Positions 1 through 64,000 of a stretch of 64,000 nucleotides of DNA are shown here, in pieces. The position numbers and the translations under genes were made by a program. The stretch is from Beijerinckiaceae bacterium. GTDB taxonomy: Bacteria > Pseudomonadota > Alphaproteobacteria > Rhizobiales > Beijerinckiaceae. Position 1 is the stretch's first letter. Each line of letters starts with the position of its first letter. The notes beneath the pieces were generated by a model that ran no database searches, had not been told where the DNA came from, and saw nothing but the letters and a program-made list of their open reading frames with translations. The stretch is taken from NCBI GenBank assembly GCA_947452455.1, contig CANGBX010000005.1, positions 62,001-126,000 of the forward strand, in the 5' to 3' direction.

Positions 1-3000
1 CTGACGGCGGCTTTGGCGGGGCCGTGGTTCATTGATTGGACGGCCCATCGCGGCTGGGTCGAATCAGAGCTGGCGCGCATCACCGCCACGCGCGTGCGCG
101 TGAATGGCGAGGTCGATCTCAAGCTGCTGCCCGTGCCGAAATTGAGCCTGCGTGATGTGCGTGTCACCAGCAACCGCGCTGATGGCCCCGTGCTTGATAT
201 TGGCCGCCTGCGTTTCGAACTCTCGGCCACCTCACTGCTGCGCGGGGAGTTGCGGTTTCTTGATGCTGAGCTGGAACGCCCGCAATTGTCATTGAACCTT
301 CTGGAAGATGGGCGGCTGCTCTCTCCGGGGATTCCTTATGTCTCGGCCACCGGTGTGCAAATTGAAAAGCTCACCGTGCGTGATGGCTCGTTGGCGTTTC
401 GCAAGCCCGGACAGAATGATCCGGTTGTCATCGGCGGGTTGGATTTTACAGGCGAGGCAAATTCGCTCGTTGGGCCTTACCGCGGCTCTGGTTCACTGCG
501 TTTGGGTTCAACACCCGTCAAATGGCGTTTTTCGACAAGCGCCATTGAGCAGGATCGGCTGCGCACCAAACTCATCATTGATGAATCGCCGCTCAATCCC
601 CGCGCCGATTTTGATGGATCTTTGAGTTTTGCAGGCGATCTGTCCGGCAGCGCCTTGTCGTTCGAAGGCCCGGTGATTTTCTCAGCCACCATGCGGCTGT
701 CTGGTCTCAATTTGCCGTGGCGTCTCACGGGGCAGATGAAAGCCAGTCATGCTGGCGTGGCGATGGAAGAAGCGGAGCTGCGCGCTGGCGAAGACGAGCG
801 CGCGCTGATTGCCAATGGCGCGTGGTCTTTCGAGCGCCTGCCTGAGCCGCGTGCGCGCATCCAAATGCAAGCACGCCAACTTGATCTCGATCGTCTTTTA
901 GGCGCGCCCAATCGGCCAGCGGGGCGGCGCTTGTCTGCGCTTTTTGCAGACGCTTTGGCAGATCGCAGTCTGTCCGAGCCATGGCCATTCCAGCTCGAGG
1001 CCAAGTTAGAAGCTCCGAATGTGCTTCTGGCAGGCGAGGCTTTTTCTGATCTGCGTAGCGAGCTCACTCTCTCAGGCCGTGATTTGCCGCGCATCAAATT
1101 CTCCGCACAAGCGCCTGCGCGCGCCTCTGTGCTGCTGGATGGCACTTTCGAGACGGGGGCTGCAGCCTCTTTCCGCGGCCGAACGGAGATGATTGCGCGC
1201 GATATCCCGCGCTTGGCGAGTTACCTGACTTTGCTTGATCCCGATGCGATGCGCTGGCGCGATTTGCCTTTCCGCGCCATCGAGCTTTCGGGTGATGTTG
1301 ATGTGTCAGGCGTTGGCGCCATCGGGCGCCAATTGCATGTGCGTTTGGATCGCTCGGATTTTTCCGGCGCGCTGGCCTATACGCGCGCACAAGGGACAGA
1401 GCGGGCACGGCTCTTTGCCGATCTCACGTCAGACGCGCTCGATTTAGAAGATTTGCCCGAGCTTGCAGGGCCCATGCGTCTAACCAGTGACATGGATGTC
1501 TCGCTGGCATTAGAGGCGCGCGCTGTTCGCCTCGAGCGTTTGGGCGCAGGCGTGGTGGATGCCGGGCGCATCGGTTTGCGGCTTGTCAAAGATGCGCGCG
1601 AGACGCGGCTTGAAAAATTCAATGTCGACAATATCGGCGGGGCAAGTTTTTCCCTGCGCGGTCGCTTTGGTGATGCAGGGCATGATCTGACTGCACAAGT
1701 CGATGCGCGCAGGCTCAATGATCTGTCAAATCTTTTGCTGCGCATTGCGCCCGGCTCCTGGAGCGAGGCTCTGTCACAGCGCGCGGTTGCTTTGTCGCCG
1801 TTGCGCATGGATGCGGCTTTGCGCGGGCGCGATTGGATGAAGCCCGATGATCTGCGGTTGGAGGGAACAGCGCGCGGCACAAAATTCAATCTGGCGCTGA
1901 AGCCCAATGCAGATAGCGCGGATATCACAGGTCTTGCTGAAAATCCCGATGCCGGGCTTTTGCTGCGCCAATTGGGTCTAGAAACTTTGCCGATCAACAA
2001 TCCCGGCACTGGGCGCTTTCAATTGCGCGCGACGGGCAATGGCAGCAAAGGTTTTGCGGGGAATGCGTCACTTGCTGCTGCGCGGGTGGATGTGGTGGCA
2101 GAGGGTCGCGCTTCGGGCACACTTGATGCACCAGATCTGCGCAGCACATTACGTCTGCGCTCCAATGATGCCAGCCAATTTCTGCGCCTCGTCGGCTTTG
2201 GTCTCCCAGATCTCAGTGCCAGCCTTCCTTTGGAAATAGGCGCTGATCTTGTGATCAGCAAAGAGACCATTGCGTTTGATAATCTTTCGGGCCTTGCCGC
2301 AGGTTCTTTTCTCAATGGCGCGTTGCGCAGCCAAGAGCGCGATGGCTTTCTGCGCTGGTCGGGTCGCTTGAAGACCGATCGTTTGGGTCTGCCCACGCTC
2401 GCCATGCTCTCGCTTGGCCCCATGCCGGCAGTGCCCCGTGGTGCGGTCTGGCCTGAGCAGAAATTCGCGCCCGGTCTGGTCGAGACGCCGCGCATGAAAA
2501 TCGAGATCAGCGCGGGCGAATTTGATCTTGCAGAAAATCTCGTTGCGCGCGAAGCGCAATTTGCTTTGCAGCTTGAGCCCGGTCTCGTCGGGCTTGAAAA
2601 TGTGCGTATGAAATTAGGTGAGGGTCAGCTCGCAGGCCAACTCGCTTTGCGCCGCACGGCAGAAGGTGTGGCGTTGCTGGCCAAAGCCGATTTGACCAAT
2701 CTCGCACTCCCGCAAGGGCCTGTGGCGGGTCGTCTGTCGGGACATGTCGAGCTCACCTCAACAGGTCTGTCACATGCCGAATTGGCCGCTGGCCTGACGG
2801 GCGAAGGCCAAGCGCAGATTGACGGACTGACTATTGCGAATGCGGATGCAACAGGCATTGCGCGTTTGATTGCCAGCGTGGATCGCGGACAGGTCAATGT
2901 CGATGAGCGTGATTTGCGCGTAGCTCTGTTGCGTGAGTTTGAGCGTGCGCCTTTTGCAGGCGGCAAGCGCGAATTTCTTTTGAACGGGGCAGGGGGCGTC

Positions 3001-3384
3001 TTGCGCTTCCAATCATTTGACGAGCCGCGCCTGTCCTTGGGCTTTGATGCGCGCCAATGGATGCAAGAGGCGCGCGTGACGCTCACCTCTCCCACGCGCC
3101 CACGCGATTGGACGGGCGAGGCTCCCGCCGCCACGCTGATGTGGCAGGGCCGCACAGGCGCTATGCAGCGCACAGTTGATGCAGCGCCTTTGTTCAATGC
3201 CATTTCCGCGCGCGCCATCATCCGCGAGACAGCACGCGCCGAAGCCCTGGATGAAGATATTCGTGAGCGTGCGGCTATCCAGCGGCGTGTGAAAGCGCTT
3301 GAATTTCTGCGCCGCCGCGAGCGGGAGATTGTTCTCTTCCAGCAGGAAGAGCGTCGCCGGATTGAGGCGCCGCGCCAGCGCTAA
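1..3384 (+). CDS. AsmA family protein (5' end outside window)
   Basis: This large envelope protein of the AsmA family is cut by the left edge: the frame is open from base 1, and the first residues (LTAALAGPWFIDW) look like the end of an N-terminal membrane helix. About 1127 residues are visible. The start of the AsmA domain follows (RVRVNGEVDLKLLPVPKLSL), then long beta-rich sequence, and near the end an AsmA-C-like stretch (GHVELTSTGLSHAELAAGL, GEGQAQIDGLTIANADATG). The C-terminus is charged and Arg/Glu-rich. AsmA-like proteins are inner-membrane-anchored periplasmic proteins linked to outer-membrane assembly or lipid transfer; which role applies here cannot be read from sequence. No downstream gene is on the same strand before thyA. 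Confidence 0.85.
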   Translation: MTAALAGPWFIDWTAHRGWVESELARITATRVRVNGEVDLKLLPVPKLSLRDVRVTSNRADGPVLDIGRLRFELSATSLLRGELRFLDAELERPQLSLNLLEDGRLLSPGIPYVSATGVQIEKLTVRDGSLAFRKPGQNDPVVIGGLDFTGEANSLVGPYRGSGSLRLGSTPVKWRFSTSAIEQDRLRTKLIIDESPLNPRADFDGSLSFAGDLSGSALSFEGPVIFSATMRLSGLNLPWRLTGQMKASHAGVAMEEAELRAGEDERALIANGAWSFERLPEPRARIQMQARQLDLDRLLGAPNRPAGRRLSALFADALADRSLSEPWPFQLEAKLEAPNVLLAGEAFSDLRSELTLSGRDLPRIKFSAQAPARASVLLDGTFETGAAASFRGRTEMIARDIPRLASYLTLLDPDAMRWRDLPFRAIELSGDVDVSGVGAIGRQLHVRLDRSDFSGALAYTRAQGTERARLFADLTSDALDLEDLPELAGPMRLTSDMDVSLALEARAVRLERLGAGVVDAGRIGLRLVKDARETRLEKFNVDNIGGASFSLRGRFGDAGHDLTAQVDARRLNDLSNLLLRIAPGSWSEALSQRAVALSPLRMDAALRGRDWMKPDDLRLEGTARGTKFNLALKPNADSADITGLAENPDAGLLLRQLGLETLPINNPGTGRFQLRATGNGSKGFAGNASLAAARVDVVAEGRASGTLDAPDLRSTLRLRSNDASQFLRLVGFGLPDLSASLPLEIGADLVISKETIAFDNLSGLAAGSFLNGALRSQERDGFLRWSGRLKTDRLGLPTLAMLSLGPMPAVPRGAVWPEQKFAPGLVETPRMKIEISAGEFDLAENLVAREAQFALQLEPGLVGLENVRMKLGEGQLAGQLALRRTAEGVALLAKADLTNLALPQGPVAGRLSGHVELTSTGLSHAELAAGLTGEGQAQIDGLTIANADATGIARLIASVDRGQVNVDERDLRVALLREFERAPFAGGKREFLLNGAGGVLRFQSFDEPRLSLGFDARQWMQEARVTLTSPTRPRDWTGEAPAATLMWQGRTGAMQRTVDAAPLFNAISARAIIRETARAEALDEDIRERAAIQRRVKALEFLRRREREIVLFQQEERRRIEAPRQR

Positions 3385-3401
3385 GGCGCAGAGTTTTTGT
3401 C

Positions 3402-3620
3402 TCAGGCCTCATTTTTCGCGCGATTGAAAAGATAAACGCGAATGGCAGATGAGAGATTGGCATCGCCGCGCGTGGAATCAATTTCCGTGACAAGGGCCGC
3501 CAGCGAAATGGCGCGTTCTTGCGCGCAATCTTTCAACGCACTCCAGAATGCATCTTCCAACGAGATGGATGTGCGGTGTCCGGCAATGACGAGCGAATGT
3601 TTGATGACGCGCGCCGTCAT
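3402..3620 (-). CDS. Ribbon-helix-helix domain protein
   Basis: A 72-residue protein with the layout of the alphaproteobacterial RHH_4-type family: a short strand (KHSLVIAGHRTSISLEDAFW) followed by two helices (ALKDCAQERAISLAALVTEI). The 'GHRTSISLEDAFWSAL' core is typical of this family, which is presumed to bind DNA as a dimer; no target is known here. Its ATG overlaps the stop codon of the upstream DUF4169-like gene (TGA within ATGA at 3617-3620), so the two are probably translationally coupled and expressed with sspB. Confidence 0.8.
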   Translation of the reverse strand: MTARVIKHSLVIAGHRTSISLEDAFWSALKDCAQERAISLAALVTEIDSTRGDANLSSAIRVYLFNRAKNEA

Positions 3621-3802
3621 TCTGTGTCTGTCTCGCGGCGATGAGCTTCGAGCTTTTTGGCTGCAAGCGCGCGCTCAGCTTCAGTCAGCTCGCGCTCTTG
3701 CTTGGTGCGCCCGAAGCTGATGCGGTTCTGCTCGGCCTCTCGCGCAGAATCCGTGCGCGCCTTGCGTTTACGCGCCATGCGGAGATTGACGATCTCGCCC
3801 AT
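3617..3802 (-). CDS. DUF4169-like small basic protein
   Basis: A 61-residue, highly charged protein beginning MGEIVNLRMARKRKAR and continuing with the pattern 'ISFGRTKQERELTEAERALA', which matches the small DUF4169 family found in alphaproteobacteria. It is probably mostly helical; no catalytic motif is visible. It lies 13 nt downstream of sspB and overlaps the RHH gene by 4 nt, forming an sspB-DUF4169-RHH run on the minus strand. Function is unknown. Confidence 0.75.
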   Translation of the reverse strand: MGEIVNLRMARKRKARTDSAREAEQNRISFGRTKQERELTEAERALAAKKLEAHRRETDTE

Positions 3803-3815
3803 GCGCGTGGTGCTT

Positions 3816-4343
3816 TCAGTGCTTTTTGCGGAAAGCGTCGATGGAGACGACTTTGCCGGGCTCGGCTTCGGCGCTGGCTGCGGTCACATCGGCTGCCGTT
3901 TCCTTACGCGCTTCCGCAGGTGCGAAGACCACGGGGCCGCTGCTCTCATTGGGCTCGAGATCATTGGCGCCATCTTCGGGGGCGGGTTCTTCGACTTCGA
4001 ATTTCAAGCCGAATTGCACGGAGGGATCATAAAACTCGGTTACCGCATCAAACGGCACAAGCAAGCGCTCGGGCACATTGCGGAATGACAGGCCGACCTC
4101 GAAATTGGTTTCGGAGACGGAGAGATCCCAGAACTGATGTTGCAGGATGATCGTCATCACGTCCGGATATTGCTCGCGCATGGCGGTCGACAGCCGGACG
4201 CCGGGCGCATGGGTGCGGAAGGTAATGTAGAAATGGTGCTCTCCGGGCAGGCCTTCTTTGGCCACTTCGCTGAGCACTTTGCGGACAGCTCCACGCAGCG
4301 CGTCCTGAACAAGTAGATCGTAGCGGATAAGGTCGTTCGACAT
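3816..4343 (-). CDS. sspB: SspB-type ClpXP adaptor protein
   Basis: The 175-residue product begins MSNDLIRYDLLVQDALRG, the characteristic start of alphaproteobacterial SspB, followed by the substrate-binding domain (HFYITFRTHAPGV, ILQHQFWDLSV, FNVPERL-like segment). The C-terminal third is acidic and low in complexity and ends VVSIDAFRKKH, in the position of the short ClpX-docking tail. SspB delivers ssrA-tagged proteins to ClpXP. Its neighbour on the same strand is the permuted ssrA gene itself, so tag and adaptor are side by side. I chose ATG at 4343; a GTG at 4358 would add five residues. Confidence 0.9.
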   Translation of the reverse strand: MSNDLIRYDLLVQDALRGAVRKVLSEVAKEGLPGEHHFYITFRTHAPGVRLSTAMREQYPDVMTIILQHQFWDLSVSETNFEVGLSFRNVPERLLVPFDAVTEFYDPSVQFGLKFEVEEPAPEDGANDLEPNESSGPVVFAPAEARKETAADVTAASAEAEPGKVVSIDAFRKKH

Positions 4344-4359
4344 ATCTATTCCAGGCACA

Positions 4360-4397
4360 CCAAAATGAAGTGGAGGCTTCTGTTGCCAGGTGCCTCC
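4360..4397 (-). terminator. Hairpin at the 3' end of ssrA
   Basis: On the minus strand GGAGGC and GCCTCC (4397-4392 and 4377-4372) can pair around a 14-nt loop, followed by ACTTCATTTT. It lies just past the tmRNA coding piece and before sspB. It may end ssrA transcription or be part of precursor processing. Confidence 0.5.
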
Positions 4398-4690
4398 GAA
4401 CCCCGCCTAGAAGTGCTACCCCCTAGGGCTTAATTCCCAGTGACGGCACAGCTTACGCTGCGACGGCGACCGGAGCATAGTTGTCATTGGCAACTATAAG
4501 GTTTGACCCGATAACGGCGGTATCATGCCGAGCAAAAGAGCACCCTTTACGCCCCCGTCGATCCTATTTCGCCCCCGCCGCAGCCAGCCTTGGTGAGACT
4601 GGCTCTGGTGGAGGCGCCGGGTACCGCCCCCGGGTCCGGATGGTTTATTACGGAGTCCATTTATCGCCATATCCGTCTTGCGACGGCACT
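4398..4690 (-). ncRNA. ssrA: Circularly permuted two-piece tmRNA
   Basis: Read on the minus strand, the acceptor piece comes first and ends in CGCCTCC-ACCA, with the CCA at 4608-4606. A roughly 29-nt spacer hairpin (4605-4577) follows, then the coding piece beginning GGGGGCGAAATAGGATCGAC at 4576. GGGGGCG pairs with CGCCTCC to form the acceptor stem with one G-U. The tag reading frame is 4491-4453, GCC AAT GAC ... GCG TAA, encoding ANDNYAPVAVAA and a stop. This is the permuted, two-molecule tmRNA known from alphaproteobacteria. The outer limits (about 4398 and 4690) are estimates. Confidence 0.92.
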
Positions 4691-4861
4691 TTTGAATATA
4701 GGCGCTCTGAGCCTTTCCGGAAAGGGGCGGCTTTGTCACGGGAAACGATGTTTTCCCAAGCCGAATTGCCCTCTCGCCTTTCAAGGAGAGGGTCCGAAAG
4801 GGTAATTTCTGCCCGATAAAGGGTGCCTCGCACCTGCCTTTTCCGGATTCGCGAAAAAACC

Positions 4862-5656
4862 ATGCGCCAATATCAAGACCTTCTTCGTCGCATTCTCACC
4901 GAAGGCGTGGCCAAATCCGACCGCACGGGCACGGGCACGACTTCCGTCTTCGGTCATCAGATGCGTTTTGACCTTGCGGAAGGCTTTCCGCTGGTGACGA
5001 CCAAGAAGCTGCATCTGCGCTCCATCATCCATGAATTGCTCTGGTTCATCGCCGGCGACACCAACATCGCCTATCTCAAAGAGAATGGCGTGAGCATCTG
5101 GGATGAATGGGCCGATGAGAACGGCAATCTCGGTCCGGTCTATGGCAAGCAGTGGCGCTCATGGGAAGGCGCTGATGGCACAACGCGCGATCAGATTTCC
5201 TGGCTGATCGAAGAGATCAAGCGCAATCCTGACTCGCGCCGACTTGTGATCTCGGCATGGAATGTCGCTGACATCGACAAGATGAAGCTCGCGCCGTGCC
5301 ATTGCCTGTTTCAATTCTATGTCGCTGACGGAAAGCTGTCTTGCCAGCTCTATCAGCGCTCGGCCGATGTGTTTCTCGGCGTGCCGTTCAATATCGCAAG
5401 CTATGCTTTGCTGACGCATATGGTGGCGCAAGCAACCGGCTTGGGTGTGGGTGATTTCGTGCACACATTTGGTGATGCGCATCTCTATTCCAACCATATG
5501 GAACAGACACATTTGCAATTGTCGCGTGAGCCGCGTCCCTTGCCCAAGCTTGTGCTGGATCCATCGGTGAAGAGCCTGTTCGATTTCCGTTTTGAGCATA
5601 TTGCGATCGAAGGTTACGATCCCCATCCCGCCATCAAAGCGCCTGTTGCGGTTTGA
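4862..5656 (+). CDS. thyA: Thymidylate synthase ThyA
   Basis: The 264-residue protein has the length and near-complete sequence pattern of ThyA, which methylates dUMP to dTMP using 5,10-methylene-tetrahydrofolate. Visible are the folate/phosphate region [18 protein letters not shown], the [17 protein letters not shown] block, the catalytic cysteine in [12 protein letters not shown], the [17 protein letters not shown] segment, and the C-terminal IKAPVAV. The start at 4862 gives [10 protein letters not shown], aligning with the family N-terminus; no strong ribosome site precedes it. It is followed 14 nt later by folA, pairing dTMP synthesis with regeneration of the dihydrofolate it produces. 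Confidence 0.97.
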
Positions 5657-5670
5657 TTGAAGGACTCACC

Positions 5671-6207
5671 ATGTCTCTGCCGCTTGTGTTCATCGTCGCT
5701 GTTGCCAAAAACGGCGTGATCGGCGGCGACAATCAATTGCTCTGGCGCCTGTCGGGCGATCTGAAGCGTTTTAAGGCGCTGACCATGGGCAAGCCCATGA
5801 TCATGGGTCGCAAGACATTCGACTCCATCGGCAAGCCTTTGCCCGGACGCGAGACTATTGTGGTGACGCGTGATCGTTTGTGGGCGCGCGAGGGTGTGCA
5901 TGTCGCGCGCGATCTCGATGGCGCTGTCGCAATGGCTGACAAACTGGGGCAGGCCATGGGAGCCAGCGAGGTGACCGTGGTCGGCGGGGCCGAGATTTAC
6001 CGCCAGCTCTTGCCCCGTGCCGCGCGGGTCGAATGGACCGAGGTCGATCTGGCACCCGCAGGCGATGCCCGTTTCGAGCCCCTCGACCCCCGCGAGTGGC
6101 GCGAGAGCGCTCGGGAGGCCCATTTCCGCAACCCGGAGGCGAAGGACGAGGCTGATTACGCCTTTGTCACTTATCAGCGGATCACAAACGGGTTAGCACC
6201 GCGTTGA
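5671..6207 (+). CDS. folA: Dihydrofolate reductase
   Basis: This 178-residue protein reduces dihydrofolate to tetrahydrofolate with NADPH. Family features include VAVAKNGVIGGDNQLLWRLSGDLKRFK with the active-site acidic residue, the MGRKTFDSIGKPLPGRETIVVTR NADPH/phosphate region (two adjoining motifs), and VVGGAEIYRQLLP. ATG at 5671 is preceded by GAAGGA; a TTG at 5653 overlapping the thyA stop is less likely. It forms a two-gene unit with thyA. Confidence 0.96.
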   Translation: MSLPLVFIVAVAKNGVIGGDNQLLWRLSGDLKRFKALTMGKPMIMGRKTFDSIGKPLPGRETIVVTRDRLWAREGVHVARDLDGAVAMADKLGQAMGASEVTVVGGAEIYRQLLPRAARVEWTEVDLAPAGDARFEPLDPREWRESAREAHFRNPEAKDEADYAFVTYQRITNGLAPR

Positions 6208-6273
6208 AAGCACCCCTTGGCGTGCTTAACTGATAGCCGAGGCGGCGCAGAGCCGTGGTGAGGAGATTTATTC

Positions 6274-7431
6274 ATGCCGTGGAACAATCAGACCGGCGGC
6301 GGTGGCCCGTGGAAGCCCGGCCCTAAGGGGCCTTGGGGACAGGGACCGCTGGGCGGCGGCAATGGCAGCGGCGGTGGCGGTAATGGCGCGCCCCCCGATC
6401 TCGAAGAGCTTCTGCGGCGCTCTCAGGAAAAATTCCGTCAGGTGATGCCAGGCGGCGCCGGTGGCGCGCGCGGCATTGTTCTGTTTGCGGGTCTGGCTGT
6501 TGCAGCTTGGCTGGCGAGCGGCTTTTACACGATCGGCGCGAATGAAGTCGGCCTCAACATGATCTTTGGTCGTTATGACGCCAAGACCACGTCGGGTCTG
6601 AACTACAATTGGCCGACCCCGATTGGGCATGTGCTGAAATTGCAGGTGACCGATCGCAACTCGACGGAAGTCGGCTTCCGTGCGCGTGAAGATGGTCGTC
6701 GCTCTAATGTGCAGACGCAGGTCGACGTGCCGGAAGAAAGCCTGATGCTCACGGGCGATGAAAATATCGCCGATGTGAAATTCCGCGTGATCTGGCAGAT
6801 CGATCCGGTGCGTCCGGAAGATTATGCTTTCAACGTGCGTGAGCCGCGCGAGACCGTGCGGGCTGTGGCTGAAAGCGTGATGCGTGAGATTGTCGGTCGC
6901 ACGGCGATCCAGCGCATTCTGACGGCTGAGCGTAAATTGATCGAGCCTGCCGCGCAGGAACTCACCCAGAAAGTACTCAACGAGTACAAGGCGGGTGTGA
7001 TGATCTTGCAGGTGCAGCTCCTGTCGGTTGATCCGCCGGAGCAAGTGGTGGCGGCATTCCGTGACGTGACGGCGGCCCAGCAGGACCAGGATCGTTTGCG
7101 CAATGAGGCGGAAGCCTATGCCAATCGCGTCGTGCCGGAAGCGCGCGGTGATGCAGCGCGTATCGTCCAGGAGGCGGAAGCCTATCGCGAGCAGACGGTG
7201 AATGAAGCCAAGGGTCAGGCCTCGCGCTTCACGCAGGTCTACCAGCAATACAAGAATGCGCCTGATGTGACGCGCGAGCGTATCTATCTGGAAACGATGG
7301 AGCGCGTGCTCGGCGGCATGAACAAAGTGATCATTGATCAGAATGGTGGCTCGGGCGTTGTGCCCTATCTGCCATTGCAAGGGCTGAACACGCCTGCACC
7401 CCAAGCGCCGCAGGGAGGCTCACAACGATGA
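6274..7431 (+). CDS. hflK: FtsH protease modulator HflK
   Basis: A 385-residue SPFH/band-7 membrane protein. It opens with the Gly/Pro-rich cytosolic tail typical of HflK (MPWNNQTGGGGPW), then one membrane helix at about residues 70-90, then the periplasmic SPFH domain (GLNYNWPTPIG, DENIADVKFRVIWQI) and a long coiled coil rich in Glu/Arg/Ala (QDRLRNEAEAYANRV). HflK and HflC assemble around FtsH and modulate its proteolysis. Its stop overlaps the hflC start by 4 nt. Confidence 0.96.
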   Translation: MPWNNQTGGGGPWKPGPKGPWGQGPLGGGNGSGGGGNGAPPDLEELLRRSQEKFRQVMPGGAGGARGIVLFAGLAVAAWLASGFYTIGANEVGLNMIFGRYDAKTTSGLNYNWPTPIGHVLKLQVTDRNSTEVGFRAREDGRRSNVQTQVDVPEESLMLTGDENIADVKFRVIWQIDPVRPEDYAFNVREPRETVRAVAESVMREIVGRTAIQRILTAERKLIEPAAQELTQKVLNEYKAGVMILQVQLLSVDPPEQVVAAFRDVTAAQQDQDRLRNEAEAYANRVVPEARGDAARIVQEAEAYREQTVNEAKGQASRFTQVYQQYKNAPDVTRERIYLETMERVLGGMNKVIIDQNGGSGVVPYLPLQGLNTPAPQAPQGGSQR

Positions 7432-8327
7432 AAAGCCCCGTCTTCGGCATCGCAGCCGCCATCCTCCTCGTCATCGCCGTGATCGTCGGTGGCGCGTCTC
7501 TCTTCACGGTCGGACAAAACCAGCAGGCACTCGTGTTGCGCTTGGGCGAACCCATTCCCGGGCGCGCCCTTGTCAACAAGCCTGGCCTGCATATGAAAGT
7601 GCCGTTTATCGAAACGGTGACTTTGCTTGATCGTCGTATCCTTGATCTGGAAACGCCGAAGCAGGAAGTGCTGGCGTCCGATAATAACCGCATCGAAGTC
7701 GATGCTTTCTTGCGCTATCGCATTGTCGATGCTTTGCGCTTCTACCAGACGGTCGGCACGATTGAGCGCGCCAACAACCAGCTGGGCTCGGTGCTCTCAT
7801 CAGCTCTGCGCCGTGTGCTGGGTGAAGCGCCGATGGTGCAGATCATCCGCGAGGGTCGCTCGACCCTCATGGTCTCCATCCGTGATCTGGTGAATGGCGA
7901 AGCTGTTCGCCTGGGCGTCGAAGTGGTGGATGTGCGTATTCGCCGCGCCGACCTGCCCAAGCAGATTTCGGACCGCGTGTTTGATCGCATGCGCACCGAG
8001 CGTGCCCGTGAAGCGGCGGAATTCCGCGCGCAGGGGGCCGAGACGGCGCAGCGTATCAGGGCGCGAGCTGACCGCGATGTGGTTGTTTTGCGAGCCGATT
8101 CACAGCGTCAAGCCGACCAGACACGCGGTGAGGGCGATGGGGAAAGAAACCGTATTTTTGCGGAAGCCTATAATGCGGATCCGCAATTCTTCGCCTTTTA
8201 CCGGTCCATGCAGGCCTATGAGACGGGCTTGAAGTCCGCCGATACAAGGCTCATCTTGAGCCCGACCTCGGATTTCTTCCGCTTCTTCGGCCAGCCGGAC
8301 GGAAAAAAGCCTGCGCCTGCGCGATAA
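7428..8327 (+). CDS. hflC: FtsH protease modulator HflC
   Basis: A 299-residue SPFH protein with an N-terminal membrane helix (IAAAILLVIAVIVGGASLF), the motif GQNQQALVLRLGEP and PGLHMKVPFIETVTLLDRR, and the typical C-terminus EAYNADPQFFAFYRSMQAYE...LILSPTSDFFRFF. It partners HflK in the inner membrane. It is translationally coupled to hflK (ATGA at 7428) and is followed 152 nt later by the DegP-type protease, a common alphaproteobacterial membrane/periplasm quality-control order. Confidence 0.96.
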   Translation: MKSPVFGIAAAILLVIAVIVGGASLFTVGQNQQALVLRLGEPIPGRALVNKPGLHMKVPFIETVTLLDRRILDLETPKQEVLASDNNRIEVDAFLRYRIVDALRFYQTVGTIERANNQLGSVLSSALRRVLGEAPMVQIIREGRSTLMVSIRDLVNGEAVRLGVEVVDVRIRRADLPKQISDRVFDRMRTERAREAAEFRAQGAETAQRIRARADRDVVVLRADSQRQADQTRGEGDGERNRIFAEAYNADPQFFAFYRSMQAYETGLKSADTRLILSPTSDFFRFFGQPDGKKPAPAR

Positions 8328-8370
8328 AAGCCGGCAGGGCTGGCTTTAGAAAAATTCGACCCTAAGTTAG

Positions 8371-8396
8371 GTGGCAGGCCCTCGCGGGCCTGCCAC
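8371..8396. repeat. Perfect inverted repeat between hflC and degP
   Basis: GTGGCAGGCCC and GGGCCTGCCAC pair perfectly over 11 bp around TCGC. No T-run follows, so it is not a classic intrinsic terminator; it could be a partial terminator, an mRNA-stabilising hairpin or a processing site at the end of hflKC. Confidence 0.7.
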
Positions 8397-8426
8397 ATGG
8401 ATGACAAGATCGTGGATGACAAGATC
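8397..8426 (+). repeat. 15-bp tandem repeat upstream of degP
   Basis: ATGGATGACAAGATC is followed directly by GTGGATGACAAGATC and a third, degenerate unit (GTCAACGACAATG). The phase is a multiple of three, giving a 19-codon open frame (8397-8456) encoding MDDKIVDDKIVNDNVLFRP, which ends 23 nt before degP. No ribosome site precedes it. Confidence 0.6.
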
Positions 8427-8479
8427 GTCAACGACAATGTTTTGTTCCGGCCCTGAGCAGTATTTGAGGAAGGCCCAAG

Positions 8480-9985
8480 ATGGCTGTCAGATCAATCATC
8501 CCGCACATGTTTCGTCGTCCTGCTTGCGCGCTAGTCGCGTTGTCGCTGTTCGTCACGCCGCTGGCTCCCGTTATGGCGCAAGCGCGCGGCGCACCCGAAA
8601 GCTTTGCCGATCTGGCGGAATCCGTCAGCTCGGCGGTCGTGAATATTTCTGCGTCCACCACAGTGGAAGAAAAGCGCGCGGGTATTCCCAATCTGCCGCA
8701 AGGCACACCGTTCGATGATCTTTTCGAAGAATTTTTCCGCCGCCGTCAGGGGCAGGGTGGCAATGAAGGCCAGCAAGGACAGGCCCCGCGCCAGCGCCGT
8801 TCGTCTTCACTGGGTTCCGGCTTTGTCATTGATCCGGCGGGCATTGTGATCACCAATAATCACGTGATCGCTGATGCGACCGAAGTCACCGTCATTTTCA
8901 ACGATGGTCAGAAACTGAAGGCCGAGATCGTTGGCAAGGATGCGAAGATCGATATCGCCGTTTTGCGCGTGAAGCCCGAAAAACCGCTGAAGGCAGTCAA
9001 ATTCGGCGATAGCGAAAAAATGCGCGTCGGCGAATGGGTGATGGCAGTTGGCAATCCCTTCGGTCTTGGCGGCACAGTGACAGCGGGCATTGTCTCGGCA
9101 CGCAACCGCAATATCGATAGCGGGCCTTATGACAATTACATCCAGACCGATGCTTCGATCAACAAAGGCAATTCGGGTGGACCACTGTTCAATATGAATG
9201 GTGATGTGATTGGCGTGAATACCGCGATCCTGTCGCCCTCAGGTGGCTCTGTCGGTATCGGCTTTGCCACACCATCTGCAACCGTGCAGCCGATTGTTGA
9301 TCAGCTTCTCAATTTTGGTGAGACGCGTCGCGGTTGGTTGGGTGTGCGCATTCAGAATGTGGATGATGCCATTGCCGAGAGCTTGAAGCTTGGCAAAGCA
9401 CGCGGTGCGCTCGTCGCTGTGGTCGATGACAAGGGTCCGGGCAAGCCTGCCGGTATGAAGGCGGGTGACGTGATCCTCAAATTCGACGGCAAAGATGTGA
9501 CGGAATCACGCGATCTGCCCAAGTTTGTCGCGGCAACGCCGGTTGGCAAGCAGGTCGATGTGCTCGTCATGCGCGATGGCAAAGAGCAGACGCTGAAAGT
9601 CACGCTTGGTCGTCTCGAAGATGGCGAAAAACAGGCGTCTCTCGACCAGAAGACGCAGACCGATGCGCAGCCTGGTCGTTCAGCCGTGCAGAAAGCTTTC
9701 GGCATGGAGTTCGGCTCGCTTGATCCGGATGTGCGCAAAAAATTCGGCATCAAGGACAGCGTGAAGGGCGTGGTCGTGACAGCGGTCGATGCCAATTCAC
9801 CGGCGTCCGAAAAGCGCATCCAGGCGGGCGATACGATTGTCGAGATCAATCAGGAAGCGGTTTCGAAGCCCGCTGATATTGCAGCCCGCACCAAGGTCTT
9901 AAAAGATCAGGGCCGCAAATCGGCACTCTTCTTGGTCGCCAATGCCGCAGGTGATGTGCGCTTTGTGGCGCTGAATTTGGATTAA
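8480..9985 (+). CDS. DegP/HtrA-family periplasmic serine protease
   Basis: A 501-residue Do-type protease with a signal peptide at residues 1-33 (ending PVMAQA), a trypsin-like domain, and two PDZ domains. The catalytic triad is visible as His in TNNHVI, Asp in DAKIDIAVLRV, and Ser in NKGNSGGPLFN. PDZ1 follows WLGVRIQNV, PDZ2 lies near GVVVTAVDANSPASEKRI. It would degrade or refold damaged envelope proteins. A ribosome site (GAGGAAGG) precedes ATG 8480. Assignment among DegP, DegQ and MucD is not possible by eye. Confidence 0.95.
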   Translation: MAVRSIIPHMFRRPACALVALSLFVTPLAPVMAQARGAPESFADLAESVSSAVVNISASTTVEEKRAGIPNLPQGTPFDDLFEEFFRRRQGQGGNEGQQGQAPRQRRSSSLGSGFVIDPAGIVITNNHVIADATEVTVIFNDGQKLKAEIVGKDAKIDIAVLRVKPEKPLKAVKFGDSEKMRVGEWVMAVGNPFGLGGTVTAGIVSARNRNIDSGPYDNYIQTDASINKGNSGGPLFNMNGDVIGVNTAILSPSGGSVGIGFATPSATVQPIVDQLLNFGETRRGWLGVRIQNVDDAIAESLKLGKARGALVAVVDDKGPGKPAGMKAGDVILKFDGKDVTESRDLPKFVAATPVGKQVDVLVMRDGKEQTLKVTLGRLEDGEKQASLDQKTQTDAQPGRSAVQKAFGMEFGSLDPDVRKKFGIKDSVKGVVVTAVDANSPASEKRIQAGDTIVEINQEAVSKPADIAARTKVLKDQGRKSALFLVANAAGDVRFVALNLD

Positions 9986-10008
9986 GCTCTCTGTTGCAGA
10001 GACAAGAA

Positions 10009-10033
10009 AGGCGGGCCATTGCCCGCCTTTTTT
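10009..10033 (+). terminator. Intrinsic terminator after degP
   Basis: AGGCGGGC and GCCCGCCT pair around CATT and are followed by a T-run (TTTTT), 24 nt past the protease stop codon. Confidence 0.88.
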
Positions 10034-10067
10034 ATTTGTATTGCTTTTGAATCTATTCAGATGCGCA

Positions 10068-10131
10068 GACCCCCACCCGTTTGCTTCGCAACCACCCTCC
10101 CCACAAGGGGGAGGGGCTAGGGGTGGGGGTC
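10068..10131. repeat. Long inverted repeat, C/G-rich
   Basis: GACCCCCACCC at the left and GGGTGGGGGTC at the right form outer arms; CCTCCCC and GGGGGAGG form an inner stem. The composition resembles common intergenic 'CCCTCTCCC' palindromes of Rhizobiales genomes. A related but different element lies at 18725-18850. Confidence 0.65.
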
Positions 10132-10147
10132 GCGCGATCTGTCTCGC

Positions 10148-10234
10148 CGTCATTGCGAGGAGCGAAAGCGACGAAGCAAACCAGAGGCCTCACATATGGC
10201 CTTCTGGTTTGCTTCGCTTCGCTCGCAATGACGG
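10148..10234. repeat. Dispersed palindromic repeat, copy 1
   Basis: The element begins CGTCATTGCGAGGAGC and ends GCTCGCAATGACGG, with inner arms AAGCAAACCAGA and TCTGGTTTGCTT. Three more copies are at 12982, 21625 and 49785. It lies between convergent degP and serB. Confidence 0.8.
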
Positions 10235-10236
10235 GC

Positions 10237-11133
10237 TTACTTGACGAAGTCTGAAGACTTATAGCCCTGCGCATAAAGCAGCGCGCTCAGATCCGAATGA
10301 TCGATGCGCGCATGGGCTGCTGCCGCCACGGCCGGCTTGGCATAAAAGGCGACACCCAGTCCCGCTTCACCCAACATGGCCAGATCATTCGCACCATCGC
10401 CGACAGCCATGGTTTCATGCGGCTGCAAGCTGTGCTTCTCGCGCAATTCAATGAGCGAGGCGAGCTTGGCTTCTTTGCCCAGGATCGGCTCGGTGACGAG
10501 GCCCGCGAATTGATCATCTTCCACGATCAGCACATTGGCGCGGTTTTCGTGAAAGCCGAGGGCCTCAGCCACAGCGCTGGTGAAAAGCGTAAAGCCGCCC
10601 GACACAAGCGCCGTATGGGCGCCATGCGCACGCATGGTGCGCACCAGTTCGCGCCCGCCGGGTGTGAAGGTGATGCGCTCGGCAATCACCTGCGGAACAA
10701 TTTTGGCCTCTAACCCTTTCAACAGCGCGACGCGTTCACGCAATGCAGGCTCGAAGGCGATCTCGCCGCGCATGGCGCGTTCGGTGATTTCGGAGACATG
10801 TTGTTTCTTGCCGACAAAATCCGCCAGCTCGTCGATGCACTCCTGCCCGATCATGGTGGAATCCATATCGGCTAAAAACAGCTTCTTGCGCCGTGTCGCT
10901 TTCTCCTGAACGATCACATCGACAGGAGCGCCGCCAAGTGCTGCGCGCAGGGCCTCGGCCAGAGCGCGGTTGTCTGACGCGCCTTGAGGTGCGAAGGAGA
11001 GATCAGCGGCAATGCCCGCCGCCAGCCAGTCCAAAGTGGCGGGGCCGGGCAGGGCGGCAGCGGCCTTTTTGAGCAAAGCCTCGTCGAGCGCGGGGCGGGC
11101 CGGATTGGAAACGAGCGTGGCGACAAGCGACAT
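10237..11133 (-). CDS. serB: Phosphoserine phosphatase SerB
   Basis: The 298-residue protein carries the HAD-superfamily motifs of SerB: DMDST (motif I) in [21 protein letters not shown], the [10 protein letters not shown] motif II, and the [23 protein letters not shown] motif IV region. It removes phosphate from phosphoserine, the last step of serine synthesis. The first ~90 residues form the variable N-terminal domain. I chose ATG 11133 ([17 protein letters not shown]); the frame extends further upstream but over the divergent miaA gene. Only 18 bp separate this start from that of miaA. Confidence 0.94.
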
Positions 11134-11151
11134 GACAAGGGCTTTCGAACC

Positions 11152-12063
11152 GTGAGCAGAATATCCACCCTCCTCATTGCAGGACCGACGGCCAGCGGCA
11201 AGTCCGCTTTGGCTATCCGGCTGGCTGAAGCCACAGGCGGCGTGGTGGTCAATGCGGATTCCATGCAGGTCTATCGCGATCTGCGGGTCATCACCGCCCG
11301 CCCAACGGTCGAGGAAGAGGGGCAGGCTCCCCATTGCCTATTCGGTCATGTCGACGGCGCCGAAAACTATTCCGTCGGCCGCTGGGTCGAGGATGCCAAG
11401 GCGCTATTGGCCGAGCTTGCCCAAGAGGGGCGTCTGCCGATCATCACCGGCGGCACAGGCATGTATTTCAAAGCGCTGCTGCGCGGGCTCTCGGATATTC
11501 CTGCCGTGCCGGACGAAGTGCGGGCGCGTGTGCGCGCCGAGGCTGAGGGATTGTCCGCACCGCAGCTTCATGCGCGGCTGATGTCGCTTGATCCGGCAAC
11601 AGCGGCGGGCCTGCGCCCATCCGATCCGCAACGCATTCTGCGCGCTTTGGAAGTGTTTGAGGCCACGGGCGAGCCGCTGGTTACTTTCCAGACACGCCCG
11701 GGCATACCCTTGCTGGATCCGCAAACAACGCGCGGTTTTTTTCTGGCGCCCGAGCGCGAGGTTTTGAAAGCGCGGATCGATGCGCGTTTTGTGGCGATGA
11801 TGGAGCAGGGCGCTTTGCCAGAAGTGGAAGCGCTGGCGGCGCGTGGGCTTGATTCGGCTTTGCCGGTGATGCGGGCGCATGGCGTGCCGGGTTTGATTGA
11901 TTATTTGCGCGGGGCCTCAACGCTGGAAGCCGCGATCGAGCGCGGGCAACGTGATACGCGCGCTTATTCCAAGCGCCAGTTCACTTTCGTGCGCCATCAA
12001 TTGCCGGAATTCGAAATGGTAGCGCCGGAGACGGCATGGGAGGCTGTGCGCGCAAGTCTTTAA
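11152..12063 (+). CDS. miaA: tRNA dimethylallyltransferase MiaA
   Basis: This 303-residue enzyme transfers a dimethylallyl group to A37 of tRNAs reading UNN codons. Motifs seen: P-loop [44 protein letters not shown], and the C-terminal [12 protein letters not shown]. The start is GTG at 11152 ([13 protein letters not shown]); no ATG fits the family N-terminus and AGGG lies 10-14 nt upstream. It is divergent from serB, and its TAA shares TTAA with the stop of the convergent RMD1-like gene. Confidence 0.95.
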
Positions 12064-12902
12064 TGCACGGCGCCCATCGTGAATTGCACGAGGCCTATAA
12101 TGACTTCGATCACGATCAGCAGAACAATCGTGCCTTCAAGACGCGCGCTGCGCTTGGCATCAATGAGATCTGTCAAAGCGCGCGCTGTTTCCTGCACGAC
12201 GGCGATTTTGCGCGCCAACGTACGGGCGCGTTCACTCAATTCATATTCATCTTCCAAGCGGGCGTAGAGGCGCTCAAGATCGGAGCGATCCCAGAGCACA
12301 TCCGGCTTGTCCTCAACAGCGACACGGCCAGACATGCGATGGTCGACCAGCAAAGCTTCGCCGATAATTTTCAAAATGCGCTTGCGGTCATTGGGCAAGC
12401 GCCCCTCACGCGCGAGATCGCGTGCCAGCGGGTCGATCACGTCAAACACGGCGCTGACTTGACGTTCGTAATGGGCCATGGCGACGCTTTTGGCGAGGGC
12501 ATCTGCGACAACAAGAAATCGCTCTGGTGCAAGATCGCGCACCTGGATCGGGCCGCCGGGCGGCACTTGATCCTCGCGTTCGGCCGTGGCTTCCATTGTC
12601 GCCACTTCCTGGTCGAGGCGTGGCAAGGGGCCGCTGATGCGTGGCGCCAGCATCCGCAGAAAATCATCTTCTTCAACAGGCGATAATCCGGCGAGCACAA
12701 CAACCCCGTAGCGGAACAAGGCCGCAAAGCCGCGGTCACCGACCCTGATGGCAAAGGGTGCGCTGGCAATCATGTCGGGTCGCTCAAGGCCACCTGTATC
12801 AATACGGTCGCCCATGAGCAGGGCGCGAATGGTCAGGCGCGCGCGATCAGCGCCTGAGGGGCGCGACGAATCGGATGTGTTTGTATTTGTCAGATTTGTC
12901 AT
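12060..12902 (-). CDS. RMD1/DUF155 family membrane protein
   Basis: The 280-residue protein matches the RMD1/YagE (DUF155) family: a conserved body with [51 protein letters not shown] and a coiled region, ending in one C-terminal membrane helix ([18 protein letters not shown]). In yeast, members act in mitochondria or in sporulation; the bacterial role is unknown. Start at ATG 12902 gives [13 protein letters not shown]. It converges on miaA with shared TTAA stop codons. Confidence 0.85.
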
Positions 12903-12981
12903 AGACCCGCTTTCTGGATCTTGGGTATGACAGTTTAGTGTCACTCGAGAAAGCCGCATGCGCGGCTTTGCGGTTTGCACG

Positions 12982-13060
12982 CGTCATTGCGAGCGTAAGC
13001 GAAGCAATCCAGAGGCCTCACGTGTTGCTTCTGGATTGCTTCGCTGTGCTCGCAATGACG
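12982..13060. repeat. Dispersed palindromic repeat, copy 2
   Basis: It begins CGTCATTGCGAGCGTAAGCG and ends GCTCGCAATGACG, with internal GAAGCAATCCAGA and TCTGGATTGCTTC arms. It sits between the RMD1-like gene's promoter and the end of the MetE-like gene. Confidence 0.8.
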
Positions 13061-13076
13061 GTGCGATGGTGCGCCC

Positions 13077-14165
13077 TCAGCCCCAAACTTCGCGTGCAAC
13101 ATCAACGACGCGGCGCAGCTTCGCTTCTTGTGTCGCGGGCAAAATCGGGTTGCCGCTTTCCACACTGGCAAAGCCGCATTGCGGGCTGATGCCGAGTTTG
13201 TCGAGCGCCACAAATTTTGTGGCTTCCTCAATGCGGCTCTTCAAAGCCTGCTTGTCTTCCAATTCATCGCTCTTGGTCGAGACGAGGCCCAGAATGACAT
13301 GCTTGTCTTTGGGTACGAGACGCAGCGGCGTGAATGTGCCTGCACGCGGCGAGTCATATTCTAAAAAGAAAGTCTTGATCGCGAGCTTGTTGAAGAGACG
13401 ATCAGCCACCGTCTCGTAACTGCCTTCCGCATGCCATTTGCCGCCACGGTTGCCGCGGCACAAATGCATGCCGATGGTCAGCGAGGCGGGAAGGTCTTTC
13501 AAAACGCGGTTGGTGATGTCGATATAAAAATCGATGAGCTTGTCCCAATCATCACCGCGCGCAGCGAGCTGGGTTTGCACATCGGCATCGCCGAATTTGG
13601 CAAAGGCTGTCTCGTCAATCTGCACATAAGTGCAGCCAGCTGCGGCCAGCGCATTGAGTTCGGCGCGATAGGCCGCGATCATGTCTTCCCAGAAGAGATC
13701 CATGTCACTGTAGGCGGAGGCAAGAGCGGCCTGATTGCCGCCACGGAAATGCAAAGCGCAGGGGCCGGGAATGGTAATTTTCGGCGTGGCTTTGGTGCGG
13801 GCTTTCAGAAACTGGAAATCCGGCACATGAATGGGCTTGGTCCATTTGAGGCGTGAGCCAATGGTGGCTTGCGGCTGCGCGCCGCGCCCGTGGGCTTGCT
13901 GGTCAGCCGGATTGTCGAGCGAGACTTCGCCAAGCTGGCGGAAGAAATAAGAGTGATAGGCATCACGGCGAAACTCGCCGTCGGTCACCACTTGCAATCC
14001 GACTTTTTCTTGCAGGCGTACCGCCTCTTCAATCGCCGCGCTGGTGGCTGTATCGAGTTCGGCGAAGGAAATCTCGCCGCGGATATAGGCCGCGCGTTTA
14101 TCCAGCAGGCTTTTGGGCCGCAGGAGCGAGCCGATATGTTCGGCACGGAAAGGCGGTGTCGCCAT
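13077..14165 (-). CDS. MetE C-terminal-domain-like methyltransferase
   Basis: A 362-residue TIM-barrel protein of the cobalamin-independent methionine synthase family, about half the length of full MetE: it holds only the catalytic domain. The zinc ligands are visible: His and Cys in GMHLCRGNRGG, Glu in FLEYDSPRAG, and Cys in ISPQCGFASVE. The N-terminus is FRAEHIGSLLRPKSLL, as in 'core-MetE'-like proteins. Such enzymes transfer methyl groups to a thiol, but the donor and acceptor of this subgroup are not known. It lies 33 nt downstream of a Bug-type binding protein on the same strand, so the imported compound might supply its substrate. Confidence 0.85.
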   Translation of the reverse strand: MATPPFRAEHIGSLLRPKSLLDKRAAYIRGEISFAELDTATSAAIEEAVRLQEKVGLQVVTDGEFRRDAYHSYFFRQLGEVSLDNPADQQAHGRGAQPQATIGSRLKWTKPIHVPDFQFLKARTKATPKITIPGPCALHFRGGNQAALASAYSDMDLFWEDMIAAYRAELNALAAAGCTYVQIDETAFAKFGDADVQTQLAARGDDWDKLIDFYIDITNRVLKDLPASLTIGMHLCRGNRGGKWHAEGSYETVADRLFNKLAIKTFFLEYDSPRAGTFTPLRLVPKDKHVILGLVSTKSDELEDKQALKSRIEEATKFVALDKLGISPQCGFASVESGNPILPATQEAKLRRVVDVAREVWG

Positions 14166-14198
14166 GGGTTTATCCTTTTCTTGTTGTTCTTTTTGGCG

Positions 14199-15242
14199 TC
14201 AGTTCTTCGCGATGGTGGCGGCTTTCATTTTGGCCGTCAGATCAGCGGGTGTCGCATAAAGACGCTGCACCATGCCTTGCAATTTTTCGCCCGGCACGTG
14301 ATTGGCTTCGACGCCGATGCGCTTGGTCTCTTCTTGCAGCTTGGGGTCTTCAATCGTCGCCTTAAACGCGACACGCAAAGCCGCGATGCGATCTGCGGGC
14401 ACATCAGGCGAGACGAGATAGGGGCGGCCAAAGGCCGTCTGGCTGAAATAGAGATCAAGCATGGCGCGTTGCTCATCCGACTTGGCAAAGTCGGTGATTT
14501 TTGGAACGCCGAGTGCGTTGAGATCAGCAGCGCCCGTGGCATGTGTTTGCACCAGCACGCGCATGCGGCCGGGCTTGCTGCCATCAAACCAGCCGGGGTT
14601 GGTGACGGAGATCGACGGCCATGCGACACCGCAAGCGCCATGCACTTCGCCGCGATCAATGGCCAGACCAATTTCGCGCGTGCCCGGATAGCCGGTGATG
14701 ACTTTGAACTTCGCGTTGAGCACATTGTTGATGAAGATCGGATTGTCGGCGGGCGAGGATGATTGCACACCGCCCATCAGCAATTCTTTGCTGAACAGAT
14801 CTTCGAATTTTTGTACCGGCGCATCGACGCGCGCGATGCAGAGATAGACGTCATCATTGGCGCTGCCGAGATAGACGAATTTCGTCGGATCATAATTGAA
14901 GCTACGACCTGCCAAGAAGGGCTCGAAAGCCACAGGCGATTGCAGTGCGCCGATCACTGTGCCGTCTTTGGTGGCTGCATTGTAAATATGCGCAGCCGCC
15001 GTGTGGCTGCCGGCACCGGGCATATTGGATGGCACGACAGTCGGGTTGCCCGGAATATGCTGGCCCATATGGCGCGCGATGATGCGGCCATAAAGGTCAT
15101 AGCCGCCACCCGGTGAGGAGCCGATCAACACGCTGACGGTCTTGCCTTTGTAAAAAGCCGCGATGTTTTCATCAGCGGCCGAAGCCATGCTGGTGGCTGC
15201 GATAAAACCGGCTCCGATGAGCCCCAGAATGCGCAAAGTCAT
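14199..15242 (-). CDS. Bug/TctC-type binding protein (Bug1)
   Basis: A 347-residue periplasmic solute-binding protein with a signal peptide ending SMASA, then VSVLIGSSPGGGYDLYGRI, ARHMGQHIPGNPTVVPSN, and the conserved VITGYPGTREIGLAIDRGEVHGACG segment. It is the family of receptors for tripartite tricarboxylate transporters, which bind small carboxylates and similar compounds. No TctA/TctB gene is near. It precedes the MetE-like gene by 33 nt. ATG 15242 was chosen for its fit to the signal peptide. The RHxxxxIPGxP pattern is shared with eight other Bug proteins in this window. Confidence 0.88.
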   Translation of the reverse strand: MTLRILGLIGAGFIAATSMASAADENIAAFYKGKTVSVLIGSSPGGGYDLYGRIIARHMGQHIPGNPTVVPSNMPGAGSHTAAAHIYNAATKDGTVIGALQSPVAFEPFLAGRSFNYDPTKFVYLGSANDDVYLCIARVDAPVQKFEDLFSKELLMGGVQSSSPADNPIFINNVLNAKFKVITGYPGTREIGLAIDRGEVHGACGVAWPSISVTNPGWFDGSKPGRMRVLVQTHATGAADLNALGVPKITDFAKSDEQRAMLDLYFSQTAFGRPYLVSPDVPADRIAALRVAFKATIEDPKLQEETKRIGVEANHVPGEKLQGMVQRLYATPADLTAKMKAATIAKN

Positions 15243-15437
15243 GCGCTCCTCCCTGATCATTGTCCGGCCCCTGTTTCGGGGTCCTGATCCTCAGTCTAGA
15301 GGCGGGGTGGGGCTCTGCAACAGGGATTTGCGGGCTCCTCCCAGACCTTTTGGGGAATGGCAAAAAGCGCAAAGTCGTGGGAGGGTTGGGGAATTCTTTC
15401 AAAGTCCTTGCATATAGCTATATTTAGCGATAATTTC

Positions 15438-15689
15438 ATGAAGACGATTGTTTTGAGCAAAGATGCCGAGCGGGATTTTGATGCTCTGCCGATGAAAGCG
15501 CAAAAGGCGATCGAAGAGGCTTTGATCGGCTATGCGCTCAATGGAAGGGGCGACATCCTCCGAATGGTTGGTCGGCCCGGCTTTCGTATGCGGGTTGGAA
15601 ATTACCGCATTATTTTGACCGAGGACGGATCAACGGTCCTCGCGATCTACATAGGTCGCCGGAATGAGGCGACTTACCGGAGACATTGA
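15438..15689 (+). CDS. RelE/ParE-family toxin
   Basis: An 83-residue protein: MKTIVLSKDAERDFDALPMKAQ, then RMVGRPGFRMRVGNYRIIL and IYIGRRNEATYRR. The R-x-R-V-G-x-Y-R-I core is typical of RelE-like mRNA interferases. One nt separates its stop from the antitoxin gene, so toxin comes first in this pair, the reverse of the classical order. ATG 15438 fits the family start. Confidence 0.88.
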   Translation: MKTIVLSKDAERDFDALPMKAQKAIEEALIGYALNGRGDILRMVGRPGFRMRVGNYRIILTEDGSTVLAIYIGRRNEATYRRH

Positions 15690-15690
15690 G

Positions 15691-16092
15691 ATGGGCGAAC
15701 TCAACCCCAAATTCATTGATATCGGCGGTGCCGAAATGGTTCTGCTGACGCGGGCAGAATTTGATGCCCTGATGCAGCGCATTGAGGACGCAGAGGAAAA
15801 TGCCGAGCTGGTGGCCATTTATGATGAGCGCATGGCCCGCCTGAAAGCTGGCATCAGTGTCGTCCTGCCACCAGAAGTTAGTATGCGGGTTTTAAAAGGC
15901 GAAGGTATTTTAAAAGCGCTCCGCAACTGGCGGGGGATGACACAAGCCGAGGTCGCAGAAAAAACGGGGTTCACACAGGGCTATCTCAGCGACCTTGAGG
16001 CCGGCAAGCGGGAGGGCACGGCCCAGACGCTGCGCATGATTGCCAAGGCTCTGGAGATTGACCCGGTCATGCTGGTCGATCCGCGCGAGTAA
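15691..16092 (+). CDS. XRE-family antitoxin with Phd-like N-terminus
   Basis: A 133-residue protein. Residues ~10-45 (EMVLLTRAEFDALMQRIEDAEENAEL) resemble the Phd/YefM-like segment that inhibits toxins; residues ~75-130 form a helix-turn-helix of Cro/cI type (LRNWRGMTQAEVAEKTGFTQ, GYLSDLEAGKREGTAQTL). It is probably the antitoxin and autorepressor of the RelE-like toxin upstream. The Phd-like/XRE combination is inferred by eye. Confidence 0.85.
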   Translation: MGELNPKFIDIGGAEMVLLTRAEFDALMQRIEDAEENAELVAIYDERMARLKAGISVVLPPEVSMRVLKGEGILKALRNWRGMTQAEVAEKTGFTQGYLSDLEAGKREGTAQTLRMIAKALEIDPVMLVDPRE

Positions 16093-16176
16093 CCAAGTCG
16101 GCCATTTGTGACTTTTGGATGGGCCGCTTTCCCTTGACCGTGCCGCTGCCCTCCCGTAAACTCTTCACACTGAAAT

Positions 16177-16292
16177 TGGAGTAGCCGCTGTGGCCACCAA
16201 GCTTGTAGTATCTTTCGCGCCAGAGACAGGACGGGTCTGAAACCCGCTTTCCTGCCAACGGCGCATATCCGGGCCCCCTTGAGGGCCTTTTT
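16177..16292 (+). promoter_or_regulatory. Possible ilvB leader attenuator
   Basis: A ribosome site (TTGGAG, 16176-16181) precedes GTG 16190, which opens a 16-codon frame (16190-16240) with tandem Val codons (GTA GTA). Its stop lies within a hairpin CGGGT-CTGAA-ACCCG (16232-16246). A terminator-like hairpin GGGCC...GGGCC-type (GGCCC-CCTTGA-GGGCC, ending about 16287) with a TTTTTT run follows, about 76 nt before ilvB. Arrangement suits attenuation, but codon enrichment is modest. Confidence 0.45.
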
Positions 16293-16368
16293 TATTGCCC
16301 AAAATTCCGGGCCGGGTGAGAAGAGAACAAGCGGGCTGACCAAAGCGAAAGCCGAATGGAGTTGAGCG

Positions 16369-18141
16369 ATGTCGAAGCAGATGACTGGAGCCGAAATGGT
16401 CGTCCAGGCCCTGAAGGATCAGGGGGTCGATACAATCTTCGGATATCCGGGCGGCGCGGTCCTGCCCATTTATGATGCCTTGTTCCAGCAGAACCAGGTC
16501 CAGCATGTGCTCGTGCGCCATGAACAGGGCGCCGCCCATGCGGCCGAAGGCCTTGCCCGCTCCACCGGCAAAGTCGGCTGCTTGCTCGTCACCTCGGGTC
16601 CCGGTGCCACCAATGCCATCACGGGTCTGGCTGATGCTTTGATGGATTCCATCCCGCTCGTTTGCATCACCGGTCAGGTGCCGACCCATCTCATCGGCTC
16701 GGACGCGTTCCAGGAATGCGATACGGTTGGCATTACGCGCCATTGCACCAAGCACAATTACCTTGTGCGCTCGGTGGAAGATCTGCCGCGCATTTTACAT
16801 GAGGCTTTCTGGGTCGCGTCCCACGGGCGTCCCGGTCCGGTGGTGATCGATATTCCGAAGGACGTGCAATTTGCCATGGGCACTTATGTCGGCCCGCAGA
16901 ATGTCCAGCACAAAACCTATCAGCCGCAGCTGAAGGGCGATCTCGAAAAGATCCGCGAAGCCGTGAAGATGATGGCTGGCGCCAAAAAGCCGGTCTTCTA
17001 TACGGGCGGTGGTGTGATCAATTCGGGTCCCGCGGCGTCCGAGCTTTTGCGCGAACTCGTCAAACTCACGGGCTTCCCGATCACCTCGACGCTGATGGGC
17101 CTTGGCTCTTATCCTGCCTCCGGCGCCAATTGGCTCGGCATGTTGGGCATGCACGGCACGTATGAAGCCAATCATACGATGCATGATTGCGATCTGATGA
17201 TCTGCGTGGGTGCGCGTTTTGATGACCGCATCACCGGACGACTGGACGCATTTTCGCCGGGCTCGAAAAAAATTCACATCGATATTGATCCCTCGTCGAT
17301 CAATAAGAATGTGAAAGTCGATCTCGCGATCATCGGCGATTGCGCGCATGTGCTCGAAGATATGGTTCGCATCTGGCGCCAAGATGCACCGCAGATCGAC
17401 AAGGCCGCGCTGAAAGATTGGTGGAAGCAGATCGATGTGTGGCGTGCAAAAAAGTCGCTCGCCTATCGTCCATCAAAGACCACGATCAAGCCGCAATATG
17501 CAATCGAGCGCCTGTATGAATTGACGAAGAACCGCAACACTTACATCACGACCGAAGTCGGTCAGCACCAGATGTGGGCCGCGCAATTCTATCATTTCGA
17601 AGAGCCCAACCGCTGGATGACCTCAGGTGGTCTTGGCACGATGGGTTATGGTCTGCCGGCCGCCGTGGGCGTGCAGATGGCCCATCCCGATGCGCTCGTC
17701 ATCGATATTGCGGGTGAAGCATCCATCCTGATGAACATGCAGGAAATGTCGACAGCACTGCAATATCGCCTGCCGGTGAAGATCTTCATTCTGAACAATG
17801 AATATATGGGCATGGTGCGCCAGTGGCAGCAATTGCTGCATGGTGGCCGCTATTCCAATTCTTACTCCGAAGCTTTGCCTGACTTTGTGAAACTGGCGGA
17901 AGCCTATGGTGGTCATGGCATTCGCTGTTCTGACCCTGACAAGCTGGATGCTGCGATCATGGAAATGATCGAGTCACCCAAGGCCGTCATTTTCGATTGC
18001 CTCGTCGAGAAGGAAGAGAACTGCTTCCCGATGATCCCGTCAGGCAAGGCGCATAATGAAATGCTGCTCGCTGAACTTGGTGATGATGCCGGTATTGAAA
18101 TCGGCTCTGTCATCGATGAGCGCGGCAAGTTGCTGGTCTGA
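16369..18141 (+). CDS. ilvB: Acetolactate synthase large subunit
   Basis: The 590-residue ThDP enzyme joins pyruvate with pyruvate or 2-oxobutyrate, the first step of branched-chain amino acid synthesis. Visible: DTIFGYPGGAVLPIYDAL, the catalytic Glu in VLVRHEQGAAHAAEG, GPGATNAITG, and the ThDP/Mg region with GEAS in place of GDGS (VIDIAGEASILMNMQEMSTALQY). The C-terminus is typical. ilvN starts 27 nt later. A candidate attenuator precedes it. Confidence 0.97.
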   Translation: MSKQMTGAEMVVQALKDQGVDTIFGYPGGAVLPIYDALFQQNQVQHVLVRHEQGAAHAAEGLARSTGKVGCLLVTSGPGATNAITGLADALMDSIPLVCITGQVPTHLIGSDAFQECDTVGITRHCTKHNYLVRSVEDLPRILHEAFWVASHGRPGPVVIDIPKDVQFAMGTYVGPQNVQHKTYQPQLKGDLEKIREAVKMMAGAKKPVFYTGGGVINSGPAASELLRELVKLTGFPITSTLMGLGSYPASGANWLGMLGMHGTYEANHTMHDCDLMICVGARFDDRITGRLDAFSPGSKKIHIDIDPSSINKNVKVDLAIIGDCAHVLEDMVRIWRQDAPQIDKAALKDWWKQIDVWRAKKSLAYRPSKTTIKPQYAIERLYELTKNRNTYITTEVGQHQMWAAQFYHFEEPNRWMTSGGLGTMGYGLPAAVGVQMAHPDALVIDIAGEASILMNMQEMSTALQYRLPVKIFILNNEYMGMVRQWQQLLHGGRYSNSYSEALPDFVKLAEAYGGHGIRCSDPDKLDAAIMEMIESPKAVIFDCLVEKEENCFPMIPSGKAHNEMLLAELGDDAGIEIGSVIDERGKLLV

Positions 18142-18168
18142 TTGGCGGAAGAGAGAAGGTCGAAAACA

Positions 18169-18720
18169 ATGAACGCACCCGCTATCCCGCCCTCACCCTA
18201 TTCGTCGGCACTGGGCAAATCGAACATCGAACGCCATACGCTTTCGGTGCTTGTCGACAATGAACCCGGCGTGCTCGCGCGCGTCGTTGGTCTGTTCTCG
18301 GGCCGTGGCTATAATATCGAAAGCCTGACCGTCGCCGAAGTGGCTCATGGCGAACATTTGTCACGCATCACCATTGTCACCTCCGGCCCGCCGGAAGCGA
18401 TTGAACAGGTCGGCCACCAGCTCGAGCGCCTCGTGCCCGTGCATCATGTGATTGATCTGACGATGGCCAAGAAGAGCATCGAGCGCGAGCTTGCGATGGT
18501 GAAGGTGCGCGGCAAGGGCGATGACCGTGTCGAGGCCTTGCAAGTGGCGGACGCTTTCCGTGCGCGTGTCATTGATGCGACGACCGAAAGCTTCGTGTTC
18601 GAGCTGACCGGCAATGCCGAGAAGATCGACCAGTTTGTCGAGCTGATGCGCCCCATCGGGCTCGTCGAAGTCTCCCGCACGGGGGTCGCCGCCATTTCGC
18701 GGGGGCCGGAGCCGATTTGA
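18169..18720 (+). CDS. ilvN: Acetolactate synthase small regulatory subunit
   Basis: The 183-residue ACT-domain protein (RHTLSVLVDNEPGVLARVVG, FSGRGYNIESLTVAEV) is the regulatory subunit that binds valine for feedback control and stimulates IlvB. A second domain follows (ERELAMVKVRGKG, DATTESFVFELTG). Start ATG 18169 has AGAGAAGG upstream; a TTG 27 nt earlier is weaker. It may equally be called ilvH. Confidence 0.95.
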   Translation: MNAPAIPPSPYSSALGKSNIERHTLSVLVDNEPGVLARVVGLFSGRGYNIESLTVAEVAHGEHLSRITIVTSGPPEAIEQVGHQLERLVPVHHVIDLTMAKKSIERELAMVKVRGKGDDRVEALQVADAFRARVIDATTESFVFELTGNAEKIDQFVELMRPIGLVEVSRTGVAAISRGPEPI

Positions 18721-19983
<1,263 letters not shown>

Positions 19984-20013
19984 TCTTCCCAAGCGGAAAG
20001 GTCTGGAAAAGTG

Positions 20014-20040
20014 AGGCCGGAGCGCAAGCTCCGGCCTTTG
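20014..20040 (+). terminator. Intrinsic terminator after ilvC
   Basis: AGGCCGGAGC and GCTCCGGCCT pair perfectly around GCAA, followed by TTGTCG; the T-run is short. Confidence 0.75.
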
Positions 20041-20107
20041 TCGTATTGGCAAAGCCGCACTGTCACTGTAACGTAATATGAAACTGTCATTCTAACTCTA
20101 GAAATAT

Positions 20108-20121
20108 CAACCACTTGGTTG
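20108..20121. promoter_or_regulatory. Operator-like palindrome
   Basis: CAACCA-CT-TGGTTG is a perfect 6-2-6 palindrome in AT-rich DNA, 47 nt before the SnoaL-like gene. Spacing and symmetry suit a TetR-type dimer site, but no regulator gene is adjacent. Confidence 0.35.
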
Positions 20122-20167
20122 TATATTTTGATTTTTACAACCGCTCATTGATTAATCTTTTTCAGAC

Positions 20168-20635
20168 ATGGATTTCCGCAAAATGTCGGGACGCGCACTT
20201 TCAGCGGCATTGGCCGACCACGTTCTTGGCTTGCGGGCAGATCGTCATTTTGAGCGTCTACAAGATATATTGGGCACGCGTGTTCATTACCAATTGGCGG
20301 GCGACCGGCGTCTGATGCCCTATGCGGGCACGTTTCATGGCCTCACCGATACTTGCGTCGCCTTTCAAGCACTCGATGTGGAATTTGAAATGCGCCAGCT
20401 CGAAATCGGTCAGGTGCTGGCCGAAAATGCGAGCGCTGCCGTGCGCTGGCAGGCGCGCTGGATCAATCGTGGCACGCGCGATCAAGCTTTGATCCGCGGT
20501 TTCACCCATTTCCGATTTGCCGATGGTCTCGTCATTGAATGGGCAGATTTCATCGACACGGCCACGGCCTCTTATCTCGCAGGCTGGATGCCCGACATGC
20601 CGGCCTTTGCCATGGCAGGGCCAGCTCAAGACTGA
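20168..20635 (+). CDS. SnoaL/NTF2-like domain protein
   Basis: A 155-residue protein with the pattern of a SnoaL-like cone-shaped fold: HFERLQDILGTRVHYQLAGDRRLMPYAGTFHG, then RWQARWINRGTRDQALIRGFTHFRFADGL in two strands and VIEWADFIDTATASYL. Such proteins include isomerases, hydrolases and non-catalytic binding proteins. No metal site or catalytic residue can be assigned. It sits alone between ilvC and phzF. Confidence 0.7.
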   Translation: MDFRKMSGRALSAALADHVLGLRADRHFERLQDILGTRVHYQLAGDRRLMPYAGTFHGLTDTCVAFQALDVEFEMRQLEIGQVLAENASAAVRWQARWINRGTRDQALIRGFTHFRFADGLVIEWADFIDTATASYLAGWMPDMPAFAMAGPAQD

Positions 20636-20703
20636 GTCTCTGGACAGTCACGCTTTCCTCTCGCGCAAGCCTCGCCTAGTTTGGATGCTCCACAGGAGAG
20701 GCT

Positions 20704-21615
20704 ATGGCGCGCCGTTTCAACACGTTGGATGTTTTCACCACCACACCACTTGCGGGCAATCCGTTGGCTGTGGTGCGCGATGCCGATGGGCTGGATGATG
20801 GCGCCATGCAAAGAATTGCGCGCGAGTTCAACCTGTCGGAGACGGTCTTTCTGTTGCCGCCGCGTGATCCCGTGAATACGGCACGCGCGCGCATTTTTAC
20901 GCCGTCTCGCGAATTGCCTTTTGCAGGTCATCCCACCATTGGCGCGGCTGTTCTCATCGGGCTGACCGAAGCACAAGGTTTGATGCAGAGCCAAGATATT
21001 TTGATCGCCTTGGAAGAAGAGATAGGTCTGATCTCCTGCACCGTTGGCTATGACCGAAACGGCATTGCGCGCGCCTCTTTCGCTTTGCCAAAATTGCCTG
21101 CACCTACCGGACAGGCCGGACAAAGCCTTTTCATCGCGCAAGCTTTGGGACTCGATGAAAGCGACATAGGTTTTGGCCAGCACATGCCCACCATTTTCTC
21201 TGCCGGCAATCCTTTCTGCTTTGTGCCGGTTGCCACGCGTGCAGCCATGTCCCGCGCCAAGCCGGATGCAGCTTTATGGCATGCAGCCTTTGGACATATG
21301 GAGCGCGGCGCTTGTTATCTCTACACGCGGGAATGTGTGGCACCTGATCACCACTTTCATGCGCGCATGTTTGCGCCGGGGCTTGGTATTGCTGAGGATC
21401 CTGCAACAGGCTCGGCCGTGGCGGCTTTTGCAGGCGTGCTGATGGCGCATGACAAGCCCGCTGATGGTGCGCATATGTTTATGATAGAACAGGGCTACGA
21501 GATGGGCCGCCCGAGCCTGATCTCGCTTGGCCTTGATGTGCTGGATGGGAAATTGATGGAAGCCTCAATTGGCGGCAGTGCCGTTATGGTGCAAGAGGGG
21601 ACGCTACGCCTGTGA
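20704..21615 (+). CDS. PhzF family isomerase/epimerase
   Basis: A 303-residue protein with the diaminopimelate-epimerase-like PhzF fold: NTLDVFTTTPLAGNPLAVV, the catalytic Glu in NLSETVFLLPP, FTPSRELPFAGHPTIGAA, and DPATGSAVAAFAG near the C-terminus. Family members isomerise small acids; in phenazine producers PhzF acts on DHHA, but no phenazine genes are here, so substrate is unknown. Ends just before repeat copy 3. Confidence 0.9.
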   Translation: MARRFNTLDVFTTTPLAGNPLAVVRDADGLDDGAMQRIAREFNLSETVFLLPPRDPVNTARARIFTPSRELPFAGHPTIGAAVLIGLTEAQGLMQSQDILIALEEEIGLISCTVGYDRNGIARASFALPKLPAPTGQAGQSLFIAQALGLDESDIGFGQHMPTIFSAGNPFCFVPVATRAAMSRAKPDAALWHAAFGHMERGACYLYTRECVAPDHHFHARMFAPGLGIAEDPATGSAVAAFAGVLMAHDKPADGAHMFMIEQGYEMGRPSLISLGLDVLDGKLMEASIGGSAVMVQEGTLRL

Positions 21616-21624
21616 CATCTCCCC

Positions 21625-21709
21625 CGTCATTGCGAGGAGTGCGGCGACGAAGCAATCAAGGCGACCCACGTGAGGCCTCTGGATTGCTTCGCTGCGCTCG
21701 CAATGACGG
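21625..21709. repeat. Dispersed palindromic repeat, copy 3
   Basis: It begins CGTCATTGCGAGGAG and ends CTCGCAATGACGG. Arms: GAAGCAATCAAGG and CTCTGGATTGCTTCG. It ends 17 nt before the NUDIX start and would sit in its 5' leader. Confidence 0.8.
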
Positions 21710-21726
21710 CGAAGAGGATGCGCGTC

Positions 21727-22428
21727 ATGAATAAATTTGACATCAGGCCCGTTCGCACCATCGACATTCATTTGGCTGATTATGATTGGCCTTTCTTGCG
21801 CGAAGCCCGACGCGACATCGATTCATTCTGGCAAGATCTCTCCGCGCACAAGCCGCATGTCTATGATGGGCGTGTGCTGCTGATGCATGAGCATGAATGG
21901 CGGGGCGAGGCTTTTCATGGGCTTGCGTTTGAAACGTCTTACAGCGCTTTCATGACATGGAAGCGGCTTGGCTTTCCTGATGCGCGCGTGACAAATTTTT
22001 TCGGCATGGCCGCTTTGCGCACGCAAGATGGCGCTTTTCTTTTGGGCGAAATGGGTTCGCATACGGCCAATGCAGGACAAAGCTATTTTCCGGCCGGCAC
22101 ACCCGAGCCCGCAGATGTGATGGGCACGCAAGTCGATCTGGCGGCATCTGTCACACGCGAATGTCTGGAAGAGACAGGGCTTGCGCTCAGTGATCTTGAT
22201 TTGCGCGACCAATGGACGGCGGTGGTCACGCGCGGGCAAGTCGCTTTCATGCGTGATTTGCGCCTGCCGATGGATGCGCAAAATGCAAAGCGCCGCATTG
22301 AAGACAATCTGGCGCAAGAAGAGACGCCGGAATTTTCACACATTCATATTGTGCGTGAGCCCAAGGATGCGCACGGCCTGACCATGCCATCCTTCATGCA
22401 GCCCTTCCTCGACCACGCTTTCGCTTAA
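21727..22428 (+). CDS. NUDIX hydrolase-like protein
   Basis: The 233-residue protein has a Nudix-helix core (RECLEETGL) with the REUxEExGU half of the motif intact. The N-terminal half of the Nudix box is not canonical: the usual Gly and first Glu cannot be placed in VMGTQVDLAASVT. FPDARVTNFFGMAALRTQDGAFLLGEMGSHTA (two strands) precedes it. A nucleotide-sugar or other diphosphate substrate is possible. ATG 21727 was chosen because GAAGAGG lies 9 nt upstream. Its stop shares TTAA with the convergent lipoprotein gene. Confidence 0.8.
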   Translation: MNKFDIRPVRTIDIHLADYDWPFLREARRDIDSFWQDLSAHKPHVYDGRVLLMHEHEWRGEAFHGLAFETSYSAFMTWKRLGFPDARVTNFFGMAALRTQDGAFLLGEMGSHTANAGQSYFPAGTPEPADVMGTQVDLAASVTRECLEETGLALSDLDLRDQWTAVVTRGQVAFMRDLRLPMDAQNAKRRIEDNLAQEETPEFSHIHIVREPKDAHGLTMPSFMQPFLDHAFA

Positions 22429-22778
22429 TTGTTCGTCGGGTAGCCGTGGCGTGCCTTGTTGGCTGCGACCATGGCGCGCGCTTCTCCATCGCGGCCGCCA
22501 GTGCAGGCGGCGCGCACGGGCTCCAGCTCTTTCTGGATCTGGTTGTAGACGCGCTCCGCCACATTGCCGCTTTCCCAATCGGCTTTCAGCACCGCGTCAT
22601 AGCGCCCGATGACGGCCGCACAGCCATCGCCCTGGGGCAAGACGACAACCGGAAAATCTGTCGCCGCATAGGCGCCCGGCCGCTGGGAGGGCACGGCGGC
22701 CTGAGGCGCGCGGGCCTCATTGCAGGCAGCAAGGAGTGGCAGGGCGAGCAGAAGCAGGGCAGGGCGCAGCAAGGTCAT
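22425..22778 (-). CDS. Small putative lipoprotein
   Basis: A 117-residue protein with a signal peptide and lipobox (RPALLLLALPLLAAC, Cys ~19-20), then a Pro/Ala-rich linker and a soluble domain containing two cysteines (GDGCAAVIGRY and RAACTGGRDG). Function unknown. The gene converges on the NUDIX gene with a 4-nt TTAA overlap. Confidence 0.75.
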   Translation of the reverse strand: MTLLRPALLLLALPLLAACNEARAPQAAVPSQRPGAYAATDFPVVVLPQGDGCAAVIGRYDAVLKADWESGNVAERVYNQIQKELEPVRAACTGGRDGEARAMVAANKARHGYPTNN

Positions 22779-22939
22779 GGTGAGGGTCGAATCCTTGAAA
22801 ATCATCTGGCTTAACCATTTCCCGCGCTCAAGGTCTGGTCAAGCGCGGCTATGGAGCTCGGCATCTTGCGGGGGTCGGGGTGCATCGGCTAAGAAAGTGG
22901 AGACGGCCAGTGGGGCCATTTGTGACCAGCGAGGGTTTT

Positions 22940-23047
22940 GTGGCGACATTTGCCACCAGCAAGATTGTGATAGACGCGCCGGCCTTTGCCGCCTGCGGCC
23001 GCACAGTGCTGCCCACGCTGAAGCTGCTTCTTCTTAGCCGCCCCTGA
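22940..23047 (+). CDS. leuA leader peptide (leuL-type)
   Basis: A short frame upstream of leuA ends with TVLPTLKLLLLSRP and a TGA: six leucines within 11 residues (positions 23006-23041), including four consecutive Leu codons (CTG CTT CTT CTT). Such clusters are the sensor of leucine-specific transcription attenuation. The start is uncertain: GTG 22940 with GAGGG just upstream is my choice; GTG 22922, 22967 or 23006 are alternatives. leuA starts 97 nt downstream. Confidence 0.72.
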   Translation: MATFATSKIVIDAPAFAACGRTVLPTLKLLLLSRP

Positions 23048-23144
23048 GCGCCGTCCGGGCTTTTGCCTGGGTGCTTAGGGGTTCGAGCGCAACGAAGATC
23101 AGCCAAGCCGCCGGTTCCGGCGCGACAGATTCAGGACAGATAAA
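23048..23144 (+). promoter_or_regulatory. Putative leuA attenuator region
   Basis: Between leader stop and leuA are a GTCCGGGC-TTTT-GCCTGGGT type stem (about 23054-23075) and CGCCGG-TT-CCGGCG (about 23109-23122). These could form alternative structures depending on ribosome stalling at the Leu codons. No strong T-run is seen, so termination may be Rho-assisted or translational. Confidence 0.45.
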
Positions 23145-24734
23145 ATGGCCAGCCCGAACGACATGAATGACATCAGCCGCGACCGCGTGGTGATTTTCGA
23201 CACGACTTTGCGTGACGGCGAACAATCGCCCGGCGCCTCCATGACGCTGGATGAAAAGCTCGAAGTGGCGCAGCTGCTCGACGAGATGGGCGTTGATATT
23301 ATCGAAGCCGGTTTTCCGATTGCCTCGGAAGGCGACTTTGAAAGTGTATCGGCCATTGCCAAACTGGTGAAGAACGCCAGTGTGGCGGGCCTCGCCCGCG
23401 CTGCCAACAAAGATATTGATCGCGCGGGTGAAGCGCTGAAAGGCGCGGTGAACCCGCGCATCCATACGTTCATCTCCACGTCGCCTCTGCACATGAAATA
23501 TAAATTGCAGAAAGAGCCGGAAGAGGTGTTGGCGCTGGTGACCTCGCAAGTGCTGCGCGCGCGCAACCATGTCGAAAATGTCGAGTGGTCGGCGGAAGAT
23601 GGCACGCGCACGGAAATGGATTTCCTCTGCCGTTGTGTGGAAGCAGCCATCAAGGCTGGTGCCACGACCATCAATATTCCAGACACGGTTGGCTATACGG
23701 TGCCTGACGAATATGAGCATATTTTCCGCAGCGTGATTGAGCGCGTGCCCAATAGCGACAAGGCGATCTTCTCGGTTCATTGCCACAATGATCTGGGCTT
23801 GGCTGTGGCCAATACTTTGGCTGGCGTGCGCGGTGGTGCGCGCCAGATTGAATGCACGATCAACGGCATTGGCGAGCGCGCCGGCAATGCGGCGCTGGAA
23901 GAAGTCGTCATGGCTTTGCGCACACGCTCGGATGTGCTGCCCTATTCCAACAGAATAGAGACGACCATGCTGATGCGCGCCTCAAAGCTCGTCTCGGCTG
24001 TCACCTCTTTCCCGGTGCAATATAACAAGGCCATTGTTGGCCGTAATGCTTTTGCACATGAGAGCGGCATCCACCAGGATGGCATGCTGAAAAATGCGCA
24101 GACCTATGAGATTATGACGCCTGAAAGCGTCGGTGTGCAGAAGACTTCGCTCGTCATGGGCAAACATTCGGGCCGCCATGCTTTCAAGGAAAAGCTGAAA
24201 GACTTGGGCTATACGCTCGGCGACAATGCGCTGGAAGATGCGTTCAAGCGGTTCAAGGATCTCGCTGACCGCAAGAAGATTGTCTATGACGAAGACATCG
24301 AAGCTTTGGTCGATGATGAAATCGGCCATGCGGGTGAGCGCATCAAAGTCGTGGATCTCGCCGTTGTGGCGGGCACCAAGGGCCCGCAATCAGCCGAGCT
24401 CACACTCGATATTGAAGGCCAACAAGTGAGCCATCAATCAACCGGCAACGGGCCGGTGGATGCGATTTTCAATTGCATTCACGCGCTCGTGCCACACACC
24501 GCCGTGCTCGAACTCTACCAAGTGCATGCAGTGACAGAAGGCACGGATGCGCAAGCAGAAGTCTCTGTGCGCCTTCATGAAGACGGGCGCTCTGTGACGG
24601 CCAAAGGCGCCGACCCCGATACGCTGGTGGCATCAGCACGCGCCTATATTGCAGCGCTCAACAAGCTGATGGTGAAGCGCCGCCGCTCGCGCCCGGAAGA
24701 GATTGAGCCGGGCGTGCGGGCGATCACGCCCTGA
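23145..24734 (+). CDS. leuA: 2-isopropylmalate synthase
   Basis: The 529-residue enzyme condenses 2-oxoisovalerate with acetyl-CoA, the first committed step to leucine. Visible: [16 protein letters not shown] (metal site), the [20 protein letters not shown] metal-binding segment, [28 protein letters not shown], and the C-terminal LeuA regulatory domain (residues ~400-510) that mediates leucine inhibition. It is preceded by a Leu-rich leader and followed by a terminator-like stem. Confidence 0.97.
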
Positions 24735-24751
24735 GCTGTTGAAAGAAGAGG

Positions 24752-24779
24752 GAAAAGACGGCTGAAATGTCGTCTTTTC
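24752..24779 (+). terminator. Terminator-like stem after leuA
   Basis: GAAAAGACG and CGTCTTTTC pair around GCTGAAATGT; the right arm supplies the T-run. It lies 17 nt past the leuA stop. Confidence 0.65.
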
Positions 24780-24860
24780 GCCTTGCGCGCTCTGGACAGG
24801 GGGAGGGGCCTTTGGTACACCCCCGCTCGCTGGTCACAACGTGATCCAGCACACTTCGAT

Positions 24861-24955
<95 letters not shown>

Positions 24956-24960
<5 letters not shown>

Positions 24961-25246
24961 TTACTGCCTTTTCGGGTAGCGCTTCGGCGTGCCTGAAAAA
25001 GGTATAAACTGGTATAAACTCAAAGTCGGTCCCAGCGACCGTAGTAATGAGTTGCCAGAAGCTCTGTCAGCGCCCCACCTGACCAGTGGCAGTCGGCGTC
25101 GTGATGATTGGTATGATCCTAAGATTGAACCTGTGAGCGAAGCGAGCCTCGCGTAGCGAGCAGCTACATGCTAACTGACCGAAAGCAGCGCTTTAGCTGG
25201 ATGGTTCTAAGGCGCAATGGACCTCTTTGCAGATTGACCACACCTG
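24956..25246. other. Non-coding left flank of the island
   Basis: No gene is seen. It holds the perfect tandem repeat GGTATAAACT x2 (25001-25020), resembling integrase arm-type sites, and a low-complexity GCGAAGCGAG/CTCGCGTAGCGAGC stretch (about 25137-25163) able to form a stem. Confidence 0.6.
25001..25020. repeat. 10-bp tandem repeat, possible integrase arm sites
   Basis: GGTATAAACT occurs twice without spacing. Related AGTATAAACC and TTATAAACT lie at 32736-32759 beside the full-length integrase. Repeats of this kind at both ends suit integrase arm binding. Confidence 0.5.
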
Positions 25247-26728
25247 ATGGCTTCCATCAAGGACGAGCTATTTCTCAGAAAGCTGCTGCTGATTGTTCCA
25301 GCGGTGCACGTGTTTGTATGGATTTTGTTGCCGACCCTCCTTGAGGGTTCTTTGCGCCTAGATGCCGCTGAAGGAATGACTGATGGTTCTGAATGGCAGC
25401 TATCCTACCCCAAACATCCACCATTTTCTGAATGGCTGACTGCGATCGCTTGGTATGCGGGTCCAGCCCGATATCCTGCATTGTATTTTATTGCGCAAAT
25501 GCTTGCAGTTGGGTCTGTTGTTATTATCTCGCGCTGGATGTTGTCGCGTTTTGATGCTGCATCCGCATTTCTTGTGCTGATTGCGGGATTAGTCTCTCCG
25601 TTTGCAACTTACATCCCAATACAACTCAACCATAACATCGGGGTGATGCCATTTTGGGCACTAATCCTCGTAAGTGGTTGGGCGGCGTTTAACACCGATA
25701 GGATCATAATCTGGGTTGCGTTTGGCTTTTCTGTCGGATTTGGCTTGTGGGCTAAGTATTCGGTTCTTCATCTTGTGGCACCGCTTGGCTTGGTGTTCTT
25801 CATCATCCCTGATTGGCGCAGAAGACTAATGGGCGCGGGTCCTTGGATTGCGGCTTTAGTCGCTATTCTGATTATTCTGCCACACGCTATTGATGTTTGG
25901 ATGAAAGGCGGATCTACCATCAAATATGCATCACAGCACTTGCATTTAACGCCACGCGAGGTTTTTGGTTTTTCTTTCAATATGCTTATGAATTTTGCAA
26001 TTATGCTTTTGTTCGCAAGCATTCCTTTCATAGTAGCATCTGGTGTCAGGGGGTTTTTTGCTGCAGCTTATAGAGCTCTAAACCCTGAGACGGCTTCATC
26101 TAAAGATTTGTTTTTGGCTGCTGTAACGTTTGGTCCGATGCTGCTCGTTGCTGCATCACCTGTGTTTGGTATTCGCCCGCGTCCGTTATGGATTACGCCT
26201 GTGATTGTGCCTATGATCGCATGGCTGGGAAATGTTTATAGCTATGTTGAGAAACCAAAATTACATCGCGCTCTTTGGGTGGCGGCAATTCTTTGGGTCA
26301 TTTTTGTGATCGATTATATGAGTACAATTCTCGTTCCGATACAGAACAATAAGGTCCAGTATTCTAATATTGATCATAAGAAGATTTCACGCATCGCTCG
26401 TGATTATTGGCGTGAAAATGGATCTGGTCGACTTTTTTATATCGTCACTACTGATCGACAGCGTTCAATTCACGCTGCTGGATCAATTGCGTTTGATCTG
26501 CCTCAAAGAGTTCACGTGTTTAATAGGGCGGATATTCAGTTTTCACCGTGGATTAGACCAAACGATGTTACTCGGCGCGGGGCTTTGGTTGTTGGGTCGC
26601 CAGATATTCCAGATGACTTCACGGTGAACGGGGCAATCGTAACAAAGCGCGTTCAAATTGAGACGCCAACAATTCGCGGTCGACTGCGTAATCCTATTGT
26701 TCTGGGTGTTGTCGAACCACGAAGCTAG
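25247..26728 (+). CDS. GT39-like polytopic membrane glycosyltransferase
   Basis: A 493-residue integral membrane protein with about ten hydrophobic segments up to residue ~365 and a soluble C-terminal domain. The first loop contains acidic and aromatic residues (DAAEGMTDGSEWQLSYPKHPPFSEW), like the catalytic loop of PMT/ArnT (GT39/GT83) enzymes: an acid near the first loop and the KHPP motif. These transfer sugars from polyprenyl phosphates to lipids or proteins in the periplasm; donor and acceptor are unknown. It is alone in its strand run and its codon use is more AT-rich than the core. Confidence 0.8.
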   Translation: MASIKDELFLRKLLLIVPAVHVFVWILLPTLLEGSLRLDAAEGMTDGSEWQLSYPKHPPFSEWLTAIAWYAGPARYPALYFIAQMLAVGSVVIISRWMLSRFDAASAFLVLIAGLVSPFATYIPIQLNHNIGVMPFWALILVSGWAAFNTDRIIIWVAFGFSVGFGLWAKYSVLHLVAPLGLVFFIIPDWRRRLMGAGPWIAALVAILIILPHAIDVWMKGGSTIKYASQHLHLTPREVFGFSFNMLMNFAIMLLFASIPFIVASGVRGFFAAAYRALNPETASSKDLFLAAVTFGPMLLVAASPVFGIRPRPLWITPVIVPMIAWLGNVYSYVEKPKLHRALWVAAILWVIFVIDYMSTILVPIQNNKVQYSNIDHKKISRIARDYWRENGSGRLFYIVTTDRQRSIHAAGSIAFDLPQRVHVFNRADIQFSPWIRPNDVTRRGALVVGSPDIPDDFTVNGAIVTKRVQIETPTIRGRLRNPIVLGVVEPRS

Positions 26729-26879
26729 GGGTGTCTATACGTTGTTTATGCGTAGTAACGAGTTACCCAAAACTCAGCCCCATCGCACGACCAGTCACCC
26801 CCAGCCACCACCAAACTCAACAATCCACAAGACGCCACGAGCGCAGCGAGTAATCGCGAAGCGATTGAACCATTCCCCA

Positions 26880-27839
26880 TCAGCGCCCATTCGTCCAAAG
26901 CAAGTAGCCACGCTTGTCCTTGCGCCTGTTCATTAGCCAAACGTAAAGCGCATCCAGTTGCTGCACTTCGCCAACCGTCAGCCCACGTTCATCTTCAACA
27001 GTTTCGCCACCACGTGCTGACCTGCCGACACCGAATAACCGCCAAATCTTAGCCTCTAAGTCTTCAGCCAGATCACGACCAAAGCCAGCGTTGTAACGCA
27101 AGTTCTCATTGCCACCTTTAGTCACGTAAGCTGCGATGGCTTTCAGATTGTGTGATGTCTTTCGGTTCTTGAACAACCCTTTGATTTCCACCTGATACTT
27201 GCTGCGTTTCCACGAATGTTCTTTCGCGCAAAGCTTTCTCAGTTCTTCTTCATTGCGTTCAAAGTCTTTGCCTAAGTTGACCACCACGTGACAATGAACC
27301 AGTATCTTCGATTTGGTCTTGTCAGCTGCAATCATCAACCCCTGAAAGTCTTCCTTGGTCCATAAGCCAAGCAGCACATTCATCTTTCGCTGCTCGTCGT
27401 CGCGTGCTTTGCCAATACGATCAAGAATATCAAGATTGACCATTTCCAGTTCGATTGTGCCACGCGACCACAGCTTCACTGATCCAAGCATTGATTTGAA
27501 AATGGTCTCCAGCTGACGAACAGCCCGTTCAACGTCTTCAATCGTTGGATTAGTCAATTCCTGCAAAACAGTCATAAAGCGCAGTCGCTGATCAGCTGAT
27601 CGCCCAAGCAGCTTTGCTCGTTTATTCAATTCCTCAAATAATTTGTCAGCGTGCTTCTTAGAAATATCGTCATGAAGCAATGATCGACTATTTCCAGCAC
27701 CAGCTTTCTTCAATCGCGTTTTCTTATGGGAACCTAAGTTGAAGCGCATTGCGAAAGCCAGCTGTTCCAGCGTTTCGCCAGAACGTGACTTCCGCTTCAT
27801 TTCTTTGAACGATTGCGCCATTTCCTTCCCCGAACACAT
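26880..27839 (-). CDS. Rolling-circle Rep-like HUH protein
   Basis: A 319-residue basic protein. Residues ~121-133 (VKLWSRGTIELEM) resemble Rep motif 1, residues 182-184 are HCH within ILVHCHVVVNLGKD, the HUH metal site, and residues 238-241 are YVTK within LKAIAAYVTKGG, the Y-x-x-K nicking motif. Order and spacing fit single-Tyr rolling-circle initiators of plasmids and phages. No database check was possible, so the call is inference from motifs. Start may be 27839, 27822 or 27801; GGAAGG lies too close to 27822. The adjacent genes are small, unknown and RHH proteins. Confidence 0.62.
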   Translation of the reverse strand: MCSGKEMAQSFKEMKRKSRSGETLEQLAFAMRFNLGSHKKTRLKKAGAGNSRSLLHDDISKKHADKLFEELNKRAKLLGRSADQRLRFMTVLQELTNPTIEDVERAVRQLETIFKSMLGSVKLWSRGTIELEMVNLDILDRIGKARDDEQRKMNVLLGLWTKEDFQGLMIAADKTKSKILVHCHVVVNLGKDFERNEEELRKLCAKEHSWKRSKYQVEIKGLFKNRKTSHNLKAIAAYVTKGGNENLRYNAGFGRDLAEDLEAKIWRLFGVGRSARGGETVEDERGLTVGEVQQLDALYVWLMNRRKDKRGYLLWTNGR

Positions 27840-27918
27840 TTGTATTTAGTCAAACGAGCTACTTTCGCAAAACGCTAAATAACATCAGTCACAACGCCAA
27901 TAAGAAGGAATAAGAACA

Positions 27919-28104
27919 ATGCGTTTGTCTGATATTTTCACAGGTGCAGATGGCAAGTCCATCAACCAGCTTATCAAGAACACCACCGTCATGGGTGTCT
28001 ATGAAATCAGCACCACCGCTGAGGTCTCAAAGAAGCTCGACGAAATCAAAAGAACAGTGAGCAAGCCAACGTCAGGCAGCTACCTCGTCATTGTCTTCAA
28101 ATAA
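27919..28104 (+). CDS. Small protein of unknown function
   Basis: A 61-residue protein starting MRLSDIFTGADGKSINQLI, with AGAAGGAATAAGAAC upstream of ATG. It has a short helix-rich middle (EVSKKLDEIKRTV) and a hydrophobic end (SYLVIVFK). No family is recognised. It lies between divergent Rep-like gene and the RHH gene, 15 nt before the latter, so a two-gene unit is likely. Confidence 0.6.
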   Translation: MRLSDIFTGADGKSINQLIKNTTVMGVYEISTTAEVSKKLDEIKRTVSKPTSGSYLVIVFK

Positions 28105-28119
28105 TCAGGAGGAAAATTA

Positions 28120-28311
28120 TTGCGCATCATTCAGAATTCTAATCTCGCATTTCGTTGCCCAGACAATCTGAAAAAGAAGCTCGAAGCCTACGCAGAAGAA
28201 ACGGACGTCCATGTGTCGGCTATTGTTCGCACTGCGTGTATCGCGTTGCTGAAGCAAGAAGCGCCGCATTTGTTTCCAAAGCTGTCTGGTGACACGCAGG
28301 GGTCGCATTAG
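28120..28311 (+). CDS. Ribbon-helix-helix regulator (TTG start)
   Basis: A 63-residue protein with RHH layout: strand NSNLAFRCPDN, helix LKKKLEAYAEETDV, turn HVSAIVRTACIALLKQEA. The start TTG at 28120 has a strong ribosome site (AGGAGG, 28107-28112). It may control the copy number or expression of the Rep-like gene, as CopG-type proteins do, but that is inference. Confidence 0.68.
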   Translation: MRIIQNSNLAFRCPDNLKKKLEAYAEETDVHVSAIVRTACIALLKQEAPHLFPKLSGDTQGSH

Positions 28312-28506
28312 CGGCAAATGCTGTGGGGTAGGTGGTTCCAAATAGAACTAGCCGCCCCAACTCATTGTAAAACTTATGTTTTATAACGAATTCACCTAAC
28401 CCATTGTTTTTACGAATATTTCTTGCTGCCGCCCTAGCCGCAGATTCCACAGCCCGTTATTTTTGGCTCGAAATCGAGCTTTTCATAACGAGTTGGAGCA
28501 AAACCC

Positions 28507-29085
28507 ATGGGTCTCGGCAAACAAGCGAAAATCCTCAGTAAGGGGCAGGTCGACGCTGTCCTTAGCTACCTCACCACTACCCGCCACCCCGAACGAGACC
28601 GAGTGATCTTCCTATTGTCTCTGAAGGCTGGTCTTCGAGCGAAAGAAATAGCATCGCTGCAATGGTCGATGATCACTGATGCTGAGGGAAAGTTGTCTGA
28701 CGCAATCCACTTACCCAACTCAGCCTCAAAGGGGCGCTCAGGTCGGGTTATTCCGCTCAATAAGGATTTACGGATTGCGCTGGATTGCTGGCGTCAGATA
28801 GCGGGCAGCAGCCGATTTGTAATTATTACGGAAAGGTCCGTGCAGACTTCCTCCTACGCGATCGTCAACAAGTTCGCTGGCTGGTATAGGGCGTTGGGGT
28901 TCCAGGGAGCTAGCAGTCACTCCGGACGACGCACAGCGATCACTGGTTGGGCTAGACGAATCTCGAGCGTGGGCGGTAGCTTACGCGACGTTCAGCTTCT
29001 TGCAGGTCACTCGGCGCTGGGAACGACGCAGCGATATATCGAAACGTCTAATGCCGCGAAGTATCGTGTCGTTGATGCAATTTGA
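28507..29085 (+). CDS. Short tyrosine recombinase
   Basis: A 192-residue tyrosine recombinase that lacks an N-terminal core-binding domain but holds the catalytic set: Arg in AGLRAKEIASLQW, Lys in ASKGRSGRVIP, SHSGRRT (H-x-x-R), LAGHSALGTTQRY with His and the nucleophilic Tyr. Such short integrase-like proteins occur near mobile regions of Rhizobiales. A decayed copy of its C-terminus is at 33121-33212. ATG 28507 follows GAGTTGGAGC. Confidence 0.85.
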   Translation: MGLGKQAKILSKGQVDAVLSYLTTTRHPERDRVIFLLSLKAGLRAKEIASLQWSMITDAEGKLSDAIHLPNSASKGRSGRVIPLNKDLRIALDCWRQIAGSSRFVIITERSVQTSSYAIVNKFAGWYRALGFQGASSHSGRRTAITGWARRISSVGGSLRDVQLLAGHSALGTTQRYIETSNAAKYRVVDAI

Positions 29086-29095
29086 TCTGTCGTTA

Positions 29096-29464
29096 TTATT
29101 CGGCGCTGAGCTCAGCAAAAGACGTCGCATTTGATCGCGTGTGTTTTTTTAAGACATCAAAAATTTTTTCTTCATATTTCGCCAACTTGCAGCGCGACTT
29201 TTTTGTTAAGAGAGCGATCTTTGATCGACCGTCGTTTGGATCATCTAACAGCTCGATCATTCCATCATTTTCAAGATGTAAAATATGGTTGCGTAATGTT
29301 TTGTTCGTCCAGAGTGGGAGTAGATAGAGTTCTTTCAAAGGGAGCTTGCCGCCACTATGAGCTAGATGAATCAAAATGTGTTGCGATGCCCTTCCTTTTA
29401 GCCGCATGACGTCGCTTTGAGCATTTATAATATTAATCAACATTTCTGCTGTTTCTTGGCGCAT
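29096..29464 (-). CDS. MarR-like winged-helix regulator
   Basis: A 122-residue protein with a winged-helix core: GRASQHILIHLAHSGGKLPLKELYLLPLWTNKTLRN (helices), then ILHLENDGMIELLDDPNDGRSKIALLTKKS (wing), typical of MarR-family regulators; the D-x-R wing motif DPNDGRSK is clear. It is convergent with the recombinase and divergent from the porin-like gene 300 nt away, so it may control that gene. Confidence 0.75.
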   Translation of the reverse strand: MRQETAEMLINIINAQSDVMRLKGRASQHILIHLAHSGGKLPLKELYLLPLWTNKTLRNHILHLENDGMIELLDDPNDGRSKIALLTKKSRCKLAKYEEKIFDVLKKHTRSNATSFAELSAE

Positions 29465-29765
29465 TTAGAAAATCTCTGACTGAATACCAGTAACTATAGC
29501 CCGCAATTTTATTGATGAATTGGGCAGACTGATCAAATGGATAAAGCTAAAAATTCCTCAGAAATTTTTTCCGATACAATTGGGACATAAATATCGAGCA
29601 GTCGTAAGTTACCGCAAGATAACGATATTTTATGCAAACTTGCGGGCTCAAGTAGTGATGAATGTGAACGCGATAGTTCAGGAAAAAGTATCGGAATACA
29701 CTTCTCTTTCATGGTGTCATGTTCGAGCTAAAACAGTGCCATAGAAATGTAAGGGAACGAATCTA
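29465..29765. other. Intergenic region before omp gene
   Basis: AT-rich, about 300 bp, with no convincing gene; a 74-codon frame at 29520 lacks a ribosome site. Expected to hold divergent promoters for the MarR-like and porin genes. AAGGGAACG precedes the porin start. Confidence 0.5.
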
Positions 29766-30491
29766 ATGAAAAAAATTCTTATTGCTGCCGTCGCCGTTGC
29801 TGGTCTCTCTTCGTCTGCTTTCGCTGCTGATCTTCCTGCGCGGACCGCTGCGAATGCGCCTGCTCCTGTTGCGAAAGATATCTGGTCTGGCTTTTATGTT
29901 GGTGCAAACGGTGGATACGGTTGGGGAACAGAAAAAGACCCCTATGTTACGCCTGTAATTGGTAACTTTGGTATCTCAGGCGGTTTGTATGGGATACAAG
30001 CGGGCTACAATCATCAGATTGGAAAGTATGTCGTTGGTGTCGAAGCTGACTACGCTTGGGGTAATTTGAGCGACAGCTTCACAGCGGCGGCTGCAACTAG
30101 TTTTAATGGCAGCGCACTTTCAGCAGCTGCAACAATTAAAACTGAGCTTACCTCACTTGGAACTGTAAGAGTTCGTGCGGGCTATGCATTTGATAACCTG
30201 CTCGTTTATGCGACAGGCGGTTATGCATACGGAAATAATAAAATTACAGTTTCTGGAAGTGCTACTTGGCAAGGTGCAACGTGGAGTGCGCAGGCTGGTA
30301 ACTCACAGACACACAGTGGCTGGGTTATTGGGGCGGGCTCAGAATACGCATTCACACGCAATATTACTGGCAAAATTGAATATCTCCACGCTGACCTCGG
30401 CAAGGAGACTTATTGGGGCGGGACCGTTGTTGCTGACAAAGTTTCTGTCAAGACAGACCTTGTTCGTGTTGGTTTGAACTACAAGTTCTAA
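29766..30491 (+). CDS. Omp25/RopB-like outer-membrane beta-barrel protein
   Basis: A 241-residue protein: signal peptide MKKILIAAVAVAGLSSSAFA, a short Ala/Pro segment, then an eight-strand beta-barrel pattern (IWSGFYVGANGGYGWG, GIQAGYNHQIGKYVVGVEADYAWG, VRVRAGYAFDNLLVYATGGYAYG) ending GLNYKF with a terminal Phe. This is the Omp25/31 family of alphaproteobacteria, major surface proteins of structural rather than transport role. A strong terminator follows. It is cargo of the island and flanked by integrase debris. Confidence 0.92.
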   Translation: MKKILIAAVAVAGLSSSAFAADLPARTAANAPAPVAKDIWSGFYVGANGGYGWGTEKDPYVTPVIGNFGISGGLYGIQAGYNHQIGKYVVGVEADYAWGNLSDSFTAAAATSFNGSALSAAATIKTELTSLGTVRVRAGYAFDNLLVYATGGYAYGNNKITVSGSATWQGATWSAQAGNSQTHSGWVIGAGSEYAFTRNITGKIEYLHADLGKETYWGGTVVADKVSVKTDLVRVGLNYKF

Positions 30492-30514
30492 TTCTCTAAC
30501 AGAATTAAATTAAA

Positions 30515-30540
30515 GGGCGCCTTCGACAGGCGCCCTTTTT
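30515..30540 (+). terminator. Terminator after omp gene
   Basis: GGGCGCC and GGCGCCC pair around a 7-nt loop, followed by TTTTTATTT. Confidence 0.88.
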
Positions 30541-30544
30541 ATTT

Positions 30545-30632
30545 GTCCAAAGCTCTGCAGGTTCCTAGCCATCTCAGCATTCAGCGGTAGATTGCGTGCA
30601 TAGAACCGCTCAATATGTTCAACGCTGGTGCC
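30545..30632 (-). pseudogene. Decayed integrase C-terminus
   Basis: Read on the minus strand it encodes GTSVEHIERFYARNLPLNAE and MARNLQSFG, nearly identical to the C-terminus of the intact integrase at 31449-32714 (GTSVEQIERFYARNLPLSAE). Similarity stops at both ends. It is a remnant of an earlier or duplicated integrase gene. Confidence 0.8.
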
Positions 30633-30952
30633 TATAAATCTTAAAACAGCTATTACTTCTCCAGCCGTTCCAGCGTCCTGAACCGCGCATCGCCAACGAC
30701 CTGCCCACTGTCTGTGATTAGCTATTACACGCCAGCGCTAAAGCTTCGTGCGCTGACGACGTTGCATTTCTTAAATGAAACGCCAACCACTCACCGCTGC
30801 GATTTAGCTATAAGCAACGCTCTAATATTAGAAAAGTTAGTCTGCGTTTAAAGTCTCATTATATTGAGTTGGAACTTTTACTTTCCAGCTAAGTTCTAAA
30901 ATTACTAGCACGATCATATTTTACGATCACATTATATTTTTGCAGGTGTAAT
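30633..30952. other. Non-coding region
   Basis: No intact gene. A 20-codon minus-strand frame (about 30661-30720) could encode a fragment (GDARFRTLERLEK) of an unrecognised gene. The rest is AT-rich and likely contains the universal stress protein promoter. Confidence 0.4.
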
Positions 30953-31399
30953 ATGCACAATCATATCTTGATTGCCACTGATGGATCTAAAGTTAGTTCC
31001 GCTGCGTTGGTGTTTGGCTTGGATCTTGCTCAAGAATTGAAAGCACATGTAACCGTTGTGACTGTTACAGAAATATGGTCTTTTTTTGATATAGCACAAG
31101 ATGATGAAATGCTTATGGATAATCCGATAAAAGAATATGAGGCGCTGTGCTCTAGATCTGCAAATCTCATTTTAAAAAATGCAACTGAGCGTGCACGAGA
31201 AGTCGGCGTGAAAGTTAAAACTATTCACATATCGGACAGAAAACCAGCTGAAGCTATTGTTGAGGAAGCTCAAGCCCGCAAATGCGATTTGATCATTGTC
31301 GGGTCACACGGGCGGAGTGGCATAGAAAATTTTCTTCTAGGTAGCCAATCAGCTAAAATTATTGCACTTTCAAAGGTGCCAGTGCTTGTTTACAAATGA
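30953..31399 (+). CDS. Universal stress protein (UspA family)
   Basis: A 148-residue Usp: HILIATDGSKVSSAALVFGL at the N-terminus and the nucleotide-binding motif GSHGRSGIENFLLGSQS near the C-terminus (G-2x-G-9x-GS), suggesting an ATP-binding member. Probably cytoplasmic, supporting stress survival. It stands alone between integrase remnants; codon use is AT-rich. Confidence 0.93.
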   Translation: MHNHILIATDGSKVSSAALVFGLDLAQELKAHVTVVTVTEIWSFFDIAQDDEMLMDNPIKEYEALCSRSANLILKNATERAREVGVKVKTIHISDRKPAEAIVEEAQARKCDLIIVGSHGRSGIENFLLGSQSAKIIALSKVPVLVYK

Positions 31400-31448
31400 G
31401 TTATCTCTTTACTTATCATTGATCAGATTAGTTACAAAGTCGTAGAAT

Positions 31449-32714
31449 TCAGCCTTGCTCACCAAAACTTTGCAAATTTCTAGCCATCTCAGCACTCAGC
31501 GGCAGATTGCGTGCATAGAACCGCTCGATCTGTTCAACGCTAGTGCCAGCATTCTTTGCTAGGTTGAATACGTTCACCTGCCCATGGCTCAGAATGATGC
31601 GCATGCAGATAGCTGTGTGGCGCAGCGAATAGACCGTATGGTTCTGGTTCGTGTAGGGATCGAACGTAATGCCTGCTTCTTTCAAAGCTCGATTGAACTG
31701 CCGCCGCATGATTTGAGATGCGGTCGTGCGGTTCTTGTATGCGGGTAGGAATAGATAGTCTTCAGCGCTGGCATCTGGATAGCGTTCCTTAATGCGCTCA
31801 TAGACGCTGACACCAGCTTCCATCGAATTGGCTATGCGGAACCCAGTCTTGCCATCGCGAATGGTCAGCAACAGCCGCTTGGGGTTTTCAGCCACCTGAA
31901 TATCCGCATGCCGTATTGCATAGAGCTCGGTGGTGGTCGGTCGAACGAAGGTGTGCGCTACGAACAGGATCAGGTCATAGAGCTCAGTCGTAATAGCTGT
32001 CCCACGGATGGTGACACTTTCAGCCGCTAGCTTCTCAGCCGTCTCAAGCAGCTTCTTGTAGGTATCCGCATCCTTGTCCACGAGAGGATAGAACCTGAAG
32101 AAGGGTCGGGGATTGTCCTTCTGACGGGTCCTGGGGGTCTCTGGAACCCCATCAATGATCCCATCGTCACGTGCCACCTTCAGAACATTGCGGAAGGTCG
32201 CACCCAGCATGTTCTTGGTTGATGGTTTCAGGTCTGGTCGCTTCTTCGCCAGCTCATCCAGATATTCAGCCCAATGACGGGTTCTTAAAGTCCGAACATC
32301 AGCATCTTGAAAATGCTTCATCAGCCCCCATTGCTTATTGTCGAGCACGGTTCCAGCTGTTCGGATGTAATTGGCGTTACGTTCGCCAGTAGCCGCTAGC
32401 CGCCGACCTTTCTCAAGAAAGCGGGTCGCGTAGTATTTGAACGAGTATTCCTTAGGGGTCGCTTTCTGCTTACTCAGAATGTCCTGAGCCAGTTCCTGAG
32501 CGACTTCGCGTGCTTTGACCCGTGATTTCTCTTTGGTCGAGCGAACCACGTATTTCTTGAGCTGAGGGTCTCGTATGCGTGCAAACCAGAAGGGGGATGC
32601 ATGCGTCTTGTAGATCGCGATGCCCTTATGAACGACGATGATCTCGCCATCGAGCGAGTGCTTCGATGGCTTGGTCGGGGTGGTCTTGTGTTTCGGGTCG
32701 GAAACCTGTTCCAT
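31449..32714 (-). CDS. Tyrosine recombinase, island integrase
   Basis: A 421-residue integrase. Residues ~85-190 form the SAM-like core-binding domain (YSFKYYATRFLEKGRRL), and ~220-400 the catalytic domain with Arg in HTFVRPTTTELYAIRH, Lys in DGKTGFR, YSLRHTAICMR (Arg of the H-x-x-R box, with Y in place of the first His), and AKNAGTSVEQIERFYARNL (Tyr). It reads inward from the right island end, about 76 nt from the decayed tRNA fragment. It probably carried out insertion into tRNA-Lys. Confidence 0.92.
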   Translation of the reverse strand: MEQVSDPKHKTTPTKPSKHSLDGEIIVVHKGIAIYKTHASPFWFARIRDPQLKKYVVRSTKEKSRVKAREVAQELAQDILSKQKATPKEYSFKYYATRFLEKGRRLAATGERNANYIRTAGTVLDNKQWGLMKHFQDADVRTLRTRHWAEYLDELAKKRPDLKPSTKNMLGATFRNVLKVARDDGIIDGVPETPRTRQKDNPRPFFRFYPLVDKDADTYKKLLETAEKLAAESVTIRGTAITTELYDLILFVAHTFVRPTTTELYAIRHADIQVAENPKRLLLTIRDGKTGFRIANSMEAGVSVYERIKERYPDASAEDYLFLPAYKNRTTASQIMRRQFNRALKEAGITFDPYTNQNHTVYSLRHTAICMRIILSHGQVNVFNLAKNAGTSVEQIERFYARNLPLSAEMARNLQSFGEQG

Positions 32715-32735
32715 CTAGAACCGCTGATTGCAGAA

Positions 32736-32759
32736 AGTATAAACCAAGCTTATAAACTA
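32736..32759. repeat. Degenerate repeats beside integrase
   Basis: AGTATAAACC and TTATAAACT resemble the GGTATAAACT pair at the left end. They lie 22 nt upstream of the integrase start, suiting arm-type sites. Confidence 0.45.
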
Positions 32760-32789
32760 CTAACTAAGCCTCTGTAAATAAACAAATCC

Positions 32790-32865
32790 TGTGTAACTCT
32801 TAATCAACGGGTCTCGAGTTCAAGTGCTATAGCAATACCGTAAATCAAATTAAATCAATGACTTG
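32790..32865 (+). other. Decayed right attachment site (tRNA-Lys relic)
   Basis: AACTCTTAATCA matches the tRNA-Lys anticodon loop region (GACTCTTAATCA), then CGGGTC, GAGTTCAAG and CTATA correspond to the variable loop and T arm with many changes. The post-tRNA flank ATCAAATTAAATCA also matches. Divergence indicates an old insertion or relaxed selection. Confidence 0.68.
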
Positions 32866-33120
32866 AAGCTATTGAGAGGTGTATTTTACGAGCTTTAAAA
32901 ATTATAAATTGGCATAATTTCAAAGTCTACCAATAGACTTGTTTTAATTCAGTCAGCGGGTCTTTGGAACAATGGCGTGTTCACGCGAAGCTTGTCCACC
33001 CTACTGAGGTTCGGCGCTCTGGCTCCATTAGGGTCTCCTGACCACGCTGAAGGGTCGGCGGCACATTCCAGCTAACAGCCCCTTTGGCATCAGGCTGGTT
33101 GTCGCGGGGCTTTGACAGGT

Positions 33121-33212
33121 TTGGCTAGACGAATCTCAAGCACCGGCGGTAGTTTGCCTGACTTCAGCTTTTCGTCGCTCACTCAGCGCTGGGCACCCCT
33201 CAGCGATCTATT
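33121..33212 (+). pseudogene. Decayed fragment of the short recombinase
   Basis: The stretch TTGGCTAGACGAATCTCAAG and the following CTCACTCAGCGCTGGG match the C-terminal part of the recombinase at 28507-29085 (region ~28955-29045). One nt is missing after GAC (33162), shifting the frame, and the catalytic His region is altered. It lies outside the right tRNA relic. Confidence 0.75.
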
Positions 33213-33268
33213 GAGGGCAGCGGAGGCGAAAAACGGGTTTTTATTCTAGTGAGATCTGAGGGGCAGTC

Positions 33269-34141
33269 ATGAGCGGCGAAAGTTTTGTTCTTTTTAGTTT
33301 CATCGTCCTCTTCATCCTGATCGCGTTCAGTAGCATCAAGATTGTTCCGCAATCGCAGGAATATGTTGTCGAGCAATTCGGAAAATACGTCACAACGCTC
33401 AAAGCCGGATTGAATATTATTGTCCCTATTCTCAATCGCGTGGCTCACAAGGTGAGCATTATCGAGCGGCAATTGACCCCTCAATCGATCAGCGTGATCA
33501 CCAAGGACAATGTCGAAGTCCATCTCACAACGGCTGTTTTTTTCCGCATTGTTGACTCGGCAAAGTCGGTCTACAGAATTTCCGATATCGACCAAGCGGT
33601 GAGCACGACAGTTACGAGCATTGTGCGCTCAACCGGCGGCCAGATGGAATTTGATGAAGTTCAATCGCGGCGTGAATTCATCAACGAGCAAATTCAATCG
33701 TCTCTGTCTGATGCCTGCGCTGTTTGGGGTATCGAAATTACCCGCACGGAAGTTTTGGATGTGGTTGTCGATCAGTCGACGCGCGCCGCGATGCAGCAGC
33801 AGCTCAATGCCGAACGTGAGCGCCGGGCAGCGGTCACCAAAGCAGAAGGTGATCGTCAGGCACAGCAGCTCAAAGCTGATGGTGAATTATATACGGCCCA
33901 AAAGCAGGCGGAAGCTCGTCGCATTCTTGCAGAAGCGGAAGCATTCGCCACAAATACTGTTGGTGAGGCGATTCAAAAGAACGGTCAGGCCGCGATCGAT
34001 TTCGAAATCAAGAAACAACAAATCAGCAGCATTGCTGAATTAGGAAAATCAAACAATTCGAAATTGATTGTCATTCCAACAGACATCACCAAGTCGCTTG
34101 GCACCGTAGAAGCTTTGCTCGAAGTCGTGAGGCAGAAGTGA
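33269..34141 (+). CDS. Stomatin/QmcA-like SPFH protein
   Basis: A 290-residue SPFH protein: one N-terminal membrane helix (VLFSFIVLFILIAFSSI), then KIVPQSQEYVVEQFGKYVTTL, NIIVPILNRVAHKV, the SPFH domain with DNVEVHLTTAVFFRIVDSAKSVY, and a coiled coil rich in Ala/Glu/Gln. It ends GTVEALLEVVRQK. Paired by a GTGA overlap with an NfeD-like gene, the usual stomatin/NfeD operon linked to membrane microdomains. It begins just past the island's right edge. Confidence 0.93.
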   Translation: MSGESFVLFSFIVLFILIAFSSIKIVPQSQEYVVEQFGKYVTTLKAGLNIIVPILNRVAHKVSIIERQLTPQSISVITKDNVEVHLTTAVFFRIVDSAKSVYRISDIDQAVSTTVTSIVRSTGGQMEFDEVQSRREFINEQIQSSLSDACAVWGIEITRTEVLDVVVDQSTRAAMQQQLNAERERRAAVTKAEGDRQAQQLKADGELYTAQKQAEARRILAEAEAFATNTVGEAIQKNGQAAIDFEIKKQQISSIAELGKSNNSKLIVIPTDITKSLGTVEALLEVVRQK

Positions 34142-34425
34142 GCTACCTGAGCGCTTTCACCGGAATTGAGATTTGGGCTCTGTGGGCAGTCATTGCTGTC
34201 GGGCTCTTGATCTTTGAAGCTCTGACGACGATTGGCTTTTTCGTGTCGTTTTCAGCCTCAGGGTTTGTGCTTGCGGTCTGGGCTTATTTAAATCCCTCGA
34301 CCGCTTCCGGTTCGGAGCTTTGGCAGTGGCTGGTCTTCTCTGCTTTTGGTCTCGTGCTTTACTTCCCGATCCGCATGGCGATGAAGAAATTTGCCGATGG
34401 TCGCTCTGATATCAGCGATTATTAG
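34138..34425 (+). CDS. NfeD-like membrane protein
   Basis: A 95-residue protein starting with GTG 34138 overlapping the stomatin stop. It has two to three hydrophobic helices (ALWAVIAVGLLIFEAL, IGFFVSFSASGFVLAVWAYL, LVFSAFGLVLYFPIRM) and no soluble OB-fold domain, so it is a short NfeD form. It probably partners the SPFH protein in the membrane. Confidence 0.85.
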   Translation: MSYLSAFTGIEIWALWAVIAVGLLIFEALTTIGFFVSFSASGFVLAVWAYLNPSTASGSELWQWLVFSAFGLVLYFPIRMAMKKFADGRSDISDY

Positions 34426-34479
34426 TTTTCCTTGGACTGCATCCCCTAATCACCAAGCATAGCAGCTTTACGGCTCTCC

Positions 34480-35541
34480 TTATTTGGTTTCCGCGTTAGG
34501 GCTTGGCGTGCTGCGATCTTCAATCGCTTCTTTGATGCGATTGCGGATGGGTGCGGGTGTATCAATCAGCTCATGAATAACACGGGCGAGCGTCACGCCA
34601 TTCATCGGGCGTATTTCTGCATTTTCGCGACGCGCCTCTTCAATGAAGATGGGATCGAGCAAGGTCTTGTCGAAGGCTGCACGCAATGCCTCGACACGTT
34701 CTTTGGGCACCTGCGGCGTTGTGGCAACGGGGCGACCGACCGTGATGGCTTTGGAAATAAATTCGAGAAGCGGGCGATCTTGCGCAGGCACATCCAATTC
34801 TGTCAGCAGCGGCACGTTCGGCAATTCCGCCTCGCGTTGGCTGCCCACTTGCACCAAGGGAATGATCAGATTGCGTGACAGATAATGCGGCTTTGAGGCC
34901 ATATAGCCGGTATAAGTATTGGTGCCGCGCCCTTCGACCTCGCCGCGCTCCATCGACAGGTCAATTTCCTGACCCGATTGATAGCCCATGATGATTTTGA
35001 AACGTGTTTTCAAAACATAATTATAAAAAGAGGGGAGTTGCGATGAAACTGATCCAGCCCCCGTTGCACCAATCGTAGTTTCGCGCTTTTTAGCGTCTTC
35101 GATCGAGCGGATGGGTGATGTGTGCCAGACAACCAGCAATTGGTTTGCATTCACCACATTGCCGATCCAGTTAAACTCCCGCAGATCAACCCGCAGACTT
35201 TTGTTCAGCCCAAGCGCTTGATCAATCGGCAGGCCTTGGCTCACCATGGTGAGGACAGTGCCATCTTTGGGCGCAGATTGACCGACGAAATTGGCGGCTG
35301 TGATCCCGCCGCCGCCCGGCATATTGATGGGGAGAATGGTTGGATGCCCTGGAATATGGCGCGACATATTGCGCGCAACCAATCTTGAATATTGATCATA
35401 GTCGCCACCCACGGCCGTGCGGATGATGAATTGCATTTGCTTGCCGCGATAAAAATCCTCAACCGCATCGGCTAAGGCCGCGCTGGCAGGGAGCGCGCAA
35501 AACAAAGCAGATAGAAAACCTTTGGTCATGGGCTTCATCAT
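34480..35541 (-). CDS. Bug/TctC-type binding protein (Bug2)
   Basis: A 353-residue periplasmic binding protein: signal peptide (FLSALFCALPASAALA), QFIIRTAVGGDYDQYSRL, ARNMSRHIPGHPTILPINMP, GYQSGQEIDLSMERGEVEG. Here the usual GGGYD is GGDYD. It is the last gene of a Bug4-LLM1-Bug3-Bug2 run. ATG 35541 has AGAGG 9 nt upstream; a start at 35589 would overlap Bug3's stop and leave a poor signal peptide. No transporter membrane subunit is near, so its partner lies elsewhere. Confidence 0.86.
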   Translation of the reverse strand: MMKPMTKGFLSALFCALPASAALADAVEDFYRGKQMQFIIRTAVGGDYDQYSRLVARNMSRHIPGHPTILPINMPGGGGITAANFVGQSAPKDGTVLTMVSQGLPIDQALGLNKSLRVDLREFNWIGNVVNANQLLVVWHTSPIRSIEDAKKRETTIGATGAGSVSSQLPSFYNYVLKTRFKIIMGYQSGQEIDLSMERGEVEGRGTNTYTGYMASKPHYLSRNLIIPLVQVGSQREAELPNVPLLTELDVPAQDRPLLEFISKAITVGRPVATTPQVPKERVEALRAAFDKTLLDPIFIEEARRENAEIRPMNGVTLARVIHELIDTPAPIRNRIKEAIEDRSTPSPNAETK

Positions 35542-35585
35542 AATGTGCCTCTTTAGAGCAAATGATTTAGGACGCATGTGAATCT

Positions 35586-36617
35586 TCATCGCGCAATGAC
35601 ACGCTGAAAGGCGTCGATCACGGGCTTTGGTGTGGTCTTTGCTTTTTTCAGCAGTGCTTCTATCTCTTCATGGCCGACCGGGCTGTCATCAATGTCGAGC
35701 TTGCGCGCCTCGGCGCGATACTCCTCGTCTTGTGTCATCAGGAGAAATGCTTTTCGCAGCGCTGCAGCCCGATCAGCGGGAACAGCAGCGGGCGCTACAA
35801 AAGATTGCGCCATGAAAAAGGGGAGTTCTGCAAATTCGAGCAGGGCGCGGCTTGGCTCGTCGCGCACCAATTCATAGCCCGTTGGCACATCTGGCAAGAC
35901 GGGGTGGCGCGTGTGTCTGGCAAATTGCACGAGGGGTCGCACGGCTTTGCTCTCCCACAAATGGCGCTGCGTGGCTTGGATGGAAACAATCCCCATGAGC
36001 TGGCCATCGACCTCACGCGCGATCATGGCGAGCGATATTTTGGCTGTGCCGGCATAGCCGGAAATGGGCACAACATTGAGCCCCAGCACATCGCGCGCAA
36101 TCAGTGCAAAGGTGAGATTGGTTGAGCCTTGCTGGCTTGCTCCAAGCCGCGCTGTCATTTTGCCGGGGCGCAAATCATCAACCGAGAGCGCCGGATGATC
36201 CGCATTGACGAACAGCATGAAAGCATCATTGCGATAAGATGAGAGCGACCCCAGCCATGTGAGTGTGAGCGGATCAAAATGCACATTGGGATCGCCCATG
36301 AAAGCGAGTTGGGGAATCGCCCGCTCCATGGTCGCAATTTCAGTCCCATCGCGTGCGGCGCTATTGGCAATGCGATTGGCCCCCACCAATCCCCCGCCAC
36401 CGGGTTGATTGACGGTGACAATGCCGGGCTTGCCGGGGATGTAGCGGCCCATGTGGCGGGCCAATAAGCGGGCGACAATATCAGTGCCGCCACCTGCAGA
36501 TGAGCCAACAGTGAGGCGGATATTTTTGCCCGTGTAGAAAGCAGAAAGCCCTTCATCTGCCGCTTGTGCAGAGCCTGCAAAAAACAGACAGAGAAAGAGA
36601 AGGGCTCGTGGCGTCAT
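35586..36617 (-). CDS. Bug/TctC-type binding protein (Bug3)
   Basis: A 343-residue receptor with signal peptide MTPRALLFLCLFFAGSAQA, IRLTVGSSAGGGTDIVARL, ARHMGRYIPGKPGIVTVNQP and SGYAGTAKISLAMIAREVDG. The ATG overlaps the stop of the upstream LLM gene (36614-36617), so the two are coupled. Closest relatives in the window cannot be ranked by eye. Substrate unknown; the LLM linkage suggests an imported organic compound that is then oxidised. Confidence 0.87.
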   Translation of the reverse strand: MTPRALLFLCLFFAGSAQAADEGLSAFYTGKNIRLTVGSSAGGGTDIVARLLARHMGRYIPGKPGIVTVNQPGGGGLVGANRIANSAARDGTEIATMERAIPQLAFMGDPNVHFDPLTLTWLGSLSSYRNDAFMLFVNADHPALSVDDLRPGKMTARLGASQQGSTNLTFALIARDVLGLNVVPISGYAGTAKISLAMIAREVDGQLMGIVSIQATQRHLWESKAVRPLVQFARHTRHPVLPDVPTGYELVRDEPSRALLEFAELPFFMAQSFVAPAAVPADRAAALRKAFLLMTQDEEYRAEARKLDIDDSPVGHEEIEALLKKAKTTPKPVIDAFQRVIAR

Positions 36618-37645
36618 GTTGTCCCTGTCCTGAATGGTGCAATCACTTCTGTGCCGATGCGGCGCACATCATCTGTTCCCGCTGTCATTTTGAAGAGCAG
36701 CAGTTCGATTCCCATATCGCGGAAGCGCCCGATCTGGCGGCGGATGTCTTCTGGCCGCCCCATGCAGCCGCCCAATGTGGCAGGCAACATGCTGCGCTGG
36801 ATTTTTGCTGTGTCGGGATTTTGTTCATGCGCAATGATGCGCGCAATGCTGGCCTCAAGCGCATTTTGCATACTGTTGCCAAAACCGATGAACGGATTGA
36901 AACCGAAACGGATATGGCGACCCACAGCTTTCATGCGCTGACGCATATCGGCCATGGATTTTTCGAGCTCGCGCAGCAATTCATCTGTTCTGGTGATGTT
37001 GCGATCATAGGGCAGGAACCACCAGTCACCCGTCTCGGCAACCATTTTGCGCCCGCCCTCCGAATTGGCGGCGGTGAACATTTCAGGCGGTGCGGCATTG
37101 CGTGGTCGGAGCCGCAGTTCGAAATTTTCTGTCGGGAAAAATTCTCCGGGCATGGAGAATTTGTCATGTGTCCATGCGCCTTTGATGAAATTGATGAACT
37201 CGGTGGCGCGCGTGTAGCGCTGTAGCGCATTGTCCATCAGTGCGGTTCCACCAAACATCTGGAACTCGGCCTCATTGGCGCCTGTCACCAGATTGATCGC
37301 CATGCCGCCTTTGCAAATACGATCCAACGACATGGACAATTTGGCGATGACGGCTGGATGCCAGAGGCCCGGATGGACAGCCACCATGGAGCGCATGCGT
37401 TCAAGGCGCGAACCGATGGCGCCAGCCACCACCCATGTGGTGAGATCGGGGCCGAGATGGCGTTCTGCAAAGAGAATAATATCAAAGCCGGCTTTTTCAG
37501 CCTCGAGCATCATGTCGAGGCCGAATTCATATTGCTTGTCTTGACGTCCTTCCGGCAGCGGCCCATGCGCCTCTAGAACAGCTTGCGCAATTTCTGGCGA
37601 TCCAACGGTCACATGGCCATTTGTGCCATAGAGTCCAAATTGCAT
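36614..37645 (-). CDS. LLM flavin-dependent monooxygenase (LLM1)
   Basis: A 343-residue luciferase-like TIM-barrel protein: FDIILFAERHLGPDLTTWV, MRSMVAVHPGLWHPAVIAKL, SLDRICKGGMAINLVTGANEAE. The NLVTG element and overall spacing resemble the SsuD/RutA/NtaA group, FMNH2-dependent monooxygenases that cleave C-S or C-N bonds or open rings. It needs a flavin reductase, and none is recognisable nearby. It sits 13 nt after Bug4 and overlaps Bug3. Confidence 0.88.
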   Translation of the reverse strand: MQFGLYGTNGHVTVGSPEIAQAVLEAHGPLPEGRQDKQYEFGLDMMLEAEKAGFDIILFAERHLGPDLTTWVVAGAIGSRLERMRSMVAVHPGLWHPAVIAKLSMSLDRICKGGMAINLVTGANEAEFQMFGGTALMDNALQRYTRATEFINFIKGAWTHDKFSMPGEFFPTENFELRLRPRNAAPPEMFTAANSEGGRKMVAETGDWWFLPYDRNITRTDELLRELEKSMADMRQRMKAVGRHIRFGFNPFIGFGNSMQNALEASIARIIAHEQNPDTAKIQRSMLPATLGGCMGRPEDIRRQIGRFRDMGIELLLFKMTAGTDDVRRIGTEVIAPFRTGTT

Positions 37646-37658
37646 TTTCTTTTTTCCT

Positions 37659-38693
37659 TTAGTTTTGCTGATCGAGAATGGCCTTTACCCGCGCTTTGAT
37701 AGGAGCGGGTGCGGATTCCATTTTCGTCATGACGTCGCGCATGCGCGCGCCATCAAACCATCTGGTTTCAACATTGGTCTTTTCGGCTTCGGCTATAAAT
37801 TGCGGGTCGCGCATTGTGTCTTGAAAGGCTTTGCTCAAAAGAGCTGCGCGGTCTTGCGGCACATCTGGCGGGGCGAGGATGGGGCGGCCCAAAGCGAGCT
37901 GCGCAAACAGCAATTCGAGAGATTGGCGACCGACATCATCACTGGCGAGTTCCAATGCGTTGGGCACATCCTTATATTTGGGATGGCGCGTCAGGCCCAT
38001 TTGCAAAACGACATTCAGCTTGCCCTCGGCGAGTGGCTGGCCAAATTGCGCGCCCAGAGTGGAGACAAAGATTCCGCAGGAACCATGAAGCTCACCGCGC
38101 TCCATGGCAGTAGTGCGAATCTGCGCGCCACCCGAATAGCCGGGAATGGGTTTGAAGCGCGTGCCAATCACCGCATTCATGCCAACCGGGAATGTATGCG
38201 AATTAGAGCCCACACCCGCTGTGCCAATAATCACTTCGCGCGATTTCAAATCAGCGACAGATTTGATGCTGGTCGTATGCCAGACGGAGCATGTATCGGC
38301 TTCTTCATTCATATTGCCGATGAAGGTAAATTTGAGATTTTCAAATTTGGTGTGCTGGTCGCCAACGGCGGCAAGCAAGAATGTGCTCGACGCCAGAAGG
38401 CCCATCACCGTGCCGTCTTTCTTTGATAGGCCGTAGAGATTGTTTGCAGCCACAATGCCGCCGCCACCGGGCAGATATTGAACCGCGAAAGACGGGTTGC
38501 CTGGAATGTTGCGGCCGAAATGGCGCGTGAGAATGCGCGCATACATATCGTAGCCCCCGCCCGGTCCCGAGGCGACGAGGAAATTGATCGTCTTGTCAGC
38601 AAAGAAAGTGGCGGCGTCTTGTGCTTGGGCTTGTGCGCTTGAAAGACAGGCGAGGGCAAACAGCGCGGCGCGCGAACGGATTCCCCAAGACAT
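37659..38693 (-). CDS. Bug/TctC-type binding protein (Bug4)
   Basis: A 344-residue receptor: signal peptide ending AQAQA, INFLVASGPGGGYDMYARIL, TRHFGRNIPGNPSFAVQYLP, PGYSGGAQIRTTAMERGELHG. ATG 38693 follows GGGGAGG. It starts the Bug4-LLM1-Bug3-Bug2 run, divergent from the Ldh-type gene. Signature 'SVWHTTS' near residue 140 lies in the ligand cleft region in this family, but ligand contacts cannot be assigned. Confidence 0.87.
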   Translation of the reverse strand: MSWGIRSRAALFALACLSSAQAQAQDAATFFADKTINFLVASGPGGGYDMYARILTRHFGRNIPGNPSFAVQYLPGGGGIVAANNLYGLSKKDGTVMGLLASSTFLLAAVGDQHTKFENLKFTFIGNMNEEADTCSVWHTTSIKSVADLKSREVIIGTAGVGSNSHTFPVGMNAVIGTRFKPIPGYSGGAQIRTTAMERGELHGSCGIFVSTLGAQFGQPLAEGKLNVVLQMGLTRHPKYKDVPNALELASDDVGRQSLELLFAQLALGRPILAPPDVPQDRAALLSKAFQDTMRDPQFIAEAEKTNVETRWFDGARMRDVMTKMESAPAPIKARVKAILDQQN

Positions 38694-38818
38694 TTTTGAG
38701 CCTCCCCAGATTGTTTTTTTATAAGTCTGATTAAAGGCGTCCTCTGGCTTTTTGGCAAGACGCTTGTCAGCTCGGCGTGGATCGGCAAGATGCATTGAAC
38801 TTGCTCTGAGAGAAGCCC

Positions 38819-39874
38819 ATGTCCGCTCCGCCTAAAGTCGACCCCGTAAAACTTTTGCGCTTTGCCGCTGCGGCTTATGAAAAGGCGGGCCTTACGCGCG
38901 AGGATGCGCAGCTCTGCGCCGAATCTTTGGTGCAGGCGGATCTCTGCGGGCACCAATCACACGGCGTCTTGCGCCTGTCTTGGTATGTCGCGCGTTTGCA
39001 AGCGGGCGTATGTGATGCCAAAGCGCGCCCGAGCTTGGTGCTTGATGCGGGCGGGCTGGCTGTCATTGATGGCCATGAGGCCATGGGGCAGGTGGTTGCG
39101 GCCTTTGGCGCGCAAGAGGCGATTGCGCGCGCCAAACAGCATGGCATTGCCGCTGTCGCCATGCGCAATTCCAACCATTTCGGCACGGCCTTTTATTTCA
39201 CATTGATGGCGGCACGCGCGGGATGCATCGGCTTTCTGTCGACCAATGCCAGTCCTGCCATGGCGCCTTGGGGCGGGCGCCAAAAAGTGCTCGGCAATAA
39301 TCCGTTTTCATGGGCCTGTCCGGCCGGTCGTCACGCGCCCATGGTGCTGGATATGGCCAATACAGGCGTGGCGCGCGGCAAGATTTATCTCGCCAAGCAA
39401 AAGGGCCTGCCCATTCCGCTCGGTTGGGCGATCAATGCAGACGGCGCGCCCACCACAGATCCGGCGGAAGCGATTGAAGGCATCATTTTGCCCATGGCCG
39501 AGCATAAGGGTTATGCCATTGCCATGATGATGGACATGTTGTCGGGCGTTCTCACAGGCAGCGGTTTTTCGACCGATGTTTTCGGGCCCTATCAAGCCAA
39601 AAAGCGCAGCGGTGCCGGCCACTTTATGATCGCCATCAATATTGAAGCCATCCAGCCGCTTGCCGAGTTCAATACGCGCGTCGAAGAACTGATTGCGCGG
39701 ATGAAACAAGTGCCGCGCGCGGAAGGGTTTGACGACATCTATTATCCCGGCGAGATGGAAGCGCGCCAGGAAATTGAAAATCGTGCCAATGGTCTGGTTC
39801 TACCAGATGATACGCTGGCTGATCTGCAAAAGCTTGCCGATGAGATGGGCTTGAAAAAGCTTCTGCCGTTTTAA
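38819..39874 (+). CDS. Malate/L-lactate dehydrogenase-family oxidoreductase
   Basis: A 351-residue member of the Ldh/MdhC 'type II' dehydrogenases, NAD(P)-dependent enzymes that act on 2-oxo or 2-hydroxy acids (malate, lactate, ureidoglycolate, sulfolactate, imine acids). Seen: DLCGHQSHGVLRLSWY (catalytic His region), MRNSNHFGTAFYF, STNASPAMAPWGGRQKVLGNNP, and DVFGPYQAKKRSGAGHFM. It is the only plus-strand gene in this part of the cluster, divergent from Bug4, converging on TauD1. Confidence 0.9.
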   Translation: MSAPPKVDPVKLLRFAAAAYEKAGLTREDAQLCAESLVQADLCGHQSHGVLRLSWYVARLQAGVCDAKARPSLVLDAGGLAVIDGHEAMGQVVAAFGAQEAIARAKQHGIAAVAMRNSNHFGTAFYFTLMAARAGCIGFLSTNASPAMAPWGGRQKVLGNNPFSWACPAGRHAPMVLDMANTGVARGKIYLAKQKGLPIPLGWAINADGAPTTDPAEAIEGIILPMAEHKGYAIAMMMDMLSGVLTGSGFSTDVFGPYQAKKRSGAGHFMIAINIEAIQPLAEFNTRVEELIARMKQVPRAEGFDDIYYPGEMEARQEIENRANGLVLPDDTLADLQKLADEMGLKKLLPF

Positions 39875-39883
39875 GACGCGGCT

Positions 39884-40762
39884 TTACGCGTCGATAATCT
39901 CGCGCTCGCGGCATGTCGTGCGGCGCATATCGCGCCGATAGGTGCGATCATCAAAGGGCGTAGCGCGGTGCATGGTCGCCAGATTGTCCCAGATGAGAAT
40001 GTCCCCCAGCCGCCATTGATGCGCATAGACAAAGCGTGGCTGCGTGGCGAAAGCGATCAGCTCGTCAATCAGCGCGCGGCCTTTGTCTTCCGGCCAGCCG
40101 ACAATATTTTGCGCATGAGAGGCGAGATAAAGCGCCTTGCGGTTCGATGGCGCATGAAGATGCACGATGGCGTGGTGGGCAGGCGGGCGCGTCACACGCT
40201 CTTCTTCGGTCGGCTGAGGGCCGCCACCTAACACGCGGCTATACCAATAAGAATGTTCGACTTCGAGATGGGCGATCTCGGCCTTACGCGCGTCGGGGAG
40301 CGCATCCCATGCGGCGCGCATGTCGGTGAATTCCGTGTCGGCGCCTGCGGGCGGCACGAGATGGGCGGCGAGCATCGAATAGGTCGCGCGCACATCGTAA
40401 AAGCTCATATCCGTATGCCAGAGGCGATTGGCGCGCTTATAGGCGAGGCGGCGATCATCGTCTGAATAGATTTCGCCGACTTCATCGAGATTGCTCTGAT
40501 CGAGTATCTCGGGATGAGCGATGCGCATTTCTGTACCGGCAATTTTGGGCGCTTTGCCTCTTTGCAGCGGGCCAAACTTTGCGCTGAAGGCAATATGCTC
40601 GTCATTGGTGGGCGGCGTGTCATGGCCGATGACGCAGACCACATAGTCTGCTGCGATAGCCTTGATCTGCGCAAGAGTGGCGGCATCCATGGGCTTGCGA
40701 ATATCCACGCCGTGGATGCGTGCAGCATAAAGAGGATGAAGCTTTTCGATTTCAATCGTCAT
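39884..40762 (-). CDS. TauD/TfdA-type dioxygenase (TauD1)
   Basis: A 292-residue Fe(II)/2-oxoglutarate enzyme. Visible: the H-x-D facial-triad motif in RLWHTDMSFYDV, the distal His in NLATMHRATPFDD, and the Arg region TYRRDMRRTTC. It resembles 2,4-D/taurine dioxygenases, which cleave C-O or C-S bonds of small substrates. It lies 7 nt downstream of LLM2, the last gene of an SDR-LLM3-OYE-Bug5-LLM2-TauD1 run. Confidence 0.9.
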   Translation of the reverse strand: MTIEIEKLHPLYAARIHGVDIRKPMDAATLAQIKAIAADYVVCVIGHDTPPTNDEHIAFSAKFGPLQRGKAPKIAGTEMRIAHPEILDQSNLDEVGEIYSDDDRRLAYKRANRLWHTDMSFYDVRATYSMLAAHLVPPAGADTEFTDMRAAWDALPDARKAEIAHLEVEHSYWYSRVLGGGPQPTEEERVTRPPAHHAIVHLHAPSNRKALYLASHAQNIVGWPEDKGRALIDELIAFATQPRFVYAHQWRLGDILIWDNLATMHRATPFDDRTYRRDMRRTTCREREIIDA

Positions 40763-40769
40763 GGTCGCC

Positions 40770-41798
40770 TCAATGGGCCTGCTTGCGCAAAGGCCGGATA
40801 ATTTCATCTCTGATCTGGTGCAATTCGGAGATCAGGGGCGGGAATTTGAAGAGCAGCAATTCAATGCCCATCTCGCGAAAGGCTTCAATCTGGTCACGCA
40901 CCTGATCGGGTGTGCCGACACAGCCTGATTTCACGGCGGGCCCCACGCGGCTCATGATTTTGCGCATGTCGGTTTCGGCATTGGTCGGCGTGATGAGTTT
41001 CAATGCATGATCCATCGCAGCTTCGCGCGTGTTGCCAAAACAGATGAACGGGTTGAATGCAAATCGCACTTTGCGCCCCGTCTTGGCGGTTCGCTCGCGC
41101 ATGGCATCCATCGACACGCGCAGGCTTTCCATCACGGCTTTGGTGTCAGGTGCGTTTTTATCATAATCGAGAAACCACCAGTCGCCGACTTTCGCGATCA
41201 TATCGAGACCGCGCGGGCTACGGCTGGCGGTGAAAATTTCGGGCGGCTGCGGCGTGGCTGGCTTCAGCAAAAGTTGCGCACCCTCGACGTGATAGAACTG
41301 ACCCTTGTAGCTGAAGGGTGTCTCGCGCCACATGCCTTGCACGACATGCATGAACTCTTCGGCGCGAATATAGCGGTCATCATCACCCAGCATGGTCTCG
41401 CCGCCATACATGCGATGCTCTTCAATGTTCCATCCGGTGATAAGATTAAGACACATGCGCCCCGGAGACAGGCGGTCAAGAGTCGCTGCCATTTTGGCAA
41501 CAAGCTGCGGATGCCAAAGGCCCGGATGCACGGCAATCATTGAGCGGATGTGCGAGGTGAGGCTTGCGATGGCACTGCCCAGAATCCAGGCTTCCATATC
41601 AGCGCCCAGATGTCGCTCGGCGAAGAGAATAATGTCGAAGCCGGATTTGTCGGCTTCGATCAAGAGATCACGCGAGAGATTCCAGGCTGGATCAGTCACG
41701 CCAGAGGGCAGGGGCTTTTGCGCCCCTGCAACAGATGCTTCGATTTCGGGTGAGCCGACGGTGACATGGGGAACGGGCGCATAGAGTCCGAATTGCAT
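40770..41798 (-). CDS. LLM flavin-dependent monooxygenase (LLM2)
   Basis: A 342-residue paralogue of LLM1: begins MQFGLYAPVPHVTVGSPEIE like LLM1's MQFGLYGTNGHVTVGSPEIA, then FDIILFAERHLGADMEAWIL, CLNLITGWNIEEHRMYGG, and EMGIELLLFKFPP. RutA/SsuD-like pattern NLITGW. It lies 39 nt downstream of Bug5 and 7 nt upstream of TauD1. FMNH2 must come from an unlinked reductase. Duplicated from a common ancestor with LLM1. Confidence 0.88.
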   Translation of the reverse strand: MQFGLYAPVPHVTVGSPEIEASVAGAQKPLPSGVTDPAWNLSRDLLIEADKSGFDIILFAERHLGADMEAWILGSAIASLTSHIRSMIAVHPGLWHPQLVAKMAATLDRLSPGRMCLNLITGWNIEEHRMYGGETMLGDDDRYIRAEEFMHVVQGMWRETPFSYKGQFYHVEGAQLLLKPATPQPPEIFTASRSPRGLDMIAKVGDWWFLDYDKNAPDTKAVMESLRVSMDAMRERTAKTGRKVRFAFNPFICFGNTREAAMDHALKLITPTNAETDMRKIMSRVGPAVKSGCVGTPDQVRDQIEAFREMGIELLLFKFPPLISELHQIRDEIIRPLRKQAH

Positions 41799-41837
41799 GT
41801 CAAACCTCTTGTTCTTTTTCTTTGACCCTCACCGAAA

Positions 41838-42869
41838 TTATTGCCCCTGATAAATCCTCCGCAAACGCTCGATCACGCGCGGGGGCGTTTGATAGAGGCG
41901 ATTGATATCGGCTTGCAACTGTTCGCCCGAGCGCGGATTGTCGATCTGGAGCCCGAGCTTTTCCGCATCCGAGCGGAATTCAGCATCCTTGATCATTTCC
42001 ATAAAGGCTTTGCGCACTGCAGCCAGTCGGTCCGCTGGAATATCTGGCGGCATGAGGAAGGGGCGGCCGAGTGTGAGCGGGCCGTAGGCTGCTTCAAACA
42101 GCAGCTTGTCTTCTTCATTCTTCACCAGATCAGGCCCATAGGGGACATTCTTCAACTCGGCTTCTTTGATCGGGCCATATTGGAGAAGAATATTGATCTG
42201 CTTGTCCTTCAACCAATTTTGCTTGGTCGAGGTCAGCGAGCTCCAGAAGGTCGTGCCATAAGTGTCGAGCTCGCCGCGCTCAATCGCAATATAGGCTTCA
42301 TTCTGTCCCGGATAGCCGGCGATCACTTTGATCTTTGTGCCGAGCAATTCATTCAACAGACGCGAATAGAAAGCGGGCGCCGAATTGATGCCGGATGCGC
42401 CCGCCGTCATTTCAAATTTCTTGGCATCTTCGATGGTTTTGAATTTCGATGCATGCCAGCTGATCAGCAGGCCTGTTTCAAGCGAGGGCGTGCCAATCCA
42501 GTTGAGGCGCGTGGCATCATAATCGGCTTCTTTCGTGCCAAACAGCGGCTCGAGCGGCGCATTGTTCATGACAATGCCCATCACCGATCCGTCGCGTGCG
42601 GCTGAGCTGAAGAGATGTTTGCTCGCCACAATGCCGCCAGCGCCCGGCATATTGCGCGGCACGACATTGGGGTGGCCCGGAATATGTTTGATGATGTGGC
42701 GGCCCACGGTGCGCGCCAAAGCATCATAGCCGCCGCCATTGCCGGAGCTGATGATCATGGAAATGTTTTTATTTGTGTAGAATTCAGCGACATCAGCTTT
42801 CGCTGAATGGACGCTCACTGCTGCGCTCGCACATGCGGCCAAAACTAAGGCACGGATTGCAACTGCCAT
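41838..42869 (-). CDS. Bug/TctC-type binding protein (Bug5)
   Basis: A 343-residue receptor with signal peptide ending HSAKA, SMIISSGNGGGYDALARTV, GRHIIKHIPGHPNVVPRNMP, IAGYPGQNEAYIAIERGELD. Precedes LLM2 by 39 nt in the same order as Bug4-LLM1 and Bug10-LLM4. It lies 90 nt downstream of the OYE gene. Confidence 0.87.
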   Translation of the reverse strand: MAVAIRALVLAACASAAVSVHSAKADVAEFYTNKNISMIISSGNGGGYDALARTVGRHIIKHIPGHPNVVPRNMPGAGGIVASKHLFSSAARDGSVMGIVMNNAPLEPLFGTKEADYDATRLNWIGTPSLETGLLISWHASKFKTIEDAKKFEMTAGASGINSAPAFYSRLLNELLGTKIKVIAGYPGQNEAYIAIERGELDTYGTTFWSSLTSTKQNWLKDKQINILLQYGPIKEAELKNVPYGPDLVKNEEDKLLFEAAYGPLTLGRPFLMPPDIPADRLAAVRKAFMEMIKDAEFRSDAEKLGLQIDNPRSGEQLQADINRLYQTPPRVIERLRRIYQGQ

Positions 42870-42959
42870 GATTCAACCTCCCAAAATTCTTATGTCTTTT
42901 TTGGGAAGATAATGACACAGCGGTGAGGCGTGGCAAGGGCTTAAAGAAGTTGTTCTTCT

Positions 42960-44075
42960 TTATGTGAAGGCGCGCGTTTCTTTCGCACCCGGCCAGCTGC
43001 CAGCTTTGACGCGCTGATATTGCGGCGGGATGGTGAAAGGATGGCCGAGCGCTTCGGCTGCGTGCCAGCCCCAATTGGAATCATCCAAAAATGCCCGCGC
43101 CAAGGCGACTTGGTCGACGCCGCCTGTGCTCACAACGTCTTCGGCATGTTTAGGCCCGGCAATAAATCCAACGGTGCGTGTCACAAGCCCTGTTTCGCGC
43201 TTGATGCGCGCAGCGCGTTCGACATTAAAGCCCGGGCCAAGGGCAGGGCGACCGCCAGGCACAATATTGCCCGAACTCACGCAGACATAATCAAAGCCGT
43301 GGTCACGCAGAGCTTTTGCGACTGCAATGGCATCTTCAACCTGCAAGCCTTCGTCGAGAAAGTCTGTGCTGTTGATGCGTGCACCCAGTGCAATATGGGA
43401 AGGTGCTGAATCGCGCACCGCTTTCGCCACAGCAACAGCAAAGCGCATGCGTTTTTCTGGCGAACCGCCCCAATCATCTGTGCGTTGGTTTGAAACAGGC
43501 GAGAGGAATTGATGGATCAGATAGCCATGCGCTGCATGGATTTCGATCACATCAAGACCTGCGCGCACAGCGCGTTTGGCTGCTTCGCCAAAGCCATTGA
43601 TAATATCTTCGATCTGCGCATTGGTGAGTTCGAGGGGTGCTGCGCCATCTTTCTCGAACGCAATCGGAGAGGGTGCAACCGTTTGCCAAGCGCCTTTTTC
43701 AGGCGTCAGTGCCGCGCCGCGATCCCATGGATAAGGTGTGGAGGCTTTGCGTCCAGCATGGCAGAGCTGAATGCCGAGTTTGAAACCGGGCAGCGCGAAT
43801 TTCTTGGCAATGGCAATAACGCGCGCCAGCGCGTCTTCATTGGCTTGCGAATAAAGCCCCAGACAGCCGGGCGAAATGCGCCCCTCACGCGTGACGGCAG
43901 TTGCTTCCATCACGGCAAGGCCTGCACCCGACATTCCAAAGCGGCTTAAATGTTGGATGTGGAAATCCGAGGCCGAGCCGTCATCAGCCGAATACATACA
44001 CATGGGCGAGATGGCGATGCGATTTGGCACTTCAACGGGGCCGATTTTGAGCGGCGTAAAAAGCTGCGATGCCAA
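42960..44075 (-). CDS. OYE-family NADH:flavin oxidoreductase (YqjM-like)
   Basis: A 371-residue FMN protein with AISPMCMYSADDG carrying the Cys of YqjM-type enzymes (about residue 26), GIQLCHAGRKAS, the catalytic HAAHG in IEIHAAHGYLIHQFLSP, and RTVGFIAGPKHAEDVV. It would reduce activated C=C bonds with NAD(P)H. In this run it lies between LLM3 and Bug5, consistent with a catabolic pathway on unsaturated or aromatic compounds. Confidence 0.92.
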   Translation of the reverse strand: MASQLFTPLKIGPVEVPNRIAISPMCMYSADDGSASDFHIQHLSRFGMSGAGLAVMEATAVTREGRISPGCLGLYSQANEDALARVIAIAKKFALPGFKLGIQLCHAGRKASTPYPWDRGAALTPEKGAWQTVAPSPIAFEKDGAAPLELTNAQIEDIINGFGEAAKRAVRAGLDVIEIHAAHGYLIHQFLSPVSNQRTDDWGGSPEKRMRFAVAVAKAVRDSAPSHIALGARINSTDFLDEGLQVEDAIAVAKALRDHGFDYVCVSSGNIVPGGRPALGPGFNVERAARIKRETGLVTRTVGFIAGPKHAEDVVSTGGVDQVALARAFLDDSNWGWHAAEALGHPFTIPPQYQRVKAGSWPGAKETRAFT

Positions 44076-44114
44076 ATCTCTATTCCTTCATCTCGTCCAT
44101 ATGTGCGCCGAAAC

Positions 44115-45290
44115 TTATTCGGCGGCGATGCTCGGCAGTGTTGCCTTGAGGCCCGGCAGATCCTTGATCTGCGGCAAGACTTCCTTGGCGAAGAGGCGGA
44201 TGTTCGAGACAGTCCGCTTATGATCCAAGAAGCCTGCCTGCATCATCATCAACAGATGATCAAAGCCGCCAATGCGCTCATATTCGAGCTTGATTTGCGC
44301 GGCCACCTGATCGGGCGTGCCATACATGACAACACCCAGATCGCGCTGCTCTTCGAGCGAGACTTGGCGAAGCGCATCATTGGTGCGTGAGCGCACGTCA
44401 GCGCCGCGCAGACCCGCGACATTGGCCGCAATCGGTGCATAGCCCGGAGGGTTACGGAACTGCGGCTCCGACTTGGCTTTGAGATACCATGTCAGTTCAC
44501 GTGCACCAGCTTCCGCATCGGCTTCATTGTCGGCGACATAGACCAGCGGCATGAAGGCAAGACCGCCACCACCCGGCTGACCATTGTCGCGATAGGCGCT
44601 GCGATAAGCATCAAACAGCATCCGCACCTTGTCGTAAGGCTGCAGGAAGGTCGCAAAAATATAACCCTTCGAGGCGGCGCGACGCACAGATTCCACGTCG
44701 CTCGAGCCCGTCACCCAGACCGGCGGGTGGGGCGTCTGATAGGGGCGCGGCCACAGATTGATCGCACGCTTATGGGTGAACTTGCCTTCGAAATTGAACG
44801 GGCCGTCTGTTGTCGTCCAAGCTTTGACGCAGAGATCCACGCCTTCCCACAGACGCTCGAGCGTCTCGGTCGGATTGGCATTGGAGGCGAAGACTTCATA
44901 AGGCACGCCGCGCACAAAGCCCGCGTGCACGCGGCCGCGCGAGATGCAATCGATCATCGCCATTTCTTCGGCAATGCGAAGCGGGTCTTGGCGATTGGCA
45001 ATCGGATTGCCCAGAATGCACAGCTGCGCATTTTTGGTCTGGCGCGCGAGAATGGCCAGAGACAAAGGCGCGCAAGTGTCGATGCAGGTCGCGGTCTGGT
45101 GATGTTCATTCACCATCAGGTCGAGGCCCGCTTCATCAGCGATCACATGCTCGTCGAGATAGCGATTGTAGAGATCAGCGCCGATCTTCGGGTCAAAATG
45201 CTTGTTCGAGAGATTGACGCGAATGCTGCTCAGCGAATCCATCGGTGGCAGATTGGGGTAGGGCATTTCCGTGAAGTACCAAGCGCGCAT
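44115..45290 (-). CDS. LLM flavin-dependent oxidoreductase (LLM3)
   Basis: A 391-residue luciferase-like protein of a different subgroup from LLM1/2/4: MRAWYFTEMPYPNLPPMDSL, then LDEHVIADEAGLDLMVNEHH, CILGNPIANRQDPLRIAEE and GRVHAGFVRGVPYEVFASN. The last motif is the usual G-R-x-x-x-G-F-x-R-G. It is 75 nt downstream of the SDR gene and 39 nt before the OYE gene. Confidence 0.88.
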   Translation of the reverse strand: MRAWYFTEMPYPNLPPMDSLSSIRVNLSNKHFDPKIGADLYNRYLDEHVIADEAGLDLMVNEHHQTATCIDTCAPLSLAILARQTKNAQLCILGNPIANRQDPLRIAEEMAMIDCISRGRVHAGFVRGVPYEVFASNANPTETLERLWEGVDLCVKAWTTTDGPFNFEGKFTHKRAINLWPRPYQTPHPPVWVTGSSDVESVRRAASKGYIFATFLQPYDKVRMLFDAYRSAYRDNGQPGGGGLAFMPLVYVADNEADAEAGARELTWYLKAKSEPQFRNPPGYAPIAANVAGLRGADVRSRTNDALRQVSLEEQRDLGVVMYGTPDQVAAQIKLEYERIGGFDHLLMMMQAGFLDHKRTVSNIRLFAKEVLPQIKDLPGLKATLPSIAAE

Positions 45291-45365
45291 GTTCTTTGCT
45301 TTCTTTGGTTCAACATCAATGGGTTGAGTTTGGATGTTTCCCAGGCGTCCGGCAAGACGGGTGCA

Positions 45366-46148
45366 TTATTGGGGCACCATGATCACGCCGCCATTCATGG
45401 CAACCGCCTGTCCTGTCATGTAGGAGGCGTCCGCGCTGAAGAGGAAGGCGGCGAGCCCCGCCATATCCTCTGGATAGCCGATGCGGCCGAGCGGAATATT
45501 CTTCTGGCCGCGCGCGATCAATTCCTCAGGCGTTGTATTTTCAAGAGGTTGAGCTGTCATGGAGACGCCGGGGATGATCGTGTTGCAGCGGACATTGTGT
45601 TTGGCCCATTCGAGCGACACGGTCTTGGTAAGCGAGACAATGGCGGCTTTCGAGCAGGCATAATTGGCGCCATTGACGGCGCCCTCCAGCGCGCGACCTG
45701 ACGCAATATTGATAATGACGCCACGCTTATTGGCGATCATGGCCGGCCCAAAGGCATGGATGATGTGGAAGGGCGCGGTAATATTGACCTGCAAAGTGCG
45801 GGCAAAAGTTTCCGGCGACATGTCGAGCACGCTGGCGCGCGGATAGATGCTGGCATTGTTGATGATGCCATAAGGCGTGCCATAGGCCTTCACGCTGGCG
45901 GCCACGGACTCGTCAATGGCGGCGCCCGAAGCCAGATCGACTTTGAAGAAAGTGGCCTCGCCACCGGCGGCCCGCACTTGCGCTTCGGTCTCGCGGCCTG
46001 CGGCTTCATTGATGTCCCAGAGGGAAATGCGCGCGCCCATGCGCGCCAGACGTTTGCAGAAAGCGCGGCCAAAGCCGCCGCCGCCCCCGGTGATGACGAT
46101 GTGGTCGCCCGGACGCAGCCCGTCACGCGCAATGCCGTCTTCGTACAT
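45366..46148 (-). CDS. Short-chain dehydrogenase/reductase (SDR)
   Basis: A 260-residue classical SDR: TGGGGGFGRAFCKRLARMG (TGxxxGxG), IINNASIYPRAS (NNAS variant), catalytic Y-x-x-x-K as YACSK in NGANYACSKAAIVSL, and PGVSMTAQPLENTTPE. An alcohol or ketone substrate in the same pathway as the downstream genes is likely. First gene of the six-gene minus-strand run; starts divergent from the hydrolase at 46471. Confidence 0.92.
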   Translation of the reverse strand: MYEDGIARDGLRPGDHIVITGGGGGFGRAFCKRLARMGARISLWDINEAAGRETEAQVRAAGGEATFFKVDLASGAAIDESVAASVKAYGTPYGIINNASIYPRASVLDMSPETFARTLQVNITAPFHIIHAFGPAMIANKRGVIINIASGRALEGAVNGANYACSKAAIVSLTKTVSLEWAKHNVRCNTIIPGVSMTAQPLENTTPEELIARGQKNIPLGRIGYPEDMAGLAAFLFSADASYMTGQAVAMNGGVIMVPQ

Positions 46149-46470
46149 TGGTCCTCCCAGCGGAGCCGAGCCTTTTTAGCTCTGTGCTCTCGTTTTTATT
46201 TTCAAGAAGTATCAGCGCCGAAATCGGGCTTGGCAAGTGGGGGGAGGGCAGGGCTTTTTAGAAAAGCTGTTCATTCGTCTCGCCTTGGCTTTGGGATTGC
46301 CTATCCTTTGGTCATGCCGCAGTGCGAAAGCGCGAAAGCCCATGAGTTATGAACCAAAGTCATAGAGGACCGCTCTTGTGGCGGGCCGTGGGCAGGCTAA
46401 CCTCGCGACACTCAAAAACGCAGGCGCAGCGAATCCGCCTGCCTATAAAAATCAAAGGGGAGGGTTTCCT
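46149..46470. other. Divergent intergenic region
   Basis: About 320 bp between the SDR run and the hydrolase run. No gene is seen. A ribosome site (AAAGGGGAGGG) precedes 46471. Likely contains both promoters. No clear operator palindrome was noticed. Confidence 0.5.
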
Positions 46471-47490
46471 ATGTGGCCCAAGGCGTCTCGCAGTCGCTTG
46501 CTGTCTTTTTGTGCGGCAACCGTTTCATTCATGTCGCAGGCATTCGCCCTTGAGCCACCGGCTCTGAAAGACCAGGGGAGTTTTTTCATCAATGGCGAAG
46601 TGGTGCGCTCAGAAAATCCCGGTGGCGAAGCGCCTGCGGGTCGCGTGATCGTCAATCAAATGTATGTTGAATATGCCGTGCCGAAAAAGCAAAAGGCTGG
46701 CGCGCTGCCGATGATTTTGGTGCATGGCTCAGGCCATACAGGCAAAACCTATGACACAACGCCCGATGGGCGCGAGGGTTGGAAACAGCATTTTCTGCGC
46801 AAAGGTTACACGGTCTATGTGATCGATCATGCGGGGCGCGCGCGTTCGGGCTGGAATCCTGAAGTCATCAATCAGGCGCAGACCAAGAATGATGCGAGCC
46901 TCCTCCCCAAAGGTGGCATTATTCAATTCACCTATGAGCGCGCTTGGGGCGTCTTCCGCTTTGGACCGAAACCCGATGAATGGTGGGCAGATTCCAAATT
47001 CCCGCAAAAATATCTCGATCAATATATGGCCCAGCTCGTTCCCAATACGGAAGTGACGCTGAAAGCCCCGCAGAAAACGGTGCAAGCCCTCCTCGCTCTG
47101 CTCGATAAAATTGGCCCCTCTATGGTCATGGTTCATTCGCAATCGGGCACTTATGGCACGCAGACGGCGCTGGCGCGTCCTGACCTTGTGAAGGCGCTCA
47201 TCAGCGTTGAGGGCCGCTCAGGTTGTGGCCTGTCGGCTGAGCAAGCCAAGACGATGACGCGTCTGGCTTGGCTCAATGTGGCTGGTGATCACAATTGGAA
47301 TGGCGAAGAAGAATGCCGCAAGGCTGTGGCGCAAGTGGCGGGCCTTGGCGGCAAGAGCGCCTTTCTGGCCACTTATGAAAAAGGCGTGCGGGGCAACACG
47401 CATATGATGATGATGGACACCAACAATCTCCAAGTCGCTGATTGGATTTTGGAGTGGATTGAAAAGAATACGGCCAAGAAGAAGTCGTAA
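46471..47490 (+). CDS. Exported alpha/beta hydrolase
   Basis: A 339-residue hydrolase with an N-terminal signal peptide (LLSFCAATVSFMSQAFA), oxyanion loop ILVHGSGHTGKTY, and nucleophile Ser ~223 in MVMVHSQSGTYGT, where the canonical G-x-S-x-G is V-H-S-Q-S-G. Later ISVEGRSGCGL may supply the acid and GNTHMMMM the His. It lies 15 nt before the MBL-fold gene. Periplasmic ester or lactone hydrolysis is inferred. Confidence 0.82.
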   Translation: MWPKASRSRLLSFCAATVSFMSQAFALEPPALKDQGSFFINGEVVRSENPGGEAPAGRVIVNQMYVEYAVPKKQKAGALPMILVHGSGHTGKTYDTTPDGREGWKQHFLRKGYTVYVIDHAGRARSGWNPEVINQAQTKNDASLLPKGGIIQFTYERAWGVFRFGPKPDEWWADSKFPQKYLDQYMAQLVPNTEVTLKAPQKTVQALLALLDKIGPSMVMVHSQSGTYGTQTALARPDLVKALISVEGRSGCGLSAEQAKTMTRLAWLNVAGDHNWNGEEECRKAVAQVAGLGGKSAFLATYEKGVRGNTHMMMMDTNNLQVADWILEWIEKNTAKKKS

Positions 47491-47505
47491 AAGAAAGGAA
47501 ACGCC

Positions 47506-48684
47506 ATGTTGCGCGCTGTTATGAAGAGCCTCGCCCTTTTTGCTGGGCTTATGTGGGCGGGCACTGCGCTTGCGATCACGGGTGAGACGGCGCAATTCGT
47601 CAAACTGGCGGATGATGTCTATGCCTATGTCGGCAAGCGCAATGATGCCAATGCCATGGTGATTGTCACCAACCAAGGCGTTGTCTTGGTGGATACAGGC
47701 AACAGCCAGCCGGACACGCGCGACATTGCGGAAAAGATTAAATCCGTCACCAACCAGCCGGTGCGCTATGTTGTGATCAGCCAATATCATGGCGACCATT
47801 TTGGCGGCTCGCCTTTCTTCATGCCCAACGCCACTGTCATCGTCCATGACAAAGTGGCAAAAGAAATTGCGGCGATGAAATCCTACCAGATCAAATCCTG
47901 GCGCAAGCGTTTCCCCGAACGCTCCGCAGCTCTCGAAGGTTTGGCGCCGATTGATATGGTGATGAGCTTTTCAGATCGCATGACGCTCAATCTCGGCGGC
48001 AAGCGCATCGAGCTCATCTATGTCGAAGACACTTATAATACGGGCGATGTCGCTGTCTGGCTGCCCGATGTCGGCGTCATGCATGGCTCTTTTGCCGCCT
48101 ATCGTGATCGCCATCCCGATATTCGCCCCGATTACAGCCACGGCACGACGATCACCATGTTGAAGCAGCTCGAGGCATTGCTGGCTTTGAAGCCGCGCGT
48201 CGTGGTGCCTTCACATGGGCCGCTTGGCACGGTCACCGATCTGCAAGTCATGGTCGATTATATTCTGCTCGCGCGCCAGAAAGTGCGGGTGATGATGTCG
48301 GAAGGCCAGACGCTTCCCCAGATCATCAAAAATTTCCACATGAATGAATTCAAGGATTGGGACCGCGCCACCCATTTTGACTGGATGGCCGAAACCATTC
48401 ACCGCGAATTGTCCGGCCAAGGCCCCATTCTCGTCACGGTGAAGGAATTGTCGGCCATAGGTGAATTCACCCGCGTTGTCGAAGCCGGACGCAATCTGAC
48501 TTTGAAGACGGCCAAGGGGGAAGAAATCCGCCTGCGCGTCACATCGGACACCAATATCGAGGGGGCCAGCGACCGCACCCGCCTCGCGCTCGGGATGAAG
48601 GCACGCGTCCTCTACAAGGAGCCGGAAGATTTCAATCCGGCGCTGGGTTATGACGTGATTGAACTCGAGGTGGCGCCCCGCTAG
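47506..48684 (+). CDS. MBL-fold protein with altered metal site
   Basis: A 392-residue exported protein of metallo-beta-lactamase fold (signal peptide ending GTALA). The key segment is ISQYHGDHFGG: the usual H-x-H-x-D-H reads Q93-Y-H95-G-D97-H98. The later metal-binding His is missing in VEDTYNTGDVAVW, and the bridging Asp is Ser195 in VMHGSFA. The last His is kept in VVVPSHGPLG. It may bind one metal, have other chemistry, or be inactive. C-terminal ~100 residues form an extra domain. Coupled with the hydrolase upstream and Bug6 downstream. Confidence 0.8.
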   Translation: MLRAVMKSLALFAGLMWAGTALAITGETAQFVKLADDVYAYVGKRNDANAMVIVTNQGVVLVDTGNSQPDTRDIAEKIKSVTNQPVRYVVISQYHGDHFGGSPFFMPNATVIVHDKVAKEIAAMKSYQIKSWRKRFPERSAALEGLAPIDMVMSFSDRMTLNLGGKRIELIYVEDTYNTGDVAVWLPDVGVMHGSFAAYRDRHPDIRPDYSHGTTITMLKQLEALLALKPRVVVPSHGPLGTVTDLQVMVDYILLARQKVRVMMSEGQTLPQIIKNFHMNEFKDWDRATHFDWMAETIHRELSGQGPILVTVKELSAIGEFTRVVEAGRNLTLKTAKGEEIRLRVTSDTNIEGASDRTRLALGMKARVLYKEPEDFNPALGYDVIELEVAPR

Positions 48685-48794
48685 GGCGCCCCTATCGGCT
48701 CTGTGACTTGCCGATTGTCGCGAGAATCGACAATCTGCGACCCTGATCTGGAGCCAGCGAGAGCCGGACCAAACTTCGGACATGAGGGGGGATT

Positions 48795-49775
48795 ATGAAT
48801 CATTCTTGGACACGCCGCGCCGCTGTGATGGGCGCGGGTTTTTTGGCGCTGACCTCGGCAGCTTTTGCTCAAGCGCCGGCGCCTGCTTGGCCAACCAAGC
48901 CCGTCAAATTTGTCGTGCCTTTCGCGCCCGGTGCGGGCGCTGACATTGGCGCGCGTTTGGCGGCTGATGCTTTGTCGCGCAAATGGAACCAGTCGGTTGT
49001 CGTTGAAAACCGCCCCGGTGGTGACAGTCTCATCGCCATTCGCGCGGTGGTGAATGACAATGATGATCATCAATTGCTGTTCACACCGACAGGCAATTTT
49101 ACCCCGCACCCTTATCGCCATGAAAAACTCGGCTATGTGCGCGACCGCGATCTGCTGCCGATTGCCCGCTTCTCCAATACGATTCTGGCCGTTGGTGTTT
49201 CGGACCAGAGCGGCATCAAGTCGCTGCAAGAGCTCGTCGAGGTCGCGCGCAAGCGTCCGGGTGAGTTGAATGTCATGACCGTGCCCGGCATTACCGATCT
49301 GGTCTGGGACAATTTCACCACCGCGCTCAATCTGAAAATCCAGAAAGTGAGCTTCAACAATCTCGGCCAAGGTGCAGCCGAAATGGCGGCGGGTCGTATT
49401 CAGGTCGTCATGTCGGCCTATGCGATCATGCAGCCGGTGATTGGCAATGGCGCGAAGGTTTTGGCGGTCAACAGCCGCACACGCGCGTCTGCTCTGCCGG
49501 ATGTGCCCACCGCTCTTGAAGTGGGCGTTCCCTCCTTGCAGCTGGAAGGCTTGGTTGGCTTGTTTGGCCCCAAAAGCATGAGTGCTGCTTTGCGCAAGCG
49601 CATCGGCGATGAAGTCGCGGAAGTCGCGCGCATGCCCAACACAGCCGAGCGCCTTGTGGCCAGCGCGCAAACGCCCAACCCCGGTGGGGCTGAGGATTTT
49701 GCCAAGGATATTGCCGAGCAAGAAAAGCAAGTGGCCGAAATCGCCGCGCGCGTCGGCTTGAAGAAGCTGGATTGA
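48795..49775 (+). CDS. Bug/TctC-type binding protein, canonical (Bug6)
   Basis: A 326-residue receptor with signal peptide ending SAAFA, KFVVPFAPGAGADIGARLAA, VVENRPGGDSLIAIRAV, LPDVPTALEVGVPSL. Unlike the other Bug proteins here it has the ordinary TctC motif PFxPGxxxD...VENRPG, so it probably has a different ancestry. It follows the MBL-fold gene by 110 nt. Confidence 0.88.
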   Translation: MNHSWTRRAAVMGAGFLALTSAAFAQAPAPAWPTKPVKFVVPFAPGAGADIGARLAADALSRKWNQSVVVENRPGGDSLIAIRAVVNDNDDHQLLFTPTGNFTPHPYRHEKLGYVRDRDLLPIARFSNTILAVGVSDQSGIKSLQELVEVARKRPGELNVMTVPGITDLVWDNFTTALNLKIQKVSFNNLGQGAAEMAAGRIQVVMSAYAIMQPVIGNGAKVLAVNSRTRASALPDVPTALEVGVPSLQLEGLVGLFGPKSMSAALRKRIGDEVAEVARMPNTAERLVASAQTPNPGGAEDFAKDIAEQEKQVAEIAARVGLKKLD

Positions 49776-49784
49776 TCTTCAGTC

Positions 49785-49864
49785 CGTCATTGCGAGCAAA
49801 GCGAAGCAAACCAGAAGCCTCACGTGGGGTCTCCGGATTGCTTCGCCTGCGGCTCGCAATGACG
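49785..49864. repeat. Dispersed palindromic repeat, copy 4
   Basis: It begins CGTCATTGCGAGCAAAGCG and ends GGCTCGCAATGACG, with inner arms AAGCAAACCAG and CCGGATTGCTTCG. Located between convergent Bug6 and the FAD monooxygenase, a typical place for such elements. Confidence 0.8.
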
Positions 49865-49869
49865 TGCTT

Positions 49870-51054
49870 TTATGCCAACGGCACGGTGAGCGGATTATAG
49901 GAATAGAGCCATTTGTTGCGCTCGGCGCCTTCATCGCGCTTGGCAAAGGCGGCGCGAATCTCTGCCTCGCTGTGCAGATGGAAGAGTGTGCGATTGGCGG
50001 TTGATTGGCGCACAATGCGCGCCGTGCGCTCAATGCGATTGCGCTGGTAGAGATCAAGCGCCTCGGCATCGTCATCACATTGCGCCAAAGCGCGCGTGAA
50101 CACAGCGCCATCTTCAATCGCCATGACAGCCCCTTGCGCCAGATAGGGCAGGGTCGCGTGGCAGGAATCGCCCAAAAGCGTCACGCGCTTCGTGCTCCAA
50201 TCCATCAAAGGATCACGGTTGAACAAAGACCAGCGGTAGCATTGGTCTTTATCGGCCGTGTCGATGATGGTCTGGATGATCGGATGCCATCCGGCATAAT
50301 TGGCTTTGAGCTGATCCCATGGGCGCTTCAGCGTCCAGGATTCTTCGGCCACATCATCCGTTTCAACAAGGCCCACGAAATTCAGCAATTTGCCGGCGCG
50401 CAAATAATAACAAACGACATGCCCACCGGGGCCCATAAAGACCGACATGACAGGCGGCAGCATATTCGGCGGCAGTTTGTCTGTTGGAATGAGCAAACGC
50501 CAAGCGGCGTCTCCCGTATAAATGGGCGTCGAGGCGCCCGACATTTGCGCGCGCACGACCGAGCGAATGCCATCTGCACCGATCAGAATGTCGCCGCGTG
50601 CCGATGTGCCGTCAGCGAAGTGCAAAGTCACACCGTCAGCATCTTCGACATATTGCGTGGCACGCTTGTTGAGCTGCACGACATGGGCGCGCATGTCTTG
50701 CGCCTTGCGGGCGAGAATCTCGTGGAAGTCAGCGCGGTGCAATTGCGTATAGGGCGCGCCATTGGCGGCCTCATGCGCTTCAGCCAGCGGAAAGCGCTGG
50801 ATCTCTTCGCCCGTATCATGCAGGCGGAAAACATATGCGCCGGGGCGCACACCGATGCGGTCAATATCAGGCCCAAGGCCCAGATCGCGCAGAACATGTT
50901 GCGCATTGGCGCTGATCTGGATGCCAGCGCCGACTTCCCCCATCTGGGCCGATTGCTCGAAAACCTCGACGTCATGACCGGCCTTCATCAGGCAGCAAGC
51001 TGCGGCCAGACCGCCAAGCCCTGCGCCATTGATGAGGATTTTGCGCTTTTTCAT
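49870..51054 (-). CDS. FAD-dependent monooxygenase (salicylate hydroxylase-like)
   Basis: A 394-residue class A flavoprotein hydroxylase: LINGAGLGGLAAACCLMKAG (FAD dinucleotide fold), GEVGAGIQISANAQHVL, IGADGIRSVVRAQM (DG motif), and LLGDSCHATLPYLAQGAVMA (GD motif). This family hydroxylates salicylate, 3-hydroxybenzoate and similar aromatics, or acts on other small cyclic compounds. It lies 82 nt downstream of the exported hydrolase in a Bug7-hydrolase-monooxygenase run. Confidence 0.9.
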   Translation of the reverse strand: MKKRKILINGAGLGGLAAACCLMKAGHDVEVFEQSAQMGEVGAGIQISANAQHVLRDLGLGPDIDRIGVRPGAYVFRLHDTGEEIQRFPLAEAHEAANGAPYTQLHRADFHEILARKAQDMRAHVVQLNKRATQYVEDADGVTLHFADGTSARGDILIGADGIRSVVRAQMSGASTPIYTGDAAWRLLIPTDKLPPNMLPPVMSVFMGPGGHVVCYYLRAGKLLNFVGLVETDDVAEESWTLKRPWDQLKANYAGWHPIIQTIIDTADKDQCYRWSLFNRDPLMDWSTKRVTLLGDSCHATLPYLAQGAVMAIEDGAVFTRALAQCDDDAEALDLYQRNRIERTARIVRQSTANRTLFHLHSEAEIRAAFAKRDEGAERNKWLYSYNPLTVPLA

Positions 51055-51136
51055 GATCCTGTGGACCCTCCCGAAACTGGCGCCTGTTTAACGCGGTTTC
51101 GGGCGGGTTGGAAGCAGGCGAAAGCGCACGCTGGCG

Positions 51137-52354
51137 TTACTCTTTCAGCTTTTTGACCAGCCAAGGCGTGACGATGCGCGCCTTGATATCCTCGGAGCCC
51201 ATTTTGCTGTCCGAGCCCATGTGGCGGCCTTCCGGATTGATCCAGGCCTCTTTCGGCGCGCCGGGCAGAACCTGTGCAACCAGATGCAAATCAGCAATCG
51301 GCACTTGCGTATCTTTCGCGCCATTGACGAGCAGCAATTGCGTCGACGGCTTGTCGAGAATGCCCAGCGTCTTGAGCGATAATTTCGGACCATAGGCGAG
51401 GAAAGCATCCAGTCCTTCGACGCCATAGATCATCGAGCGCGCAGGCAGAAGATCCATCAGATATTCAGGCGTCTTCAAAGCCACGGTTTGCCATTCGGGT
51501 TGGAAATAATGGTGAGCAGGCAGGCCTTGGGCTACAACAGCGCGCAAACGCGCGCGCTCCACGACTGACATTTTGACTGCCCAATAGCCGCTCCAGCTGC
51601 CACCATAAAAAGCCAGACGCCCGGCATCAATTTCCGGACGTTTGGTCAGATAATCCAAAGCGGCCGAAAACATGCGCTCGGAATCCACGTCAACTTTAAT
51701 GGGTGCTTGGCCGGTGCCGGGCATATCGGTCACAAAAATGCCGATTCCTTCATCGAGCAAATCTTCATTGCGCTCGGCCCATTCCTCTTTGCGGGAATCA
51801 AGCGCGGTGGCGAAATAGACGAGCGGCACTTTTTTGCCCTCGGCCTTTGGCAAGCGCAGATAGCCGACGATTTCCTTCCCCTCAAAGGGTATTCGCACGA
51901 CTTCCAGTTTGGGTGTCAGGAATTTGCCGTAAGCGAGGAAAGAATCTACGCCACGCTCATAGGCCTTTTGCTTTTGCGGCGAATTATTCGTCGGATAATG
52001 CGCAAGTTTGAACAGGCGGTAAGCCGCCAGATAGGATTCCCGCGCGGCTTCGGTCTTGCCTTCGGCTTCCGCTTTGCGGCCTTCGGCAAAATGGCGTTCG
52101 GCCGGAATCATGAAGCCCTTGGCCCAATCATCGCGATCCATGGTTTTAATGGCAGCCACAGCTTCGCGAATATCTTTGCCGTCCACTTTGACGGCAGGGC
52201 TGCGCTGCGGCTTTTTCTCGGCGCGGTCGATGATCTCCTGCTTGAGTTCATCAAGCGTGCGCACAGTAACTTGGTCCACTGCCAGAGCTGGGAAGCAGAG
52301 CGTCAAGATGAAGCCGGCGGCAAGGCCGGCTTTGCGGAATAAATGGTTTGTCAT
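51137..52354 (-). CDS. Exported alpha/beta hydrolase (FrsA/DUF1100-like)
   Basis: A 405-residue protein with signal peptide (AAGFILTLCFPALA), an N-terminal helical region of ~120 residues, and a hydrolase domain with FYGGSWSGYWAVKMS: nucleophile Ser in G-G-S-W-S-G-Y. The acid may be Asp in LLLVNGAKDTQVPIAD and the His in NPEGRHMGSD. A periplasmic esterase role is inferred. 30 nt after Bug7. Confidence 0.84.
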   Translation of the reverse strand: MTNHLFRKAGLAAGFILTLCFPALAVDQVTVRTLDELKQEIIDRAEKKPQRSPAVKVDGKDIREAVAAIKTMDRDDWAKGFMIPAERHFAEGRKAEAEGKTEAARESYLAAYRLFKLAHYPTNNSPQKQKAYERGVDSFLAYGKFLTPKLEVVRIPFEGKEIVGYLRLPKAEGKKVPLVYFATALDSRKEEWAERNEDLLDEGIGIFVTDMPGTGQAPIKVDVDSERMFSAALDYLTKRPEIDAGRLAFYGGSWSGYWAVKMSVVERARLRAVVAQGLPAHHYFQPEWQTVALKTPEYLMDLLPARSMIYGVEGLDAFLAYGPKLSLKTLGILDKPSTQLLLVNGAKDTQVPIADLHLVAQVLPGAPKEAWINPEGRHMGSDSKMGSEDIKARIVTPWLVKKLKE

Positions 52355-52384
52355 GATGAAAACTCCCCCTGTTTTCGTCTCAGA

Positions 52385-53395
52385 TTATTCGCCAGCGATC
52401 TCGCGCGCAGCGGCAATGATGCGCGGCGGTGTGGCATAGATTTCAGCGATCCGCTTTTCGAGATAGGGGCCTTCATCGGGCCCCACGATGAGCTTTTGCT
52501 TGTCTGCATCAGCTAAAAATTCCGTATCTTTCATCGTCGCATTGAAAGCACCACGAAGTGCCGCAATCAAAGGCGCGGGCACTTGGCGCGAAGCAACAAA
52601 GGGACGTCCGATTTCCGCACCTGACAGAAGCAAGCGCAGAGTTTCTTTCTTCTCGGGATCTTTCAAAAGATCAAAGGCCCAAGGAATATCGGGCGACATG
52701 CCCGGCCCGAGGTTTTTGGAAAAGCGCAGATGAATGTCGATTTTCTTATCGCGCAACCAATCCTCCGGCATGCTGGTCCAAGACCCGCAATCGCCATCCA
52801 GCTCGCCATTTTCAATCGCGAGTTTTTTGTCTGCCGATCCCGGATAACCCTGCACCATCCGCAGTTTCACGCCAAACAGCACTTGCAGGATGCGGTCATC
52901 AATATAGGCAGACGTGCCCACGCCCGTATTGCCAAAGGCGAGTTTGTCTTTTGCCAAAAAGGCATCAAAAGTTTTGATATTGCGCGGACCCCATGTGAAA
53001 CAGACGCGAATATCTTCAGCAATATTGCCGATCCAAGCGAATTGGCGGAAATCAATCGGATTGCGTGACGGCGATGTCAGCGAGCCGGTGATGAGGCCCG
53101 GATTAAAGGTGACGATCGCCGTGCCATCGGTGGGTGCGCCGGAATCAAGAAATTGCAGAGCCTTCAAGCTCGCAGCGCCCGGCATATTCTGCACCAGAAT
53201 GGCGGGATTGCCTGGAATATGCTTGTTGGCATGACGCGCAAAGAGGCGACCATATTGGTCATAGCCACCGCCCGATGAAAATCCGACAACAACGCGAACT
53301 GTTTTGCCTTTGTAGAAGCTCGCCGCATCTTGCGCTTGCGCATCATGTCCCGCGATCAGCGCGAGCGTCAGCCCCACCAGCGTCCAGAGTTTCAT
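52385..53395 (-). CDS. Bug/TctC-type binding protein (Bug7)
   Basis: A 336-residue receptor: signal peptide MKLWTLVGLTLALIAGHDAQA, VRVVVGFSSGGGYDQYGRLF, ARHANKHIPGNPAILVQNMP, QGYPGSADKKLAIENGELDG. Closely similar to Bug9 over most of its length (both have ...QGYPGSA/LGYPGSA.. and GDCG/GGCG tails and DWLRDKKI/WVKQKKI). First gene of the Bug7-hydrolase-monooxygenase run, divergent from the cupin gene 246 bp away. Confidence 0.88.
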   Translation of the reverse strand: MKLWTLVGLTLALIAGHDAQAQDAASFYKGKTVRVVVGFSSGGGYDQYGRLFARHANKHIPGNPAILVQNMPGAASLKALQFLDSGAPTDGTAIVTFNPGLITGSLTSPSRNPIDFRQFAWIGNIAEDIRVCFTWGPRNIKTFDAFLAKDKLAFGNTGVGTSAYIDDRILQVLFGVKLRMVQGYPGSADKKLAIENGELDGDCGSWTSMPEDWLRDKKIDIHLRFSKNLGPGMSPDIPWAFDLLKDPEKKETLRLLLSGAEIGRPFVASRQVPAPLIAALRGAFNATMKDTEFLADADKQKLIVGPDEGPYLEKRIAEIYATPPRIIAAAREIAGE

Positions 53396-53641
53396 GCGTG
53401 CCCCTCCCGCTTAAGCCCTTCGGCTTATTTTCACTCATCATGGGTTTTTCGCAGAAAGGTGCAAGTGCAGGAGGCGCTTGTTGCAGCACAGCAAAGAAGC
53501 CGGCGCTGGCATGAGACGAAAGTCGAATTTCCCATTCTGGGCATGGGAAAAGCCCCCGGCTTTTTCCCCCATTCTGAATGGTTCTTTGACAGCTCCCGCT
53601 TTCTGGATCAGCATCTCAAAAAAACATAAAGGGAGAGAGAC

Positions 53642-54172
53642 ATGGACGTCGTCAAAAAAGCCGCTCAAGCGGTGAGCGTCCTGGGAGAAGCCTATATTTT
53701 TTCCATGCGCAATCTGCCCTTGCTGGAGCAGGGAACGACCTATGATTCCCTGGCAACGGCGCCCAATCTCTGGCTGAGCATCAAAGTCTATGCGAGCGGT
53801 GGCGAGAATGCGCTGCATGCGCATCGCGCAGAAGACCATGCTTTTGTTGTCTTGCAAGGCAAAGCGACCTTCACTTTCGGCGATGGCACCCAGCGCGTGG
53901 TTGGCCAACACGAAGGTGTGATGCTGCCGCGCGAAGTCGCTTATAAATTCGAAGCTGATGCCAAAGAAAATCTGGTTCTGTTGCGCGTCGGTGGAGCCCA
54001 GCGCACGATTGAAGGCATTGGTGAGCTCAATCCTTTTGGCACGCCCAAGGAAATCGCCCGTCAGACCGTCTTTAGCGACGGCTCTGAAAAGATCGGCGAT
54101 TCCGTGCGCAATGGCGAGACGTCGAAAAAACGCATTTATGCCGAAGGAAAATTCTTCGCGCCGCATCCCTGA
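53642..54172 (+). CDS. Cupin-domain protein (Cupin1)
   Basis: A 176-residue cupin. The core has H-x-H-x(n)-E-like ligands: ALHAHRAEDHAFVVLQGKATFTF, then GVMLPREVAYKFEADA. The first cupin motif's Glu may be E in RAEDH, and the second motif His is not obvious. It could be a metal enzyme or a binding protein. It starts the plus-strand run cupin1-amidohydrolase-Bug8-TauD2-cupin2-Bug9. Confidence 0.8.
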   Translation: MDVVKKAAQAVSVLGEAYIFSMRNLPLLEQGTTYDSLATAPNLWLSIKVYASGGENALHAHRAEDHAFVVLQGKATFTFGDGTQRVVGQHEGVMLPREVAYKFEADAKENLVLLRVGGAQRTIEGIGELNPFGTPKEIARQTVFSDGSEKIGDSVRNGETSKKRIYAEGKFFAPHP

Positions 54173-54213
54173 TCAACAGGGCGCGCAATAAAAAGAAAAA
54201 CAGGGAGAAGACC

Positions 54214-55317
54214 ATGCCTGAATTGCCCGTCGAAGCTTCGAAATTTGCCGGCATGTCGGAAGAGCAGCAGCGCTCATTCCCGCGCCGCACGGTGATCGGT
54301 GAACATTTGTCGGACGCCGAGCTTGAAGCCATGCCGCAAATGATCTCGACCGATTCACATGTCATGGAGCCCGAAGAGCTCTGGCGTGAATTGCCCAAGC
54401 ACATGCAGGACATGCTGCCCAAAGTGCCGTTCCGCAATTCGCCGCCCGGCGCGACCGATCCGCATCTGCGTTTGGCAGATCAAAATACCGATGGCGTGGC
54501 GGCTGAAATTCTCTTTCCCAATTACGGCATGGCGCTGTTTGGGATGGATGACATTCCGACCCAAGAGCAATCCTTCAAACTCTATAATGATTGGATGCGC
54601 GACTTCTGCCAGACGGACCCGAAGCGTCTCTATGGCTCGCCGCTGATCTCGGTCTATGACATCCAAGGCGCGGTGAAAGAGTTTCATCGCGGTCTGAATA
54701 TGGGCCTCAAAGGCTGCATGGTCTGGCAAGTGCCTGATCCGCGCCTGCCTTTCACCTCGGACCATTACGAACCGCTCTGGGCTGCGGCCAATGAAGCCAA
54801 GGCGCCGATCATCTGTCACATTCTGACAGGACATTCCTACATCAAGGGTGGTCAGAAGGGTGGTGTCTTGGGTCTGAAAGATGCGACCAACGCCAAGACG
54901 AATGATTCCGCCAATACGCTTTTTGATTTCATCTTCTCGGGCGCTTTTGATCGCTATCCCGATCTCAAGCTTCTGATGGCCGAGAGCGAGATCGGCTGGC
55001 TGCCGTTCATGCTGCAGCAATGGGATTATTATTTCGAGCGCTTCCGCAAAGATCGCCCCATGCCGATCAAGCGCAAGCCCTCAGAGATTTTCGAAGAACA
55101 TGTCTATGGCACGTTCTTGGAAGATTATGTCGGCACGCGCTTCTTCCCCTGGTGGGGTGAGAAGAATTGCATGTGGTCCAACGATTACCCGCATTTCAAC
55201 ATGACCTTCCCGCATTCGCGACAGGTGGTTGAATATCATCTGAAGGGTCTGTCAGATGAGAAGCGCAAGCGTTTGACGCGCGACAATGCCATCAAGCTCT
55301 TCAATCTCGACCTCTGA
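54214..55317 (+). CDS. Amidohydrolase-family metal hydrolase
   Basis: A 367-residue ACMSD/OmpAla-like TIM-barrel hydrolase. The first metal-binding D-x-H is in STDSHVMEPEELW, more ligands are His in ICHILTGHSY and Asp in MWSNDYPHFNM. This group includes decarboxylases (ACMSD, gamma-resorcylate, 5-carboxyvanillate) and hydrolases of lactones and amides. It is 41 nt after cupin1 and 56 nt before Bug8. Confidence 0.86.
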   Translation: MPELPVEASKFAGMSEEQQRSFPRRTVIGEHLSDAELEAMPQMISTDSHVMEPEELWRELPKHMQDMLPKVPFRNSPPGATDPHLRLADQNTDGVAAEILFPNYGMALFGMDDIPTQEQSFKLYNDWMRDFCQTDPKRLYGSPLISVYDIQGAVKEFHRGLNMGLKGCMVWQVPDPRLPFTSDHYEPLWAAANEAKAPIICHILTGHSYIKGGQKGGVLGLKDATNAKTNDSANTLFDFIFSGAFDRYPDLKLLMAESEIGWLPFMLQQWDYYFERFRKDRPMPIKRKPSEIFEEHVYGTFLEDYVGTRFFPWWGEKNCMWSNDYPHFNMTFPHSRQVVEYHLKGLSDEKRKRLTRDNAIKLFNLDL

Positions 55318-55373
55318 GGTCGAGACGGAGAGTTTGATAATCCGCCGTTTGTTGAGCGAAAGGGGAGACGCTC

Positions 55374-56393
55374 ATGCGAAGGCTTTTAGGATTTGCAGCT
55401 TGCTTAGGATTGCTCGGCACACCCGCGCAGGCTGAAACGCCTGATACGGATTTCTTTGCCGGAAAATCCATCACCGTTCTGATCGGCTATGCGGCTGGTG
55501 GGACTTATGATGCGACAGCCCGTTTGCTGTCGCGTCATATGGGCCATCACATTGCAGGCCATCCGATCATGTTGCCGCAAAATCTACCGGGTTCGGGCGG
55601 CATCAAAACCATTCTCAATCTTTATACGGTTGCGCCGCGTGACGGCACGACGCTTGGCATGCTCTCGCGCAGTTATCCGCTGGAGCCCGCCTTCAATCCG
55701 CAATCGGCCAAATATGATCCGCGCGCCTTCATTCCGATTGGCAGCACCTCGAAAGAAGTGTCGGTCGGCGTTGTATGGCACACGAAGAAGATCACTTCAG
55801 TCAAAGACCTGTACACACGCGAGATCACGACAGGTGCGACGGGTGCGACCGATGATACGGGGCGCTTTCCAACACTCTTCACCAATCTGACGGGTGCGAA
55901 AATCAAAGTCATCACCGGCTATCCGGGCGGCAATGATGTCACCATGGCGATGGAAAAGGGCGAAGTTGATGCCCGCTTCGGTTGGTCATGGGGCTCGTTG
56001 AAGAGCCGCTCGCGTCCGTGGTTGGACGAGAAGAAGGTCAATATCATCGTGCAGATGGGGCTCGAAAAAGCTGTCGATCTGCCGGATGTGCCCCTCATTA
56101 TGGATTTTGCCAAGAATGAGACGGACCGCAAGGCGCTGGAATTTCTGTTCACACCACAAGTGACGGCTTGGCCACTGGTGGCGCCGCCCAATGTGCCCGA
56201 AGCACGCATCAAAATTCTGCGCACGGCTTTCATGAAGACAATGCAAGATCCGGCTTTTCTCGCAGAAGCAAATAAGCTTGGCATCGAAGTGGATCCGGTG
56301 ACGGGTGAGAAAATGCAGGAACTCGTCACACGCATCTCGGGCTTTGAACGGCCTGTGATTGATCGGGCTCTGGAATTGACGGTTGTAAAATAA
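55374..56393 (+). CDS. Bug/TctC-type binding protein (Bug8)
   Basis: A 339-residue receptor with signal peptide ending TPAQA, ITVLIGYAAGGTYDATARLL, SRHMGHHIAGHPIMLPQNLP, ITGYPGGNDVTMAMEKGEVD. IPG of the shared signature is IAG here. Lies between the amidohydrolase and TauD2 genes. Confidence 0.87.
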   Translation: MRRLLGFAACLGLLGTPAQAETPDTDFFAGKSITVLIGYAAGGTYDATARLLSRHMGHHIAGHPIMLPQNLPGSGGIKTILNLYTVAPRDGTTLGMLSRSYPLEPAFNPQSAKYDPRAFIPIGSTSKEVSVGVVWHTKKITSVKDLYTREITTGATGATDDTGRFPTLFTNLTGAKIKVITGYPGGNDVTMAMEKGEVDARFGWSWGSLKSRSRPWLDEKKVNIIVQMGLEKAVDLPDVPLIMDFAKNETDRKALEFLFTPQVTAWPLVAPPNVPEARIKILRTAFMKTMQDPAFLAEANKLGIEVDPVTGEKMQELVTRISGFERPVIDRALELTVVK

Positions 56394-56435
56394 ACGAGCT
56401 GGGCACAAAGCCCGCCAATCATAAGGGAGGATGTC

Positions 56436-57314
56436 ATGCAGCATGTCATGGATATGCGGGTCGTGAAAATGCCGGCAGGATGTGGTGCCTTTATTGAAGG
56501 CGTCGATCTCTCACGCGACATGACTACGGAAGAATTCGCCTTTGTGAAAAAAGCCTGGGACGAAAATCTCGTTCTTGTCTTTCGCGGGCAAAATATTTCT
56601 GAAGACGATCAACTGCGCTTTGCCTCGCGTTTTGGCCCCTTGGGTGACCGCAAGATCGCACCCGACAAGCTGAAAGAGCGGGCCGAGGGCGTCAAGCAAG
56701 TCAATCCGAAAATTTTGCTCGTGAGCAATATCAAGGAAAACGGCAAGGCGATTGGCGCTTTTGGCGATGGCGAAATGTGGTTCCACATTGACTCCGGCTA
56801 TTCGTCCAAACCCTATCTCTACACATTCATCTATGGCGTGGTGTTGCCCTCAGAAGGTGGAAACACGCTGTTCTCGAATATGTATAAAGCAGCCGAAGCC
56901 GTGCCCGCGAAATTGCGGGAGCGGCTGAAAGGTCGCCGCGCGCTGCATATTCATGAATATAAGCGCAATGAGAAGGTCGATCTCTCGGCTGACATCAGCG
57001 GCGTGCCACATTTCTGGCATCCGCTCTTCATCAAACATCCTTCGACAGGACGCGAGTCGTTGTTTGTGGATCGTCTGATGACACAGGCGATTGAAGGTCT
57101 GGATCCGGCTGAGAGTGACGACATTCTTGCTCAACTCTATGATATCGGCGAGCGCAAAGACTTCATCTACGAGCATGTCTGGCAGCTCAATGATCTTGTC
57201 ATGTGGGACAATCTTTCGACCATTCATGCGCGCACCTGGTTCCCGCCCGAAGAGCAGCGTCTGTTGCGCCGCTGTACGGTTGAAGGTTCCGGCGTGTCAA
57301 GTTTTGGAGAATAA
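56436..57314 (+). CDS. TauD/TfdA-type dioxygenase (TauD2)
   Basis: A 292-residue Fe(II)/2-oxoglutarate enzyme: H-x-D in MWFHIDSGYSSKPY, distal His in NLSTIHARTWFP, Arg nearby in LLRRCTVEG. It shares length and layout with TauD1 but the sequences differ strongly. Ends 2 nt before cupin2, so tightly coupled. Substrate unknown. Confidence 0.9.
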   Translation: MQHVMDMRVVKMPAGCGAFIEGVDLSRDMTTEEFAFVKKAWDENLVLVFRGQNISEDDQLRFASRFGPLGDRKIAPDKLKERAEGVKQVNPKILLVSNIKENGKAIGAFGDGEMWFHIDSGYSSKPYLYTFIYGVVLPSEGGNTLFSNMYKAAEAVPAKLRERLKGRRALHIHEYKRNEKVDLSADISGVPHFWHPLFIKHPSTGRESLFVDRLMTQAIEGLDPAESDDILAQLYDIGERKDFIYEHVWQLNDLVMWDNLSTIHARTWFPPEEQRLLRRCTVEGSGVSSFGE

Positions 57315-57316
57315 AC

Positions 57317-57901
57317 ATGGCAAGTCAACGCATGCCCGCTTTGCAGTCGTTCATTGATGACTTGCGGGCGATCTGGGCGACGGATTCCGACATTGGTTCG
57401 TGCATGGAAAAAGCCAAGCCTTTGCTTGAAAAGCTCGTGCAGAACCAGGAGCTGCAAGCCCGTTCAGTCGATTGGCCCTCAACCGAGGGACGCAAAAATC
57501 TTTTGCTTTACGTCGACGACCAATATGAATTTGCGGTCAATGCTGTGGTGCGTGTGCCGGGCCGCAAGGGCTCTGTGCATGACCATGCCCATGCCTGGGT
57601 GCTATATGGCGTTCTCTGCGGCACGGAATCGCTCGAGCGCTACGAGCGCATTGATGACCGCTCGCGCGATGATTTTGCACAAGTGCGCATGACATCGGTG
57701 AGTGTTGGCTCACCGGGTAAAGTCGATCTTGTGCCGCCGTTTGATATTCACGCAGAGCAGGGTGGCCCGACGCGTTCTGTCGCCATCATTCTGCGCTCAA
57801 CCAAACTCGGCGATATTACGCAGCGCCAATATGATGCTGTGACGGGGGAAGTGCGGCCGGGCCCAGGCCCCACGCAAATTCCTTTCGAGCTGACGGCCTA
57901 A
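57317..57901 (+). CDS. Cupin/cysteine-dioxygenase-like protein (Cupin2)
   Basis: A 194-residue protein with a cupin-fold core: VHDHAHAWVLYGVLCGTESLE, with H-x-H and the following Glu as likely metal ligands, and PPFDIHAEQGG giving the second-motif His. The helical N-terminus (residues ~1-60) and the motif resemble cysteine dioxygenase and related thiol dioxygenases. Tightly linked with TauD2 and Bug9. Confidence 0.8.
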   Translation: MASQRMPALQSFIDDLRAIWATDSDIGSCMEKAKPLLEKLVQNQELQARSVDWPSTEGRKNLLLYVDDQYEFAVNAVVRVPGRKGSVHDHAHAWVLYGVLCGTESLERYERIDDRSRDDFAQVRMTSVSVGSPGKVDLVPPFDIHAEQGGPTRSVAIILRSTKLGDITQRQYDAVTGEVRPGPGPTQIPFELTA

Positions 57902-57940
57902 TATCTCATTCGGGTTGCATTGCCATCGAGGGGGAATGCC

Positions 57941-58939
57941 ATGCGCATACCGGGTCTGTTGATTTTATCTCTGGCTTTGTTCACCGCTGGTCCGCTTGCT
58001 GCGCAAGCGCAAAGTGATGGCAAGCCCGTCAATATTGTTGTCGGCTTCTCGCCGGGTGGCGGATATGACATGTATGCGCGCACTTTGGCGCGCCATTACG
58101 GTCGCTATTTGCCGGGCCAGCCAAAAGTCATGGTGCAGAATATGCCGGGCGCTTCCGGCCTTAAATCTGTTACGTGGCTCGACAATGGCGCGCCGCGTGA
58201 TGGCTATACGATTTCTGCTTTCAATCCCGGACTGATTACAGAATCCGTGACCGATGCTGCAAAAATCCAGTTCAAATTTACCGATGTCGCCTGGGTCGGA
58301 TCCATCTCGCGTGATTATCGCATTTGCTATTCTTGGAATGGCACAGGCGTCAAAGATTTCGCGGATTGGTTGAAGCGCAAGCAAGTGGCTATGGGAGCAC
58401 CGGCTCCCGGATCATCGGCCTATGTGAATGCCGCCATGATGAAAAACTTGCTCGGCGTGCCGATCCATCATGTGCTCGGCTATCCCGGCAGCGCAGAAGA
58501 ACGTCTGGCCATCGAGCGCGGCGAATTGGATGGTGGTTGCGGGGCTTGGAGCAGCAATCCGCCGGAATGGGTGAAGCAGAAGAAAATCACACCCATCGTG
58601 TCTTTCACCAAGCCGCCGATTCCCAATCTTGATCAGCCGGTGCCCTTCTTCCGCGATCTTGTGAAGAACGAGGATGATAAAAAGCTGTTCGATCTGATGA
58701 CGATTCCCGATGCGGTCGGACGGCCCTATATCGTCTCCAAGGCTGTGCCGAAGGAGCGACTGGACCAGCTGCGCAAAGGTTTTGACGCAACCATGAAAGA
58801 CAAGGAATTTGTCGATGATGCGCTGCGCCTCGATCTCACAGTGAGCCCGATGACGGGCCAAGAATCCCATGATCTTGTGGCGCAGGTCTATGACATTGAT
58901 GCGCGGATGGTGGAGCGCATGCGCAAGAACGCCCATTGA
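57941..58939 (+). CDS. Bug/TctC-type binding protein (Bug9)
   Basis: A 332-residue receptor: signal peptide ending GPLAAQA, VNIVVGFSPGGGYDMYARTL, ARHYGRYLPGQPKVMVQNMP, LGYPGSAEERLAIERGELDG. ATG 57941 follows GAGGGGGAAT. Close paralogue of Bug7. Last gene of the plus-strand run. Confidence 0.88.
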   Translation: MRIPGLLILSLALFTAGPLAAQAQSDGKPVNIVVGFSPGGGYDMYARTLARHYGRYLPGQPKVMVQNMPGASGLKSVTWLDNGAPRDGYTISAFNPGLITESVTDAAKIQFKFTDVAWVGSISRDYRICYSWNGTGVKDFADWLKRKQVAMGAPAPGSSAYVNAAMMKNLLGVPIHHVLGYPGSAEERLAIERGELDGGCGAWSSNPPEWVKQKKITPIVSFTKPPIPNLDQPVPFFRDLVKNEDDKKLFDLMTIPDAVGRPYIVSKAVPKERLDQLRKGFDATMKDKEFVDDALRLDLTVSPMTGQESHDLVAQVYDIDARMVERMRKNAH

Positions 58940-58963
58940 TGAAATGGGCGGTTCTTCAACTCG

Positions 58964-59230
58964 TCAGAGCTGATAAATATAGGCCGCTGAAATGCCATGA
59001 TTGCGAGCAAGCTCGGCAACGGGCGTGCCTTTTTTGCGTTCTGCTTTGAGCATTTTACGAAAGGCGGCCAGCTCTTTGCCTGAGCGGCGCAGCCGCTTGG
59101 AGGCTGTTGAGCCTCCGGCTTTCAGTTTGGCAGGCCGGCCAGGTTTGGGGGCCGGGTTTTCGGCAATCATTTTCTCGGCAATGGCAATGAGCTTACGCAG
59201 CTGGGAAATTTCTTTGGAAGACAGTGGCAT
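58964..59230 (-). CDS. Small protein with helix-turn-helix C-terminus
   Basis: An 88-residue basic protein: MPLSSKEISQLRKLIAIAEK, a Pro/Gly/Lys linker (APKPGRPAKLKAGGST), then RSGKELAAFRKMLKAERKK and a resolvase-like HTH (GTPVAELARNHGISAAYIYQL, two helices). Convergent with Bug9 and divergent from GT25a. A candidate regulator, but no family was identified. Confidence 0.7.
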   Translation of the reverse strand: MPLSSKEISQLRKLIAIAEKMIAENPAPKPGRPAKLKAGGSTASKRLRRSGKELAAFRKMLKAERKKGTPVAELARNHGISAAYIYQL

Positions 59231-59397
59231 GGGGTCTCTCTAATAATTGAAATTAAATCGTATATATACAGAAATGACTATAACATAAAATATGATTTTT
59301 ATAAAAATTTTGATAATGATTTCCTTTCATTTCGCCATTAGCGGCCGCGCCCGAAACGGGCCGGAATTGTTTTGTTCTTTTCAAATTTGGACTGTCA

Positions 59398-60123
59398 TTG
59401 CGTAAAGAAAATTTCGTCATCACGCTGGATGAGCAAGGGCCGCGCTTTGCTGCCTTTCGGTCAGCTAATCCTCATTTGCAATTGCACGTCGCGCGCGGTG
59501 TTCGCGGGCGTGACCTGTCGCGTGAGCAACGCCTGTCGCAGGGGCTGATCACCCGCGAGGCGTTGGATGCGGGCGCGGTAAGCGATGGTGAGGTTGGTTG
59601 TGCAGCCAGTCATGTGGCGCTTTGGCGTGAATCTGCGCGGCTCGACCGGCCCTTTCTCATTCTAGAAGATGATGTCATCACCCATCCGCAGATTGAGGCG
59701 CAGATTGCGCGAATTGATTTTCCCTTTGATGTGATTTTCTTCGGCGTGAATACAGATACGCTTTTGGCCACGCTTTCGCCTGAAGGTGTGCGCGAATTTT
59801 CTTCCTTTGTAGATCGTTATCCGCCGCCAGCGCGCATTGCGCAGATTTTGAAACAGACCGATCTCTCGCGCATGGCTTTTCGGCCCGTGCTCAATGCCTT
59901 TGGCTTATGTTGCTATCTGGTCTCGCCACAGGGAGCTGCCAAACTTGCACAGCGTATTCTTCCCTTGCGTCTGGATGGTGTTCAGATTCCCGATTTGAAA
60001 AGTGCCAGCGTGCGCGGCACCAGCATTGATCGGCGCATGAATGCGCTTTTTCCGGATTTGCGCGCCTTTGTCATGCGCCCCTTTCTCGCCTGGACGCCCA
60101 ATACGGATTCGAGCACAAGATGA
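59398..60123 (+). CDS. GT25-like glycosyltransferase (GT25a)
   Basis: A 241-residue protein of GT25 (LPS glycosyltransferase) pattern: VGCAASHVALWRESARLDRPFLILEDDV with the LEDD motif, DFPFDVIFFGVNTDTL, CCYLVSPQGAAKLAQRI. It starts with TTG 59398. Probably adds a sugar to a surface glycan. Overlaps GT25b by 4 nt. The AT-rich stretch 59231-59397 upstream may hold its promoter. Confidence 0.85.
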   Translation: MRKENFVITLDEQGPRFAAFRSANPHLQLHVARGVRGRDLSREQRLSQGLITREALDAGAVSDGEVGCAASHVALWRESARLDRPFLILEDDVITHPQIEAQIARIDFPFDVIFFGVNTDTLLATLSPEGVREFSSFVDRYPPPARIAQILKQTDLSRMAFRPVLNAFGLCCYLVSPQGAAKLAQRILPLRLDGVQIPDLKSASVRGTSIDRRMNALFPDLRAFVMRPFLAWTPNTDSSTR

Positions 60124-60935
60124 AATGTTTCTTTATCAATCTCGATCAGGCTGAAGAGCGGCGGCAGGCACTCGAGCAGAATTTTGCCCGTTTCGCGTCA
60201 CCGGATTGGACACTGGAGCGATTTTGCGCGGTTGATACAAAGACCGTGCAAGCCCGGAAGATCACGGGACATCTGCGCCCGACCGAGATCGCCTGCGGCA
60301 TCAGCCATCTTGATCTGATGCGCGCGAAGAGAGAAGAGGCTGCTCCTTTTCTGATCCTCGAAGATGATGCTTTGTTCGGCCCTCATTCTTGTACCGCGCT
60401 GGGTGAGGCTGTTGCTCGTCTCGAACAGCAAGATACGTGGGATATTCTCTTCCCCGATCTTTGCATCGTGCAGATCGGATTGATGGCCGAGCTTCTCGCT
60501 TTGCGCCGACAGCTGATGCGTGAGGGGCAGTTCCGTCTTCTGGATCCAAGCCGCTGGGCTTTTTCATCCGCCACATCTTATATTCTGCACCCGCGTGCGA
60601 TTCCGAAAATCCTTTCGGCCCAGCCGAAAGATTGGACCTTGCCCTATGATCTTTTGCTGCGTCAGCTTGTGCAGCAAGGGCGCTTGCGTGCGCGCTGTAT
60701 TTTTCCCTTTGCACTGTCGCTGGAAGAAACATCAAACGCCTCTACCATCACACCGGGCGATGAAACGCGCACGGGCTTCATCTGGTATTTGTTTCGTCGC
60801 ATGATTTGGCGTGACGGCAATTTCGAAGAACATCTGGCCGATGTTGAAAATGTCTCTCAAGAATTGAGCGCCGAAACATGGGCCCATGCACGGCTTTGGG
60901 CGGCCATGGCGGATCCGAGCTTTCTGCCCAAATGA
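60120..60935 (+). CDS. GT25-like glycosyltransferase (GT25b)
   Basis: A 271-residue paralogue: MKCFFINLDQAEERRQALEQNFARF, GCGISHLDLMRAKREEA, PFLILEDDALFGPHSC with EDD, and the C-terminal MIWRDGNFEEHLADVENVSQ. ATG overlaps the GT25a stop (ATGA). Active site looks intact. Confidence 0.86.
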   Translation: MKCFFINLDQAEERRQALEQNFARFASPDWTLERFCAVDTKTVQARKITGHLRPTEIACGISHLDLMRAKREEAAPFLILEDDALFGPHSCTALGEAVARLEQQDTWDILFPDLCIVQIGLMAELLALRRQLMREGQFRLLDPSRWAFSSATSYILHPRAIPKILSAQPKDWTLPYDLLLRQLVQQGRLRARCIFPFALSLEETSNASTITPGDETRTGFIWYLFRRMIWRDGNFEEHLADVENVSQELSAETWAHARLWAAMADPSFLPK

Positions 60936-61033
60936 AAATGCTTGTGCGGAGAGCGAGAAGCGCTTTTGACCCATGATGGGGCGCTCGCTACGATGGGGCA
61001 TATTTCATTTCTCTGTTCAGTGATTCGATTTTC

Positions 61034-61783
61034 ATGAAATGTTTTTTTCTGTCTGCCGATGGCGATCCGCAGGCTTGGGCGCAAACGCAAGAGTCTTTTC
61101 TCAACCATGCGCCAGCCCATTGGGAAATCGACTTTTTCCGGCTCAATCCCGAGAAGGATTTGGTGCACGCTTGGCGTGATCTGGTGTTGGCGCAACAGGC
61201 GCTGGGCCAAGCCTTTATGCTCGCCACACCTGGGGCGCGGTTTGGCCAGCATACCTGCACCACCATCGACAATAGCGTCGCGCATCTGGAAAAGAGCGGC
61301 GGATTTGATTTGCTCTTCAGTGATCTGCGGCTTTTGCAGGCGGGCGCTATGGCAGATCTCTTCGTGCTGCGCCGCCAATTGGCAGAGCATGGTCGCACGC
61401 GCCTCATTGATCCCCGTCCTTTGGTGTTTGAAGGGCCGGGCGCCTGCGTCATTCATCCGCGCGCTTGTGCGCATGTGGGCGCAATTGCATCAGCAGCATC
61501 CTTGCGAGAACTCATCGAGGGGGCACTTTGCCAGCCGGTGCGCGAAGGCGGGCTGATGGCGCGCTTCGTCTTTCCTTTTGCCACCATGGTGTCGAGCGGG
61601 GAGGATGGGCTTGTGCCGCAAGAGCCAGAGGCGCGCAGCGCGATCATCGGCGATATTTATCGCCGCATGGTCTGGCGTGATGGTGGCTGCGAGCCCGAGC
61701 TTGCGCCCTTGGCGCTCATGTCAAAAGGCCTCAGCACGGAAGCCAAGGCCTTTGCTATTCTCTGGGCTGCAATGGCAGATTAA
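61034..61783 (+). CDS. GT25-like paralogue lacking EDD (GT25c)
   Basis: A 249-residue paralogue of GT25b: MKCFFLSADGDPQAWAQTQE, then AFMLATPGARFGQHTC where GT25b has LILEDDALFGPHSC, and LLFSDLRLLQAGAMADLFVL matches LFPDLCIVQIGLMAELLAL. The EDD metal/donor motif is replaced by ATPG, so it is probably not catalytic. C-terminus RMVWRDGGCEPELAPLALM is kept. Stop shares TTAA with the convergent small gene. Confidence 0.83.
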   Translation: MKCFFLSADGDPQAWAQTQESFLNHAPAHWEIDFFRLNPEKDLVHAWRDLVLAQQALGQAFMLATPGARFGQHTCTTIDNSVAHLEKSGGFDLLFSDLRLLQAGAMADLFVLRRQLAEHGRTRLIDPRPLVFEGPGACVIHPRACAHVGAIASAASLRELIEGALCQPVREGGLMARFVFPFATMVSSGEDGLVPQEPEARSAIIGDIYRRMVWRDGGCEPELAPLALMSKGLSTEAKAFAILWAAMAD

Positions 61784-62010
61784 GCGCGGAGCCTACCGCT
61801 GGGCTTTTGTCCGGCCATGGCCATTTCGCGCGCGAAAGCAAATTCTTCCGGCGTGAGGCGCGCATTGGCGGCCAGGCCATTATCGACGCGGACTTGGCGG
61901 GCATCAGCACGCAAGCGGGCAATCTCTTCCGCATATTGCTCTACAAGCGCACGCAATTGGCGCACTTCCATGGCAAGATCGTCGTCGCTCACCTGTGCCG
62001 TATCCTTCAA
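61780..62010 (-). CDS. Small coiled-coil hypothetical protein
   Basis: A 76-residue acidic/basic protein with a heptad-like region (AMEVRQLRALVEQYAEEIARL) and RLTPEEFAFAREMAMAGQK. No family recognised. Overlaps the end of GT25c by 4 nt (TTAA). Confidence 0.55.
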   Translation of the reverse strand: MKDTAQVSDDDLAMEVRQLRALVEQYAEEIARLRADARQVRVDNGLAANARLTPEEFAFAREMAMAGQKPSGRLRA

Positions 62011-62165
62011 GTCGGTCGGTCGATCCCGAATCGGATCAATAACAACAGAATATCACATCCGGCCTCGACCCGCGCCAAAGCCCGGATCGTGTCTAGGGAT
62101 GCCATTTTCTGACGTAGCGGCATCCCCATCCGTGCTAGACAGGCGCATTGCGGATGGAGAGAAGA

Positions 62166-62384
62166 ATGGCGAAAGAACAGATCAGCCCTGAAGTGCTCGC
62201 GCTTTTGCGAATCAATGGCCTCATCATGGACGGGCTCATCAAGTCCGGCGCTGTCGAGGCCAAATGGTTTGTCGAAAATCTTGATCGGCTGTCGCGAGAA
62301 GAGCAGCATGGCCTGACGCGCGCGATCATCACCGGCATGGCCGATGCCTATCGCGCGGCCCATCAAGTGCCGCCGACCAAATAG
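62166..62384 (+). CDS. Small hypothetical protein
   Basis: A 72-residue protein, MAKEQISPEVLALLRINGL, helical throughout. ATG 62166 follows GGAGAGAAG. Function unknown. Stops 3 nt before the LLM4 stop (convergent). Confidence 0.55.
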   Translation: MAKEQISPEVLALLRINGLIMDGLIKSGAVEAKWFVENLDRLSREEQHGLTRAIITGMADAYRAAHQVPPTK

Positions 62385-62387
62385 GCT

Positions 62388-63380
62388 TTAGCTCAACTGA
62401 AGATCGGGCAGAATTTTCTGCCCGAATTCTTCCAAGCCGTCATGCATCGGCCAGAAATGCAGCATGAATAGGCTGATGCCCATCTCTTCATAGCGCTTCA
62501 TGCGCTCGACAATGGTTTTGGGCGTGCCGATGAGATTGGCGCCCACACCTGACACACCAACCTGCGCCTTGCCCGCTTCGCGCACATGCTCTGCGGCTTT
62601 GGCTTGCGCCTCTTCTTCCGTCTCGCCGATGATGACAACCGCATTGATGCCGTAATTCATCTTGCGGCCATAGGCTTTCACGCGCTCTTCCATCATCGCG
62701 GTTTCTGTTGCGATGCGCTTGAGGCTCGCCTCATAATTGGCGTGGTCGCGGTCATAATTGACAAACCATGTGTCGCATTCTTGCGCGACGACATTCATGC
62801 CATCTTCCGCGCGGCTGGCCGCAAAGAAAGGCGGGTGGGGCGCGATGACAGAGCGGGTGGGCATTTTGCCGCCCTGCATTTTGTAAAAATCGCCATCGAG
62901 CGTGAATTCATCTTCCGTCCAGAGACCTTTCATCAAGCGGATGAATTCATGCATCTGCTGATAGCGGCCATCGTCGGATTCAATCCAGCGGCCATACATA
63001 TTATGTTCAGCCGGGCGCGTGCCGTTGACGATGTTCACGCAAAAACGCCCGCCCGAAATGCGATCCAGACTGGCGCCCAGTTTGGCGGCAATGCGCGGAT
63101 CGAAAATGCCCGGATGAACAGCCGCCATCAACCGCATTTTTTTCACGACAGGCGCAAGAGCGGCAGCAAAAATCCAGGAATCGAGATCAGGCCCGAACCA
63201 GCGTTGCGCGATGAGCGTGATGTCAAAGCCCAGCTCTTCGGCGCGGTTCAGCACTTTCACCGCATATTCGAAACTGGCATCCGGCCCGCCGCCATTTGTC
63301 GTCAGCGCATCCAGCATGGGCTTGGTGACGGGATCGGGGCGGATCGTTTGCGGGGCTGGGCACCAGATGCCGAGTTTCAT
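62388..63380 (-). CDS. LLM flavin-dependent monooxygenase (LLM4)
   Basis: A 330-residue SsuD/RutA-like protein: MKLGIWCPAPQTIRPDPVTK, FDITLIAQRWFGPDLDSWIF, LDRISGGRFCVNIVNGTRPAEHNMYG, and EMGISLFMLHFWPMHDGLE. The INxVNG replaces the NLVTG of LLM1/2 and RutA. ATG 63380 has AAGGAAG upstream. It is 28 nt downstream of Bug10. Confidence 0.88.
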   Translation of the reverse strand: MKLGIWCPAPQTIRPDPVTKPMLDALTTNGGGPDASFEYAVKVLNRAEELGFDITLIAQRWFGPDLDSWIFAAALAPVVKKMRLMAAVHPGIFDPRIAAKLGASLDRISGGRFCVNIVNGTRPAEHNMYGRWIESDDGRYQQMHEFIRLMKGLWTEDEFTLDGDFYKMQGGKMPTRSVIAPHPPFFAASRAEDGMNVVAQECDTWFVNYDRDHANYEASLKRIATETAMMEERVKAYGRKMNYGINAVVIIGETEEEAQAKAAEHVREAGKAQVGVSGVGANLIGTPKTIVERMKRYEEMGISLFMLHFWPMHDGLEEFGQKILPDLQLS

Positions 63381-63408
63381 TTTCTTGCTTCCTTGCGTCG
63401 CTCTGGTT

Positions 63409-64000
63409 TTAGTTCTTGGCACCGGCATACATAATGTCACGCAGCTTGTCCTTTTGCGTCTGATCAAAGGCGACGAGCTGTTTCACTACGCCAAGCGCTT
63501 GCTCGGCATTGAGCGGCGTCAATTCCAGATTGAGCTTGGTGGCTTCGGCGACAAATTCAGGATCGCGTGCAGTGGCCATGAAGGCGTCTTGCAAAGCCTT
63601 GGCGCGGTCTTCCGGAATGGCGGGCGGGGCCGCATAGGGGCGCGCGATCAGATAGGGGATTTCTGCCAGCTCGATCATTTTGGTCGCATTGGCATTTTTC
63701 GACAATTCCAACGCGGTCGGCACATTGGGCAACTCGGGATGGCGTGACTTGCGCGCAAATTGCATCAAGACCTGCATCTTGCCAGCAGGATTTGTCCAAG
63801 CTGGTCGTGCCACTTTGGTCGAGACATAATTGACGAATTGTCCGTCGAGCTCGCCATTCTCAACCGCCAGACCAATCGTATTGGAATCCTGATAGCCCGG
63901 AACCACGCGAATGTTGAGGCCCAGCACATCTTTCAGCAGCACCGTAATGTCATGGTCGGTGGCCCCCGCACTGGTTACGCCAATGGCGACTTGCGGCCCA
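63409..64000 (-). CDS. Bug/TctC-type binding protein (Bug10, 5' end outside window)
   Basis: The C-terminal ~197 residues of a Bug receptor; the frame is open to the right edge (GPQVAIGVTSAGATDHDITV) and the signal peptide lies outside. Visible VPGYQDSNTIGLAVENGELDG, LPNVPTALELSKNANATK. It precedes LLM4 by 28 nt, the third Bug-then-LLM pair in the window. Similar to Bug3 in the central part by eye (RKSRHPELPNVPT, cf. RHTRHPVLPDVPT). Confidence 0.88.
   Translation of the reverse strand, partial: GPQVAIGVTSAGATDHDITVLLKDVLGLNIRVVPGYQDSNTIGLAVENGELDGQFVNYVSTKVARPAWTNPAGKMQVLMQFARKSRHPELPNVPTALELSKNANATKMIELAEIPYLIARPYAAPPAIPEDRAKALQDAFMATARDPEFVAEATKLNLELTPLNAEQALGVVKQLVAFDQTQKDKLRDIMYAGAKN

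Follow-up and report, generated by a model that had tools for sequence, protein, structure and literature searches.

In Escherichia coli, the sulfur-scavenging alkanesulfonate operon ssuEADCB carries the receptor gene ssuA directly 5' of the LLM monooxygenase gene ssuD, on one strand and with a 4-nt overlap. The SsuA receptor is of the ABC type, and a permease (SsuC), an ATPase (SsuB) and a reductase (SsuE) are encoded in the same operon. TctC (Bug) receptors, of the tripartite tricarboxylate transporter (TTT) family, can be very numerous: Rhodoplanes sp. Z2-YC6860 has 434 TctC homologues, and receptors linked to ABC transporters have also been reported (PMC5994714, in the portion available). 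For most orphan Bug receptors the ligand is not known, according to the available portions of PMC5994714 and PMC11452294. Bug genes are known to occur near catabolic operons, and in Bordetella a signalling role belongs to BctC, a homologue of TctC (available part of the review PMC5812351).

Here we describe a stretch of DNA from a lake bacterium (Beijerinckiaceae; genome of 3.05 Mb) in which a Bug gene repeatedly stands directly 5' of an LLM gene. The whole stretch that was analysed, 64,000 nucleotides long, is called the window.

Three Bug-LLM pairs in the window

The ORF coordinates bore out the three pairs that a sequence-only reading of the window had proposed. All are on the minus strand, with the Bug gene before the LLM gene, and the spacings are 13 nt (Bug4 stop at 37659, LLM1 ATG at 37645), 39 nt (Bug5 stop at 41838, LLM2 ATG at 41798) and 28 nt (Bug10 stop at 63409, LLM4 ATG at 63380). 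The features of these loci are:

34480..35589, minus strand: Bug2 (PF03401, 34 bits), 4-nt ATGA overlap with Bug3
35586..36617, minus strand: Bug3 (PF03401, 35 bits), 4-nt ATGA overlap with LLM1
36614..37645, minus strand: LLM1, predicted SfnG/SsuD-type flavin monooxygenase (PF00296, 133 bits)
37659..38795, minus strand: Bug4, divergent TctC/Bug-type periplasmic receptor heading the Bug4-LLM1-Bug3-Bug2 run
39884..40807, minus strand: TauD1, TauD/TfdA-type dioxygenase behind LLM2 (PF02668, 196 bits)
40770..41798, minus strand: LLM2, predicted SfnG/SsuD-type flavin monooxygenase (PF00296, 186 bits)
41838..42869, minus strand: Bug5, receptor 5' of LLM2 (PF03401, 22.8 bits, below the cut-off of 27)
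42960-44075, minus strand: OYE, 90-nt gap to Bug5
44115-45290, minus strand: LLM3, of an LLM subgroup other than that of LLM1, LLM2 and LLM4, 39-nt gap to OYE
45366-46148, minus strand: SDR, 75-nt gap to LLM3
62388..63380, minus strand: LLM4, predicted SfnG/SsuD-type flavin monooxygenase (PF00296, 171 bits)
63409..64000, minus strand: Bug10, receptor 5' of LLM4, running off the end of the window (full ORF C5:125409-126461)

Within each pair, Bug and LLM are probably made from the same transcript. The partners that the earlier reading had added are also in place: Bug3 and Bug2 follow LLM1, each junction being an ATGA overlap, and TauD1 follows LLM2, where inspection of the junction found an in-frame ATG at 40762 that gives a 7-nt gap. 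OYE, LLM3 and SDR (42960..46148, directly 5' of Bug5) are possibly on one transcript with Bug5; no Bug adjoins LLM3. The true start of Bug4 is probably an ATG 34 codons inside the ORF (MSWGIRSR...), followed, as read by eye, by a signal-peptide-like stretch. For LLM4, the TTG start chosen by the ORF tool (63467) would overlap Bug10, and the conserved MKLG start is at 63380. About 7 kb 5' of Bug10 there is a set of NMT1 receptor, ATPase and permease genes, with an opposite-strand gene in between. A fourth Bug-LLM pair of this genome lies outside the window, on contig C3.

The receptors and the enzymes

Judged against the TctC Pfam cut-off of 27 bits, Bug10, whose ORF is complete in locus L043, scored above it in the genome (PF03401, 37 bits) and Bug5 below it; Bug4 matched nothing in Pfam at E 0.001 and had a weak TAXI match. 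Bug4 was 29-36% identical to other Bugs in the alignment and 20% identical to the classic Bug6. A profile containing Bug4 and Bug5 (A1) matched 11 solved Bug/TctC sequences, the best being 4x9t (E 7e-20). The 17 best PDB fold matches of the AlphaFold model of Bug5 (pLDDT 89) were TphC/TBP, a TctC protein, BugD, Bug27, MatC, 2dvz and 5oei, the last two of which we take to belong to the same family as the Bug/TctC receptors. By profile, and by predicted fold in the case of Bug5, the pair receptors thus appear to fit the TTT/Bug (TctC) family. Most Bug places in this genome (99 of 119) are of a divergent subfamily whose members frequently score below the Pfam cut-off.

There are six TctA places in the genome. 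A search of the genome around its four pairs found that C5 has no TctA and that the nearest to the C3 pair is more than 60 kb away or on another contig. The pair receptors are without the nearby TctA of a complete TTT transporter (TctCBA). Two fused proteins have no neighbouring receptor:

C3:168387-170465: fused TctA-TctB, 692 aa
C4:230157-232217: fused TctA-TctB, 686 aa

LLM1, LLM2 and LLM4 are Bac_luciferase proteins. Their description as SsuD/RutA-like holds at the level of the superfamily; SfnG is closer, being the best NCBIfam model for all three, with SsuD next and RutA weaker. Scores for LLM1, LLM2 and LLM4 were 153, 173 and 185 bits for SfnG (TIGR04021, cut-off 382.95), 84, 118 and 159 bits for SsuD (TIGR03565, cut-off 518) and 53, 82 and 101 bits for RutA (TIGR03612, cut-off 498). 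Since all of these are below the equivalog cut-offs, we rejected the assignment of the three proteins as true SsuD, RutA or SfnG. SsuD was also rejected on its sulfonate-binding positions Arg226 and His228: in alignments these are Asn/Phe in LLM1 and LLM2, and Asn/Val in LLM4. The model of LLM2 (pLDDT 81) had fold matches to 3rao, SfnG (8t0u) and MsuD.

Pairing within the genome

We compared the pairs with the 119 Bug places and 10 LLM genes of the genome. With profile ends allowed to be up to 450 nt apart, a Bug was immediately 5' of all four SfnG/SsuD-type LLMs and of none of the six others. A survey of Bug neighbours covered 105 of the 119 places, with ORFs chosen by length and without a gene finder. 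A same-strand non-Bug ORF began within 150 nt downstream of 55 of these 105 Bugs, and in 4 of the 55 it was an LLM. The chance expectation was about 0.2 Bug-LLM pairs (hypergeometric P 1.5e-5 to 4e-5, for 10 LLM genes and an assumed, uncounted total of 2500-3200 genes), so that LLMs were about 20-fold over expectation among the close downstream partners.

The other 51 partners were diverse. Forty-two of them (FrsA and TauD2 of the window and 40 others) were put to Pfam; 33 fell into 29 families and 9 matched nothing at E 1e-12. LLM was the commonest class among annotated partners, with four cases, and every other class had at most two. Bug neighbours in general were of many unrelated kinds, some of them not catabolic. 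Amidohydro_2 places had an adjoining Bug, in any orientation, in 9 of 16 cases; an upstream Bug was rare for SDR (1/29) and for TauD (1/8) genes of the genome. A search for flavin reductases of family PF01613 found none near the four pairs; the one place in the genome is on contig C12.

Pairing among relatives

The sequence-only reading had proposed counting how often SsuD/RutA-like genes have a Bug gene immediately upstream in other genomes. A census of the LLM group gave 84 matches, or 68 after removal of near-copies, of which 66 were assessable and 2 were too near a contig end. Of the 66, 22 had a Bug directly upstream and 4 had one directly downstream, with a single gene counted in both sets; 44 were without a Bug directly upstream. 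Among group members with upstream room, including one unpaired member added from the genus survey, 22 of 67 were paired, and 16 of 61 were paired once this genome and its near-twin (L044) were left out.

Two controls were taken from the genus, allowing up to 250 nt between profile ends (no group-census row fell at 150-250 nt). Of 28 LLM loci, 2 had no usable match, 3 were group members (2 without 400 nt of upstream room, 1 counted as the unpaired group row) and 2 had no room, leaving 21. The TauD control had 30 loci, 2 of them from this genome, and 2 were without room. A Bug was directly upstream of 1 of the 21 other LLMs, compared with 16 of 61 in the group (P 0.06, with rows that are related by descent). 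Adding the six unpaired LLMs of this genome gave 1 of 27 (P 0.02), and the TauD genes gave 0 of 28 (P 0.002). The proposed check thus found the pair elsewhere, at 16 of 61, with a marginal contrast to other LLMs of the genus and with two thirds of the assessable group, 44 of 66, unpaired. Counts without the room filter were 22 of 69 (16 of 63) for the group, 1 of 23 for other LLMs and 0 of 30 for TauD; the filter weakens the genus LLM contrast.

The idea that any LLM attracts a Bug was not borne out (1/21 in the genus and 0/6 in this genome), though the genus contrast alone has P 0.06. The link with Bug is a property of a single SfnG-like subclade in Hyphomicrobiales. A scan of 149 genomes of the family showed the LLM group in 8 (at least 300 bits) and strong divergent-Bug matches in 7, with both in 6; the 14 best candidates were scored per genome, and these figures give presence, not numbers.

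Thirteen pairs are of the type found on C3, with LLM identities of 58-94% and Bug identities of 53-89%. We compared neighbours in 18 of the 21 loci in which the 22 pairs lie (L007, L042 and L044 left out), using proteins of at least 150 aa, E 1e-20 and families in at least 3 loci. Only the Bug and LLM families were common to more than 4 loci, and a third shared gene as part of the unit was rejected on this basis. Families reaching 4 loci include a second, classic Bug and ABC-type ATPases. Three of the 18 loci had NMT1-type ABC receptor or transporter genes nearby: directly 5' of the Bug in L075, at about 3 kb in L077 and at about 7 kb in the Bug10 locus.

Relatives of LLM2 had varied upstream sites. 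Three (L045, L051, L065) had no directly adjacent Bug, and a same-strand Bug5 relative (74-78% identity) lay some 3 kb upstream. A Rieske oxygenase was at the upstream site in L047 and L048, and a homologue of it in L049, L053 and L066.

History of the pairs

LLM1, LLM2 and LLM4 are 31-46% identical to one another, and their partner Bugs 32-33%. Because these identities are low and the places in the trees differ, we rejected one recent segmental duplication, which the sequence-only reading had named as a result that would undo its proposal; the partner Bugs are in different parts of the Bug tree. At least 7 changes of the paired state are needed on the LLM tree, a count that cannot tell gains from losses; one of the 6 outgroup rows of this tree, out_L088, proved to be part of a group member. 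The Bug tree, a quick tree without bootstrap, forces at least 6 label changes, again with gains and losses not distinguishable. We infer that these changes were gains of the pair rather than losses.

Bug and LLM tree distances were correlated (r = 0.81 for 17 pairs left after thinning, a value reached in 0 of 5000 permutations), and LLM1 and C3-type relatives share 46-48% identity with LLM2. The four partner Bugs of this genome are not mutual nearest relatives within it (ranks 7 to 80 of 93). In L056 and L077, the LLMs are 62-65% identical to LLM2 and the partner Bugs 37-38% identical to Bug5.

Discussion

Taken as a whole, the results give a little better than an even chance that Bug-LLM is a real two-gene catabolic cassette, several times assembled. 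In the periplasm, the orphan TTT-kind receptor would bind a small compound that is probably carboxylated, a membrane component encoded outside the cassette would carry it in, and the SfnG/SsuD-kind, reduced-flavin-dependent monooxygenase would carry out the initial oxidation, perhaps of a C-S, C-N or activated C-C bond. Receptor and enzyme would see the same compound. The cassette would have been assembled from different Bugs and related LLMs, and 13 Hyphomicrobiales loci may have retained the C3-type version with no further genes attached. The functional unit claimed by the sequence-only reading is favoured by over-representation in this genome, orientation (22 upstream vs 4 downstream), retention as two genes in one lineage and origin by other than one recent segmental duplication. 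The claim is narrowed by the limitation of the link to an SfnG-like subclade, by the 44 of 66 unpaired members and by LLM being one Bug partner among several. Since Bugs adjoin many other kinds of genes and most group LLMs are unpaired, the LLM pair is the most frequent instance observed of a more general tendency.

It is possible, if rather unlikely, that there is no special unit, and that numerous orphan Bugs simply lie beside catabolic genes. The 119 Bug places in 3.05 Mb would lead one to expect such neighbours, as would the 51 of 55 close partners that are not LLMs (29 families among 33 of the 42 examined), the Amidohydro_2 places (9/16), the weak contrast within the genus (P 0.06) and the known position of Bug genes near catabolic operons (PMC5812351, available part). 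A general habit does not readily account for the 20-fold excess of LLMs, for their rank as commonest annotated class (4 vs at most 2), for the near absence of upstream Bugs from the unpaired LLMs of this genome (0/6), SDR (1/29) and TauD genes (0/28 in the genus, 1/8 here), or for a long-lived type of pair with nothing else widely conserved beside it. Alternatively, one ancestral pair at the root of the LLM clade might have been duplicated and often lost, the repeats being old paralogues. The correlated distances, the 46-48% identity of LLM1 and C3-type relatives to LLM2 and the inability of tree counts to separate gains from losses suit this history. We consider it improbable given the scattered ranks of the partner Bugs, the dissimilar Bugs beside similar LLMs in L056 and L077 and the label changes forced on the Bug tree. 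More doubtful still is a sensing role for the Bug in place of uptake, in which it would signal the compound's presence to a regulator and the LLM operon would be expressed on demand. BctC signalling offers a precedent (PMC5812351, in the part available), and no TctA place is near the four pairs; however, Bug and LLM point the same way with almost no gap between them, as for a pathway gene, and no further family exceeded 4 of the 18 loci compared, where kinases and regulators were not sought by name.

The cassette reading could be extended to plug-in uptake, a tentative and on the whole unlikely proposal. About 100 orphan divergent Bugs would share a few membrane ports, the two receptor-less fused TctA-TctB proteins being candidates, with each Bug bundled with its ligand's enzyme and Bug-LLM most often rebuilt. 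The NMT1-type ABC genes near 3 of the 18 loci mean that a TctAB port is not the sole candidate. If plug-in uptake is true, gaining just two genes could be enough to import and attack a new compound. Where a Bug travels with one type of enzyme, a single set of compounds can also serve to screen both receptor and enzyme, giving a pair-by-pair test of an old question, the ligands of orphan TTT receptors and their membrane port.

Among described systems, the dimethylsulfone monooxygenase SfnG is the closest named enzyme to LLM1, LLM2 and LLM4 by NCBIfam, and by PDB sequence and fold is second to the unnamed 3rao. It shares with them Asn at the SsuD Arg226 position; however, they score 153-185 bits against a cut-off of 383, and identity in the fold match is about 25%. 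TphC is a top structural match of the Bug5 model, at about 19% identity, and terephthalate dioxygenase is not an LLM enzyme. Like the pair receptors in the cassette reading, TphC, a terephthalate receptor of Bug fold, serves a catabolic pathway (PMC8556258, available part).

The available part of PMC5994714 describes orphan TTT receptors of Bordetella and Rhodoplanes that resemble those here in that very many receptors, mostly orphans, accompany few membrane units. It links receptors to transporters, kinases and regulators, with no mention in that part of a recurrent enzyme partner, and its orphan receptors differ from those here, of which 99 of 119 are divergent Bugs that frequently fail to reach the Pfam cut-off.

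The statement that no described system is named for the pair agrees with our searches of open-access papers, in which we found none on it, but the order of receptor and then LLM has long been known with an ABC-type receptor, in ssuA-ssuD. As there, the window pairs have a receptor gene directly 5' of an LLM gene of the putatively FMNH2-dependent type, and LLM1, LLM2 and LLM4 share the SsuD superfamily, LLM2 also the SsuD fold. Unlike SsuA, the receptors are of the orphan TTT kind, and among annotated neighbours no counterpart of SsuC, SsuB or SsuE is directly beside the window pairs. The ssuAD-like layout of a receptor followed by an LLM is thus now seen with another receptor class.

Bug-LLM pairs in the window

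The window (positions 62001-126000 of contig C5) belongs to a 3.05-Mb genome of 13 contigs (G000). The sequence-only reading had described three genes for TctC-type periplasmic receptors (Bugs), each followed by one for a luciferase-like flavin monooxygenase (LLM), and all three pairs were confirmed, with gaps of 13 nt (Bug4-LLM1), 39 nt (Bug5-LLM2) and 28 nt (Bug10-LLM4). The additional partners were confirmed as well: Bug4, LLM1, Bug3 and Bug2 follow one another closely, with 4-nt overlaps (ATGA) at two junctions, and Bug5-LLM2-TauD1, which has SDR, LLM3 and OYE-type genes ahead of it in the same orientation, is likewise tight. Bug10 extends beyond the window, and the contig order is Bug11, TPP enzyme, Bug10, LLM4. 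Judged by gene lengths, this order is repeated in the genus member G067 (locus L134; LLM4 82% and Bug10 88% identical). The closest named LLM2 relative found (95% identity) was in a Beijerinckiaceae MAG (L044).

LLM1, LLM2 and LLM4 are Bac_luciferase proteins, in keeping with the original "SsuD/RutA-like" label, which did not stand as to nearest model: the NCBIfam ranking placed SfnG first and SsuD second, and all three proteins score far beneath both cut-offs. The predicted LLM2 structure (pLDDT 81) matches the folds of 3rao, SfnG, MsuD and SsuD. Bug4 and Bug5 score under the Pfam TctC cut-off; a profile that includes both (A1) matches solved TctC proteins, and the predicted Bug5 structure (pLDDT 89) came closest in fold to TphC/TBP, a TctC protein, BugD, Bug27 and MatC.

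Three features upstream of the region could together mark an island boundary:

31449-32714, integrase-like gene, just below the Pfam cut-off
24861-24936, tRNA-Lys gene
4362-4700, tmRNA gene, presumably of the permuted type, as marked by the tool

Three adjacent same-strand ORFs (59398-61783) lie between Bug9 and LLM4 within the catabolic stretch; two of them match glycosyltransferase family 25.

Bug genes and their neighbors in the genome

There were 119 Bug places in the genome, 20 classic and 99 detected as full-length or near full-length copies by the divergent profile. Members of this divergent subfamily, 99 copies in 3.05 Mb, typically have open frames of 340-400 aa and the motif FYxGKxI...GGGYDxYAR...IPGxP. 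Because the Pfam TctC model listed 96 places, 68 of them above cut-off, compared to the total of 119, Bug surveys with classic queries may undercount. Among 149 family genomes, strong divergent-Bug matches were found in seven (this genome, the five remaining genus members for which matches were listed, and one genome besides), the LLM group (the SfnG-like subclade) in eight, and both in six.

A Bug gene was directly upstream of four of the ten LLM genes, comprising 4/4 of the SfnG-like group and 0/6 of the others, compared to 4/53 for pooled controls (TauD 1/8, Amidohydro_2 2/16, SDR 1/29; P 0.017). Amidohydro_2 places touched a Bug in any orientation in 9 of 16 cases. A close co-directional non-Bug ORF was downstream of 55 of the 105 Bugs surveyed, four of these being LLM, the most frequent single class among 46 annotated partners. 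Others were amidohydrolase, FAD monooxygenase, SDR, enoyl-CoA hydratase, FAA hydrolase, glyoxalase-type, aldolase II, ornithine cyclodeaminase-type, PrpF, aconitase and thiolase genes, among others; non-catabolic partners were a radical-SAM protein, LysR regulator, MBOAT, MFS, ABC and PriA. The placement of Bugs next to enzymes is broad and not confined to LLM.

One LLM gene with a Bug on either side (C2:221170-221991) has a single in-frame TAG, and is either decayed or the product of an assembly error. Two genomes of the same genus have 74 (5.3 Mb) and 56 (4.7 Mb) luciferase-family matches; this genome has 10.

Pairing in relatives and history of the pairs

A scan of a species-genome collection yielded 49 loci which, with genus and family genomes and this genome, gave 68 distinct group LLMs. 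A Bug was within 150 nt upstream of 22 and two were at contig ends; for most (44/66) an adjacent upstream Bug was missing. With one additional assessable unpaired member the proportion was 22/67, or 16/61 without this genome and its near-twin L044. Genus controls with room upstream gave 1/21 for other LLMs and 0/28 for TauD. Beyond the two genomes, Fisher P was 0.002 relative to TauD and 0.06 relative to other LLMs, both values being optimistic because the rows are related by descent. A Bug was directly downstream in 4/66. Besides the 44 members without an adjacent Bug, the presence of a Rieske gene in the upstream position at two loci (L047, L048), and of a homologue of it at three others (L049, L053, L066), counts against the pair as a unit.

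The window pairs did not arise by one recent duplication, since the trees indicate several changes and the partner Bugs are not nearest relatives within the genome. On the careful LLM tree (74 rows) the paired state must have changed 8 times, compared to 18.9 in shuffles, and starred branches force at least 7 of these changes; on a quick Bug tree (154 rows, without bootstrap) the 22 partners required 7, at least 6 forced. The four partner Bugs in this genome, including that of a fourth pair on contig C3, rank 7 to 80 of 93 in closeness to one another. Repeated assembly of Bug-LLM pairs fits these sequence comparisons best; the rival explanation is that old duplication with loss produced the repeats. 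Within lineages the pair is kept: the 13 C3-type pairs span Xanthobacteraceae, Beijerinckiaceae and other Hyphomicrobiales, with Bug identity as low as 53%, and Bug and LLM were the only gene families common to more than four loci (18 of 21 pair-bearing loci compared). Linkage of LLM2 and Bug also persists without adjacency. At L045, L051 and L065 a Bug5 relative (74-78%) is ~3 kb upstream of the LLM2 relative, separated by two SDR genes and an acyl-CoA-dehydrogenase-type gene (annotated in L045; homologues in the others).

There is another recurring Bug-enzyme link. Bug5-like receptors adjoin an acyl-CoA-dehydrogenase-type flavoenzyme at L045 and at C1:33253 of this genome (61% identical), with homologues of the enzyme in the same place at L051 and L065.

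Possible function and comparison with known systems

The likeliest reading of the gene arrangement alone is that the Bug would capture a compound in the periplasm, the compound would enter by a port that neither gene of the pair encodes (a TctAB unit, or perhaps an ABC system at some loci), and the LLM would attack it in an FMNH2-dependent reaction. Against this reading, the genome's sole match to the reductase family PF01613 lies away from the pairs, on contig C12. Of six TctA places, two are TctA-TctB fusions without an adjacent receptor gene:

C3:168387-170465, 692 aa; nearest listed Bug 1.4 kb away, opposite strand
C4:230157-232217, 686 aa; nearest listed Bug >7 kb away

NMT1/THI5-type ABC receptor genes were near pairs at three loci, two of which also have an ATPase and one a permease; others may have gone undetected, since only a minority of the neighbors in relatives was annotated:

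L075:558-1613, receptor gene directly upstream of the paired Bug
L077:1031-2918, ~3 kb from the pair
L043:13231-15921 (C5:133231-135921), ~7 kb from Bug10

Known Bug ligands are mostly carboxylates. Alkanesulfonates are not expected substrates, because two SsuD positions that we take to be sulfonate-binding are both altered in alignments of the window LLMs.

Orphan Bug expansion (PMC5994714) and the placement of Bugs near catabolic genes (PMC5812351) are already known. In the open-access literature searched, no paper contained both terms of the Bug-LLM pair, and none of those listed described it in the title or in the abstract opening shown. We regard the pair as a variant, not previously described in that literature, of a known receptor-plus-enzyme arrangement. 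Our working model is E. coli ssuEADCB, in which the receptor gene ssuA immediately precedes the LLM gene ssuD, as Bug precedes LLM.
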